Assembly (NCBI GenBank): GCA_002118135.1
Contig: BDIU01000076.1
Coordinates: 159,644-223,643, forward strand
Source: Trebouxia sp. TZW2008
Lineage: Eukaryota; Chlorophyta; Trebouxiophyceae; Trebouxiales; Trebouxiaceae
Direction: 5' to 3'
Length of the DNA: 64,000 bases
Shown: positions 1 through 64,000 of the stretch, piece by piece
Layout of the letters: the number at the start of each line of letters is the position of its first letter
Numbering within the stretch: position 1 is the stretch's first letter
Notes under the pieces: model-generated
What the model saw: the letters and a program-made list of their open reading frames with translations, nothing else
Told to the model about the DNA's origin: nothing
The model's database searches: none
Program-made: the position numbers and the translations under genes

Positions 1-15
1 CAATGTGACACCTAC

Positions 16-405
16 CGTGATTGGTATGCGGTCTTCCAGCATTGACTGCTCAAAGCCCTCAACACCCTCCTCACCGTCCAACTCAGACTCTCCGTCGTGA
101 TCAGTGTAGACTTCCTCAAAGTCTAACTCCTCTTCAGCGTCAAGGATCTCTGGATCAGTTGCTGGCCTTGAGTTAGGGGCAACCCCCGGCCTCGCTGGTT
201 GCTGCTGTTTGCGGTTCCCTGACTGAGAGCTTGAAGAATCCTGAGCAGTTGTTGCTTTGGTAATGTGCTGTACACGCTGCGGCAACCTGGCCTGAGCTGT
301 TTGGCGATGGATGTGCTGCAGGCGGAGTGGCTGGACTCTAGGTCTTGCTCCAGATGTAAGCCCGCAAGTGCGTACGGAGGGCTGACTGAGCAGGTGGCTT
401 GACAT
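16..405 (-). CDS. 5' exon of an unrecognised protein, cut by the window edge
   Basis: The first exon starts at the ATG at 405, which has an in-frame stop nine bases upstream (415-417), and runs 130 codons to a GTAGGT donor after base 16. The gene continues beyond the left edge. The first ~70 residues are rich in Ser, Arg, Gln and Thr and poor in acidic residues, like a plastid or mitochondrial targeting sequence. They are followed by a strongly acidic stretch (AEEELDFEEVYTD around residues 90-105). No domain is recognisable in this fragment. Function is unknown; organelle targeting is inference from composition. Confidence 0.6.
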
Positions 406-1514
406 AGCGTGCGCCTACAAATCTGCGTACGCAGCTATCTCAGCAAGAAAGCTGAAACGGCACAAGTTGGCAAGTCGTGATGACTCCAAAAGATCTATCA
501 GGCGAGCGCAATTGCAATGTTCGACACCTGGGAAGTGTCACCGCAAAGTCAAAGCCCTAATTTGACAAAACCTATTGCCACCGCTGACAATTGCGGTCCC
601 TTTCATATGCCTGCTCAGATGCCTGCTACAGAAACAGCAATGCCATTGTCCACCGCTGGCCACCTGTGCATTGCAGCTGCACAAAATACAGCTTGAGTTG
701 CGTAAAGCGTCAGCTGCAGCAGCATTCATGCTACTGCTCTAAACCAGGCCTGCACAACCGTTTTCATCAATGTGATGCATTTATGACAGTCCTGAGTTGG
801 TTGCAAGTAATGTACAGATGGCGATGCATACTGGTCTTATGATAGCCTAGCCAATGGACATTATGCTGTTAGTGACATGTCGCACCAGGAACACCCTGGC
901 AGGACTATGAGCTGCAAAGAGCTGACTGCTGCAGATAGTGTGTGTGTGCAGCTTGGGTGCTACATCACAGAGCATCTCATTTTATGGCACCCAATGCGAT
1001 CCATGTCTCACATAACAGCATCTGTAGCTCTGCAACTTCATCTTTACGGTCTGATTTGCGCCTGACATGTTTACAAGTCAGACACGCCTTGGCATTGTGA
1101 CCTGTGGCATCTGAGCATTCAAGCAAACTTCAGTGTCATTGTCAAGCAGACAGATACTTTGTCAAAGCAGCAAGTCTTGATGGTCACAAGCAAACACCAT
1201 TGTTTTTGCACACAAGCTTGTCAAGGAAGAACTGGACATGGCTGTACCTCAGAACAGTTTGTAAATTAGTAAACATATGTATACCATATGTGCAGCAGCC
1301 TGCATATAGGTAGTAGATGAGCCGCAAAGTGGCTGAATCACTCTGGAAATGATACGTCATCTGTGAGCATTGTCTTTGTACACATCAAACACTGTAATTG
1401 GGAAATACAGCGTCACTGCAAACTGCCCAAGTATCGCTTGGTACCCATACTTCCTCCTCAGGCACATTCCCAAAATTGCAGTGACATGGGTTTCTTAGTT
1501 TTTGAAGGCATCAC
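406..1514. other. intergenic, no gene seen
   Basis: This stretch lies between the 3' end of the haemoglobin gene and the start of the leftmost gene, both on the minus strand. Short open frames are scattered on the plus strand without splice or family support. A TGTAA motif on the minus strand (1071-1075) could be a chlorophyte-type polyadenylation signal for the haemoglobin gene, about 440 bases past its stop. This is a weak inference. Confidence 0.4.
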
Positions 1515-3741
1515 TCAGCCCAAGTACTCCTTTGTCTTTGGGTCCCTGAACATGGGGTCTCGCACTGTCTCTACCACCTTCCCAGCAGCTGCAATGTCCC
1601 CCTGCAGTTCACAACAAGCCCATCATTGTTGCAATTTATGATTAGATCAGCACTGAGTGTGAGATTTGCTCAAAATCGTCCCACAGTGTACAGCAAAGCC
1701 ATCATTCAGACAAACAACCACTACAATATCTCACACTGTTTCTGCTACCTTTGCTGCAGCTGCAGTGTCCTCCTGCAATGTAAAGCAAGACCATGGTTGT
1801 CACCCAGATTTACATCTGTAACATGTACCGTCACAAGTGCAAAGTTTGCAAAGCGTGCATGTCAGCACTTTCCCTGCAGCTGCAATGTCCTACTGCAATG
1901 CAAAACAAGCCCATCACTGTTACAAACAATCACAAAAATGAAGCCATTGTACGATGTGCCGTGTCCTGCTGCAGTGTACAGCAAAGCCATCATTGATGCA
2001 AACACAGGCAACAATCTTGAATTGCTCATGCCCCCAGAGACTCCTCTTAAAACCGTTGACCTGGTATTGACTTGTCAGTTGCAGTGATTTCTGTTTCTTT
2101 AATGGCTGCTGCCCCCAGAGACTCCTGTTGACACCGTCGACCTGGTGTTGACTTGTCCTTTGAAGTGCTTTCTGTTGCATGTGCCGTTGCAAGTGTCAAG
2201 TGTGCAAAATATGCATGTCAGATACCAAACTGGAAATGGCAGCATGGGGGCTCAAGAAGGACACAATGCTCAAAAGTGTTCCTGCCAGACATTGCACTCA
2301 ATGCTTGGTGACAATTCGAATATAGCAAAACCCATGGGCCAAACTAGCATGCATTTTATAAACTGAATGCACTTGTTGCACCCACCTCAGGCACATTGAA
2401 CTTCTGTAGAGCCCCAACAAGGTGTTTCACAATCACGTCAAAGTGATGGTCGTTCAGCCCTTTGTTCCTGACAAGCTTCTCGTGTGCTCGCCACATATCC
2501 CTGCCATGGTACTCCTCTGGACCGCCAAAAGCATATGTCATGAAACCTACCTGTGCCCCACCAGTTATGAACATTGTTAAGGGCAGGGTAAGCGTGAGAA
2601 TTTGAAGTAGTTTGTGCCTTAGTCACATCATAAGTTGTGAATTGTATTTATGTGCTGTATCTGATTCACAACAGGAGTTGTGGGTTGCGTAAATGTGCTG
2701 ACCCACAAAACCATGGGTGCTCCTTGCCAGATCAATGACACAGCTGACTCTGCAATGCTGACCTTCACTGTCAGTGTGTGTTCATGCTGTGTGTATTGCA
2801 GTTTGCCTTTTGCAGTGTGCGAGACTCTGTAGTACAACCTTATGCAGTGCTGGCAGCAAAGCAGATTGTTCACACAATTGTGAATTTGCTTTTGAGATGC
2901 ACATGTATGCAGAGAGTCCCTTCATGTCTCAAAGGCTAAAGCATGTGGCGCCATGCAAACAGAATCCTGCTTGCAGCTCAACAATGCAACATACAGCCCC
3001 AAACATTGAGCGTCCAGTACACCTGAAAGAGAGTGATCGGCATGTTGCATGCACTCTTTATGCTTGACAGACGCAACTTGATGCCATCTGCTGCAAGTGT
3101 GTTTACCAGCAATTAGACTGCCGGTGAGACCATGCAGCCAGAATTCTGCCTTGGACATTGAGCATGCAGAGCCACTGTGAACATGTGATGGGCATGCTTC
3201 AGGCAAATTCCATGCATGACACATGCAAACCAATGCCATCTGCAAGCTTATTTAGTGGGAACTGGGCTGACTGGCCATTTTGGCGAATTGCTTGCCACAC
3301 GGCCGCTTTACCTGGTGAGCCTTCAAGCTCTGCTTGTTGATGCCCTCAAAGAAGCCTTTAACCTCGTCGTCAGCGAAAACGCGGCTGTAGAACTCGTCTA
3401 CGACCGCCTCAATTGCTTCCTTGCCGCCCAACTTCTTGTACATGGTTGGGGGCGACTTCTTCTCATGCGTGTGCTCACCGGCCATGCCGACATCTGCAAT
3501 GCGCAGCACAGATACGAGATTGGCATGCGCCAAGTAAAGCTGTTTGAGAACCAGCCTGCGGCAAGCTGAAATTCCGCTCTGCAACGGGTGCAATCCATTT
3601 GACTGACTCACCGGTGGTCTGCACAGCCCGGCCGTTCTCTCCTGTACCTGCGCGACGTCTGCTGGGTGTTCGAAAGCTGGTTTTGGGGCGGGACATCAGC
3701 TGTCGCGGCAGAGCATGGGCAGAGATGCCTATCGTACCCAT
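1515..3741 (-). CDS. truncated (2/2) haemoglobin, group 1, with N-terminal targeting-like extension
   Basis: Four exons: 3612-3741, 3312-3493, 2386-2550 and 1515-1601 (187 aa; phases agree). Exon 1 encodes a 43-residue basic, Ser/Arg-rich leader (MGTIGISAHALPRQLMSR...) resembling a chloroplast transit peptide. The globin core follows: the B-helix segment EFYSRVFADDEV supplies the family's B9-B10 Phe-Tyr pair (about 78-79). TYAFGGP marks the loop after helix E, and RAHEKL carries the proximal haem-binding His (about 127). The family reversibly binds O2 and NO, and in green algae members take part in NO dioxygenation linked to nitrate metabolism. Plastid location is inferred. The last intron carries decayed copies of the exon 4 acceptor junction. 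Confidence 0.93.
1730..2000 (-). repeat. pseudo-exon copies of haemoglobin exon 4 acceptor junction
   Basis: Two good copies (about 1730-1795 and 1840-1925) and one poorer copy (about 1950-2000) repeat the last intron bases, the acceptor AG and the first ~40 bases of exon 4 (real junction at 1601/1602). All lie inside intron 3, just upstream of the real exon. One copy still has an open GAGGACACTGCAGC start after TTGCAG; others carry a TAG right after the acceptor. Confidence 0.8.
2025..2173. repeat. two-copy ~75-bp direct repeat in haemoglobin intron 3
   Basis: The segment containing CCCCCAGAGACTCCT and TTGACCTGGT occurs at about 2025-2095 and again at about 2101-2173 with a few substitutions. 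It lies fully inside the last haemoglobin intron and has no coding support. Confidence 0.8.
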
Positions 3742-4608
3742 ATGTGTGTGTGGATTGCAGCTGCAGATAGTTGAACCGTGAGGTTCAAGTTCGGTGTCTT
3801 GCAGGTCAACTCCCGAGCTCCAAAAGTTGCCTTTTGCTCTCCCGACTACTTACCCTGCAGTCTTGTCGATACACAATCAGCGCTTCGCGACAGCGGCGAT
3901 GGTACTGCTCGTTTTGTGCGTGCGTAACTGACTACACCGAGTCGTACGGGCCCCTTTACGTTGAGCAGGTGAGGTCTGATGCTTTTACGTAACCTTACCT
4001 CAAGCGCAGCATGATTGCATGGCATAGCTTTCCAGCAGTATCTTCGCCTTGGTTTGAGACGCCATGAGATTTACAGCAAAGGATGAATGGATGCAGAAGC
4101 AAAGGAACGACGAGATACAGAAATACTGCCGCTGCTGTTGATCAAGAGTCAGCAGCACGTGTGAGCTTGACAGCAGACACAACACCATGGGAAATGCTTC
4201 TATTGATATGCCACTCAAACTTTGTGCTGTTACAGCTTCTGCATCACAGAAACCATATGTCTGTCGGCATCAAGATGCTGCAGCATGACATTGCTTCTGC
4301 ACAAGGTGCAGCAGAGTACCGAGCCTCTGCAGCTACTTATCAGGCAGACAGTGCCACTTACTGTACCTGTGATGTTGGTCTTTATTGAGCTTGACAAACG
4401 CTGACCGCAATTATGCCAAAGCCATCATCAGATCATTTGTGCATGCATTCAAACGCCTGATTGCATGTGGCAACTGCTCATGCCAGCACACCTTGACTGC
4501 AATTCTGATGCACCTAGTCATGCTGCATGCATGTGCTTGATATGTGCAGGCAGGAGAAACCTCAATAAAGATCTTTCAAGGCTGTCTTGGTGTACAAGCT
4601 GTCTCATG
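3742..4608. other. intergenic: haemoglobin promoter side and KCTD 3' side
   Basis: No splice-supported coding sequence was seen. TGTAA motifs on the minus strand at 4230-4234 and 4071-4075 are candidate polyadenylation signals for the KCTD gene. The region next to 3741 should hold the haemoglobin promoter, but no TATA-like element stands out. Confidence 0.4.
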
Positions 4609-5638
4609 CTAATGGCTGTCTGCATGCTGCAGCTCATCTGCATCACTGTTAGAGCTCAGACTAGACCGTCTGAGCCTATGCCGACGCTTTGGTGATGGTG
4701 GGTGAACATCTGAAGACAGTGTCACCCAGAACACGCCAGAATTGCGTTCCTCAAAAGTCTCTGTCCCCTTCTCTACTAAAGCAACATACCCAAGCAACAA
4801 CAGGTCATGCTGAATGACTTGCTGATACCGCCATACAAAGCCCGCAAAAGCATTCCCTGTGCAGTGGGCTCCATGGGCGAGGTAGTCTTCTTCTAACAAA
4901 GGGTAGTCAGCAATACTACCAGTAGGGCCCAGGGACAAAGCAATGATTCTGTAGTTTGTTTCCATGGCAACAACTTGTGTTTCTGCATTGAATGGACAGC
5001 AATTCAGCAGACCAAGCCGATGGCTCCTGTGCTTGGCAGCCAAAGCGGCTCTAGCCATCACAGTCTCCTCATCTGTTCCGTATGCCACAGCCAGCATAGC
5101 ACGTTCAGCTGCGGCGATGTTCTCAATGCCAGCTTCACTGCGTAGAGCCTCGAGCACCATAAGCTTCTGGCTGTTGGCATCAGGCACTAGCAACGCTGCT
5201 GCCACAGAGGATGATGTGCAGCTCAAATCTGCTGTGCCTCTTCTCAGCTGCCTTGACAAGCCAGCCAGCTGCAACGAAAAGCAAGAGGTCACGATATTGG
5301 TGCCCAGAGTTGCTGTGTCAACTCGAAGTGCAGAGAAAGGGTTTGAGGCGCACCTGAAAGTAGTCTGCTTCACGTAAAAGCTCGGCTCTTGTGTTGTGCA
5401 GCAGTGGCAAGACGCATACTCCGTCGCGCAGGTAGTTCAGTATATACTTGAAAGTGTCCCCGTCTCTGTCTACCACAAAATTCCCGTCTTTATCCTGGGG
5501 GGCAGGAGGCAGGTCGTTGCTGAACATATGCGCCAGCATTGAGTCTCGTTCACGACAGAGTGTTTCGCGGCTGGTGAAGTACACCCGTCCGCCGACATTG
5601 AGACCGATAGTACTCGACATTGTGTGCGACGTCGCCAT
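4609..5638 (-). CDS. KCTD-type protein (T1/BTB tetramerisation domain)
   Basis: Two exons, 5354-5638 and 4609-5268 (314 aa), are joined in phase 0 across an 85-base intron. Residues about 9-95 form a potassium-channel-tetramerisation (T1/BTB) fold: IGLNVGGRVYFTSRETL, then LAHMFSND, VVDRDGDTFKYILNYLRDG and LLREADYFQ. The family mediates oligomerisation and often recruits cullin-3 ligase. The C-terminal ~210 residues contain a possible compact domain (LGLLNCCPFNAETQVVAMET) and a basic Ser-rich tail (PSPKRRHRLRRSS) that I do not recognise. There is no channel pore, so it is a soluble KCTD-like adaptor. The frame stays open upstream of the chosen ATG, but no earlier ATG exists. Confidence 0.9.
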
Positions 5639-6529
5639 TGATATTATGCTTGCGCCAGCTTTGACGCAACTGCCGAAGCCGAGCACAGGTGCCACCAGGG
5701 CGTCGATAGGGCGGTTGAAAACGGCCTTTTCCAAAGTCGCCCCTGCACTGCAACTGCACTCTGCTGAACAGGTTTGACCTGATAGTTGCCATCTTTGCGA
5801 GCGGTGGACTGAGTCAACCGCATCAGTGGCATACGAGTGCAGTGAGAAGAAGCAGCAAGCCGATCTGCGACTGTTGTCTGGCTTTCGTTTTGAGTCACGC
5901 CTGCCTCTATGATGCAGACCAACACTAGCCACTGCTGGTGCCTGTGGCTAACGCTTTGACACATGTATGCCCGATCGCGTATATTTGGCTGCAATGGTCA
6001 CAAGTTTGACTCTCACAATGCCCATCCGAGCTGTTGCAACTTGTTTCGGAGCTGTTTTATCTTGGTCACATCTGCTGGTGCTGCTGTTTAGCATGGTCCT
6101 TGACAGATGTTTTCAGTCATATTTGTAAAGCATGGAGCTGTCCCTATGCAAGATCACCTACGATCCTGTCGGAACAGTATACCTGAGATCACCGCCAACA
6201 AGCAGCTTCATGTGTTTGTGCCAAGAAGGCTATGCGTCATCAAATTGCGGCAGTTACTACAGCACTACAATTTGCAGCAGTTACAGCCATCATTTCAATC
6301 TGCAGCAGTTGCTGCATTCAGATACCATACTGGGCGGACTGTCAAACCGTGCTGACACAGATACTTCAGCTGACAGTTGTGCTGACATTGAGGGGGGCTT
6401 GGCCACAGAACAACCCTGGGACAGTTTGGCACACAGGCGGCTTGTGTTCAAGTCCGGCATCTCATGTACTTGTGTATGACCAGGATTGAAGCAGCAGGTG
6501 CCCAAAGGTTGCTATGTAGCAGCCATGGC
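5639..6529. other. intergenic, no gene seen
   Basis: This is the upstream region of the KCTD gene, passing into CAG-rich sequence from about 6240. Short open frames on both strands lack splice or family support. The minus-strand frame just upstream of 5638 is open but has no ATG and reads as 5' untranslated sequence. Confidence 0.35.
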
Positions 6530-8390
6530 TCAAAGGTCAGCTCCAATACTGCAATGGCAGCAGCATACAGCACCCACAATTGGCACATGGACAGTTTGCT
6601 CTGAACCTGAGTATACCATGTATCTTCTGCATGATCAGGACTGCAGCAACAAGCACTGCAATTACGCTGATTAGCCTGTGTAGCACAGAACTCAGCTCTG
6701 ATACAGCAATGACAGCAGCAGATGCAAAGGTATTTGCTATGCAGCACATCTAGCAAAAGGGCTGATCCTACGTAGCAATGACAACTTCAACACAACAATG
6801 CCAACAGCAAGAAACATCCGCATCAGCAAATGCATGCAACATGTCAGCTCCAAAGCAGCAATGCCAGCAGCAGGCGACATCTGTAGTATCCAAGGCAGGC
6901 AAAAAGTCCGCTCCGACAGAGCAATTCCAACAGCATATTCTGCAGCAAAAGCAGGCTTAGCCTAAGCTCCAACACAACAGCGCCAGCAGCAAGCAGCAGC
7001 ACAGCAGCAAATGTTTGCAAAATGCCATCTTCAATACAGCAATGCCAGCAGCAAGCAGCAGCACAGCAGCAAATGTTTGCAAAACGCCATCTTCAATACA
7101 GCAATGCCAGCAGCAAGCAGCATTTGCAGCAGCAGCAAGAGCAGGCAACATGTCAGCTTCAGCATGACAGCGCCAGCTACAACACAGCAATGGCAGCAGC
7201 AGGCAGCATCTACAGCAGCAAGTTCAGGCAGAAAGTCAGCTCTGCCCAAATGCAGCAATGCCAGCAGCAAGCAGCAAAGGCACGTAACATGTCAACTATG
7301 ACAAAGCAATGCCCGCAGCAAGCCGCATCCACAGCAACAAACGCAGGCACAATCTCAGTCTCAACACAGCAAGCAGCATATACGGCAGCAAATGCAGGCA
7401 AAAAATCAACTACACAACAGCAATGCCAGCAGCGAGCAGCACTCACAGCAGCAAAAGCATGCCCAAAGTCAACTCCAGTGTAGCTTGCCAGCAGCAAGCA
7501 GCATATGCAGCAGCAAATGCTTGCAAAATGTTGCTTCCAATGCAGCAGTGCCAGCAGCAAGCAGCATTTACACAGCAAGAGCTTGCAAAATGTTGACTGC
7601 AATATAGCTATGTCAGCAGCAAGCCGCATTTACAGCAGCTAATGCTTGCAAGTTGTCAGCTCCATCAGAGCAACGCAACGCCAGCAGCAGGCAGCATCCA
7701 CAGTAGCAAAAGCCTCATGTGTCCAGCTCCAACATAGCTTTGACACAGCAACGACAGCTGAAACCCAGCAATGCCAGCAGCCGACAGCATCTACAGCAGC
7801 AAAAGCAAGCAACATGTCACTTCTAGTGCAGCAATACCAGCAGCAAGCAGCACTCACAGCAGCAACAGCCCAAAGTCAACTCCATCATAGCTTGCCAGCA
7901 GCAAGCAGCATACACTTGCAGAATGTCAGCTTCAACACAGCAGTACCAGCAACGAGCAGCATTCACAGCAGCAAATGCAGGCAAAGTTTCAGCCCCAATC
8001 CAGCAATGTCAGCAGCAAGCAGCATTTGCAGCAGCAAAGGCAGGCAAGATTTCAGCCCAAATACAACGACATCAGAGGCAGGCAGCGTTCAAATCAGCAA
8101 AGGCAGGCAGCGTTTCATCCCTGATACAGCAATATGTCAGCTTTGATGCAGCAATGCCAGCAGCAGGCAGCATATGTTGCAGCAAATGCAAGCAACATGT
8201 CATCTTCACTGCAGCAATGCTAGCAGCAACTACCACGGCAAATGCAGGCAAATTTTCAGCTCTAAAAGTGCAATGCCAGCAGCAAGCATCATCTACAGCA
8301 GCAAAGGCAGGCAAAGTTGCAGCCCAAACAGCAACGTCAGCAGCAGGCAGCATTCACAGCAGCAAAGTCAGGCAAAGCCAGCCACCAGGC
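6530..8390 (+). repeat. 63-bp minisatellite with a 21-codon unit
   Basis: A long CAG-rich tandem array. Neighbouring units are exactly 63 bases apart where I measured them (7927, 7990, 8053, 8116), with about 26 or more units. In one plus-strand frame a unit reads roughly SAPIQQCQQQAAFAAAKAGK. Runs of two to eight units stay open (for example 7022-7483, 7646-8146 and 7923-8405), but in different frames because of indels and stops. No start, splice sites or flanking exon support a functional gene. The first ~250 bases are more degenerate. It lies between the KCTD and cupin genes. Confidence 0.9.
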
Positions 8391-9298
8391 TGGTGCACTG
8401 TATGATGTTGTGCAAAGCAAGCTCGCCTTGGCAGGACAGAACACTGCTACAGCATGTCTGGAGCTTCGCTTTGACTGACGAAGGGCAAACATGCAGAGTC
8501 GAGCAAATTGCTTTGGCATTGCTGCAAGACCCAAGAATCTTCTGCTATAGCCTTTGTCGATGCACACGCAGCAGCAGCAACATTTGTTAACTTTATAGTT
8601 GAAATAGATGAGAAAGCACGAAGATCTGGACCGCAACATCCCTCTTGAAGTTGCCCTGACCTCAGAAACAGCTGAACAAATGCTGTAATCGCTTCCACCG
8701 CATGCGTCAAAATCAGCATGAAATAACTCAAATTATTAAAATCAGCATTAAATCACCTCAAGGCAGGGCAGCAAACAACAGAAAGCAGCCTAAGTTCACA
8801 AAGTGTCTCACTTGCACTGGCCAGCAAACAACTCAAACGTATACAGATTCCATGACCTCTGCTCACATATGAATGAGTCAGGGCAAAACAGCCTCAGATA
8901 AAGGGGTGAACCGCAACAGCAAAAGCCATTATTACGCGTGATAACAGTAGACTCTGTGGCACGGCAATAGCAGCTCCGCATGGCAACACAAAAATATGCA
9001 CTGATCAGCGCGCCAGTTGCAACAGCATCCAGAAAACTGCAGAAAACAAAGAAAAGTGTATGCTGCTACTAGGCTAGGCATCATAATGGGAGCCTCTGTC
9101 TGTAGAGGCAGCCAGGAAAAGCTACATCTTACCACCTGAGATTGCACTCTGCTGGGCACAGATCATGCACTGATCACCTTGCCAGCTGAAACAGTACAGA
9201 GACAGAACTTCTGCCCTGCCTGTGTTTCACCCCAAAAAATTGACTTATGCAGCGCAAACGGTCCACATTCTGACCATGCAATCACTGCGTTTTGCGCA
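8391..9298. other. intergenic downstream of the cupin gene
   Basis: No gene seen. It contains one copy of a dispersed hairpin-forming element (9088-9113) about 190 bases past the cupin stop. The rest is unique AT/CA-rich sequence with only short open frames. Confidence 0.4.
9088..9113. repeat. dispersed hairpin element, copy 1
   Basis: GCCTCT (9092-9097) can pair with AGAGGC (9104-9109) across a six-base loop, inside a shared stretch beginning GGGAGCCTCTGTCTGTAGAG. Related copies occur at 47495-47521 and 47670-47694, also just past a gene end. Function unknown. Confidence 0.6.
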
Positions 9299-10076
9299 TC
9301 AGTACTTTGACGCATCAACAAATGTGACTGTTTCACTGCCAATTGTCTCTGCACAATGCTCCATGCCTCTCGGCACATATAGCACATCTCCAGGCTCTAA
9401 TATCACCTGCAAGCACAGCAGTTTATTGATCATTTTTTTGGGTGGTGAATTTCAGGTAATGTGTCTATCTTTGCTCAGCACTCAATCGATCAATGAATCA
9501 CTCAATCCAACAAGCTTCTGAGCGATCAATCTTGTATCTGCGTGTGCAAAAGATATGTCAGAAAAAGCTGCGTCACTACTTCATGACTCTGCTAAGCAGG
9601 CTTGTGCTTGCAGTGCTTCCTGCTGGTATGCACTTCAAGGCGGTGGCAGTGCTGTGCAACAGTGTAAATTGCACATGCTTCAAGGGGCCACTCAGTGCAT
9701 GCAAACACTGACTCCTGCTGCAGAAGAGTGCGGCCTGGCGGTTTTGCTCTGAAACAGCAGAGATGGTCAGGGAGTGATCACACCTCTCCTTGATCTCGGC
9801 TTGTGAACTTGAAGCGCCCTGTGATGATGGAGTCTTTCTTATCACAGCTGTGAGTGTGATAGCCAAACTGAGTACCAGGTGGAAATTGATACGTGCTGCC
9901 TGTGTAACCTTCACTCCGCAGTCTGCACGTTGGAAAGCTCTTTGCTGAGCAGGGTACAGGCTGCAACTGCAGTGTATACTCTCAGGTAACGAGAAGCTAC
10001 CAACCTGTCTAGCATGGTCTTCTTTGACAATGTTCCGTACTTCTTTGTGTCCCACCTTCAGTGAAGCATTTTGCAT
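9299..10076 (-). CDS. small single-domain cupin
   Basis: Three exons: 10005-10076, 9784-9960 and 9299-9406 (118 aa, phase 0 throughout). The conserved cupin motif 1 is visible as FPPGTQFGYHTHSCDKKDSI (two metal-ligand His) with GRFKF, and motif 2 as EPGDVLYVPRGMEHCAET (third His). The family are beta-barrel proteins, usually metal-binding enzymes or small-molecule sensors; substrate cannot be read from the sequence. The first intron would be only 44 bases (9961-10004), which is short, and exon 1 is the least certain part: an alternative in-phase donor lies after residue 7. Exon 1 starts at the first ATG in frame. Confidence 0.85.
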
Positions 10077-11095
10077 ATCAGTCCTGTTCTGCCTTGATTG
10101 ACTCAACGACGAGGTCTAGCAAGTAAGGCTGCACCTTTCGACTTGTAGAGCCATGCTAGTTAGCGGTTTCAAGGCTCTGCCTCGCACACGTCTGGTAGCA
10201 AAGCTGCTTCTCACAGCGGAACCTCCAGGAGTTATCTGGCTACAAGCGAGCATGCTAGTTCGTGAGCGTCACGCTGTCGCGGTGGTGCGTTGAGCAAGTA
10301 TCGATTTATGCAGCAGCTCTCGACGACTTGAAGCGGTGAATATTTGCCGCAGTCTCATCGGCGTCTGCTATTCGCTTGACTGATCGATGTCGGTGCACTG
10401 TGCAGCAAAACAGAACTGGACATGACTCATATCGTAGTCACAGCCTGGAACTCTTTGTGTTGCACACACAGGCAGACGCACACTGAAAATGGCTCGGAGT
10501 AATCACCTTAGCAATACACGTGATTGTGGGTGATCAACATGTCTGCGTACACACACTGCACAATGCAACACCTTGGATGCACAGCTGGTCCTTTTTGTAC
10601 CCAGAGACTGCACCTCCTCATAGCACTCAGCTTTCCCACATCATGCTATCATGTGACACAAGCTTTTGCTGCTCAAGATTCCAAATGTTAGCTTCTTCAC
10701 AGCATTCACACAAAATTGCTGTACAGCACGCACAAGCACAAAACACACACATTGACGAGGTCGAGAGCTATGTGAGCAGCAACACTAATCATAGCCCTTG
10801 CTCACACCTTCAAGCTGTGCCAAACCGTTTGGGCTTGGTCAAGACTACAATACAGGGCTCACCATTCCCTCAGGGCCTACAGCATGGTCTGACAATATCT
10901 TAGTAAGACACTCTACTTTTCATGAGTTCAAATGACTTCTAAGCTAGCTTTGCATCAAAAATGTCGATTGCATCCATGATCTCCAAAACTGCTTGTACTC
11001 AAAAAGGCTTCTGATCTGACGCCTAGCAGCTTGAAACTTTCTTTTCTTGTTGTTGCTTTCTTTTCTGTTGTTTCAATTTGCTTTGTTGGAGCCAA
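10077..11095. other. intergenic: cupin promoter side and INSIG-like 3' side
   Basis: No supported gene. An open plus-strand frame at 10520-10903 (127 codons) has unstructured composition and no splice or family support. Confidence 0.4.
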
Positions 11096-12975
11096 TCAGG
11101 CCTTGAGCTTCTTCCAAACATAGCGACCAAAGTTGCCTGTGCCAGTAGCATATTGTGCATAGCACCAGCCAGCCCAGTGAGGCACTCCGAAGAAGTCTGG
11201 TCTATCATAGTGCCACAGATGCAACACGTTTACAATGAAGGTCTCTGTAAGGGGCGCTCCAACAGTCAACAGGGCTGCCAGGAACAGCCCTTGCTTAGTG
11301 TTGTCAAAAGCCTTCCAGTTGAGGAATGCTGTGACTGCAAGTATGCCTGAGCACTGCCAGTGGGGAAAGTCATTCAGGTAGATGTAGCCGCTGAGCAGGA
11401 ATGCTGATACAATGGATCCCCACATAAGCAGATTCCATGCTAAGCTGCCTGCTTTGCCGTCTGAGTTTACGGCAATGGTGGCTGGGTCACCTGCATTGTA
11501 CTCATCAGCTAACACCTGCACAAGGACAGTAACAATAATCATTTTCAATACACTTCTAGCACAAGTGCTAGGTGTGTGTGACCCAAGTCCTGTTCCGCCA
11601 GGCAGGCTTGTATAAAGCCTCTCTGCTAGGGGCAAAAGACAGTGATGGACAAATGGGAGTTTGGTCCAGCAGCCAACCCTGATACTTTCCTCACACCTTG
11701 CAAGCTGTAATAACTTGCTGCCAGCTAGAAGTTTGCAGGATGTGCGTTGTCAGACACAATACAGCAACAGCAATGACACCTGTGAGCATTCATGTGCAGC
11801 TGGGCTAGACAAAATGATGTAGCCAAGGTGATAAGTGTACTATGTGGGCACGATTGACCCCTTGGTCATTCAGCATCAGGATTTGGTCAGGGCTGATATG
11901 CATGTGTAGAGCAGATTACTTGTTTAGAGGATAGCTTTGAACATACAAAAGACAAACATGCCTTTGCAAAAGGCTGCAATAAAATATGCACAGCAAAATG
12001 CTTGGCACCCCTTAAGGCATGCATCAAGTACATTGACCAGCAGTACAGAGTACATGTACCTAGTAACCTCACTGGCAAACATGATGATCAGTGTGGTGGC
12101 AAGCATCACAGAGTACATGCATAAATTACCTGTAGGTACGGGAACAGGAGCCAGATAGGGGCTAGCAAAAGCGGTACCAAGCCAGACTCCTTTGCAATGC
12201 CAATGTCAAAAACCTGTGGGTTGTACGCTTGTATCTGTGCCTTGGAGACGTCAATGTTGAAGGTGAAATAGTCATACACCTACAGACATGGCAAGCTGTC
12301 AGGAAACCGTCATTGAGCAGCAGGATTCATTCATTCATTCATTCATTCATTCATTCATTCATTCATTCATTCATTCATTCAAGGGCATATTAGACAGGCT
12401 GAGCAGGCCCAGCTAGGTAAATGCATGTTGAGCAATAGGAGTGCTGGCGCCAGGCGTGCACAGATCATGGCAAGGTTGCCTTTGCACTCCCGGCAAGATT
12501 TCAGCATTGGCAAGTGTAAGGTGGCAAATTCAGTGCTTGCTCAATGACCATATATGCATGAACATTTACCGGATTGCTGCAGCCATGTGTTGCTGTCAAG
12601 TAGCAAGAGAAGGAAGCTGACCGGCAAGTTGGGGTTGTTATGAGAAATTTGAATGAGTGAACCAAAAGTGACCCCTGCTAGGAGACCAAGGCCTAGGAAG
12701 GTAGTCCAGGACACGTTGCTGTCATTCAAGCGTCCCTGGGCAGCTGCTAAGCCTTGGAATAGCCCTGTTTGTCGAGCTGCTTGGACTGGCTTTTTTGCCG
12801 CCTGCGCTGCTTGCTCCCCTCGTCCTTGAGCTCGCGTGGCCTGAGGTCTGAGATGAGCAGATTGGCAGGGTCTGCAGTGTTGACCCTGTGCAGCAGGGCA
12901 AGCAACGCATTTAATGCGGGCCGCAAATAGGTGATCAACACAAGCATGTCTCTTGCCGCAGATCAAAACAGACAT
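11096..12975 (-). CDS. INSIG-domain-like plastid-type membrane protein
   Basis: Three exons: 12622-12975, 12130-12279 and 11096-11515 (307 aa). The N-terminus (MSVLICGKRHACVDH... then Gln/Ala/Arg-rich, ~75 residues) resembles a transit peptide. Several hydrophobic helices follow (TTFLGLGLLAGVTFGSLI; GLVPLLLAPIWLLFPYL; LMWGSIVSAFLLSGYIYL; LFLAALLTVGAPLTETFIVN). The C-terminal part (LWHYDRPDFFGVPHWAGWCY ... TGNFGRYVW) resembles the end of INSIG proteins, where YTSPDF and GNIGRQL occupy equivalent positions. Animal INSIGs retain sterol regulators in the ER; that role should not be transferred to this plastid-like homologue. The donor after exon 1 (CCG|GTCAGC) is non-optimal and the least certain junction. 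Confidence 0.78.
12324..12380. repeat. (ATTC)n microsatellite
   Basis: About 14 uninterrupted ATTC units inside intron 1 of the INSIG-like gene (12280-12621). Confidence 0.97.
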
Positions 12976-13624
12976 GCAGTGCTTGTAGTCGCCCTGCACT
13001 GCTGATCACAGCACATATTATGCATAGCATGCAAGTTCAGCCTCGACGCCTTTCGCCTGCGGGGGATGCAGATCAAGCAATGCATTGCAACTGTACTAAC
13101 CGCTCAACACAGTGCAGCGAGATTACCTGCAAACGACTCTGCTGCACTGGGTTGACAAGTTTACTCCGAAATCTGATGCCGACTTGCCTTTGGGACAACT
13201 GCGACGTCATCATGCTGGACCAGACGTTCTAGCTTTGCAGCAGCGCTCTATTTCCAGATCACAGGATGATTGACCTGAGATTAATGACAAGGACACACTA
13301 CTGAGAGCGTATTGTCGAGGTCAAAACTATGCCGAAACCTTGTTTGAAGCTCCGCCTTGTATCGGAGACTGAAGTAGAAGAGCGCATTTGAGTCAAACTC
13401 AAAAAGCTGACTCGGAGCTTTTGAGTCAGTTGACTTGCTGTGATCGTGAGCTTGTATGAAGCCCAGCGTACCCATTCTATCGGGGTAACAAAGGATGCGC
13501 GTTTGCCGGCATAGGATAGCGCTCACTTGCACAAACGCACGCTTGCTAGCATGACTCGTTGCGCTGAGGGCTAGTTAAGCTAGCGCGGGACCAGCAGCAA
13601 CTGTAAGCCTACACGAGGCCAGGT
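12976..13624. promoter_or_regulatory. divergent intergenic region, probable bidirectional promoter
   Basis: This 650-base gap separates the start codons of the minus-strand INSIG-like gene and the plus-strand CBM20 gene, so both promoters should lie here. I see no clear TATA box and no conserved coding sequence. The assignment rests only on gene orientation. Confidence 0.5.
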
Positions 13625-16600
13625 ATGTTGGCTTGTACCGGCAAACTTGGCCTAGCTCCGATCTTCCCAGCACCAACTGGTCACAGAAGCAGTCGGATCT
13701 TTCCTCAATTTACGGACTCGCAGCGTCGTCAGATTTCTGTGAGACCGGCAGGTGGAGACTCGTTTACGCTGAGCAGACCAGAATTTCTGTCAGCAAGCTA
13801 TAGCTTGCCTCTTTGTCTTGCAGGCAGCGCAGCGTCGCCTTGCCTCCTAAACCGTCTTAGAGTCCGATGTCGCGGGGTCCACGTCGTTGCTGAGGTGAAT
13901 ATCTGTCAGCTTGCAGCTTGCTCATTACACCATTATTTTGGACTGCTTGTATGCACCCCATTGCATTTGCTCGAGCCATTTTGAGCCTGCACCTTTGCTG
14001 CAGGCACAGCAGGAGCAGCAGGAGCAGCACTCTCCACGTTCTGCAATCACGCAGCGGCGTGTCAGCTTCAGGACCCAGCATCAAGTGAACTTTGGAGAGG
14101 TGATCAAGATCATAGGACAGGGTCCACAGTTAGGCAAATGGGATGTACGGCATGCTCCAGGTACGTGAAGCATAGTCTGCCTGCACTCTACGCTTGCTGT
14201 ATAAGACATGATCAGATCACAAAAGGGTCTCAGGTCTCAGACAAGCCTGTGTCTTGCCTTTGGGTACGCCGCATGAAGTGCCCTTGCTATGCTGCGCCCC
14301 AGCAGCCACTTGACATTATGTTGTATTGTGTCCCTGGAACAACAGCAACGCTGACCTCTGCCGCTTTGTTGTTGCTCAACTCAAGCCAATCTTGAGGCCC
14401 CAGCTTTGCATTCTCAATGCACCTCATTCAGGTCCTGTTATTGCATTTCAAACTGACAATAAGCTTTGCATCCTCAATGCACCTCATTCAGGTCCTGTTA
14501 TTGTATTTCAATCTCGCAATAATGCGCTTGCAGCCATGGAATGGTCAGCAGAAGACAACTGGCATCTGGAGGTGGACTTGTTTCCAGGCATCACTGACTT
14601 CAAGTGCGCAGTGGTGCGCTCTGACGGCAGCGTGGTGGTGTGGGAACCTGGGGCAAACAGGACTGTAGAGGTATAATGTTTGCTCAAGTACACCTTCTGC
14701 ATGTGTGGCAGCAAGGCTTGCCATTGACTGAACATGAGAGTCAAGCATGCTTATTGCATGGAGGTCGGCTGTGTTGAATCTGTTTGAACGCTCAGGTGAG
14801 CGCCTAGATTGGCCTTTGAGACCTGCGTGGCTTTTGGACAACCCTGATGGGTGCAAAATCTTGTCACCTGTGTGCGCAAGTGCCTCATGAGCAGTCAATC
14901 TCTGTTTTACATGTGAAACGCAGCACTAGCAATGCAGGCCATGAAGCATGCATGGGAGCAGACTGTTTGCATACTTGGCCAACTGCAAAGTGTGTTTTGA
15001 TGCGACCAGGTCTGTACTGTAGGTTGCAGGTGCCTCATGAGCAGTCCAACTGAGCCATACATATCAAGTGCACCTGGAGCAACACTGCAATAACACTATC
15101 CATGCCCTGAAGTCTTCATGCAGCAGACTGCATGCATGCTTGACCTGCCCCAAAGTGCACTCTGATGGGGACTGGATTTGCCATGGTTGCAGGTGCCACA
15201 CGAGCAGTCAGACTCAGCCATACATGTCAAGTGCACCTGGAGTAACACAGGCAACACCATTCAGGCACTCAGCATGGACGAAGACGATACTGCTGATTTT
15301 GTTGCTGACAGCATGGATGAGGAAGACCATCCCGTGAGATCTCTTTCTCTTCAATCAAAGTTTGAAGGGCTGGAATGCAATCCTCTCATCTTTTTGCTGT
15401 GACTCGCTTTTATTTAGCTTGGCCTCAAAACATCAATTGCACCATGTTCCACCTGTTGGGTTTATGTTGCAATTCTTGCAAGTCTGTTAATGGGTGTGTG
15501 CTACCAAATGTATTGCAGACTGCCATTCATGTGCTTGTCAGCATTCTGGCACAAATGTGCTTGGCGCTTGCTGCATCCGACAGTCCCAATGTGTGCAGCC
15601 ACCTTTGGCAGGTTGCAACCCATGTTCCTGTGAGCATGGCATAGCAGCCCCCAGTGCCCAGTGCTTTGTTCACTGTGTCTTTCGAACAAACCAAACATTC
15701 ACCAGCATGCCAGCCATCGAGACAAGCTGAATGTGGCATTTCAGTTCAAGATACTGATAGATGAGATATCTAGCACAAATGCTGCATACGTATGTGTGGG
15801 TCACTGCGCATGGCACCACAGGGCACATTCATGATGTATGGGCAAGCCAGGGCGTCAAGCAGCATGCCCAACAATGACACAGACTCACCTGTGGTGCCTG
15901 GCAGCACTCAGCCAGAGAGCAGCCCTGAGAAGCGGCAGGGGGAGTTCAGTGATGTTGACGAAGGAGACCTGGAAAAGGTAAAGCACTAGACTGTAACTGA
16001 ATTTTGTCTTTGCTGAAGCCATTGCTGATGGATGGTGCACCCGGCACAGGAAAAAATCAACGCAGCAGTGCAATACAAGTGTGGCTCTGGTCATCAGCTG
16101 TGTTGCAAGACCTGTTGTTGGTCAAGTAGATCTGGACCAAGCTTCTGGCTGAGATGGGCTGCAAGACTGAGTGGGTCTGTCAAACCAGCACCACAGCATC
16201 TGCTAAAGTTATGGAGCTCCGTCAGGTTGCTTCGCAGCTTCATCAACCCTCTTTCTTCAATCAAATGAGTGCTCTGGCACAAAAGGATCAGGGGTCAGAT
16301 GGGCAGCAATCATGTTGTTTGCAAGGGCAAGGAAGGAAATGCCTGCAGTAATCCCTTTGTATCAGAAGTGCAGGCAAATGAAGGCCAGGCGGGCAGCAAC
16401 CGTGAGAGGGTGCGCCAGCAATCAGGCGCTGGTGGCATCACCTTCCTGCCTTGCTTTCCGCCTTGCTGACCCTGGTTTCATCATTGCCTTTTCTTCTTTT
16501 CTGTGCTCTCCCTATGCCTTGGAAGTTCAGGCAAATGAAGGTCAGATGGGCAGCAACCAGGAGTGGGTGCAGGAGCAATCAGACACTGGGCAGACACGAG

Positions 16601-19600
16601 ACAGCGCCTCCCTGCCTGTCCTTTTCTCCTTTGAATTGTCTGCCTCCTTCTTTGCTCTCTTCTTTGCTTTTCCTTCACTCTCTTTTCTTTGACTGTATGC
16701 TGGAAGTGCAGGCAAGCAAGGGCCAGATGCGCAGCAACCAGGAGAGGGTGCAGCAGCAAGGCAGTGGCCAGAAGGACGCCACCACCTCCCTTCCTTTTTC
16801 TTCGCTTCTTTTCTTTTCTTTTTTGTCCTTTCTTTTGTATTGCCTTTCTGTTGCAAGTGCAGGCAAACCAAGGCCAGATGAGCAGCAATGGAGACAGAGT
16901 GCAGCAACAGTCAAAAAGTGGGCAGAAGGGAGCCACTACCTCCCTGGCTTACTTTGTCTCCTTTTATGGTTTGTTTGTTCATCAATCTTTGTATTTGTAG
17001 GCAAATCAAGGTCAGATGGGCAGCAACAAAGAGAGGGTACAGCAGCAATCAGGCGCTGGCCAGAAAGAGGCAACCACCTCCCTGCCGGGCAAACGGGAAT
17101 CAGGGCAGCGGGACCAGTCTGGTGTGCAAGATGACAATGCTCAAGGACAGGTCTGCTTTCATTCCAAGAATCATCTTCGTTTGGAGACGGTCTCTACGAC
17201 ATGATTTGCACTGTCCCCAAGCGCTATCATGTGCAGGATACAGTCTAAGAACTGGTGAACAGCCATCAGGACAGCGCAATCAGTATGACGTGCAAAATGA
17301 TGTTACTCAAAGACAGGTCTTCCTTGATGACATCAGTCCTGAGGTTTTGAAGCAGCCTTTATGACCGTGTCTGCTTTGCGCATTGGTTGTGTGCTTGTAT
17401 TGCATGTCATGCCTGCTTTCTCTTGCCTGCCTTGGAAACAGACCAAGGGCTGCAGGACCAGTCTGGTGTGCAAGATGACAGCGCTCAAGGACAAGCCTCA
17501 CTGCACGTCAGTACTGTGTCCTGAGGATGGCGCCATGCAACCTGCAAACGGATGCCTGGGCTATAATGTCTCACAGTCATTGTTTGGGAAATCTGTATTG
17601 ATCAATGCCAAACTGATCTGTGACATCATATCGACATGTCATTGGCGTCTTGTCAATGGTCATGTCGGTTGCAGGATTTGGCACCTGGGCAGGGCGTGCA
17701 GCTGGATGAGGTAGAAAGCGGCGACCAGGATCTCAAAGAGAACCCTGCCTCCTCCAGGAACCCTAAGCCAGGCCTGCCAAAGGTATTCCCTCCTTGCACC
17801 CACTTGCATCTGCCGTCATGCATGAACAACACGCAGTTACGCATGCCATCATGCACTCACATGTGTCAGATCAAAAGGCACACAGCACACCAGCCCAGGC
17901 AGTGACAGTCTCACTTTGGTAGCTCTTGTTACTGAATAAACAGCTTCAGCTCCAAGTCCTTCTGCTGCGTGATGCCATACTTCTTGAGCAAACAGCTGCA
18001 GCAAGTGATTAACTCTAAGCTTGTAGGTCACTCTGTGCTCACTGCACTGCTTTTCATCATGTCTGACAGGACTTGCAGTTACTGGCTGATGTCAGGATGG
18101 TCATTGCATTGTCATGCAGCAGATATGTGCATCAATGTAATGGCAGCCTGCGTGAACAGCAGCAAGTCAGCATTTCAGCTTGTGCAGCAACTCAGCATCT
18201 GGAGCCATGCAGTATAGTCCCTCACTGACAATTGCTGTGTTGCTGTGTTACAGGCCTTCAGCAATGAACAACCATCCAGCAGTGGTAGCTCAGGACAGTC
18301 ACCTGCGCAGTTGGCAGCAGCCCTGGCAGGGCTGTTGGCTGTGCCAGTTGTGGCTTGGTCAGAGTACACCCTCAAAGCTACTGGTGAGCATCGCTCTTCT
18401 TGTGTTGTGCTTGATCTCGAGTTTGCTCAGGGAGGCTTGTTCAGCGTACACTCTCAAGTCTACTGGTGAGCATTGCTCTGCTTCCATTCTGCTTGATCAC
18501 AGCTCACCTCTGGGTGGGTACGTCAGAGTGTGCTCTCAAGTCTAATGGTGAGTCTTACTCTGGCTCTACCATGCTTGACTGGACAACATGTGTAAAATAT
18601 ACACCTCATGCTGCTGTGCAGTGTCTATGCAGTTTCAGAATGTCTTTCGTTTGCAGCACACCTGTGAAAAGTTTTTGCAGCTGTGTAGTCTCAGAGCATG
18701 GCTAGCTACTCAAGTGCTTTGCAGCTGGTCTGCGGCATTGATGCAACTGCAGATGCTCTTGGCACCTCTGACATCCTTTAGCAAGGCGTCCCAAAACTGA
18801 AGATCCTGATGCAGGCTAGCCCAGGAGGATTGCTTGGGGCTGCAGAGGGGGTCAGCTCCCTGATGCAAAAGTCAGTTCACAATTTTGAGCAAACATATGT
18901 CATCTTGCTGCAGGGTGTGGGTTGCCACCTGGCCCAGGGGATTCACTGGGGGCTGCAGAGGGGTTGAGCTACTTGACTATCGCTGCATCGGCCATCTGGA
19001 GTGTGATCTCAAAGCTGAGGCCTGGCCGCAGGCTGACCCGTCGTCTGTGCCAACACTGACCAACATCATCCAGACTTGAGAGTCTTGCTGCAGGCTGTGG
19101 GTTGCCACCTGGCCCAGGGGGTTTACTTGGGGCTGCAGAAGGGTTGAGCTACCTGACTGTTGCTGCACTGGCCATCTGGAGTGTGACGTCAAAGCTGAGG
19201 ACTGGCCGCAGCTTGCCCAGCGGTGAGACAAGCTTGTATGCTGAGCAGTCACAACTCCAGATGCTGAGCACTGACAACTTTGCATGCTTGGCAGTCACAA
19301 CTTGACCTGCTCATCACTCACAAGTTTGCATGCTATGCAGCAGTCACACCTTTGCATGCTTAGTGGCCGCAATCAGACTTCAGCAGTCACAGCATCACAT
19401 GCTCAGCAGTCGCGACTTGACATGCTCAAATACACAACAGTCACGACCTCCCAAGCTCAGCAGTCACACCTTCACACATGCAGCAGTCACAGGCAGAGCA
19501 ACGGCAACACTTTACGCACTCTCCTTTCAGCATGTGCTGGACAACTGTTTTGTCAGGCTGCTAAAGTTGTCCTGCTTGAATTCTAGTCACCAAAAGCAGG

Positions 19601-22600
19601 GGTTGACACGGCACAAACTGCAAGATGTATGCGCGATAGTCAGAAAGCTTTGCCTTCATGCTCTGCTTCAGTGCACTTGCGTTGAAGTTGATGCTCGATC
19701 ATGCAGGGTCTGGGCCTTTGCTGGCAGGTGCTCAGAAGCTGGCTTTTGCCTCGATCCTTTCTGGCGTCGCTGTCTTAGGCCTGCAGGTATGTGTGATCTG
19801 TTCAGCTTCCTGTTCTTCATTCTTCACACTAGATTGTATGCCTGCACTTGAGGACAGGCGGCTTGAATGATCTCAAGAGCTTTCTTTCCTGTAATCAATA
19901 CACTGTGCTGCAGGTCATTCTTCTTCAATGCTACTTGTGCTTGCTATACATTGATAACCCTGGAAGCAATCTTGTTTTGTCAATCTGACATGCAAGATGC
20001 AAACGTGTGTGTTGCATGCGTTCTCAGTGGCTTCAGTATTTTCTGTGTTTGCAAAGATGCTACTTTTTGGGGACCTGTTGGTACATGACTGTAGGTCTTG
20101 AGCTTCATCCATGGAATGTGTCTGTCTTGAGCTGCTTCTGCTCACAGCGGCTGTTCTTATAGTGCGCAACTGCATACACTTTGCAATTCTCTGCTCATAG
20201 GTCAAGGACTATGGCTACATACCAGCAGCCTTACCTGATGCCAACTGCTTTGGGGATACAGCATCAGCCCCTTCATCTTTTGCTTTGCCAGCCAGCAGCA
20301 GCATGGAGCAAGCCCCCATCACCTATGTGAACCATTTCTCAGACCAGATCTCAGACTTTGCACGCGCAGCCACCTCCGGACAGACAGATCCATTCAACCC
20401 TACTTCTAGCCTGATTCAAACCTCAGCTCCGAGACCATCCTTCAGCCGCGATTCTGAAGAGGAGGAACGGCCAGCTCCACATCAGTCCACATTCAGTGAG
20501 TCAGCAGCGCAGTCGACGGAGAAGGCGAAGAAGGGAGCTGGGGACCTTTTGACAAATCTCAGGGCGACTTACAACTCTGTTGCGCAAGTCATCAGCGAGT
20601 TGGACTTCACTCCTTTGGGGAAGCAAGCTATCTTTGTCAAGTATGGCCTTCAGATGCTTCAAATGATAATGCTGTGATGCTGACAAGGCCATATTTCCTT
20701 TATGCTCTTCTAACGCGCCTGCGCCTGTTGTTGTGGTTCTTCCAAGCTCACATCACCCGTCATGCGCTTCTCACATCTCTGCTACTGTTGCTGTGATGCT
20801 ATCAAGGCCATGTTGCTGTTGTCATGCTTGTTGCGCCTGCTTTTGTGATGCTTGCTCAGGCCATGTTACCCATCATAGTTCCTGATGCTTGTTGTGCTTA
20901 CTACTATGATGCCCTCAAGGCCATGTTACCCATCATGCTTTTCTTTCACTTGTTGCGCTTATTGTCGTTAAGCTTTTCTAGGTCGTGTTGCCCATCATGC
21001 TCTTGTGATGCTGGTCGTGCCTTGATTGTGACAAAGTTTCAAGTCACGTCACCTGCTTTGGTGTCTTCCTTCTGATGTTTTGCAAGGCCATGTCACGCAT
21101 TACGGACTCTAGAGCTTCAGATGCTACCCCCTATTGCAAAGCTGATCAGTTTGGCACTTGAGCATTAGATGCGCTGAGCAGCATTTGCCTATGAAAAGAA
21201 AACAAGTTGCAGTGTGCCACTGTCAACACTAGGGGACTCAGTGAGAATTCATGCTGCAGACTCATAGACTTGGCAGGGTCCTTGCATTGCTGTTCTGCTG
21301 ACTGCAAGTGCCCTTATGCTTGCAGGAGCAGCATCAGCGCTGCTGCCTGCCATTCTTGCAACTCTCAAGGCACTTGCAGTTTGTAGCATCTGTAGCAGTT
21401 CTGATTTCTGCATTCAGCACAATAGGAATGCCAGGAGACTGCCCAGTCAGAACGTCCAACTGCTGCGCATTGTTGCGTCTATGTGTAGCTGCTGCAGCTG
21501 TAGCGACTTAAGAAACAGATCGATTGGCTACAACTGCAGCAGTTGCACATAGAAGCATCAGTGAGCAGCAGTTGAACATGGGAATGCCCCAAGACATGCT
21601 GTGTGACACTGTGCTGAGTGTGTCAACAGGCTGCTTTGTACTGTGTACAAACATGCGCTGGCTGGTGTCAAAGCAAGCTTTTTGTCTGGTTCCTATTTAT
21701 TTACTTAGCCATCTGACCATTCGGAAATGTGCATTGCGGCTTGTGATCCTGGCCTATGACAAGATGCGGACTAAAAAGCAGCATCCAACAGTTTGTCCGC
21801 CAATCAGGTTATGGTCTGTAAGGTTGCTGGTCTGGGCAAGTCAGCAGCAGTCATCTCAGGCCAGCTAGCACAGACAGTCAGTGACGTTGTGCAAAGCTGC
21901 TCAGAGCATACTACCTTGGCATGCAGATTCTGATGAGTCAGTGTTCAGAAAGGTGTGAATGCATGCAGGGTCACTAATGGTGCTGGTTCGCTGGTCTGGG
22001 CAAGCCAGCAGCAGTCATCTCAAGCCAACTATCTCAGCCAGTCAATGACACCGTGCAAAGCAACGCAGCATACTCTCATCTCTTACGCAGACTTCTCGGT
22101 CGATGGCCCTTCAATGAGCTTGCAAGTGCATGCAGGGACAACCTGAATGCTGGTTTTGCTGATCTAAACAAACCAGCAGCAACTATTTTAGGTCAGCTAG
22201 CAGACTGTGAACAACTCTGCGCAAAGCAGCACAGCACGCATAACCTCTCGCATAACCTTGTCATGTCGATGTGCTTGCAACGAAGGCTTCATGTGCATCC
22301 AGGGACACTCTTGGCGCTGGTTTTGCTGGGCTGGGCAAATCAGCAGCCGTCATCTCAAGCCAACTCGCCCAGACAGTCAATGACACTGTGCAAGGCGGCA
22401 CAACAGAGGCGCAGAACCGTAATGAGGAGGTTTACAGTGGCGCTGTGGACGGTTTGTCCAGCTCAGATGTGAATGCTGTTCTGGAGGAGATTGAACATGA
22501 GGCAGATGTGCTGAAGCATGCTTTTCAGAAGGCTATGCACCGGGCAATGGGCCATGTTGCATTGCTAGGTAAGCTGTAGTTGTGCTTTCTATCGTGAGCA

Positions 22601-24143
22601 AGCAGGCTCCACTGCAGTGCATTCCTGCCGTTTGCTTTAGGGCACACAAGCACAAATGCATGACAAGTCCTCCTCCTTTAGCCTTGAGCCAGTGCATGGC
22701 CCCAAATTGATGCACAGATCCACAATCTTGCCGACTTCTGCAGGCACGCCAGTTTTGCAAGACTCTCCTCCACTTAGCAGCTCTGTCAGCGTCAGCGGCT
22801 CTCAGATGCAGCCAGTGTCCATGACCTCACAAACACATGCACGCCACAGAAGGATCTCGCAGCCTTTGCTTGGTGGTGTCTCTGTTCAGCCACCGCTGGA
22901 GTCTCAGCAAGTCTACGGCAGCACCGCATTATACAATCCGCCTCAGTCCGGCCTGATCATGGTCGCTGGACCGACTGAAAACGCCTCGCCGGTGTTCTTG
23001 TTGCCGGTCAGTTCCGTCAGCCAAGCTCCCATCCGGCGCTCCCAGCCCCTCTGGGACCAGCAGGAGGTAGCTTTGCGAGTCCTGGAGCTCAGCGTGCGGT
23101 CGATGAACGTGCCGCTTGCGCAGATCAGCCTGGACTTGCCGAGCCTCGACCTGCACAGAATGCTTGTGGAGGCAAACATGATGATGATGGGGGCAGCTGC
23201 CTCGAACGCGGTTTCCGCTGCTAACAACGTCAACACCACCCTCGGCAACGCCATTCAGCAGCTGCGAACCACCGTCGACACCCTCAAGCAGACCGTCAAT
23301 GACGTCTGCGTCATCGCGCACCGCGACCGCGTCGATTTGAACAAGCTGTACAAGGCCGTCGCCAACCTGGACACGGTCCTGGGCGGCGCCAAATTGACGG
23401 CGTCCAGTGTGGAGTTGACGCCTTTGGCGTTGCAACTTGATGATGCAGCAGCTGCCATCAAAATTAGCGACTCTGGTGTGGAAGCAGAGCAGCTGGCAGG
23501 GCGCCTGGTCAAGGCTGCCATGAGTGAGTTTCACCTGTGCTTGTGTATCAAGATGATCGGTCTATTGCTCAATAGTATTATGTCAAGGCAGATGCTGAAA
23601 TAGGCATGCCTTGCTTTGATTGCCTGCTTGAGAAGTTTTGAAGCTGAGCTAAGACTGCATACAATTTTGCAGCTTGTCATTCCAGATGTGCAGCACATGT
23701 TTGTGTTAATCTGTGGAATGCTTGCAATGTTGCTGGTGAGCAGGGCCACAGTAGGGTGCTGGTTGTTGATGCGCAGCCTGTATGCTCACCATATCTGATG
23801 AGCCAGGTTGCTGTTTGGCAATCTCAGGGATCCATAGCGCATTGCCCCTTGGCTTCCCCGTTTGCCTCAAACACCCTCCCTTCCCAAGTCTGTAGACAAG
23901 GCTTGCTGTTTTGCCATTATTTCAATCTGTGCTGCAGGCTTGAGAGACACCAGCAGCAGCATTTCAGTCACAGCCACTCTAGAGAATGCTCAAAGGATTG
24001 TGAGCAAGATCCCTGAGACAGCTGCTAACGAGGAGGATATTGCTCCTCTTCTTCAGGAGTTCGAAGACCTGACTGCACAGCTGCAAGCAGAGCTGGACAA
24101 GCTCTCAGCTGTGACTAATCACCTCAGCCCTTCTAGGCTGTAG
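13625..24143 (+). CDS. CBM20 starch-binding plastid membrane protein with long C-terminal region
   Basis: Fourteen exons: 13625-13894, 14004-14160, 14534-14670, 15193-15333, 15822-15977, 17001-17150, 17675-17782, 18254-18383, 19094-19222, 19707-19786, 20201-20640, 22303-22568, 22744-23523, 23938-24143 (1049 aa, all phases agree). Order: transit-like leader (~1-90); CBM20 (about 105-188: VSFRTQHQVNFGEVIKIIG, GPQLGKWDV, AMEWSAEDNWHLEV, GSVVVWEPGANR); acidic, Gln-rich linker; three hydrophobic segments (about 393-486: ALAGLLAVPVVAW, GLSYLTVAALAIWS, FASILSGVAVLGL) around the motif GCGLPPGPGGLLGAAEGLSY, of a kind I recall from plant plastid membrane proteins; then a region ending in a predicted coiled coil. 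CBM20 binds starch. Anchoring starch to a plastid membrane is inference. If intron 11 is retained, the protein stops at 20675-20677 (644 aa). Confidence 0.85.
14400..14521. repeat. 60-bp two-copy tandem repeat in CBM20 intron 2
   Basis: Two adjacent ~60-base units sharing CTCAATGCACCTCATTCAGG lie just upstream of exon 3. They do not include exon sequence, so this is a plain intronic duplication. Confidence 0.85.
14868..15112 (+). repeat. two pseudo-copies of CBM20-gene exon 4
   Basis: Copies at about 14868-14940 and 15023-15110 repeat the acceptor and 5' part of exon 4 (real exon at 15193). The second copy keeps the TTGCAG acceptor but has a TGA eight codons in. The first has lost the AG context and diverges after about 20 codons. 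Only the third, real copy stays open to a donor. Confidence 0.85.
16280..17000 (+). repeat. array of pseudo-copies of exon 6 acceptor and 5' half
   Basis: At least four copies (near 16370, 16530, 16715 and 16865), plus a vestige near 16290, precede the real exon 6 (17001-17150). Each has an AG acceptor, often after a C/T-rich run, then about 25-35 codons resembling ANQGQMGSNKERVQQQSG, then fades into pyrimidine-rich intron. The coding half shared with the real exon ends before its 3' half. Several copies remain open in the correct phase. Confidence 0.9.
17258..17510 (+). repeat. two pseudo-copies of exon 6 donor end
   Basis: Downstream of real exon 6, segments at about 17260-17320 and 17445-17510 repeat its last ~18 codons (around SGQRDQSGVQDDNAQGQ). 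The first copy keeps the donor CAG|GTC; the second has lost it. Both lie in intron 6. Confidence 0.85.
18395..18565 (+). repeat. two pseudo-copies of exon 8 donor junction
   Basis: The last ~25 bases of exon 8 plus its GTGAGC donor and ~35 intron bases recur twice downstream (donor-like sites near 18466 and 18547), spaced about 80 bases. The donor GT is kept in both copies. Confidence 0.85.
18808..19093 (+). repeat. two pseudo-copies of exon 9
   Basis: Copies at about 18810-18870 and 18905-19030 precede the real exon 9 (19094-19222). The second is nearly full length, keeps the CTGCAG acceptor and stays open through the hydrophobic segment in the correct phase, but lacks the GTGAGA donor and runs to a stop, so it could act as a mutually exclusive or cryptic exon. 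Confidence 0.88.
19230..19500. repeat. short-period minisatellite in CBM20 intron 9
   Basis: About ten irregular ~22-35-base units built around CATGCTCAGCAGTCACA follow the exon 9 donor. No coding content. Confidence 0.75.
20680..21075. repeat. degenerate minisatellite in CBM20 intron 11
   Basis: Five or more units of roughly 60-80 bases share TGATGCT...AAGGCCATGTTACCCATCAT-like segments. They lie at the 5' end of intron 11 and begin just after the exon 11 donor sequence. Confidence 0.7.
21820..22302 (+). repeat. three pseudo-copies of exon 12 acceptor end
   Basis: Copies starting near 21826, 21969 and 22138 repeat the 5' ~90 bases of exon 12 (real exon 22303-22568; coding around GLGKSAAVISSQLAQ), spaced about 150-165 bases. 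Two of them keep a CAG acceptor followed by GG. Confidence 0.88.
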
Positions 24144-25963
24144 CTTCCATCCTTGTTCCACCGCAGTCACCCATGACCTTCATCCTTCACTTTTCACCCT
24201 TCACTATTCACAACGTCACAGGTGTCAGCATCCCCACAGGCGTTCGTGCCAAGACGTAGCAAGCCAATTGTCACCAATCACCTCAATCCGTCTAGACTGT
24301 AGCGCTCACCCTCTACCCAGCGCTGTGATCCATCACCAACTCTCCAAGGCTCAGAATCGCATTTCTGACCAGGAAGGCAAGGAAAATAAAGAGAAAAGGC
24401 CACGTTGCAAGGCATTATCCCGGCAGCCCCTGCCAGTCCAAGCAGCTCAAAAGCTGACAACCTGCTGCTGTGTCTGCTTACATAAGCTTCTGGTTCCTTT
24501 GGCAATGGGCAGATATCAGCAATGTTGCAGATGCAAAGTGCTTCTCTTCATCAGGAAGACATACCATGAGCTTCCGGCAGCGACACGCAGACTCTTCATC
24601 TGCTAGCAGCAGCATCACTACTCAGCCTGATGTGGAAGAGAGAAAGGCTGTACGCCACAGATGCGCTGACTTCCAGCATTTGCGCTCCTGTCAAGACGTT
24701 GCTGTCCAAGTCACCTTCTTTGTTTCAAGTGCTAGCAGAACTTCTGCTATAGTCATTCTTGATTGCTTTTGTTCAGCAGGCAAAAGGTCAGCAGCCTTCT
24801 GGTTTACTTCCCAATGTCACAGGCAGACTGCAAACAATGCAGGCTGTGAATTTCATCCCCACATTTCATGCAGATCTCAGCAGCAACAGCATCTAATTCA
24901 GCAGCAGCATACCATCCAGCAGCATCACAAAATCAGCTTTCAGTATCATGGCAGAGTGCAAGCCTTCTGGAGTGACCTTCTGGAGCGCAGGCAGCATTGC
25001 AATTCGACACGACACGCTGCAAATGTGCAACCTTAGTATTTTGGCACCTTTCTCACCGCTGACTTCGTGTCTATTCACTATCTCAAGGCATTCTCATGGT
25101 TCCGTTAGGCAAAAATAACAGCCTCCAGATCCTGTATACCATCACCGTGTACTTATCTGTTTTCAAAGGTCTGTCTTGAGATAGCATACCAATCTGCTGT
25201 CACATGCTGTTTCAATAGAGTTGAAGCTGGAGGTGTCTTTGGATGAATGGTTGTAGATTGTTTGCTTTCTGCCACTAGGTCAGCAAACATAGCAACGTTG
25301 CGCCAAGGGCGGCGTTTCTGCTGCTGCTCAACTGCAACGACCCACTTGCTGTCATGAAGGTTTTATCCGTTCTCATAGGTTTGTCTGCACTGTTGAGGTG
25401 TGCATGCAGTCGAGTGGCAGGACTTTTGCAGCAAATTCCACAAGCTTTGCAGCGTTATTGCCAGATCCTTGTGAGCAACAACTGATATTGAGTCGAGTCA
25501 CAGCTGATGAATGAGATGCGTAGGACTTGTCAATACACCATGTGTGAATGAGAAGCCTCAGGCTGTGCACAAACCAAAGATTCTGCTTGCATGCAAAAGT
25601 TGATGAAGGCAGCTTCTATGTTGCCAAAAGTAGGTCAACAAGGTTTCAAAGCGCTAACGGCCCTTTGCAATCATCAAGCCAGCAGTCAGCGCAGGTGCAA
25701 CACCCAATTGCAAATGAACGCTGCGCTATATATTACCAAAAGGATTGATACAAGCATCGTCATGTTTCATGAAATTAACATCAACAGCAACGCTCTAAAT
25801 GACTAAGCAGTAAACAGTGAAGTAATGTACACAGTCCTGGCCAACCAAAAAGTTGTGGCTTGTTCAACAACGAGCAAAAGTCTCCACACAAACAAAATAC
25901 ATGACCCGAATCCAGGCCTAGAAAGTGTCAACCCTTCACCAAAATCCACTATGCCAGCAATGA
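24144..25963. other. convergent intergenic region
   Basis: It separates the 3' ends of the CBM20 gene (plus) and FIST gene (minus). A short copy of the end of CBM20 exon 14, including its TAG stop context, lies at about 24270-24302. No convincing gene; a hydrophobic open stretch at 25279-25359 on the plus strand has splice-like borders but no partner exon. Confidence 0.45.
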
Positions 25964-28900
25964 TTATGACTCATCCACGGGATTTGCTCGCAAAACGCCC
26001 ACAGCACATGTAAAACCATGCAGGGCAGTGCCTTTGGCAACCTGCCCTATCTCACCTGCATCAAATCAGCATGCCATCAATGTACTGAGAGAACAGCTGC
26101 TAATGAGGAAGCCACTGCTCCTCGTTTTCAGGAATTTGAGGAATTGACTGCACAGCTGCAAGCAGAGATGGAGAAGCACTTTAGAAGCTGCTTTCCTCGA
26201 GTTCAAGGAAAGCTCATGCTGGAAAACATGACACTATATATATGACTTCAGAGGATGCAGTGTATGCATGATCATGCTATTGAAGGTGTGCTGCTTGTTG
26301 CTTACATCATCAGGAAGGTGTCTTGCTCCTAGCACATTTGTGACATAGCAAAATGGCCTTGCTTCTCATCAGCAGAATGAAGACATGAAATGATGATGAT
26401 CACAAATTCATCACCTCAAGGGGAAACATCTTTGCAACAACAAATTTTTCTTAAGCTAATGCGCTGTTGGACAGAGCAGCTGCCAGCCACCTGCTGTCAG
26501 CTGAACGCATCACACTACATGGCATGCAGAAATAACAAACATTGCAGAAATGGATGAGGAATCAGGTAGGCAGGAGAAGAAAGAAACGCTTACCATTGCA
26601 CAGGAAGCCAGAGGAAGGTACAGGCACAAAGTCAGATATCTGGCGACTGTCGTAGGAAAGTTCGCCAAATAGATTGCGCCCCCGGCCATTGCATGTGAAG
26701 ATAAGGGCTCCAAATGCCTGGCCAAGTGAATCTCCCGTCATGCTTGCCTGCAGCGCCGCAACCAACATTCCAGCAGCAATTGCAGGACAATGTGCCTTTG
26801 TGCTCAGATAGAACAGATTAAGACAGAGTAAGGTAGACTAAGAAAGATCAAGATAGGTCAAGATAGACTCAGCATCTTATTAACATGCAGCAGCAGTTGC
26901 AGGTCTTTGTGATCTTGCGCTCGGTCAATTTTCTAAGCTGTCACGGCCGTTTGCTTTGCATGTGGACTGCACAGCGCCAAAGGCCTGGCCAAGTGAATCA
27001 CCCGTCATGCTTGCCCGCAAAGTTACATTCGATATTCTCAGCAGCAGTCACAGATCCTTTGTGAGTCTTGCCATTAGTGGAGCTGCAAAGCCACAAAGAT
27101 GCAGTAGCAGCTGCAGGTTATTGTCATCTTGCGCTCAGTCAATCATCAAAGTTGTGAAGTGATGCATGTGAAGGGATTCTAGAAGCCTGCCCAAGAGGAA
27201 TGTCCTCCATGCTTGCCTGCAGAGCAACTCCAACACATCTAGCAGCAGTTGCAGGAGGGACATAGTCTAGCAAATTTCAGCCTTACACAGCATACAACAG
27301 ATGAAACAAAAAGCCTGATTGCTGCTGAGAGAATGATGACATGTGTCCAGAGCTGGCTGGCTCACCTGAAATTCTCGTCTTTTGTAAGCCATGGCATGAT
27401 TTTGCAGGTCTTGTTTGGCGCCTTCTTTATCTCTGACCATGAATCTGATGCGCTTGCCTACACCAACAGTCTCTCCCACTGCGATCGCCCCTTGCTTGGG
27501 GTCTATGCCTGAGAACACACAGCGAGGATGTTTGTCAATTGGGCCATTTTGCAGGAAAGCGCTGCACGGAGATTGGTGGCACAGGAGAGGCTGCTCAGTG
27601 TTGACATACACACAAACGCTGTGATGGATCATTTAGCGGTCCATGACCCACAACCACAGCAGAGGCATTAACATCATGTCCTGTGCTGATGTTGTCACAA
27701 TAAGCGAAATGTTCACGAGGTTCTGAAGAAGACTTAGGAAACAAAATGCAGATGATGACGATGACGACAACAACGACGATGTTTGTGTGATTGCAAAAAA
27801 GGATTTGGAACGTTTGAGTACATACAGGTTCACATTTTTTAAAAATTTCTGTCTCTTTGCCCGACTAAGCACTTACCAATGATGCCTCTAATGAGAAAGT
27901 CACCAGCGTCCAACTCTGACTCCTCCTTGAAGTCATCAGGGGCTACTGCCAGCGTTAAATTATTACTCACGTCCTCCCTGCGCAGTCATCATGCATTTGT
28001 TCCATTGACAACTGTGCCTGCATTCACTTGTGTCAATGATACGTCAATTCAGCCTTGTCTCTAATTCCTGCTTGAAGTCATCAGGTTTCAATGCCAAAGT
28101 CGAACTGTTGCTTACATCCTCCCTGTACAGTGACTGCGTAGTCAGCATGCATCCATGCACGCATGCATGGATGGGTTTGGGCAAGCCAGAAAAAGCCAAC
28201 ATACAGCGAATAATACATCAGCATACTTCCATGTCTTACATAGCACTACTGCTCAAATGCTGCAACACAGGTGTGTGTGCATGCTGACAAAGCGATGTTT
28301 TGGGGGATATGGGGGGGGGGGGCGGGGGGGGGGNNGGGGGGGGGGGGGGGCGGGGGGGGGGTCGGCATCAAGATATTAGAGACTGACAGGTAGCAGATGT
28401 GCAGAGGCAGCGCATGTCTGGACAGAGGCTTAGGCTGGTATTCCAGCAGTCACATGCAATCCTCACTCATTACGCGACAGCTGCCTCAGTCAGTTAGACC
28501 CATTCAAATAAGTAAACCTCGTATGGGAGCACAATTACAATCTCAGCTGCAGGCACCCTCAGATCCACTCCACTCACTGGCTAAGGCGTACATTCGCTTG
28601 CGATGTACGTCACAGGGCACAAAGGAGCACGGTTACACATGTTTCATGCATTTGAGACAAGTACAGAATGTTCCAGCCCACAACAAACAACAAGAAGGAG
28701 GTAAACACCATCAATCTTCCTGAACAAATGGACCCAAAAAACACACCGGATACTTGTTGAAGCAGATGTTTCTGACCTGTGTTCACGACTGCTTAGACTG
28801 CAGAGATCATGCTGTAGGGCCGCCAGTGGGGGTGTTGCCTTCCAGCTGGGCTGACCCACCCGCCTCACCTGCACACGCACATACAAATGCTCAGACAGGT

Positions 28901-31900
28901 GTAAAAATGAACACAATGAAGAAGAGGAACAGATTGTGCAGGAGAGCTGCCAGTAAGGGTGTTGCTTTCCAGCTCGGCTGACCCGACCGCCTCACCTGCA
29001 CATGCACATACTCACCTTCAGACAACTGCAGTGACTGGAAAAAATAAATGAAGCAATGAAGAAGGTGAGTAGGGCATGCTGAAGCGCCGCCATCAGGGGG
29101 GGCCGGGCAGGCTTCGCTTCCAGCTGGGCTGACCCACCTGCCTGACCTGCACATGCACACACTTACGCTCAGACATGTCTCACAGCACTCACACTGAGTC
29201 AGATCTCGGTGCAAGGACTGACTCACTGAAGAAGCAGAAGAACAGAAAGCTGGGCTCCAGCTAAGCTGCCCAACCTGCAGATGCACAATGACACACCCAT
29301 GTTCAGAGCCATGGAGAAGAAGACGAACAGACTCGCCTTGCAGCTGAGCAGCCCTACCCATGCATGCACATACTCACATTCAGACAGGAGCAAGGAATGG
29401 GCTTCCAGCTGAGCTGCTCCACCCACGTACGCACACACGCATGCTCAGACAAAATGCAGAGTCTGTGCTGGAACGCTTTGACAATGAGTCAAGGAAATGG
29501 CAGTATGAAAACCTATATGGGAAGGAAGAAGAGGAAAAGCAGAAAGGCAAAAGCACTCACATTTTGTATGATTGAGCAGACAGGCACGGCGTGACACGGA
29601 CAGACATTGCAGGACAGTGCAGTGCAGTAAATCACCACAGTGTAATTCACCAGAGCAACTCTGCCACATGAGTCAGCCAGCCAAAAGACGAAGAAGAACA
29701 GCAATGGCAGGAAGGTCATGCATGATTGACTCACCTGGGTGATGATGTTGTTCTCGCATTTCTCTACCAGCCAGATTGAGTCCGCTAGCGGCCTACAGCC
29801 CTGGGCCACTATGCTCTCAATCCGCAACGGCCCTTGAAGGCTCAACACAACTGCCCCGCTCTGCAAATTGCAACAGCAAGTACTTGAATGGTGTATGAAC
29901 ACACGGAACTTATTTGTTGAAATCATCAAAGCAGTGAAATGGGACATTGCATCAGCCAGCGGCCTACATTTCTGCGCCACTATGCTCTCAATCCTCAATG
30001 GGCCTTGCAAACTCAACACAACTGCCCCACTCTATACATACACAGTCAAATTATTCTTGATGATTGACAAACTGCATCAAGCAATGACTGACATGTGTTG
30101 CGAGTCTGTGAGGTAGCAATGAGGTAGCAAAGGGTCCATGAAGTAGGCCTGTGAAAATGCTCTTGATCCTCGACGGCCCTTGCAGGCTTAGCACAACAGC
30201 CCTGCCCTGTGAGTCTCAACAGATGCGTAGCGACCCAACATGCATGCTCGCTTTACATCTCCATTTGCTCTGTCCTGAGCAGGAACAGATACAAAATGGA
30301 TCAGAGAGCCTTTGATCAACCTGTGAATTGGCAGCAATACTCACCAAACAATAAAGTGCGCATTATATCTCACGTACACAAGGCCCTTGCAGTGCAATGG
30401 TTATGATCAATGTGTCTCACCTGAACTACGCCAAATTTTGGGCTGATTTGGGTTGCCAGCAGACCAGCACCATAATCCCTGCTTAGCAGCCTCTGCAGCA
30501 TGGTTTGGAGTGCATTTTTCTCTACACAGAACTTGATGTGGCAGTTCAATGCTTCTGTATGCACCTAGCAGGGTCACAAGACCTCACCAGCATGCGTTAG
30601 GGTTTAGGTATATGCGTAAAACATGCTGATCCATGATTGGGTTTCACCTGTACAACGCCAGTTTCTGGCTGATTTGAGTTGCCAGCAGACCAGCACCACA
30701 ACCCCCGTTTGGCCGTTTGCGTGGCGGCGCTCACAAACCCTCCAATCTTGGTGGCTTCAGGAAAAGCATAGTCCAGTCCAGCCAGCAAATCTGCCACTTT
30801 GTGGAAACTAGGATCTGCCAAAATGATGAAACTGGTATTGTGGCCAGGCGCTGTATCAATGGACGTCTGCATGAAGTCTTGCCATGACTCTTGTCTCGCA
30901 TCTGCGTCAGGGACGTCGCTGTTCCACATATGCTGGCTGTTGACTTGCACCTGTGAACCACATTTACACCTTGTGGGGGCAAAAGACTTGGGTAAGTGTA
31001 TTTGACAGGGCACAAGTAACGCTGATTTACTGGAGGTCTGCATGAAGTCCTGCCAGAACTCTTGCCTGCGTCAGGGGCGCCGCTGTTCCACATATGCTGG
31101 CTGTTGACTTGCACCTGTGAACCACATTTACTTTTTGTGGGGGCAAAAGACTTGGGTTAGTGTATTTGACAGGGCACAAGTATCGCTGATTTACTGGAGG
31201 TTTGCATGAAGTCCTGCCAGGACTCTTGGCTTGAATCTGCGTCAGGGACGTCGCTGTTCCACATATGCCGGCTGTTGACTTGCACCTGTACCAAACATGG
31301 GACTCAAGTTGTGGGTGGTGATGTTGGTTGATCAGTCACAGACAGGAAAGTCAAGTTTGTGTGTGCAGAAAGGTTGAAGAAGAACGCTTTGCATGACGTT
31401 CTGCCATGACTCTTGTCTTGCATCTGCGTCAGAGACATCGCTGTTCCACATATGCTGTGAGTTCACTTGCATTTGTGAACCACATTTATTGTTTGTGGGG
31501 GCAAAAGACTTGGGTAAATAAATTTGACAGGGCACAAGTAACGCTGCACATATGCTGTGAGTTCACTTGCACCTGTGAACCACATTTACTGTTTGTGGGG
31601 GCAAAAGACTTGGCTACGTGCATTTGACAGGGCACACGTAACGCTGTATCAACGGAGGTCAGCATGAAGTCCTGCCATGATTTTTGTCTTGCATCTGCGT
31701 CAGAGACAACGCTGTTCCACATATGCTGTGACTTCACTTGCACCTGTGACACACATCAGGGATCCCCCTGTTTGTGAGGGCAAAGGATTTGGGCAAGTGG
31801 GTGTGTCAGGGCACAAGTGATGAAAAGGCAGTGGTATGCCAGCCAACGAAGGCTGATCACATGCGCCACTAATGGCAATGACTAGGTCAATCACACTCAG

Positions 31901-33396
31901 GCAATCTACATAGAGTAACATGCCCAACAATTCATGCTGTGAACAGAAAGAGCGCACTATCACCATGGCTTGAAAATACAAGCATGGAAGGCGCAAAGCT
32001 CAGCCAGTGCCATACCATCAGACACAGGGAACTATGGACGGCATTGCTTACGTTAGGTAGGGTTCCTAGGGTTAGGCTTAGAGCCGGCTCCCCCTCAACC
32101 TCCTGGGGCCCCTCCCCAGACCCCCCTATCACCCCAAACCCCTGCAGCCAAAAATCTACTTGTACTTGGTGCTGACACAAGGTATATGGGATGGGGGCTG
32201 GTGCTGGGGTATTGGTGGTTGAGCAGGCGATCACAGTTTATTTGCTTGCATGTAGTATGTCTGCAATTCTCTGTTCCTGCAGGTGAAGTAGGCTCAATGA
32301 TGTAGCAATCACGTAGCTATTACATGACGGCAACCCGAGGCAATTCAACCAAAGAGAGGCAATTGCATTCAGGTAAAGCAGATTTGCAGCCGGACACCTT
32401 GCAACATGACTTTGCGAGACATCAGCAGTGCCGCTTGCAGACCTTTGTGGCATGGCTTGACTTACAGCGCAGTCATATGAAAAGTCTGCAACTAGGAGCA
32501 ATGTTGCAGGTTACTCAAGGATGTGCTGATCAGAAGAGAGAGTAAGATTACATGCTTTAGCCAGCCAGCAAGGCTGATTGCATGTGCCAGACAGTCACCA
32601 TGATCATGTGTGTGTCAAGCTAAAGGACTGAGTGCTGAGTCAAGGTGCATGCATATTGTCAGCAGTGCAGGTCTCAATGCATAAAACATTGCAGAGATCT
32701 GATGCATGCAAGCAACGAATCAGTGCTGTTTCAACTCAGCACCACGGGTTCTGAGTGTTTGGCAGACGAAAGCTTTGAATTGCATTCGCTGTGGACAAGA
32801 GCAAACAGTCAAATGAAGCATGCGGCGCAGTTTATCAATGCAAGCAAGGTGCATATCACAATCAAAGCTTACGTTGTGCATCTTGCCAGCTAATGCTGAG
32901 GTCTGAATACTTTGAAGAAGGAGCAAGAGCGCACCGTGCAACCTATGATGTGTTGAAGAGAAGGCACTTTGGACCTGAGAACTGGGATGATCCGGTCGAA
33001 CTCCACCGAGTACGAGGAGGACGCAAAGAACAGCGCGACTGTTGGTTCTGACGAAGAGTCTCTCATGCTAGCTTTGCAAGCTTGAGTGGTTTCGTCAATT
33101 GCAAAGTAGACGTTGCCGTGTCGTGAGACGTTTGTGGCCCATTCAAAGCCATGTTGCTGTACAGGGGTCGCAGGCTGTTCTGTTTGTGCTGAAGAACGCG
33201 CTGTTGCGGGACTTCTGCGGGCGTGTCCGCGAAGCTGGCGCCTGTGCAGTCCAGTGTGCGTAAGATCCAACACCCAACAACGAGTTTGCGTCGGGCAGGC
33301 TCGTTGACGAGCAAGCGGCAGTGGCCTTGAGCCGGATCTTGATGCTGTGTGAGGGACACGCGTGGTGTGCGAAAGCGCTTGTGCAAAGGAAAGCAT
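25964..33396 (-). CDS. FIST-domain sensor protein (FIST_N plus FIST_C)
   Basis: Nine exons: 32935-33396, 32052-32141, 30648-30950, 29735-29860, 28709-28868, 27877-27945, 27366-27508, 26594-26747, 25964-26055 (532 aa, phases agree). Exon 1 has a ~90-residue basic leader, then FIST_N (WATNVSRHGN; VALFFASSSYSVEF; LQHIIGCT|GFGVIGGS). FIST_C motifs follow in order: SGAVVLSLQGPLRIESIVAQ with GCRP, GDFLIRGIIGIDP, GAIAVGETV, RIRFMVRD, then ALIFTCNGRGRNLFGE with YDSR and a final FLCNGEIGQV. FIST domains are thought to bind small ligands, possibly amino acids, upstream of signalling partners. No F-box or kinase is attached here. The exon 6 acceptor is uncertain by three bases. Five introns carry junction-copy arrays. 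Confidence 0.93.
26083..26180 (+). pseudogene. copy of CBM20-gene exon 14 inside a FIST intron
   Basis: This plus-strand segment closely matches the middle of CBM20 exon 14 (about 24012-24100), with coding like TAANEEATAPRFQEFEELTA against TAANEEDIAPLLQEFEDLTA in the gene. It lies antisense in FIST intron 8 (26056-26593), about 2 kb beyond the end of its parent gene, and lacks the parent's acceptor and stop. Confidence 0.88.
26940..27245 (-). repeat. two pseudo-copies of FIST exon 8 acceptor junction
   Basis: Copies near 26965-27020 and 27180-27235 repeat the acceptor and first ~40 bases of exon 8 (around GCAAGCATGACGGG; the real exon starts at 26747). They lie upstream of the exon, in intron 7, spaced about 200-250 bases. 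Confidence 0.82.
28040..28105 (-). repeat. pseudo-copy of FIST exon 6 acceptor side
   Basis: A segment resembling the 5' end of exon 6 (CCTGATGACTTCAAG core) recurs about 140 bases upstream of the real exon, inside intron 5. Confidence 0.75.
28311..28361. other. poly-G tract with two undetermined bases
   Basis: A nearly pure G run with two Ns at 28334-28335 and single Cs, inside FIST intron 5. On the transcribed strand it is poly-C. Its true length is unknown and it is probably an assembly artefact or collapsed homopolymer. Confidence 0.95.
28940..29445 (-). repeat. pseudo-copies of FIST exon 5 acceptor junction
   Basis: At least four copies (near 28955-29030, 29105-29180, 29245-29300 and 29400-29450), plus a partial one near 29335, repeat the intron end, acceptor and first ~35 bases of exon 5 (real start 28868; core GGTCAGCC...CAGCTGGAA). 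All lie in intron 4. Confidence 0.85.
29950..30215 (-). repeat. two pseudo-copies of FIST exon 4 acceptor side
   Basis: A ~90-base copy (29955-30045) and a shorter one (about 30155-30215) repeat the start of exon 4 (coding GAVVLSLQGPLRIESIVAQ). The first copy is open for about 30 codons after a GAG instead of a CAG acceptor context. Confidence 0.85.
30405..30520 (-). repeat. pseudo-copy of FIST exon 3 donor junction
   Basis: The last ~60 bases of exon 3, with its CAG|GTGA donor, recur about 220 bases downstream in intron 3 (donor-like site near 30434). Confidence 0.85.
31025..31760 (-). repeat. five pseudo-copies of FIST exon 3 acceptor junction
   Basis: Copies centred near 31083, 31253, 31441, 31560 and 31711 repeat ~60 intron bases (GGGGCAAAAGACTTGG core), the CAG acceptor and the first ~70-90 bases of exon 3 (real start 30950). 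Spacing is about 165-190 bases, with one shortened unit. Several copies keep the acceptor and an open frame through the first ~25 codons. Confidence 0.92.
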
Positions 33397-34336
33397 CGGA
33401 ATCACTGGGCCAGCGGCCTCTTGAGGCCGAGTCAGAGGGTTTGCGTCGCGGACCAGATGCTCGATGTAACCCGATGCATGCAATGTGAGTGCGGAGCAAT
33501 CAAATTGACGGTGCACCTGAGAGCAAGGCTTGTGGTCGCGATGGCGATGGCGCTGCAAACAGTCCGATCAGCGACCTAGGCGCTTTAGGTTTCAATCAAT
33601 CGATCAATCAATACAATTTCAAAAGCTGCAGCCTGCAGTTTGCTGAGCTTGCAGCGCGCTCATGTGCGTGCTCACATCATTAAAAAATCAATTTCTTGGT
33701 GAACTTGGACACGACCCAAAGGCATTTTATTTCGAGCTCTCAGCAAGCAACAGATTGCAAGACAAATCCATTTTGCATAACAAATGTTGCACTGTATAGC
33801 ATTGAAAAGTCGGTGTGGGTTTGGTCCCTACAGAAGCTCAAACAGAGTTGTGTTACGCAGTTTCTGCCATCTCCAGCATGCCTGATTGTACTGCGAGGCT
33901 GTGTAATTGCCAACTGACATTACAACAATTCTCATTTGGATAGTGGCGCGAAACCTCTGAAATTCGAGTTTGTCTTGGCCCTCAAAACGCCAGTGTCGTT
34001 ACGTCAGGAATGATAAGCCCGACACTGACTAAACGAGTGACTGTGGCTGTGAAGCGCAGGAAGCGTTCATTGATGCCTGTAAGCAACACTTGCAAGGCTC
34101 ACGCAAAACCCTATTGCTATTCTGCACAATTCGTGCTTGGATATGCCGCCAATCAAAGGAAAGGTCCCAGGCAATGTCAAAAGACATGATTAAGTTGCTG
34201 CTAGCATGTGTGCCATGTTGACCACGTTGTTGTGCGTCCACAGGGGTCAGCTTGGTACAAAAAGATTGTACATCACCAGAGTATACTTGACGCCCTGAAT
34301 TACCTGGCTAAACACAAGTCAGCTCCTGTCTCCAAA
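33397..34336. other. intergenic: FIST promoter side and 3' side of next gene
   Basis: No supported gene. The minus-strand frame above 33396 is open for ~50 codons but has no ATG, so it is probably 5' untranslated sequence. Confidence 0.4.
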
Positions 34337-35182
34337 TTACCAAACAACAGATTCTTTTCCATCATACTCATGGATCTTGTAATCAACAAGCTCTGGCACT
34401 TCTGCATAACCCAGTGCACAACAAGAACCACTAGCAGCTGCCAGCCCTAAGAGAAGCTGAGGAGAAGGCGACTGACCCATTTCCTCTGCCATTACAGACT
34501 GAGATTCAGATGGGAGCGACCTTTTGCGGAGTGCGGCTGCAATCAGACAGCCGCCTGCAATTCCAGAAACTCTGAAAGCTTCATGCAACGGCCAAGCAAT
34601 TTTGCTGGATTTGACATGCTCTGAAAAGGTACAATCGGAGTCATAACTGAATGGTCCCCCACCGGACACAAAAAGAGACCAGTATTGAGCACCCTCTGTG
34701 TCATAGTAAGCACGTGCTGCATGGACTATGTCTTCAGGCCAGTCCTGCATTTTCTCCAGACACTGCTGGAGATCTGCCTCGTAGCTCATCTTCTCATCAG
34801 CGTCCCTGGGGGAGCGATGACGCTCCCTGAATCGCTGCTTATGAATATGCTGACCAAGTTTCTGGAGATTGAGTCTCTGGCAGAGCTCGATTTCTTGACA
34901 TAGGTGAGGAGATGTGGCACAGAGGTCATGCCCCAGACGCTCAATCGTTTCAAACGCCTTTTCACTGGTCCTTTCTGCTTCCAAGTCGTCACCTTCTCTG
35001 ATCCCGTGCGCGTGCATGAACTCATGACTGAAGCCGAAGCCTCCATATGTCTTGTTGTACAATACGCGTCTCGTTGTTATGGACAGCTTGAGCGAACTTT
35101 CTCGGACGATCTTCTGAATATGCGCTGGCTTCAAGCCAGCTTTTAACCATTGATCGACTTGTCTTACCACTTGAGCCTGCAT
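34337..35182 (-). CDS. intronless conserved-looking protein of unknown function
   Basis: A single uninterrupted 281-codon frame from the ATG at 35182 to TAA at 34337-34339, in a window where nearly all other genes are split. Near the N-terminus is the motif VLYNKTYGGFGFSHEF; I recall a similar YGGF(G)xS motif from uncharacterised proteins of algae and of large DNA viruses of algae, but cannot confirm a family. The middle is charged (ERLGHDLCATSPHLCQEIEL; RERHRSPRDADEKMSYEADL). A Gly/Ala-rich hydrophobic stretch (VSGIAGGCLIAAAL) lies near residue 215. No catalytic motif is visible. Intronless structure could reflect lateral or retro-origin. Confidence 0.75.
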   Translation of the reverse strand: MQAQVVRQVDQWLKAGLKPAHIQKIVRESSLKLSITTRRVLYNKTYGGFGFSHEFMHAHGIREGDDLEAERTSEKAFETIERLGHDLCATSPHLCQEIELCQRLNLQKLGQHIHKQRFRERHRSPRDADEKMSYEADLQQCLEKMQDWPEDIVHAARAYYDTEGAQYWSLFVSGGGPFSYDSDCTFSEHVKSSKIAWPLHEAFRVSGIAGGCLIAAALRKRSLPSESQSVMAEEMGQSPSPQLLLGLAAASGSCCALGYAEVPELVDYKIHEYDGKESVVW

Positions 35183-36111
35183 TGTCAATATCTCTGCCTC
35201 ACGTGAAAGCAGCTGGCAGAGTACAGCGATGGCAGAAATTGTGCACTAAACAAACAGCCTGCTCAGCAGGACGGCTCGAGTGTCACGCGTACGCCGGAAT
35301 GTTGGCGATGCAGCCACACAGCCTTAGCCAGGTCTTAGAAGCATGCGGTCAAAGCGACCGCCGCAGGGTAGCTTCTGTAGCGCTCGCAGCAATGCGTTGA
35401 CTGGAATGTCTCTTTGACCTTATTTGAAACTCAATGGTCACTTGAGCTCATGCCTGAACTCATGCAAATGCAAAACCTGCTTAGATGATGGTGCTCACTG
35501 CGCAGCTCTGTGTGTATGTGTACGTAGGACAGACGCAGCTCACGAAAGCAGTGCTTGAAAGGCTATGCCTGCCTGGCAAAACAGGCCAACTCGCAAGCCT
35601 GCAGGTGCAGGCTTATTTCGCAGTTTACTTGTTTAGTGATCTGGAAGCAGACTCCCATGTACTGCAGACACGCCGAGATCACACATCAAGCATTCGTGAT
35701 TGCGCAATTTGCCAAGGACAACAGTTTCTACGAATGAGTTGAATGCTGGCTTCAGAGGTCAGCCTTGAACAATCTGTTCCTCACAATGCCAGAGCTGTGC
35801 AACATCCCAGGAACTGATTTACTTGAAGTAGTACAGACCAATCAATGCAGTAGATGGGATTGTTGGAGTGTATGCCAATGCAGTACATGAGACTGTTGAG
35901 ATATAGACCAGTGCAATAGAATCTAATGAGAGCATTCAGCACGTTAAGCATTCCACCGCTGCAAGCAACGCTCCACAGCTTCAAAATGAACTTGACTGCT
36001 ATTGTACATGCTTTGTGCCTGCAGATGCTGCTGTTGCAAGCCATGCTGTTCTGTCGCATGATCTCAGGCTGCTGCTTTTGCGCAAAAGTGTGTCTTCAAT
36101 AGTCTCAAGGC
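35183..36111. other. intergenic, no gene seen
   Basis: It lies upstream of the intronless gene and downstream of the oxidoreductase gene. Only short unsupported frames. A T/AGTC-rich duplicated phrase (AATGCAGTA) near 35840-35900 is the only local repeat. Confidence 0.35.
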
Positions 36112-39100
36112 TCAAGCTGCTGCTGGCAAACCCATGTTCTTTCTGGTCATGCCAACCAAAAGATCCCTAGATTTGAGGTATGTTGGCAACCAGCCAGAAA
36201 ACCCCCAGCCAAAAACATCCATCGCGCCATGTTTGCGGCCCAGACTGACAGCAATCATATTGAGGCCATTGTGCCTTTTCCAGACCTTTAACTTAGCTGC
36301 CGCCCCATTGTTGTGCAACAGCTTGATTTGCTCTGCCACTAACTTGCCTTGGTCAATAGCCAAACGGCCTAGCCGGTAATCAGATAGGCTTGTGATGTCA
36401 CCTAGTGCAAACCAGTTTGGATGGCCTGCCACTTGAAGATGATCGTCTACCTGGGAAAACCAAAGGAAGGCCATTAGGCTACATGTCATTGTGCACTAGT
36501 TTGGTCTGCGCTGATAGTGCTTTGCCGTAATTAATCGCTAAGCGCTCTTAGCTGGTCATCAGACAGGCTTGTGAATTCACCCAATGCAAACCAGTTTGGG
36601 TGGCCTGCCACTTAAAGATGATCATCCACCTGAAAAACCAAAGGTATGCCATTAGGCTACACATTGTTGTGCAACAGCTTGATCTGCTCTGATACTAGTT
36701 TACCTTGATCATCTGCATTGCTTCCTGTCCTGAGGAGTGCTGTGTTTGGCTTGCCAGCAATGCAGTAATACCCTTTGTCTGCACCCATGCTGCGATCACA
36801 GCTGCAAGACGTATATCATGTGCCACATGAGGACAGACATACCTTGACGAAACCTCGCTCATCTAGCACATCTGCACTGCTGCCTGTTCTCAGGTATGCT
36901 GTGCTAGGCTTGCGACCAACGCACACAAACTCCTCATCTGCACTCATGCTGTGGTCACAGCTGCAAGACATTTCTTCATATGCCACATAGGGCAGCATAC
37001 CTTCACAAAGCCTCGCTCATCTAGCTGCTGCCTGTTCTAAGGAGTGCTGTGTTACGCTTGCCACCAATGCAGACAGACACTTTGTCTGCATTCATGCTGC
37101 AATCACAGTTGCAAAACATTTCTTCATATGCCACATTAGGGCAGAGGTACCTTGACAAAGCCTCGCTCATCTAGCACGTCTGCACTGCTGCCTGTTCTAA
37201 GGAATGCTGTGTTAGGTTTGCCAGCAACACAGACATACACTTCTTCTGCACTCATGCTGCAGTCACAGCTGCAAGACATGTATCATGTGCCACATGGGGA
37301 CAGACACACCTTGACAAAGCCCCCGCTCATCTAGCACATCTGCACTGCTGCCTGTTCTAAGGAATGCTGTGTTAGGCTTGCCAGCAATATAGACATACAC
37401 TTCTTCTGCACTCATGCTGCAGTCACAGCTGCAAGACATTTCTTCACGTGCCACATGAGGGCAGACATACCTTGACAAAGCCGCGCTCATCTAGCACATC
37501 TGCACTGCTGCCTGTTCTAAGGACTGCTGCGTTGGGCTTGCCACCAATGCACACGTACACCTTATCTGCACTGAATGTTGCGGTCAAAGCTGCAAGACAT
37601 GTACCATGTGCCACAAAAGGGCAGACATACCTTGACAAAGCCCCGCTCATCTAGCACATCTGCACTGCTCCCTGTCCTGAGTACGGTGTAAGCTTGCCAC
37701 CAAAACACACATACACTTCATCTGCACCCATGCTGCGGTCACAGCTGCAAGAGATTTCTTCATGTGCCACAGGAGGGCGGTACCTTGACAAAGCCTTGCT
37801 CACCTAGCACATCTGCGCTGCTGCCTGTTCTAAGGAATCCTGTGTTAGGCTTGCCACCAATGCAGACAGACGCTTTGCCTGCACTCATGCTGCGGTCACA
37901 GCTGCAAGACAGATGTCACGTTACACAGGAGGGCGGACGTACCTTGACAAAGCCTTGCTCACCTAGCACATCTGCGCTGCTGCCTGTTCTAAGAATTGCT
38001 GTGTTAGGCTTGCCACCAATGCACACCCAAGCCTTGTCTGCACTCATGCTGTGGTCACAGCCACAAGACATGTGTCATGCGCCACATGAGGGCGGACGTA
38101 CCTTGACGAAACCTTGCGAATTTAGCACATCTGCGCTGCTGCCTGTTCTAAGGAATGCTGTGTTGTGCTTGCCACCAATGCACAAATACACTTTGTCTGC
38201 ACTGATGTTGCGGTCACAGCTGCAAGACAACTTTTTTCATATGTCACATGAGGGCAGACATACTTTGACAAAGCCTCGCTCATCTAGCACGTCTGCGCTG
38301 CTGCCTGTTCTCAGGAATGCTGTGTTAGGCTTGCCACCAATGCAGACATACACCTTGTCTGCACTGATGCTGCGGCCGCTGGTGCTTAGCCTGTACTGCT
38401 TGTCACCGACTTCCTGTGCTTTCTCACCCAAGATGACCTGCAATACATCTACTGAATTGAGCCAAGCAAGACTTGAATTATTCTGCAACTTATGGGGCCT
38501 AGCTTGCTTTGCCTGTCAGCAACCTCCTGTGCTTTCTCGCCCAAGCTGACCTGCAATGCAGGAAGTAAGTTCAGCCAAGCATAACATGGACAAGACTTGT
38601 TATAGCTTAGCTTGTATCGCCTGTCACCCAGCTCCTGCGCCTTTTCACCCTGTACCACCTGTCATGCATCGGGCTGTTTGAGTCAAATCCGTCATGGGAC
38701 TGGCCAAGGCAAGCAAGTTGAGGGGACATGCTTTACAGAAGGTCATTTCAGCCAAAAGCCTTACGCGTGTGCATATGCTTGGAGGAATATAGGTGATGCT
38801 GCACTTGTTAGGGCTTACTCTGTACTGCGTGTCGCCAACCTGCTGTGCACTCTCACCTCAGCCAACGTACAGAGGCATACAAGTGCATGACAGCCATGAG
38901 CGTCTAGTGTGAACAGTGGCGTACAGTCACTGCTCAATGTAAGGACATGTGACTCAAGAGCATTGTCATTGTGAGGAAAAAGCAGGTGACAATCAATATT
39001 CCCCTTTCACTGTAATTATGCTTCTCAGACAGAATATTCTATGTAAGGACACCTTGCTTGGTAGGCACTTCAGCTGCAGACAGCTTCAGATCTACTGAAG

Positions 39101-40815
39101 ATGGAGCATTCGCTGAGGCGTGTGTCAATTGCAATCCATGTCACAGAATAAACAAAGAATTCAGCTGGTACAGAGGGATTACTGTACCTCCACTTTCAAG
39201 CCTGTAAGTATGTTGAGAATCTGGCGACTGAGCCGTTCTGAGTAGCCAGGCACAAGCTGCTTGTTGGATTGAACCACTGTCACATGCTTTTCTGGGTAGG
39301 CTTCGGCAATCTCAGCTGCAAACATATTAGCTTGTTCAGTATATCGACATCGGTATTGGGCCACTGCCATGTGCGTTCCAAGCAAGGCTTCATCTCAGTT
39401 ACAATGACATCATCAGCTCATTCAGTACAATAACCCTTGATAGAAGGCAGGGCTGATTCTGAGCATGAAAGTAAGGGCGTCTAACATGCATCTGTCAGAT
39501 GCCAGACAAGATGATGTCGTGCCTGATGCACAGAGTGCGCCCAGCGTCGGCAAGTAGATCAGCAGCAGTAGGCAGTAGCATTGAGGCAACAATGATGAAG
39601 CTTGATGAAGCTTGATATAGTCGTTTACAGCGATCAGCATATCTTGCGATAGGTGGCTGCTGAACAATCAGTGACCACAGAACTTGCCTGCAAGCTCAAC
39701 ACCGACAGCACCACCTCCGACAATCAACACAGTCTGGGCTGCCTTCAACTCCTGACTGTGCGCCTGCAGTGAAGTAGTCTCTCCATACAAGGACACACAA
39801 TTCAAGGCGGTCCGTGTCATCAGGACAGACTTGTGCATCAGTCGTAGAGAGATCTACTTACACACACAAAAGCAACATGACGCAGAAGCCTCTGCAGGTA
39901 CATACAGGTGGTTACACAGTGATTTCTCCTTGTGAAAAGATGAGGTTTGCATAGCTGGCAGTGACAGACGATCCATACCTACCATGCTGCAGCAAGAGCT
40001 TGAAACGCATGCAAACATGGTGTAACCAAGTAGTGCACCTGCTGATGACATCCTTGTTATGATGCTCAAAACCAGCCGGCCTGCCCTGATGAGACCTGGG
40101 CCACACATAGCTAGCCTTCTGCTGATATGTATCGCAATTTGCCTTTTTCTAACATTGCTGTCACTGCTATATGCAGTAACATCACTGTTGTTGTGCTCAC
40201 TACCTGCTGATGAAGCTTGCGATCCACAAGGGCAGCCTCTGTTCCTGAGTTGACAGGATCTGTCCACGTAGATCCGCTTGCCAGCACAAGGTAGTCGTAT
40301 GCCACTGAATTCCCATTGTCCAAGCGCACCTCAGATGCAGTGACAGAAGCTGCAGCTGCATGCACCACCCTTCCCACATTTGGCACATCCTGCTTGGCAT
40401 TGCAAAGACATAAGTCACCTTCTCAGTATGCCCTGTCTGCCTGCTAGTGCTTGCCCTGCCGACGCGTTGTTTGAGCAGTTCGCCATTCTTTTACGACGCT
40501 ACACGTGTGAACAACAGCACTAGCGCACACAGCTAATTTGCAGTCAGGACACAGCAAGAGCACCATTGTCGGGTTGGCGGCAGAGAGTCCACCTGCAGAA
40601 CGGAAAAGGCAACGTCGGCTGATTACCTGTAGCGGGAGAGTCGTGTCATTGAGCAAATCTGGATCGACCGGAATCCTGACGTTGGACCACGGGATTTCGA
40701 AGTAATCCCTTCGATCTATCACAGTCACATCTGCAGACCTAGACTTCACCAGTTGCTGCGCAGCAGACGTGCCCCCCGCCCCTCCACCAACAATGACCAC
40801 CCTAGGCAGGGACAT
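36112..40815 (-). CDS. FSP1/AIFM2-like NAD(P)H oxidoreductase
   Basis: Six exons: 40627-40815, 40204-40389, 39688-39763, 39188-39315, 38264-38437, 36112-36450 (363 aa; animal AIFM2/FSP1 is about 373). The FAD dinucleotide fold VVIVGGGAGG is at residues 6-15; YDYLVLASGST precedes the second Rossmann motif VLIVGGGAVGVELA (about 138-151). Then come CIGGKPNTAFL, VLDERGFVK and the FAD-contact region FALGDITSL. The C-terminus (DVFGWGFSGWLPTYLKSRDL) is typical of this branch. The family reduces quinones such as ubiquinone or vitamin K at membranes and suppresses lipid peroxidation; the substrate here is inferred. Intron 3 has a GC donor (GCAAGT after base 39688). Intron 5 holds a ten-copy exon array. 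Confidence 0.93.
36555..36705 (-). repeat. pseudo-copy of oxidoreductase exon 6 acceptor junction
   Basis: A copy (36560-36635) repeats ~70 bases of exon 6 start (LGDITSL region) plus its upstream intron sequence. A fragment near 36655-36705 repeats more of the exon (EQIKLLHNN region). Both lie in intron 5, just upstream of the real exon. Confidence 0.85.
36718..38235 (-). repeat. ten-copy pseudo-exon array derived from oxidoreductase exon 5
   Basis: About ten tandem units follow real exon 5 (38264-38437) inside intron 5. Shared coding-end positions lie near 38140, 37981, 37823, 37668, 37511, 37350, 37189, 37028, 36882 and 36723, a spacing of about 145-160 bases. Each unit has ~100 bases of the exon 3' end (CIGGKPNTAFLRTGSSADVL-like), usually with a GTAT/GTGT donor, and often a TTGCAG-type site on its 5' side. 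Several frames are still open, so individual units resemble complete cassette exons. Confidence 0.95.
38488..38875 (-). repeat. three pseudo-copies of exon 5 acceptor junction
   Basis: Copies near 38500-38565, 38605-38665 and 38805-38865 repeat the acceptor and first ~50 bases of exon 5 (coding like GEKAQEVGDKQYRL). They sit in intron 4, upstream of the real exon start at 38437. Confidence 0.9.
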
Positions 40816-42421
40816 ATTGCCAGAAGGTCCTATTGTGACGGAAAAAGCTGTGCGAAGCGGCAGTGGGTGTCGGAAAGTCAAACATCACACTGCGTTGACG
40901 TGATGCTGCGACTGCTATGACGTAACAGAGCACTTATTAAGGAAAGCGGCAACTGCAAGAAGACACAAGATGTCATAGCGAGTCGTGCGGGTTCGCTGCG
41001 GTCGGCGATACACTCAAGCTGCGCAGAAATCAGATGCTCAAGGCTGTACAAGGCTGTGCTTAGCTTCTTTGCTTGCCAACAAAAGCACTTTCAGATCACT
41101 CTGCTCTCACCGTTTGTGACAGACGCAATCCTAGGAGCATATACATGAGCCCAGGCACGTTTTGCGCCAGCGCTTTTGCACATCAGTAATTCAGTTTCCG
41201 TCGCCCTTGACTTTAGGCCAAAACGTGACTGTGTCTGTGTTGTCATAGTTTACTCAGATAAGTGGTGAGTTATATGAGCAAGCCTATCACTCTATGCATC
41301 TCAAAGTATTATGGATCAGGCAGCAATATCAGGAGGCTCAATGGTCAGCACAGTTGCTGCAATTGCACTGCAACCATCCAGGCGAACATGCAACAGCAGT
41401 TGTGTCCCATTTGCTGCCAGCATGCAGCTGTCCAGACCGGTTGCACACATTAGCACACATGGATGAATGCCTGTGCTCGTATGCATCGCTCAAGCTTTGC
41501 CAATGTTCAATGGAAGCAGATGACGCTGGCATTGCTTGTCGTCAGTTGAAGTCATACCTGATGTTGCTGAGCCCTCCTGACCATTACTAGCTCTGGAGCT
41601 CAACACCACGAATGCTGCCCACTTCGCTCTTTAGATGTGAAAGTTGGCTTGTATGAACTGTTGCCCTGCATGCTCAGAGAATGAACTGCAGTAAGAAAGC
41701 AGTGTTGTTGGCAACAGCAGACGTTTCGGTCATCCTTGCATGCACTGTTTGTGACAGCTTGAGGCAACTGCAAAATCATATCCCGATGCCAAAAATCAAA
41801 ACAGTTCCAGGCCAGTGTGCATTGATTGTAAGCATGCAGGCGGGCTGTGTTGTAACTGCATAGGCTGCACATCAGGTAAATTGCTGTCGTCATGGGCAGC
41901 TGGCGATGACACCAGGCCAAGCATTGCTGCACATGCAACAGATCAACGACCAGGGGCTGTGCTGATTTGACTTGCACAGCAGCAACTCCTCAGCTCATAG
42001 CCCGCTACCGTCCAAAAAGCATTAATTGCCACTGGATGTCAGGTCAAATCTTGTAAGCCTTGAAAAACTTCAGGAAGGCTGCAGCGCTGCACTGTGTCTG
42101 GCTGAACCTTGTCTTCCATCCCTTGTTGTTAGCCAGTCCCTCTCTTGCACACGTTGCCTCTTCTGCATGCCTGGACAGCCTTGCTTTCTTTTTTTTTTGT
42201 TTCAGCCTTGCTGCATGCAAAGGATCTGAAAGCCATGGGCTTATGGACGAACTTGCATGACACGCTACATGCTCATCTCACTCAAGGCAAAAGCGCTCGC
42301 GCATGATAAGCTGTTGCTAGGACTGCTAGCCTAATGCCGATCTGAATGTCAGCGAAGGGGCTGCTCTTGGCGATGCATCAAGCGGAGTGCTGCTAGGGAC
42401 TTGCTGCACGCCACTGAAGCC
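40816..42421. promoter_or_regulatory. divergent intergenic region, probable promoters of both flanking genes
   Basis: This separates the starts of the minus-strand oxidoreductase and plus-strand coiled-coil genes. Extra 5' exons of the latter may lie near 42230-42421, where the frame stays open upstream of the chosen ATG. No clear promoter motif. Confidence 0.4.
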
Positions 42422-45400
42422 ATGCTGGCTGACCTTGCCAAGTCCAGTGAGCCTGGCCGGTTCCCCTCCCATAAGAAGCCACTCATGCGGGTAGCACAGG
42501 AGCTGAAAGATCGGCTGCGCTTCACGTAGGCTGTGCGATGAAGCAGCGTGATGTTCAGGAGCTGCACGCTTGGCAGTCAAAGCAGACTCTTCCAGCTCGA
42601 ATCAAAACTGTCTTGCAGTCAGCTGTATGGAGAGAGCCAACCCCAGGACATTAACACTTCACAGAGCCGACGCGTGTTTGGACCAAGTGCTCCAATTGCT
42701 CAAGAATTGCAAGACCGTTTCAACTTCAGGTGCGTATTAGCTTGCTGTGCCATGAGTTCTGGCCCCATCCCATTGTTGTGGTACCATCACAGTCATGTGT
42801 AGCAGCTCAGATGGAGCATGCTCACAGCTTGGCTGATTGAGTTGTCTGTCTGCTTGCAGCAAACTGTACAGCAGTGTCCACCAAGGCTGCCAACTTGAAG
42901 ACAAGCGTGCGCTCGAGCCTCCCAACTTCAAGTAAGCTTTCTTTGCCCTTGCTTTTGCTGGCTATCCATGCATTTGTGCAAGATACATGGATCAAGTTTA
43001 GCATCTGCAGAATCAGCTGTTCGTGTTCAGACTTGCTTTAACCATCTGCTGAGCATCGCTGGGTGTCAATTTTGAGTCTTTACTGTGATTGCAGTGCAGG
43101 AAGTGTTGTGCAAAGCCAGATCAAATTTGATGCATTACCTGCATGTCTCTGTTGTCTAGCAGAAACATCTCCACGTTCAAGACTGCACAAGGCATCTGGT
43201 CTGCTGGGTTTAGTCTTTACTACTCTTTAGTCTGACTCATAACAGTCACTCAGGCATGAGAGCATCTGCAACACCACTCTTTGCTGTGTTTGCAGTGCAT
43301 CAAGCAACATGCAAAGCCTGAGTTGAGTACAGAATCTGCTCTGCTGTGTTTGCAGTGCAGCAAGCAATGTACAAAGCCTGAATCAGGTCCAGGATCTGCA
43401 GGATCAGCTGCATCAAGCCAGGCAGGTGATTAGTCACCTGGCGTCTCAAGTGGACCACTACCAGGATCTGCACAAGCAGCTGGCGGGTGAGGGCCTGCCC
43501 CGTTCTGCCCCTGCTTGGCCCTGCTCTGCTGTGTTTACAGGAAATCTGCCCTTTCTTTTGTATATTTGCTCATCATGTTCTTCGCTGCAAGCAGCTTGAC
43601 CGCAAGTCATGAGCAGACAGCGACCTATTATTTTTGTCTGTATGGAAAGTCTGTCCTTTCCCATTTGACTTTTCCCCATTGTCTTCACCACCGTAAATCT
43701 TGCCTTGCAGGCAAGTTGACTGCTGGTCATGAGCGAGCAACAAGCCTGCAGTGCACAGCCCGGCTTTACCATCAAGCATTGTAAACATAGTCCTGTGTTA
43801 CCAATTGATCCCGTTTCTGCAACGCTTTACCTGGTCTTGCAGCAGTGCAGGCAGATTGACCTTCAGTCATGAGGAAGCAGCGAGCTTCAACTTCCTACTT
43901 TCTGTAGCTCTTCTTTTCCCCTTGTTTCCCCACTTTCTCACTATCTTTGCTGTTGTGTGCGGTTGCAGGCAAATTGACTACCAGTCATGAGCAAGCAACA
44001 AGCCTGCAATGCACAGCTCGGCTTTACCACCAAGCCATGGACGAATGCCAACGGCTGCAATCAGAGAACATTGCCCTGAGACAGATGCTGCAAAATGCCC
44101 TGGACGACGGCCCTGGGGCTGAGGGCAACGGCCCCAGGGGCAGGGCCAGAAGCAACAGCAGGGGGCGTAAGGAGCTGACTCAGTCAGCGGGGAGGGCTGA
44201 TTCAGTGGTCAAAGCTGGTTTGAGCTTTGTGGCTGAGAAGCGCAAGTCGCAAGGCAGATCAGTTTCTCCTCCTTTGAGCAGGTTGGACAATGTCACCTTG
44301 TGTAAAACACCATATTTAACACCATATGTGTCATGTTAATATGCAATACTTAATTACACAGTACACGGCATTTGAGAGTATAATTCACTGAAATGCAGTG
44401 CAAGTTGTGAAATATGCAATGCGCTGGCGCAAGTTCGTCATATGCAAGGCAGATCAGTTTCTCCACCTTTGAGCAGGTTGGGCAAAGTTCGTCTTGAACT
44501 TCCAGTGTCACACAGGCATCATAATCGACATAATTTGCCATTCATGCATTGCATACCATATGCTTGATAGGAGTCGATTTTTCTCCTCAAACATGCCCAT
44601 GGGTTGCATGTTGTGTGCTTGAAAGTATGTACCCTTGTTCTCTCAAAAGTGTACTTGCACTCAGCAATTGTATTGACCTGACTCGCAAGCTGGTGGAGAC
44701 TGCTGAAGGGATTATGACCTTGGAATATGAAAGTGCCCTTGTCAACTCAAGCAGCCCTAAGATGATGATCAGTCATCGTCATTCATCAACAAGATGACCA
44801 CCGATCTTGTTTATGGTTGTGAAATTGTTTTCTGAATGGCACTCGGCTAAACTCTGTAACCACTGACTTTGTCCTTTTTCTAAGACTGTTCCCTGACTGG
44901 CACTTGGCATAAGACTGTCACCCTGAGTTTGGCCTTTGTTTTGCGTATTTGCAGCTTTGTGCGGACTGGTGGGGGCTATATGCCGTTGGAGTATGAAACT
45001 GCCCTTGTCAGCTGCAACAGCCCTCAGGATGCAGAGTCCCTAAGAGAAGACGAGCCCAGTCAGCCTAAGACTCAGCGGCTTGGGCACCATCACAGAGTCA
45101 CTGTGAAGCCAGGTCTGCAATTACGGCTGAAATGTATTGACCATGCCATGTTGCGTCCATACATGGGCTGTCTAGGAATATCGCATGTATTAATACTATG
45201 TATGCCAGGTGGTGATTCTATGCTGCAGTCGTAGGCCATGGTCTGCCAGAAAGACAACATCTACATCTCAGAAACCTTGAAAACCATGCAAAAAGACCAT
45301 ATCTCATTTTCTAAGCATGGAAAGGAGACTTGGTGCAGGAGGTTTTCGCTGCTTTTGCAGGTGCGTGGGTGCCAAGCGAGATGGTAGAAGTGGTGACAAG

Positions 45401-47446
45401 GTTTGCACGCCGCCTCAACCAAGATGTGGCCTTTTCAGACATTGAAGAGGTGCTGGTGCTCATCAACCAGGTGCCCAACTGCAGACCTTGGTCTTTTCAT
45501 GCGTTCAACTTCACCATCTTCCGACTTGTCAACAAGAATCCCAAAGCAATCAGCACTCCCCAAAGCAAATATGTTGAACTGTCTTACACCAGTTTTTTCA
45601 ACTTGTCCCAAGTGGTGAAACCACAGCATTTGCAATCAGCACAGGGCATATCATGACTGTCTATTCTGTGTGTGCTTCTCTCTTGTCATCTCTTTCTGAT
45701 ACAAGTCTTCTGGCGGCTGTTGCTGTGTATGGCCTGTGCTGCTCTGCAGTGGATGTAACGAGCTGTGCTTCAGAACCCAAACCCTGTGCTGCTGCATCTA
45801 ATCACTACCCGGCGAGCCTGGCAGAAAGCTATCAATCACATTTGGTCCAACTGCTACAAGTGGCTTTTCAAGGTCCCAAAGCCACAGCTCACATCAAGAC
45901 AATCACTGCCATCAAGACAAACTCATGTACCTTGCATTGCAGATGTATGCAAAGCAAGAGGAAGAGCACACCGAGGAGCTCCAGCAGCAGCATGCCAAGT
46001 GTGCACACACGCTCAGACGCCAAGCTGCCAACGCTGAGCCTTATTCACAGGTCAGCATTGCTAACCAAGCAATTGAGGTGCATGTGGTCATTCATTACAC
46101 AAGTTGCAGACGTGTTCACTGTCACATGAAGAATGTGTGATACAAGTATTTTCCAGAGAGGCATTATCATTAATCCCAAGCAGTGCCTGATAAACTGTCT
46201 AGGACCTTAGCTGATTGTAGACAGTGTCTGTCTGGATGTAGTTGCGTGACAAGCAGGTCATAGCGCACCTGAAAGCATAGCTGGCTCAAGCTCAGGCCTG
46301 CAGGAAACATCCCTCCAGGGCTGGTAGCAGAACGATTCTGATCTCGAGCAAATTTTGTCACACTCAAATCGGGCCCTGCAATTTTGGTCACAATGTCTGT
46401 CTGGATGTAGGTGCGTGACAAGCAATTCATAGCGCACCTGAAGGCACAGCTGGCTCAAGCTCAGGCCTGCAGGAAACAGCCCTCCAGGGCTGGTAGCAGA
46501 AAGGCCCAGGCCAATGTGCACATGGCCATGGAGAAGTGCCTTCACATGGATCGCCAGCTTGAAATGTAGCATTTGCATTGATTGCCTGCTAGTGTTGTAT
46601 CTTTCGTATATAAACCTGTTTTGTTGAGAGCAATTTCCTGCATCTGGAGATTCAAGTGTCAACAACAAGATGCGCGTGATTATGTGTTCTTTTGACAGAA
46701 TCTGGTAGGCTTGGCGTCTGTATTGATCACGTCATGATCATATTTTTTGTTTACCTCATGACTCTCGTGCCATGCTGTCCGGTCAAAGTGTGTGTTTCTT
46801 CTCCTTCAGGTTGGCTGGTGAGAATCAGACTTTGAAGAGGAACATGGGAGTGTACATAGCTGAGGCTCAGCGTGCAAAGCACGCACTGCAGCACAGCATG
46901 CAAGCCAAGGGCAGGTCAGCTGAGGAGCCCTGCAGCCCTTGTGCTTACTCACCTGCTGACTCAGCACAGTCAGCTCAGCTTAGTCAGCCTGACCACATGA
47001 GTCCACACGTGTCGCAGCCGCACCACCATGCACATCATGGGCGTGATTCTCAGCAGCATGACTTGAGGCATTATAAGCAGCAGGATACAGATACTCAGGC
47101 TGCAAATCCTGACAGCATAGCAACAGCACATGCAGCGCCTTGTGCTCAAGTTGCAAGGGCCAAAGGACAGCAGCAGCAACTGATAGACCAACAGCAGCAA
47201 TCTGCTGATGATGCAGCTGCTGATATGTCACTGCAGACTCAGCAGGGTTTAGTCAGCCGGCCGATGAGTCATGTCAGGCAGGCGTTGAGTCATGTGTTTG
47301 AGTCATGCCAGGAGCACAGCTGTGGGGCAGCAGCAGCTGACGCAGAAGGCGATGAGGCATCAGCTTTTGCAGATATGACGGGTGGATATTTGGATAGCAG
47401 GGGGAATCCATCTCCCGGAGCTGCCAAATTTGCCTTTGCCAGGTGA
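42422..47446 (+). CDS. multi-exon coiled-coil protein of unknown function
   Basis: Eleven exons: 42422-42525, 42619-42729, 42860-42931, 43356-43486, 43969-44281, 44955-45112, 45361-45470, 45774-45872, 45943-46050, 46411-46565, 46810-47446 (665 aa, phases agree). The N-terminal part repeats an AQELKDRLRF / AQELQDRFNF motif. Residues about 95-180 (VQDLQDQLHQARQVISHLAS; ECQRLQSENIALRQML) are a clear heptad coiled coil, followed by a basic Ser/Arg-rich linker, a possible folded segment (AWVPSEMVEVVTRFARRLNQ), more coiled coil (YAKQEEEHTEELQQQHAKC) and a His/Gln/Ser-rich low-complexity tail. I do not recognise the family; a cytoskeletal or scaffold role is a guess. The 5' end may be incomplete. 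A strong GTGAGC donor overlaps the stop. Confidence 0.83.
43090..43335 (+). repeat. two pseudo-copies of coiled-coil gene exon 4 acceptor junction
   Basis: TTGCAGTGCA...CAAAGCC segments at about 43090-43125 and 43285-43330 repeat the acceptor and first ~35 bases of exon 4 (real start 43356). Both keep the CAG acceptor; the second is followed by an in-frame TGA. Confidence 0.85.
43580..43910 (+). repeat. three pseudo-copies of exon 5 acceptor junction
   Basis: Copies near 43590, 43709 and 43845 repeat the acceptor and 30-80 bases of exon 5 (TGACT...AGTCATGAGC core). The 43709 copy is nearly identical over ~75 bases (LTAGHERATSLQCTARLYHQ) and open, with an intact TTGCAG, so it is a strong alternative 3' splice candidate. 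Confidence 0.9.
44440..44490 (+). repeat. pseudo-copy of exon 5 donor junction
   Basis: The end of exon 5 and its donor (TTTGAGCAG|GTTGG) recur about 170 bases downstream in intron 5 with two or three changes. Confidence 0.85.
44675..44785 (+). repeat. pseudo-copy of exon 6 acceptor side
   Basis: A ~90-base copy of the start of exon 6 (LEYESALVNSSSP against LEYETALVSCNSP in the exon), 270 bases upstream of the real acceptor at 44954. Confidence 0.88.
46205..46330 (+). repeat. pseudo-copy of exon 10 acceptor junction
   Basis: A ~110-base near-copy of exon 10's start with the same GGATGTAG acceptor, about 190 bases upstream of the real exon (46411). An in-frame TAG eleven codons in disables it. 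Confidence 0.9.
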
Positions 47447-47494
47447 GCCACAGAGAAACAAGAAAACAAAAGTCTACGCCATTAAGCGCCATAA

Positions 47495-47521
47495 GGGGAG
47501 CCTCTGTCCGTAAAGGCAGCC
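47495..47521. repeat. dispersed hairpin element, copy 2
   Basis: GGGGAGCCTCTGTCCGTAAA then GGCAGCC, about 50 bases past the coiled-coil gene stop. The stem has one mismatch relative to copies 1 and 3. Confidence 0.6.
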
Positions 47522-47669
47522 CAGGATTGATGCTCTCAAAGCAGTAACCAGCAGAAAGTTGACCTATGAGGGGTCAGCTTGAAGGCTTTTGCATCTATGA
47601 TTGGTCCTGTTGTGAGCCACAGCCTCTTAGAAAAAGAGAAAGAAGAGAAAAAGTAACGCTGTCATAACA

Positions 47670-47694
47670 GGAGCCTCTGTCTAAAGAGGCAGGC
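47670..47694. repeat. dispersed hairpin element, copy 3
   Basis: GCCTCT (47673-47678) and AGAGGC (47685-47690) form a perfect six-base stem with a six-base loop. Confidence 0.6.
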
Positions 47695-48316
47695 CGGGGA
47701 GCCACAGCCTCTATTTGTTGTGACGTCAAGACAGTCTTGTAGGGGCAGCTGATCTTTCTTTCATCAGGGATGCAGTTGCCAGTGTCCTTCCAAGCCATCA
47801 TACCAGATCGGATGTGTTCATGACATAAGCTCCAGAATGTTGCTTTTCAGCACTGTATGCATGACACACTTCAACGCATTACATTGCATGTCAGCACAAT
47901 GTGTGCATTATGAGTCCATGACATGCAGCTCCAGAATGTGATGGACTCACACCATGCATTCGTTTGCCTGAATGTGCAGCGCATGCTGCAGGGTTGTACC
48001 ACCCGGAGAGAGTTGAATGTGACTTTTAGAGCAGATGCTGGCAGAGTGCTGTATTTCCTCTGAATCAAATACAGTAGCCCGTTGAGCAGGCTGAAGCATC
48101 ACTGTCTGCCTGATGCATTGATGAAAGGTTTGATTTGCCCAACAGCAACAAACGGTCTAGAGAATAGGTCATTTAGCGTGCCTGCAACAGCTGCTGGAAT
48201 TTCAAGTTCTGTGACAGCGTCCTACTATGTCTGTACGAGTGGCGTAAATTTTCGTGCATGTCATGCTAACCGTACCAAATGCCTATTGCCTACACTAGCC
48301 ACCAAAACGAGACAAT

Positions 48317-51300
48317 TTAAACAGCTGGATGTGAGACAGGCACCAAATTTGGCAACAAACCACTACTATTCGACCAAGGACCAAAAGGGCTATTTTGAAA
48401 ACGACTGAAGCTCTGATGTTGCCCCAAGCTCTGCATAACAAGCCAAGCAACCATTACTAACAGGGTCAGCCAGGGCAGCAGGGCATCTAAACTCCATCTG
48501 ATGGGTTCGGCCTTCTGCTTGAGGAGGGCACTTTGGCACTGCCCCTGCCCCTGCCTCTGGTGTTGAGGCACTGTGGCTGTGGAATGGCTGGGGCTGTTCA
48601 TCAGCTTCAGATGTTGGTACAATTGTTCCAGCCACATCTTGTAGAAACGTTGCATGCCCTACATCAACAAGCAAAGCATTTCAGAGCGGCAATCTGTCAG
48701 TAGATTTGCCCAGAATAGGAACTTTAGTGGTCAAATCGCAGAATGTTTGAATGTGCCTGAAGTCATGGCCAGAGTGCATAACTCGTTGCATGCCTTGCAT
48801 GAACAAGCAACATATACAAGAAAAGCGCCTTATGCCATGGCAAAAATGTGCAGCCTATAATTGCAAGATGAAGTAGAGTAACTGCATCTGCACTGGCCTG
48901 ATGCTGTGCACTTAGTCAATGCAGGTGCAATGCATTTTTTTCGCTTATGACATATCATGATGCTTGTGTATTGTGTACGCAGGCCATATCTGTGATTTGG
49001 GCACTTGCATATTGCTGTTGACTGCTAGCTGGGCCTCAAGCTCAAGCCCACCTCTGTTGAAGAGGAGTAGATGATTCCCTTGACAGGCACAGACCTTCTG
49101 GTGAAAGTATCATCAGATAGCTTTCTTGTCTTGGATATGACATGAAGTCACCTCTGTTGTAACTGACTCACACACGGCCAAGTGCTTTGTGACTAAGCTC
49201 ACCTCTATTGAAGAGGAATAGATGATGCCCTTGACAGGCACGAATCTCTTGGTGAAGGTGACATCACAGCTGACTTGCAAGCGGACCTTGTTTGAGCCCA
49301 GTTCAACCCAAACGCACCACTGCACAACGTTGTAGAAGCTGCCTCCAAAGGGCACCTGCATGGCACAGAGCCAACTGGACAATAAGTACATCTCCATTGT
49401 CATAGTGACTAACAGGGGGTCTTGCACCTGAGGTCAGAACCTGGTGTTCTCCACTATTCATGACCCACTTGAAACCCTATCACCCAGTTCTGCTCAGCTA
49501 AAATATCAAATAAACCAGGCTTTGAGGAAAATGACAAACAATGATGGAAATAGGCTGAGGCTGTTGGGTATGATAAGCAGCCTCTGGGGTTATACACAGC
49601 CAGGTAAACAGAATAGCAGCAGTTACCATGCAAGCCTCCAAAACATGCCGCAACCTTCAAATCTATTGTTTTTTGACTGTTCAATGCACACAAAGTTATT
49701 CTGAAGTGGTGCTGAGGGCTTTTGCAGAAAGACATGTAGCTACTTGTCTGACCTTCAATGTGTACACTTTCCGCTCGACCACAAAGCCGGCTGAGCTGCG
49801 ATGAACGCAGCGCTGCTTGTCAATGCAGTCGGCCTCTGAAGGACCCAGACTGTTCTTCTTCAGGGGATTGATGTACGTCTCTTCCCTCACAAGCTGACCG
49901 CCTGTATGGTGCAAAACAGCGAAACTTAGCAGAAGAGGAAGAACGGGCTGCTTGTCAGTATAGTCAGCCTCTGAAGGGCTTTGACCGTTCTTCTCCAGGG
50001 GATGTATGTCTCCTCCCTCACAAGCTTGCTGCATGCAGGGTGCAGAACAGCAAAACTGAGCAGAAGAGGAAGAACGGGCTGCTTGTCAAATTGTTGATCA
50101 AACAGATTTTTGCAGTGTTCTTCTTGGGGGGGTTGATGTATGTCTCGCTTCTGACAAGCACGCTGTCTGCAAGACGCAAAATAGTCAAACTCATCAGAAG
50201 AGGAGGAATCGGCTGCTTGTAAATGCAGTTGGCCTCTGATGGACCCCGACTGTTCTTCTTCAGGGGATTGATGTACGTCTCTTCCCTCACAAGCTCATCG
50301 CCTGCAAGGAAGAAGAGGAAAGATGGAAGAAACGAAATGGGGGAGGAAGAAGAATGGTCATGAATTCACAAGAGGAAGAATGGGCTTAGTTTCAGAAGCA
50401 GAGAAGTCTGAGCCCAATCATTGACTGTATCCAGGCACATTGACAGGTTGTTGACCAAACAAGTGTCAGCAGTGTTCTTCTTCAGGAGATTGATGTCGGT
50501 CTCCTCTCTCACAAGCTCGCTGCCTGCAGGGTGCAAAACATCAAAATTGGACAGTACGCCGGCCGGCTCGCAAGGCGCCCAGGAGGGGTGGTGCGCGTGT
50601 AGCGCGCGTCTGCCAGCCTTTTGAGGGTGGTCAGTGTTGCAAATATATATATAGCAGGCCAAAGACGCAGTGATCGAGGCCGGCTTTCAGCTTATGCATA
50701 AGTAATTGAAGAAATGGGCTGCTTGTCAATGCATTCAGATCTGAAGGGCCCAAAGTCTACTTCTTCAGGGGATTGATGTACGTCTCTTCTCTAACAAGCT
50801 TGCCGCTTGCAGGAGTGCAAAACAGCCAAATTTAGCAGAAGAGGAAGAATGGGCTGCTTGTCAATACGGGCGGCCTCTGAAGGACCCAGACTGTTTTTCT
50901 GCAGGGTATTGATGTATGTCTCCTCCCTCACAGTCTGTGAGTGATACGCAGCGAGTGATTCACAACTGCCTAAACACTAGTTCAATATAGAAAAAAATGA
51001 TGTATGTGCGTTTGTGGGTGATCTGCATACTTTGTGACTGCCTAAGCGCTGGTTTAATATGAACAAAATGATGGACGCTCATTTGTGAGTGAGGCGTGCC
51101 CCACACATTGCAGTTTGCACAGCAGATGCAAAGGATGCTTTATGGCCTAATTTACTGTACGCAAATATTGCAACAAACACTTTCAGCCAAGTGAACGTGA
51201 CGCACGCTACACATCCTGTGCCATGCTGCTTTTGACAGGCTTGCTTACATCACGTAGAAACAGCAAGAAACGCAATGCTGCACAAAAATGCATTGCTGGT

Positions 51301-51875
51301 GCTGTAAAACGCATTCAAGACTCCCAACACACCTTCTTTATGCCATTCCCCATATTGTATATCTCTGTTGCCTGACAGCCTGTGAATGGTCCTCTGGAAG
51401 TGTGCATCTGGTTTGCAGATGATGTGCCACAGCTGCTGAACATTGCAGCTCAAGGCTTCATTAATCAACAGTACTTTCAAAGGCGGCAAGCGGCACTGCG
51501 CTGCGCTGCCCTTGGTATCTTGACGGTCTGGGTGCTCAGTAGTAAAGCGCTCTGCATCAACCTGAAACAACACGCATTGCAATTGCTATCTGGACATCAC
51601 AAGTGCATTGTATTGTCTCGACGCTCAGCAAAAGAAACAAAGCAAACTCATGCAGAGCGAACGAGCTGAACGTCAGTGCATACCTGATGGCCTGATGAAG
51701 CTGCTGCGCGTGCCCGTGCGCGCCTCTGGCGTTTGCTGCTCTTCAATCGGCGCCTGGCGCAGTAGACGACAGTAGCAGCAAATGCTGCTCCCACTCCAAT
51801 TTGCCACGGGACCAGCTGACCAAGCTGTTCTCGTCGAGTTTGCTTTTGCTTCGGTTGCTGTATCTGCTGCTGCAT
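48317..51875 (-). CDS. VASt-domain protein with N- and C-terminal membrane helices
   Basis: Five exons: 51684-51875, 51333-51561, 49753-49901, 49203-49355, 48317-48658 (354 aa, phases agree). An N-terminal hydrophobic helix (IGVGAAFAATVVYCA, about 26-40) is followed by an Arg/Lys-rich stretch. The VASt fold runs about 90-255: VLLINEALSCNVQQLW, DIQYGEWHKEGG, LVREETYINPL, GPSEADC, YTLKVPFGGSFYNVVQWCV, VSCDVTFTKRFVPVKG. A second hydrophobic segment lies near the C-terminus (ALLPWLTLLVMVAWLVM). VASt is StAR-related and transfers sterols at membrane contact sites, usually with a GRAM domain; none is visible here. Membrane anchoring and lipid transfer are inferred from the family. Confidence 0.9.
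48755..48815 (-). repeat. pseudo-copy of VASt exon 5 acceptor junction
   Basis: A ~50-base copy of the last-exon acceptor side (GCATGCAACG core) lies about 120 bases upstream of the real acceptor at 48659. Confidence 0.75.
49025..49115 (-). repeat. pseudo-copy of VASt exon 4 donor junction
   Basis: About 75 bases of the exon 4 end plus its donor (TCAATAGAG|GTGAGC in the exon; TCAACAGAG|GTGGGC in the copy) recur ~140 bases downstream in intron 4. Confidence 0.88.
49945..50940 (-). repeat. six pseudo-copies of VASt exon 3 acceptor junction
   Basis: Copies near 49960-50035, 50110-50170, 50225-50305, 50460-50530, 50725-50815 and 50860-50935 repeat the acceptor region and first 40-85 bases of exon 3 (LVREETYINPLKKN core; real start 49901). 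All lie in the 1.43-kb intron 2, upstream of the real exon. The 50225-50305 copy is almost identical and open. Confidence 0.93.
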
Positions 51876-53255
51876 CACTGCATACCTTCACTTGTGGCGA
51901 CTCTATACAAGGCCTTAACGGCTGCCTGTATGAGCAGTAGACACAGTTTGTCGGCACAGGCGGTGTTGCAGACGTGCGTGCAACAGCTTGCTCTCGGTCA
52001 AAGCTGAGAAGTGACATGTCCTACGGTCAATGCATACGTACACATGACCTAAACAGGCAATGCCTCGTGAGACAGAACTCAAACCATTTGTGGTGTTGCA
52101 AGAGCGGCAAGGGCTGATCGAGACCCGTGAAAGCATGCAGATTTCCCTGAACCAGGCAAGCACTGCCGGTCTTGTTGCTGCATTCCGCTTGCAAGCAAGT
52201 TGAAGTGAAGTCATCATGGCAGCTGAAAGCACATGGCTCCTTTTACAACATTGAATTGATATGCATGCCGGATCATTGGAAGCAGAGAGTGCTAATGGTG
52301 CAATCACATACCTGCAAAGTTGTCTCAATTTTGCAAGAGCCATCTTCAAGGCGACATTTGCACAATTTGACAGGCTCTGCCAGCTACAATGTGATGCTGT
52401 GATAGCCTGGCTGCCACTATTATTTACAAGACCGACCACTGACCATTTGTTATTACTAAGCAGTTTCAGGGTTATGTCATGGGTTACTAAGCAGGGGGGA
52501 CTGTGAGTATGTGCAGACCCTTACTCAAAGCCTTCACATTCAAATGCCTGCTTTTATGAATCTGAAAACAGACAGCTGTCTGTCATGCTTTCAAAACCTA
52601 CACAAACCACAATTACACTGTACTATCCTCATTTTTATCATAGTCACAGTCATTTCAGTACTTTAAACTGTGCTAATACTATAATTTTTGGAGAGATTAT
52701 TTTTAGAAAGATTGGGTATGGAGAACCGAAACGACTTACGGCTCTGTTATGCTCATGTTGCAGAATGCCAATGGCATGTCATGTCGTGCTAAAAGCTGCA
52801 TAAGTGTTGTTTCGGCTGGTCTTTGCCCAAACGTCAAATCCCATCTGTAGGTCAAGCATGCTAGTACGGCTTCTGTCAAATGCCTATAGCCCGCCAGCAG
52901 GACTGATGCTTGCGAATGCATGGCATGTACCTGACTCTGAGCAAGCCTGACTGAGGACTTGGCACCTGCAATGAAGCCAGAGACTGACTCTGAGCAATCC
53001 AGGACCTGACACCTGCAATAAAGCCAGAAACCAAAGGAAGCCAGGTGCCTTGCCAGGTGCCAGGCTAGGCCTGCTATCTTTTTTTCGCAATCAATGGCTA
53101 TGTGCAGTTAGCCCTGCAACGTGATGATCACTTGCAGCTGCTGGCGCGGCAGTTCCGTTCGACTTGATCGACCGCCGTGCAAGGCTGGTTGCTTTGGAAG
53201 CGCAGGAAGTGTTTGAAAGTCGTAAAGCCGGCTGACCGTGCACCTTCAACAGGTC
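51876..53255. promoter_or_regulatory. divergent intergenic region
   Basis: It separates the VASt gene (minus) from the next plus-strand gene. No supported coding sequence; promoters for both are expected here by orientation only. Confidence 0.4.
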
Positions 53256-54934
53256 ATGTATGCTGCACTCGTCAAAAACACGCAGTGGAGTGCGGAAGAG
53301 TCTGCCCTTTTAATAGACAAGATCAAGGAAGCGCAGAACCACGGGACTTATGGCACGCAGGTTTGCGCTGCATTCGGCACAGGTCATGCACAGTGGATGT
53401 GAAAAATAACAACGCTTCTCTTGCGTTCAGCTCGTCAAGGATCTGCTGCAAATGCCTGACCAACACCTGACCGAGGACCGTCAAGTGGCGTTGAGACGTC
53501 TGCGCGCTCGCGGTTATGACGCCGTGCTGGCGAAAGTCAGGATCACCAATGTAAGACTGATCGCAACGCTTCTGCTGTGAGCCTTACTGCTTTGACTTCG
53601 GCTCGTCTGCATTCGCGAAATGCTTCTAGGCTCAGTAGCTCCAGCCTACTTTTGATGGCATAGAGTGTCTCTTGGTGAGAAATTTGTTGTATCTCAAGTC
53701 AGGCATAAGTGTTCCTAAAAACCACTTGCATTGCTTTCAGGGGCACAGCTTAAGCCAGTTTGCTGTCCATCTGAACAAGTAAGCTTGTCATGACATGACC
53801 ACGGGAACTTGACATTTGCTTTTGCTCTTCTTTGCTGCAGGGCAAAATGGCGCTTACCTGAAAAAGATGCTGAGGCACTGACCGCAACACAATCACACAT
53901 TCAGCCACCAGCGCCCTACACGCCTCACGACAATCATCAGGGCAATGTAGTCGCAGACACAGGCAAACACTTCCAGATGCAGGCACAGCTTGAAATGCAA
54001 TACGGCCAACTCTCCAAGCCCAACAACCCGCACCTGATGTCAGGTAAAGACGAGCTGCATAAAATGTCTAAGAGCTTTTTGGCACAACAGCCAAGCTTCC
54101 AGCTTGTCCATGTAATGCAGCATGACCTGACATCCCTGTCCAAGTTTGCACGACAGAGGAAGCTTCAGCACTTTTGTCTGTGAGGCCAACGCAAGCGCAG
54201 CTCTATCATTTTGGCATGCATTTTTACTGCAGTTGGATTGCTTGTTGGTTTGGTTGCCGAGCTGGGATCTGTTTGACCGTCAGTAAGCCCAACCGACCAA
54301 GCTCCCTGTGGCAACTTTTGCACCTCAAATGAACAGTCTAAACATACGCTGCTATGTCGCAGTAGAGAGTCAGGATGCATTTGATACCACATTAGCAGAC
54401 ATGCAATTTGAAGATGAGTGTGATGATCGACCCAAAAGCCCAATGAGCAACAACATTGCAGGTCTGTTGCAAACTCCTGTAGTCCTATCTCTTGCTGTTT
54501 TGCAAGCTATGGCAGCCTTTGCTCACAAGTTGTATCATTTCAGCTGCAAGATTTCTGCTTTGCAGCATTTGACAGTGCCTAGCAGAAGATGCATGATCAT
54601 CATGATGGTCGTCAAACGTGCAATTGCTAGCAAAGACTTGGGATTAGGAATCAGCATGCTGCCCTTGTTGTGTGAGCTTGTGCACTTGGGCTGCATGCAC
54701 ATGAGCATGGGCTAGCAAGCTGTATCGCTCTTAGTTGCAATTGTGAGTGATTCATGACGCCAAGGCAGGACTCCAATATTGTTATGATGCGCAGGCCAAA
54801 ATTTTCTGCAGAATGAGTATCTGCTTGATGATCACATGTTAGACGCATCACAAAACGAGTTTGCTGACAGCTTGATGCACCCAATTCAAACAACAGGCAA
54901 GCAGTTTGCTGAGTCAGCCATGATGCTGCCATAA
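53256..54934 (+). CDS. unrecognised 6-exon protein
   Basis: Six exons: 53256-53360, 53431-53550, 53741-53778, 53841-54043, 54363-54461, 54795-54934 (234 aa, phases agree). The start ATG follows an in-frame TAA at 53223-53225. The N-terminal half is helical and charged (SAEESALLIDKIKEAQNHGT; VKDLLQMPDQHLTEDRQVAL then RRLRARGYDAVLAKVR); the middle is Pro/His/Gln-rich; the end is acidic and Met-rich. No family recognised. Exons 1-2 have higher GC and cleaner coding character than the rest. The last exon could instead splice onward into the terminal exons at 55667-56179, which are on the same strand. Confidence 0.68.
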
Positions 54935-55666
54935 TGCTGATCCTCCATGAGTCATTTGCGCTTGCATCTTCACTGTCAGTGCATGGTGCTTGTTGCTTGA
55001 AGAAGTTCACAATATGGCTAGGACATTGAGGTTGTGGGTGCATGTGCCCTATGCAGCTTTGCAACACAAGCTGTGTATGTGGCTCAGAACATGAATCTCA
55101 CAAAGGAGTTACTGGTTGACAATGTGTTGCTCATGCAGGCAGTAATCAAGTTGATCTACAAAACTGTGCGTCACCTGAGGTTGTGGTGCCTGCTGTTGCT
55201 CACACAGGTATGGTAGCCATGCACACATAGAAAACAAGAAACAGCAATTGGCAGTTTGCCTGGTTGGGCTGTGGTTGCTTCACGCACGTTTTTTGGCATA
55301 AACACTGCAAGTGTGCAGCATTGCCAAAGGGTATCAAAAGGCTGATGGCCAGCATTGCACTGCGTCGCATAGATTTCCTAATTGAACATTGCAAGTGCGC
55401 AGCACTGCCATAACGTGTCAAAAGATTGATGGCAAGCAATACACTGCCTCGCACAAAATTTGCTGCATGAACCCTGCAAGAGTGCAGTATTGTCAAAGCG
55501 CATGAAAAGACTGATGGCCAGCATCACAGTGCCTCGCACAGATTGCCTGCATGAATACTGCAAATTTGCAGCACGGCCAAAATGCATCAACAGCACAAAC
55601 ACTGCTAGTGTGCAGCCAAAGTCTATCAAAAGACTGATGGCGAGCATTACACTGCCTCTTATGCAG
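54935..55666. other. intergenic or intronic, with a possible exon
   Basis: An open, helix-like plus-strand stretch at about 55055-55206 (AVYVAQNMNLTKELLVDNVL then LMQAVIKLIYKTV) has CAG before it and CAG|GTATGG after it, but its phases do not join the neighbouring exons. The right part holds the repeat described separately. Confidence 0.35.
55300..55666. repeat. tandem ~60-120-bp repeat upstream of the 55667 exon
   Basis: Four or more imperfect units share CTGATGGCCAGCATTGCACT-like and AAGTGTGCAGCA-like phrases. The last unit ends at the TTATGCAG acceptor of the exon at 55667, so this may be another junction-derived array, here from intron sequence only. Confidence 0.75.
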
Positions 55667-56179
55667 GCACGCAGCAAGCCTCTTCATGGCTTGTCAAGAT
55701 CGAAGTCAAGCTCACAGTTGAAGGCAGCTCCTTTGCAAGATCAGTAAGTTGTTTTGCCAGCAAATTTGCACAGACTGAAATCAACCAACTTCACGAGCTG
55801 TGTGATAGCTTGTCTGGGACCGAAGTAGCCTCAATCTGCAAGTTGCTGTCTGGAATGTCTGCTATGATGGGACGCTTGCATGCAAGATGCGCAAGATCTC
55901 TGTGCTGCATCTTGCAAACCAATATGCAGCCAGACAATCAAAAACTTGAGGCATTTTTGCTTGCAGGCTGAAACTCCCCTGAGCATGCAGTGTGAACGGT
56001 GTGGAAGACAGCGAGCTGTGAATGTGCAAGACGCGACTCGATATTTCAACTCTCGATGTCAGCGACCTGTGACATGCAATAATGATTCTGGTGGAGGGTC
56101 CAATTGTCCAGGCGTGATGTGGGTTCATTATGCATGGCCCTTCTACTACTTCTTCCACAGCATTTTGGGTGTGATATAG
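55667..56179 (+). CDS. terminal exons of an unknown gene with Cys-rich motif
   Basis: Two exons, 55667-55743 and 55967-56179, are joined in phase 0. The first enters in phase 1, so at least one exon upstream is missing. Coding begins TQQASSWLVKIEVKLTVEGS; the last exon has MQCERCGRQRAV, later RCQRPVTC, and ends HYAWPFYYFFHSILGVI before TAG at 56177-56179. Two CxxC-like pairs hint at a zinc ribbon, not confirmed. The intervening 223-base segment is itself open and protein-like (TEINQLHELCDSLSGTEVAS), so the splice model is uncertain. It could be the 3' part of the gene at 53256. Confidence 0.42.
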
Positions 56180-57207
56180 ATTGCAGTGAGTCATTCGTCT
56201 CAATAGAGAAGTTCAAACAGATACAGTTGTTCTGAGACATTGTCATTGCAGCTAGTACAACTGCATGCTATACATCGCTTGAATGTAGCTGGCACTTGCT
56301 TGTCTGGAAGTCTTAGTGGAAGATGTACAACAGATTGACACAATTGTAGACAAGGTGTGGCAACTGCGTTGGGGAGTAAAGTAACGACAGCACCATCAGG
56401 GTAATAAAAGCCGTTGTAGGAATATGTACATTTACTTTTTGCATAGACCAGGATAGCCAGAGCGTCAACCACCTCATGTAGACTGCCATCAAGTCTCTGA
56501 TCACCCTGGTAGGCGTTGAGCAAGCTAGAGATTTCAGATGGACGTATGAAGAAATGCAGAAGTTCCTTTGAAAACTGATATTGTAAGGCATACCTAGGCA
56601 CATGCTGGGACAAGCCTGCTGGCCATGGTGTTGTGCTGTAACAATTTTGTAAATCAGTCAGCGTCCGCAGCTGTCAAGTGCATTGGGGCAGCATCATTCA
56701 CCTTCGGTTGTTGAACAATCCTCTACTGTAATGGGGTTGGCTGTCTCATGCTTCATTATCAGCAGCGTTGATCAGTCATGTTCCGCTATGCCTACAGAAG
56801 CTACACGTCGGTAAACTTTGTCCAATGGATGGTCAACATCTGGCATGGTTGAATGTACAGGGATGCACAAGCACAGCTGGCTATGGCTCGTTGTCAGTGC
56901 TCAAAGCTTGACTGCTGAGCTGTTAGCATCAGAGATCTGCTTCCTTTCAGCTGGAACAGTTGTCACATTTGCAGTGCAAAAACTGTTCATGACCTTGACT
57001 GAACACTCATGATCATGATGATTTTGTCAACAGGACACTTGGTGCTGCAGTGAATGAGGTCCTGCTGCATCAAACAAGGTTCTGTATTACAAGGTGCAAT
57101 TCTCAACTCAAACGCTTTTGTTACAGAGATAAACTGTGCATGCCCTTTCTGTTCTTTGTTCACAATGTCCTGAGTTGCACAGAGCTGTCCAAAAATAATA
57201 AAAGAAT

Positions 57208-57256
57208 CAGTGTTCATCAGCATCAGCATCATCAGCATGAGCATCATCAGCATCAA
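57208..57256. repeat. CATCAG-type microsatellite
   Basis: Imperfect run of CATCAG/CATGAG hexamers, about eight units. Confidence 0.9.
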
Positions 57257-57623
57257 GGAAACAGTGCGTTTCTGCAGGTACCATCTTGTACAACAGTACT
57301 ATACAAATACTGAACAATTAGATCATCTATCCATTGTCCTTTTTGACAGTAATGTTCCTACCCAAAAAAATAAGCTGCTTTGATAGTACACAGGGCGCCT
57401 TGTGCAGCATGCCTAACACTAGCATACATGGCTGCATGGTCTATGGCCTAGTTTCAAGACAGTCCCCCATTGCCACACGAGTGCCTGGGAGCAGGAACGG
57501 CATAGGATCTCAAGAAGCTTGTACAGTAGCAGTCGCTGGCTCTGAAAACAACACTCCTTCGTCAATCCACTGCAAAGCCTTTGCCCTGCACAAATCATGC
57601 AGTACTGATGACAGCTGCACAAA

Positions 57624-57663
57624 CCACGCAGTCATGCAGTACTAGTACTTTATGACTGCGTGG
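57624..57663. other. perfect 12-bp inverted repeat (hairpin)
   Basis: CCACGCAGTCAT (57624-57635) and its exact reverse complement (57652-57663) flank a 16-base loop that itself contains the palindrome GTACTAGTAC. Not followed by a T-run; no gene immediately adjacent. Confidence 0.85.
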
Positions 57664-58395
57664 CTAGTACTCATCACAGCAAGATTGTGCAAGACTGGAA
57701 GCTGTGGCAGACATCAAACATGGACAAGTAGTATGTACATGGGCAATCAAGCATGATTAGTCACTGGAAATGCCATGTGAACTGTGAAGCGGATCGAATC
57801 CAAGCTTGTTGAGGGAATGCGTGCTGACTGCAAAAACAGAAGCACAAAATAGTGGCATTCTTTGCATATGGCGGGATTCTCAGACAGGAAGCATGTACCT
57901 CAACTCCAGCTCATTGCAGCCCCTCTGTGCATGCTGCAGCATTTCTTGCGAAGCTGCTTTCTGCAACAACAGCATTTATTACTGAGACCGTACATCTGCT
58001 TCTTGCATTTCTGGATCCAGAGTTCCAGCAAGCATACATGTTGCTTTGGAATGCACTTGCATGCTGAGATGGCATTCAAGCAGCAAAAGCTGTCATTGCT
58101 CTGAGTGCTAGCAAGCTTGTTTGCTCTCAAAAACAAAGCTTGCTTGCTCTGTCACCTTCAAAAAGATCAGATCTCTGTCAGCAAGTATGCATATGCTCAA
58201 CCCAAGCTGTCATGCTGTGATGTCTGTATCATCAAAGTGTCTCTGACCTAATCTTGACATCCACTTTGCGCAAGCAAAGGGCACGGGCAGCACGGGCAGC
58301 ATGCACAAGCTTGCAGAGCCATTGCACAATCCGCACTGCTGCGCTCAAGTCATTTGAGCAAGACCAGCATCTACAGCATGTGCACATGCTGCAAA

Positions 58396-61300
58396 TTACT
58401 GCAATTGGCATACAGTGGACGCAAAACTACGCAGTAGCGCACGCACCTCGTTCAATGCATCTCTACTTGCATCCGCAAGAACAATCACAACACGCCCCCA
58501 TGTGACTTTGGCGTCTTCTTGGTCTGCTAGCTTGCTGATCTCCTCCAACTGAGCAGCCACATGCCTCACTGCCTCAAGCCTTTGCCTAGCCAACTTGGCC
58601 TGTACATGTAGCAGCTTGTGATAGCAGCATTGTGAGAAGCATACATTGCAGCAGCATGACTGCAGCATTGTGGCGGCTTGTGAAAGCAGCATTGTCAACA
58701 TCATGCAGTGTAGTGGCTTGTGACTGCAGCCTTCTCAGAATCATGCAGTATATTGGCTTGTGACAAACGCATTGTGGGCAGCATACACTGCAATGCCATG
58801 ACCGCAGCATTGTCAAGAGCATGCATTGTGGCGGCTTGTGACAGCAGCGTTGTGAGAAGCAGACATACAGCAGCATGACTGCAGCATTGACAAAAGTAGC
58901 ATTACAGCAGCATGACTGCAGCATTGTGGAAAACATGAAATCTTGCATGAGAAGCAACATTGTTGAAACCATGACGTCATAGTTGATGAGCTAGCACTGG
59001 TGAGATCATGTGGGGAATCCATTGAATTTGCACTCAGTATCATTAAGCGCCTTTCCTAGACTAGCAAATTGAACACACAACAACAGCAACTGCTTGGAAT
59101 GGGTTGTTCAAAGCATGACGCATGGTAAGATTGCATGACATACCTTCGCAAGATGTAGCCAACACTCCAGGCTTGTGGCATCCTTAGGCATCTTTGCATT
59201 CCAAGTTTGCTGGAATTCCTGATACGCCACCATGTCCTGCATTCATTAGACTGCAATGAGTGAGCAGCTGTAGGTCACAGTCTTGCTCGCAGTCTCGTCT
59301 GCCAGATTTGCTGCAAGGCCACCGTGTCCTGCATGACAATCATCAGACTGCAATGAGAGAGCACCTGTACTTCACTGTCAACCCGCAAGTTCCCTGCAAA
59401 TTAACGGGCTTTCACGCACTGGGAACATGCCACCTGTCTGGTAGTGGTCTTTTTGAACAGGAGAGCACTTGTACTTCATGGTCCTATTGGCAACACTCAG
59501 ACAGTCCAGTGCTCCAGTGACAAGTTAGCATCATGTATGGCCAGCCCAGGCAGCAGTGTGCTCAACAGCATTTCACGTTCCTGTTGCCAACACTTACACA
59601 GTACAAAAAGTCAATGATCCAGTGACAAGCCAGCATCATGTGTGGTCAGCCCAGGCAGCAGCGTGCTCAACAGCATTTCACGGTCCTGTTGGCAACACTC
59701 ACACAGTACGAAACAGTCAATGTTCCAGTGACAAGTCAGCATCATGTATGGTCCGCCCAGGCAGCAGTTTGCACAACAGCAAGCAATTCAGAAGCACAGT
59801 GAGGCGACAGATGCAGCCTGCAGCTGCAAAAGCAGTCCTGCACAGCATTAGCAAGCGTCAGCAGCTCACACGCTGGATCAAGCTGAGACTCAAGCTGGAT
59901 CAAGCTGAATCAAGCTGAGACTCAACTTGGATCAAGCTGCAAACAACCTGGATCAAGCTGCAACTCCAGCTGAGTGAAGCTGAATCAAGCTGAGACTCAA
60001 GCTGGATCAAGCTGAGTCAAGCTGAGACTCAAGCTGGATCAAGCTGAATCAAGCTGAGAGTCAAGCTGAATCAAGCTGAATCAAGCTGAGACTCCAGCTG
60101 GGTGAAGCTGAATCAAGCTGAGACTCAAGCTGAGACTCAAGCTGAGACTCAAGCTGGATCAAGCTGAATCAAGGGAAGAATCAAGCTGAATCAAGCTGAG
60201 ACCCAAGCTGAGACTCCAGCTGGGTGAAGCTGAATCAAGCTGAGACTTAAGCTGAGACTCAAGCTGAGACTCAAGCTGGATCAAGCTGAATCAAGGGAAG
60301 AATCAAGCTGAATCAAGCTGAGACTCAAGCTGAGACTCAAGCTGGATCAAGCCAAATCAAGCTGGATCAAGCTGAGACTTGGACTGTTGGCAAATGGTAG
60401 TGCATCAGCTGCCAAATTGAGAACAACATCACATGACAGGATTAGAGAAGTGATCAAAGAAGCTGTGCAAAAAGGAGGAGCGATGAACAGAATTTAAGCA
60501 AATGATGGATAGTGATCATGAAGCATTCGTAGGAAATATCAAGGACGTCACCACGCACATTGCAATCATGAGCAGCAAATGCGCTCACTGCAGCATTTGA
60601 TTCATGAGACAAGTGATAGCTGAACTTACCGCTTCCTCTACAGATTTCTGGTAAGCAGCAAGCTTTCTGCGAAGATCGTGCCTCTGTGCTGTTCCAAAGC
60701 TGTCCAAGTATTCGAAAGTCTCAGTTGTGATTAGGCCTAGGAACCCATCTGCCAACTTGCATCTGTGTTGAGCAAACCGGCTTTGAACAACACAAAATTT
60801 TGTGACATTCAGCAGACTTGTCTTGAAAAGGACACAAGTCTTTCACAGTCTATACAGGCCGCAGCATCTTCGATGCTTGTGTGGAATCTCTTGCAGCAAA
60901 CACAAAGCAGAATGTCGCTTGACCTGATACATTGGCAATTTTTGTGTGAGAAGCACAATGGGATAGCTTGACAATCTATGATGAAGCATGTTGCAAGCCT
61001 TGCAATCAGCTAAACCACCATCTTGCATGGCATTGTGGAAACAAATGGACGCATGATTCCTTACAGAGGTAAGCATTGCATGCATGACATGAGGCACATT
61101 TGCTAGCAGCAGTCAGGAAACTCAGGCGCATACCAGAGTCTCGCTCTCCTCTCTTGCTCGATTCTCTGCCTGCAAAACAACAGAGTTATGACAGATTGCC
61201 ATCACTGCATCATCATACAATCATGCATTGTACATGCTGACACCGCTGTTCTTCATTACTCACGACTTCAGGATCAGAAATCTGCTGACCATCATTTGCC

Positions 61301-63676
61301 AGTGTCAATCAGCATTCCCTTTTTTCAGAGTTCACCACCTTACAAGCACTAGTTTGTCACAAGAACCATGATCAGTTGACAAAATAAGGATGTCCTAGCA
61401 TGCCGCAAGATGGTCAATGAGGTTGACGTACAGAACAAGTGCATCAACAATTGAAACAACTGTCTGGACAGCCATTTTTCGATGGAGAAAATCCCATTCT
61501 GCACAATGTTGGGATGCTTGCCTACAACACGCTCTGTAAAGGACGTACCTGGGCTATGCGGTTCTTCCAAGTTTTGATCACGTCAATGATGTTGATGGAT
61601 GGCGGTGCAGGGGGATTCCATATATATCCCTTTCCTACACAGAATGTCAACAGAATAAATCTGTCCCCTTTTTACACAGAATGTCAACAAGATGGTTGAT
61701 CTCTTGAGGCGCGACTCAGGATGTCAACAGGATATTTAGGCATGTGCCACAAGCATGTGCTACATGCAGTGCATAGCTTGTTTGCCTGCCAATGCTGCGC
61801 ACAATCTTCAAGCCATGTGTGCTGCTAGCAAGCAGATTCATGTACTGAGTTGCCCAAAAGACAGCAGATATGCATAGCCGCAGCCTGGATGCACTGCACA
61901 AGGTGCGTGTAACATGTAAAGCTACATTCAACAGCATCAAAGGGCAATGCTTTGGGGACGTGTCTGATGCAACAGCACAATCTTGTTGGAAGCACTGTCA
62001 TGCATAAGGCAGTGCTGACCTGTCAGATGAACCTTGTGAAGGTAGACATGGCACGGCTCTGCAGGGTTGAAAACAACTTTCTTGATCTGCACCTCACAAT
62101 CACACCGCTAAGTGCATTCACTGGCATCTGAGCAAGATGCAGTGACAGTATGCAAGCTGCATAGCATTCATTGAGTACTGACAGCTAGAGCAAATGGCTG
62201 AAGCAGCATGTCATGCCTGCATGCATATGTGCTGCTGACATTGCAATCTAGGTATTGTAGCATGTGTCATGCATGCGCATATGCAGCTGGCAAATCAGCT
62301 GTTACAACAGAGAGGGCTGCTGCTACAAGAACTGTCCAAGGGAACCAGTTTGCATACCCGTGTCAGGCCTAGGGGTGAGCCCTGTAGAATACATTGGTGT
62401 AGCTGAGTGACATCCACGTCTCCCCAACCCTGGCTTTGTGGGCTGTAAGTCAGGTCGTACAAGACTACCAGGCCCTTTCTGTCATACCCAGCATCAATGC
62501 AGCTTTGAACAGCAGCTGGGTATTCCCTGCAGCAACATACAGCCTGTTTGAGCTTGGCATTCAAGACATGATGGCAAATGACAGATGACAGAATAGAAGT
62601 TACACAAGCCTATGCACTTGCTGCTTGCTAGAGCTACTTATCACAATGCATCATGCATGGTCAGAACATGCCACACCTGCAGTCAACACTGGATTCCTAC
62701 AACCCGTTGAGCGTGTCGACTGCTGCATCACATTTTGGAATATTTTGATTGAATGGCACATTTGGTACAAGGTGAATGGCAGCAGGTTATTGCAATACAC
62801 AAGTGCAACGCACTGGTACTCACATGTACAACGCATCCTTGCAAGCAGCAGGGACCTCCGCATCTTCCTTCAAGTCCACCAAAAGAGCTTCATCTTTGCA
62901 GATGAAGCACAGCATGATGTCCTGATCAGGCAAATCTTGAAAGAACTTGTAAGCTTGTGCCGCCCATTGAGGAACCCTCTTCCTGTTCTGCTGAATGAGG
63001 TCGCTCCTCCGGTTGTCTCTCATGACCTGCGCATGCTCTGTTGCTGCTGCTGCCCTTTCTTTCTTGGCTGACGCTTCCTTAGCTTTGACCGCCAGGTTGA
63101 TGGTCTCGGCTACCAGAACGCCAGCGCCACCGACCTGCACGGCAGGAATGAAGGCACTGCTTGGCTGGTGGCTGCGTGACTTTTTTGCTCTGATGCAGCA
63201 AGCAACGGCTTCAATGCAAGAAAACAATGTTCGGACTGCTTGGATAAAGATGGACGTATGCAACGCGTCAGCTGAGGTTGGGTCACCTTTGCAATCTTGG
63301 CAGCGTTGTCGCCGAAAACCTTGGCGCCTGCAATGACCACAAAAGGGAGGTTGTTCAGTTGTGTGGTACGAGCGCCGATCGCCACACACGCAGCTGTGCA
63401 ATACTGCAGTTGCATGACGCACACGACCGGGTCCTGGCGGCAACGCTGAGATGCACACTGGCAAGATTACAGACGCTGCAATGCATGCATTCTCGTGAAG
63501 TTCGAACCTTGCTGAAGGGCCCCGCCCTGCGCTTGAACCACGTCGGCCATGTGGTTGACACACTGGGAACCTTGATTGGCCAAGTGTTCGACACTCTGAG
63601 CACCTCGTTCTGTGGCATTCTCGGCGATGTCTTTGTGACCAGTCAGCAAATTCAGGACCCAGCCAGCAATGCCCAT
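58396..63676 (-). CDS. unrecognised 9-exon protein, possibly incomplete at the 5' end
   Basis: Nine exons: 63508-63676, 63287-63393, 62824-63134, 62358-62526, 61549-61629, 61134-61169, 60630-60755, 59144-59236, 58396-58599 (431 aa, phases agree). A short N-terminal hydrophobic patch (MGIAGWVLNLL) leads an amphipathic region (NATERGAQSVEHLANQGSQC). Then VVIAGAKVFGDNAAKIAK and GVLVAETINLAVKAKEASAK suggest a membrane-associated helix pair, followed by the segment DQDIMLCFICKDEALLVDLK. The C-terminal half is helical (YLDSFGTAQRHDLRRKLAAY; RHVAAQLEEISKLADQEDA). No family recognised. Acceptors of exons 5 and 7 are non-optimal. Open GC-rich sequence above 63676 (about 63700-63790) may hold a further 5' exon. 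Confidence 0.72.
58604..58970. repeat. ~60-bp minisatellite in last intron
   Basis: About six imperfect units with GCAGCATTGT and GGCTTGTGA phrases, lying directly upstream of the last exon's acceptor on the minus strand. Confidence 0.85.
59275..59345 (-). repeat. pseudo-copy of exon 8 acceptor junction
   Basis: About 60 bases around the exon 8 acceptor (TGCAG|GACA(T/C)GGTGGC) recur ~75 bases upstream of the real junction (59236/59237). Confidence 0.8.
59440..59790. repeat. three-copy ~100-bp tandem repeat
   Basis: Units with GGCAACACTCA...CAGCATCATGTATGG and GCCCAGGCAGCAG phrases, inside intron 7 of the unknown 9-exon gene. Confidence 0.9.
59870..60380. repeat. 10-12-bp minisatellite (CAAGCTGAGACT family)
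   Basis: About 45 units alternating CAAGCTGAGACT, CAAGCTGGAT and CAAGCTGAAT, with a larger ~120-base higher-order period visible from two near-identical blocks (about 60079-60185 and 60215-60310). Intron 7 of the 9-exon gene. Confidence 0.93.
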
Positions 63677-64000
63677 CGCAATCAACTGGATAGCTTTCGA
63701 GTGAGAGTGGCTGCATCAAACTGGTCCTTGAGCAGGTTCTGCGCCACGTGCTCTCGCTCTGTCACTTGCTCGCTCACTTCCTCACTCAGTCACTATTCAC
63801 GTGACACAACCTATCCGGTCACCGACTCCATGGTGAGCTCCTTCACTCCTGTCTACTGGAGCTGTTCAACCGCATGTAGATAAATCACAGGAGACCGCTG
63901 GCAGAATCACATGCAAACAGCATGTGACACTTGTGTTCAAGAAGAAGTAAGGTGCAGTTTGCAGTTATGAAGGCAAGCTGCAGATAAACACAGGTTGTGT
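63677..64000. other. right-edge region, possible further 5' exon
   Basis: A minus-strand open stretch (about 63705-63780; EEVSEQVTEREHVAQNLLKD) has coding-like composition but no ATG and a frame different from the next exon. It may be an upstream exon, or the gene may start outside the window. Confidence 0.35.

Follow-up and report, generated by a model that had tools for sequence, protein, structure and literature searches.

Exon ends in a Trebouxia-like nuclear genome (68.5 Mb) are recurrently copied into their own adjoining introns. Roughly one tested exon end in seven is affected, and the copying extends beyond the window, the 64-kb stretch of DNA analysed in detail. Two classes of copies are both present. 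Class A corresponds to plain tandem duplication across the splice junction, and class B consists of discrete exon-limited blocks of ~33-100 nt, with an outer edge within ~12 nt of the junction and a spacer mostly without a second copy. Ordinary tandem duplication does not explain the many copies that end at the splice site. Junctions are enriched for copies without being their unique location, and the copies point to a common route of intron growth.

The scan covered the window and 18 further 10-kb stretches of this genome, whose assembly is a draft in 527 contigs. Splice-side exon edges were taken from the gene models of a self-trained ab initio HMM, built without RNA, and divided into a training set (n = 397) and a held-out set (n = 170); an own-intron copy was called at a Smith-Waterman score of at least 36. 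Some exons predicted within arrays are false; a CAG-rich ORF (6.7-8.4 kb) and the predicted exons within the FSP1 array (36.8-37.9 kb) were removed from the pair sets. Six of 78 matches lay there, leaving 72 pairs, and the substitution and flank analyses went from 58 to 51 rows. Both regions are still included in the counts out of 397, 170 and 527 given below. For the array counts, the CAG-rich array and a 22-bp minisatellite were removed and the FSP1-array exons masked; for the position-in-intron counts, introns beginning in the CAG-rich ORF or the FSP1-array stretch were left out. Boundary positions come from the 71 pairs having 30 nt or more, and flank homology from the 56 pairs with flanks long enough. 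The globin acceptor lies outside the automatic pair set because the HMM placed a false micro-exon in its array, and it was hand-checked instead. Several pairs share a gene or array (L007, L016, L017), so that the p-values overstate independence.

The initial annotation had described copies of exon-intron junctions in the introns of at least seven genes on both strands of the window, acceptor copies lying upstream of the real exon and donor copies downstream of it. Both the copies and this layout were recovered, the latter not being independent evidence since any duplication sparing the mRNA must show it. The gene models are backed by domain matches (Bac_globin, CBM_20, BTB_2, FIST with FIST_C, and VASt), and FSP1 is also supported. 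In the globin, CBM20, FIST, FSP1 and VASt genes, 26 junctions were tested, their edges hand-set to ~4 nt. An own-intron copy (score of at least 36) exists at 9 of them, a rate biased by the prior choice of these genes in the initial annotation. For FIST these are three acceptors and one donor, for FSP1 the acceptor and donor flanking the 36703-38375 array, and the remaining three are the globin acceptor, the second CBM20 acceptor and one acceptor of VASt. The top score of the reverse-complement control for the 26 junctions was 18. The claim also held for the coiled-coil gene, where the edges 44249-44281 and 46412-46501 are copied. A repeat at 59205-59379 overlaps a predicted exon edge, and its match to the "9-exon gene" of the initial annotation is not certain. 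The features of the window are the following:

1515-1601, minus strand: last globin exon, real acceptor side (Bac_globin match; acceptor copy score 45)
1729-2004, minus strand: decayed copies of the globin acceptor and exon 5' part, upstream in gene sense (HSPs 1558-1629/1729-1800 and 1575-1716/1866-2004)
14917-15085, plus strand: tandem copy of the intron end and CBM20 exon 5' part (offset 164, 74%)
15193-15248, plus strand: real acceptor-side exon edge of the CBM20 gene (junction within the CBM_20 match; copy pair)
16348-17086, plus strand: array of acceptor and exon 5' copies in a coiled-coil gene (predicted exon 17001-17150)
17446-17493, plus strand: exon-limited donor-side copy of 17102-17149 (identity 0.92)
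26956-27014, minus strand: copy of the FIST acceptor edge 26689-26747 (identity 0.83; AG decayed to GG; junction gap-free in alignment)
28059-28122, minus strand: copy of the FIST acceptor edge 27914-27977 (identity 0.73)
29946-30031, minus strand: exon-limited copy of the FIST acceptor edge 29775-29860, ending at the junction (identity 0.83)
30411-30487, minus strand: copy of the FIST donor-side stretch 30638-30713 (82%)
30849-31818, minus strand: FIST array of tandem units including intron (tandem repeat and self-matches)
36286-36450, minus strand: FSP1 exon (VDDHLQV...), real acceptor side (colinear with the Trebouxia sp. C0005 protein)
36490-36629, minus strand: tandem copy of the FSP1 acceptor edge (identity 0.77; intron homologous)
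36703-38375, minus strand: about ten units of FSP1 exon 3' part and donor, period ~160 bp (TRF; last unit in the real exon, the others skipped by splicing)
38264-38437, minus strand: FSP1 exon with the real donor (AAA/GTATGT, the slash marking the junction; sequence and ortholog; gene finder edge 4 nt further on)
43726-43777, plus strand: copy of the coiled-coil acceptor edge 43984-44035 (identity 0.92)
44444-44476, plus strand: exon-limited copy of the coiled-coil donor edge 44249-44281 (identity 0.97)
46243-46332, plus strand: copy of the coiled-coil acceptor edge 46412-46501 (identity 0.94; homology to -21 only)
49812-50932, minus strand: array of acceptor and exon 5' copies in the VASt gene (tandem repeat, junction test, VASt match)

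As supposed from the window, the copying is not confined to it. Own-intron copies occur at 78 of 567 splice-side exon edges, distributed as 53/397 in the training set (25/202 donors, 28/195 acceptors) and 25/170 in the held-out set (14/87 donors, 11/83 acceptors), while neither inverted introns nor random other introns gave any match in either set. Other introns of the same gene contained copies for 6 of 391 training edges (2/199 donors, 4/192 acceptors). Original and copy are offset by 77-210 bp in 58 of the 72 pairs. Introns with a copy have a median length of 503 bp (n = 63) versus 229 bp (n = 339) for those without, although longer introns also offer more room for matches.

The position at which the copies end is informative on their origin. 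Of 30 young pairs (exon identity 0.86 or higher), 13 have their end no more than 12 nt from the splice junction and only 8 reach more than 30 nt into the intron, whereas simulated tandem duplication gives ~1% and 91-96%, respectively. Uniform breakpoints, simulated over a range from 40 nt within the exon to 100 nt beyond the junction in the intron, place 13-14% of the ends at the junction. The pile-up relative to the uniform model is significant in the young pairs (p = 1e-4) and in those with an identity of at least 0.88 (12/19, p = 1e-6). Junction-ending pairs number 8/30 at exon identities of 0.78-0.86 and 5/11 below 0.78. Homology mostly runs 2-9 nt beyond the junction; the weaker pile-up in middle-aged pairs, together with the lack of any excess of repeat-match ends within 2 nt of the junction (12 versus 10.5 expected), indicates that the boundary is approximate.

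The initial annotation had attributed the copies to tandem duplication across the junction, and this origin accounts for part of them. Homology between intron flank and spacer exceeds the 97.5% control in 31 of 56 testable pairs, flank identity attains 0.78-0.92 in FIST, FSP1 36450 and L012 2292, and CBM20, FIST and FSP1 include plain tandem duplications across the junction. An extension of this origin to every case, the others being merely blurred by decay, is unlikely in view of the simulated boundaries. A tandem duplication across the junction must also copy the intronic flank, and the 25 pairs in which this homology is not detected, including 10 of 23 young ones, therefore contradict it as the sole mechanism. 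The term "tandem copies" is likewise appropriate for a part only, as 9 of 30 junction-type arrays have a best match covering 85% or more of the offset; an exon part and intron flank in adjacent copies are found together in some pairs and not in others. When 38 close pairs are pooled, their intron flanks keep a slight similarity (0.637 versus 0.552 for the control), so that there is a gradation between classes A and B. The idea that a larger and older duplication underwent exon-limited gene conversion was made less likely by the lack of homology beyond the inner edge, which lay above the 95% control in 0 of 18 cases.

Several comparisons revealed that junctions are preferred over other positions. 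Copies were found at 1 of 49 CDS start or stop edges versus 76 of 527 splice edges (Fisher p = 0.013), and at 8 of 168 exon blocks located 81-160 nt inside (p = 0.0006 versus splice edges). In introns of at least 400 bp, the 60-nt block ending at the junction is copied in 44/213 cases and the first intron block in 20/264. Repeat-match ends lie within 10 nt of a junction in 72 of 322 cases versus 42 expected (sd 7.7). Away from junctions, GCAG and CAGG are not enriched at match ends, which provides no general support for a rule of splice-word microhomology. A point overlooked by the initial annotation is the abundance of local copies deep inside introns (20/174 midpoint blocks; ~10-12% by position).

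These intron-only copies imply that a part of the enrichment is not junction-specific, and this part reflects a general intron property and the longer visibility of exon sources. It could be supposed that duplications occur everywhere without any preference, that exon-internal ones are purged, and that junction copies merely survive from sources which stay visible longer. The copies in deep introns suit this supposition, visibility should favour exon sources ~1.5-fold according to substitution rates, and the fall-off into the exon fits an offset limit by rough reasoning rather than by a computed test. It is nevertheless improbable as a full account: in the comparison of junction-anchored and random repeats, run on the sampled stretches, 30 of 64 arrays contain a junction versus 13.3 expected by random placement with exon-disrupting placements excluded, or 15.9 with 1.5x visibility; exon-interior arrays number 3 versus 6-7 expected; and the uniform breakpoints described above do not reproduce the junction-ending young copies.

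The explanation we retain, with a little better than even confidence, is that short local duplications of both classes repeatedly add to an intron a copy of the neighbouring exon edge together with its splice-site core. The original site would still be used in splicing, so that the copy would be intronic from birth, decay neutrally and lengthen the intron. Once two copies are present, arrays could grow by units of exon part and spacer, as in FSP1, possibly by unequal exchange. Class B may originate from local template switching or duplicative break repair having its outer breakpoint at splice junctions.

A coupling of the copying to splicing itself seems quite doubtful; junction-ending blocks would then be written locally into their own intron, either from transcripts already processed or undergoing processing or at breaks positioned by the splicing machinery, and introns would grow from their own exon ends in nucleosome-sized steps. 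The more specific proposal that RNA pieces ending at a splice site (splicing intermediates or reopened exons), tethered to the locus, template the insert is decidedly unlikely. It fits with blocks whose ends lie close to the junction at donors and acceptors alike, with their location in the adjoining intron and in the same orientation, with their abrupt outer and inner edges, and with the rarity of copies at non-splice CDS edges. Conversely, homology mostly continues the few nucleotides past the junction mentioned above, some of which the common splice consensus may explain, and local copies of intron-only sequence exist too. A continuation of the copies into the neighbouring exon, expected from a spliced template, was rejected, the mean flank similarity (0.566) being close to the intron-flank control.

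Whatever their origin, the copies look neutral, as the initial annotation had proposed. Per-position differences are 0.117/0.116/0.23 in 24 sharp pairs, with in-frame stops in 6 of them, and the dN/dS-like ratio is 0.39 in these pairs and 0.49 in the other 27, a value of 0.5 being our expectation if a conserved exon is copied and the copy evolves neutrally. Stops are present in the copies of 13 of 51 pairs. Splice dinucleotides are kept in 40 of 57 copies (~70%), near the ~0.76 estimated for neutral decay, and a selective destruction of the copy splice sites was thus rejected. Protein homology shows that the copies are skipped by splicing, most firmly for FSP1, whose gap-free and colinear alignment with the Trebouxia sp. 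C0005 protein across the array shows that splicing skips it. It is very improbable that the copies function as alternative or mutually exclusive exons or serve as maintained decoy splice sites: the retained dinucleotides would agree with such roles, but the copies are exon parts, many offsets are not multiples of 3, positions 1 and 2 evolve at similar rates, the stops and near-neutral ratios differ from the open frame and coding constraint expected of tandem exon duplications, and the copies are absent from the C0005 FSP1 protein. A predicted exon is found in both copies of 19 of 64 arrays, some of which may be real exon duplications. An artefact of the draft assembly or of the ab initio models is barely conceivable, as copies differ from their sources by 3-29% and hence were not made by the assembler from one locus, occur at junctions of domain-supported genes and are replicated in the held-out set.

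Intron lengthening by means other than transposon insertion is poorly known, and the copies bear on that question. One exon edge in seven would extrapolate to hundreds to thousands of events genome-wide, each datable since the real exon constitutes a conserved reference. Rates, offsets, breakpoint positions and competition between splice sites can be read from them, and they represent ready-made competing sites for the study of site choice. The junction-ending class raises the question of what makes copying end at splice sites. Long-read assemblies of several Trebouxia strains are public (PMC11523091, PMC12712428).

Introner elements also add intronic DNA on a genomic scale, but as a dispersed family of near-identical members. 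An introner or other dispersed element was rejected here, no dispersed relatives of the spacers having been found: for 38 spacers, other-locus matches measure 16-29 nt among the matches listed, 17 spacers have no second match, and the 10 cross-locus repeats in 164 kb include none inside the copy pairs. Gao and Lynch reportedly found in 2009 that internal gene duplication is ubiquitous, with frequent small within-gene duplications, some crossing exon-intron boundaries; that study is not known to describe a junction-ending class or the arrays. Our literature search found no genome with pervasive exon-edge copying.

Isolated junction-spanning duplications have already been published. Intron gain by tandem duplication of an AGGT-containing exonic segment (Rogers 1989; ATP2A1, Hellsten 2011; cited in PMC4974935) similarly turns duplicated exonic DNA intronic with an unchanged mRNA, but its intron is one unit with AGGT at both copies, whereas in the present pairs each copied site matches one of its own kind, donor or acceptor, within a longer intron. 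Such intron creation was rejected, as the offset differs from the intron length (e.g. L005 donor 2373, offset 139 in a 548-bp intron). In the Drosophila near intron pairs (PMC2891723), exonic sequence is also duplicated and one copy intronised, but these are described as short proto-splice-site events at a novel intron position and not as exon-edge arrays in existing introns. In the potato RdRp gene, a tandem duplication of intron-exon structure created a new intron, and an additional 83-bp duplication lies within an intron (PMC4974935). This local duplication resembles those described here in comprising acceptor and exon sequence with inherited splicing signals; it is presented as a single new-intron case, whereas in the present genome an old intron grows, the copies are skipped, donors are affected too and the process is recurrent across the sampled genome.

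Exon edges of Trebouxia sp. TZW2008 are repeatedly copied into the adjoining intron, with a neutral pattern of decay and in two classes: plain tandem duplications across the junction (class A) and exon-limited, "sharp" blocks whose outer edge lies at or near the splice junction (class B). The initial annotation had described introns filled by tandem copies of their own splice junctions; for exon edges this is borne out and extends beyond the window, copies being found at 53/397 splice edges of the window and ten further 10-kb stretches (L003-L012) and at 25/170 of eight held-out ones (L013-L020). The entire window and these 18 stretches constitute our sample of a genome of 68.5 Mb in 527 contigs (GC ~0.49); passages of PMC11523091 give 63-74 Mb and a GC near 50% for published Trebouxia genomes. 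Genes were modelled ab initio with a purpose-written hidden Markov gene finder trained on the window and L003-L012, where it predicted 37 genes and 313 exons (trained splice consensus, the slash marking the junction: donor CAG/GTRAGY, acceptor TTGCAG/G); the frozen model predicted 13 genes and 139 exons in L013-L020. Pfam/PDB searches back the Bac_globin, CBM_20, BTB_2, FIST + FIST_C, VASt and FSP1 genes of the window.

Same-strand similarity in the window and L003-L012 is mostly short-range, with 214 matches at 20-1000 bp vs 37 farther. Exon edges of 30-80 nt were scanned against the adjoining intron when the latter reached at least 120 bp, with a score of at least 36. This recovered own-intron copies for 25/202 donors and 28/195 acceptors, vs none in all four tests using the inverted intron or a random other intron, 2/199 donors and 4/192 acceptors in a different intron of the same gene, and 2/44 exon-interior blocks. 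In the held-out stretches, 14/87 donors and 11/83 acceptors had copies and the inverted and random-intron controls again gave none. Copy density therefore varies, since L003, L006, L008, L013, L018 and L020 are devoid of pairs.

Splicing tolerates these copies, the firmest case being FSP1. The junctions compared with proteins are the following.
36703-38375, minus strand: 1.7-kb FSP1 array between real exons
26747, 27977 and 29860, minus strand: FIST junctions
The window FSP1-like protein is 74-75% identical to a protein of Trebouxia sp. C0005, and the exon pair flanking the array aligns gap-free to this FSP1; therefore the exon ending at 38264 is most likely joined to the exon starting at 36450, skipping about nine copies. 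The copy-bearing globin and CBM20 junctions fall within their domain matches. The FIST junction at 26747 is gap-free against a FIST protein labelled Astpho2 (48% identity), presumably from Asterochloris. Gaps of 13 and 18 residues adjoin junctions 29860 and 27977 in this alignment and the query protein lacks some residues at the 27977 exon, so that 29860 rests on the gene model together with the domain match, and 27977 on the gene model.

The copies behave like neutral intronic DNA. They differ from the exon at codon positions 1/2/3 by 0.117/0.116/0.23 in 24 sharp pairs and 0.154/0.130/0.216 in the other 27; in-frame stops occur in 13/51 pairs, and dN/dS-like ratios are 0.39 and 0.49, where we would expect ~0.5 if the exon is under constraint and its copy is not. 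The splice dinucleotide is retained in 20/29 acceptor and 20/28 donor copies. Introns with a detected copy have a median length of 503 bp (n=63) vs 229 bp (n=339) without, or 304 bp for copy-free introns long enough for scanning, a difference to be read knowing that extra length itself eases detection.

Plain tandem duplication requires the intron flank of the copy to match the spacer. Such homology exceeded the 97.5% control in 31/56 testable pairs, most clearly in L012, L016, L017, L019 and FIST, but not in the remaining 25/56. The junction-spanning tandem duplication initially proposed thus accounts for part of the observation, with the exon-limited copies that end at the junction as the surprising remainder. 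Flanks were unmatched despite exon identities of 0.89-0.97 at donors 2373 of L005, 3478 of L012, 2438 of L007 and 44281 of the window. At exon identities of 0.86 or more (30 pairs), homology stopped no farther than 12 nt from the junction in 13 pairs and inside the exon in 4, whereas it reached 13-30 nt into the intron in 5 and deeper in 8; junction-ending pairs numbered 8/30 at identity 0.78-0.86 and 5/11 below 0.78. In simulations run through the same pipeline, the share ending at the junction was 13-14% under uniform breakpoints, about 1% under tandem duplication and 91-94% when copies were exon-limited. Binomial p-values for the pile-up (1e-4 for 13/30; 1e-6 for 12/19 at identity of at least 0.88) overstate independence, several pairs being common to one gene or array. 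In 18 sharp blocks the inner edge is likewise abrupt, with an identity beyond it of 0.550 vs 0.549 in the control and homology above the 95% control in 0/18. Spacers measure 54-162 bp in 31/38 pairs, and 17/38 lack a second match in the 164 kb. Of 72 pairs, 58 have an offset between exon edge and copy of 77-210 bp, none of 211-257 bp and 14 of 258-484 bp; this is close to one nucleosome repeat in size, and there may be a chromatin connection.

Class A pairs would arise by tandem duplication, and class B pairs by a local template switch or duplicative repair with its outer breakpoint near the splice junction; arrays may then enlarge through unequal exchange. A transcript-linked source is a candidate cause of the junction boundary, which it fits. 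A filter against copies bearing complete splice signals could strip away long intron parts, but alone it would leave copies from the exon interior no rarer than those that end at the junction. Match ends away from junctions give no support to a splice-word microhomology rule.

The junction was enriched among repeat arrays, 30/64 holding one vs 13.3 expected with at least one copy exon-free, 14.6 with this rule dropped and 15.9 if exon sources are taken to be 1.5-fold more visible. Noncoding arrays (11/64 vs 21-25 expected) and exon-interior arrays (3/64 vs 6-7) were fewer; arrays ending at a junction (1/64 vs about 1) and those with a predicted exon in both copies (19/64 vs 18) were as expected. 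Match ends lay within 10 nt of a junction in 72/322 cases vs 42 expected (sd 7.7) and within 5 nt in 41/322 vs 23; within 2 nt they were near expectation (12/322 vs 10.5). For introns of at least 400 bp, the copy profile peaks in the final 60 nt of the exon (44/213, 27 of them strong matches), vs 20/264 (7 strong) in the first 60 nt of the intron and 7/155 at 60-120 nt inside the exon. CDS start/stop edges, which lack splice sites, had copies in 1/49 cases vs 76/527 splice edges. Weighing against junction uniqueness, about 10-12% of deep-intron blocks in this profile have local copies, from which it follows that introns of this genome are generally rich in local duplications; midpoint blocks had copies in 20/174 cases (inverted control 2/174). 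The repeat fraction is 17.7% in introns and 17.9% in exons, and 4.7% in the 23.6 kb assigned as intergenic.

Related counts may be given in Gao & Lynch 2009. Single instances of intron gain through tandem duplication are on record (PMC4974935, PMC2891723 and the reference list of PMC3488318). Pervasive exon-edge copies in introns were absent from the titles and abstract openings of the matches listed, a scope mostly excluding subscription papers, and a word search of the lichen-alga genome papers PMC11523091, PMC12712428 and PMC6652019 returned no passage on them.

Other repeats were recorded in the window and in L007; the array at 6770-8376 is left out of later pair sets.
6770-8376: GCAGCA-rich array of ~62-bp units, called an open frame by the gene finder
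11554-11611, 12360-12425 and 47463-47525: dispersed short repeats, common to L004 638-695 (86%), L006/L008 and L012 8960-9022, which may be small mobile elements
12325-12381: perfect (ATTC)14 microsatellite
15810-24143, plus strand: gene with repeated exon-like units at 18903-19031/19083-19211 (90%) and 21822-22405
24018-24105: part of the coiled-coil gene's last exon, recurring 2.1 kb downstream at 26093-26180 (83%), beyond the usual short offset
28311-28361: poly-G run that includes two N and is probably a weak point of the sequencing
59872-60374: minisatellite of GCTGGATCAA type, unit 10/22/32 bp
L007 2928-4601: 1.3-kb self-match (91%, 371-bp offset) through predicted coding exons, possibly a repeat-containing protein
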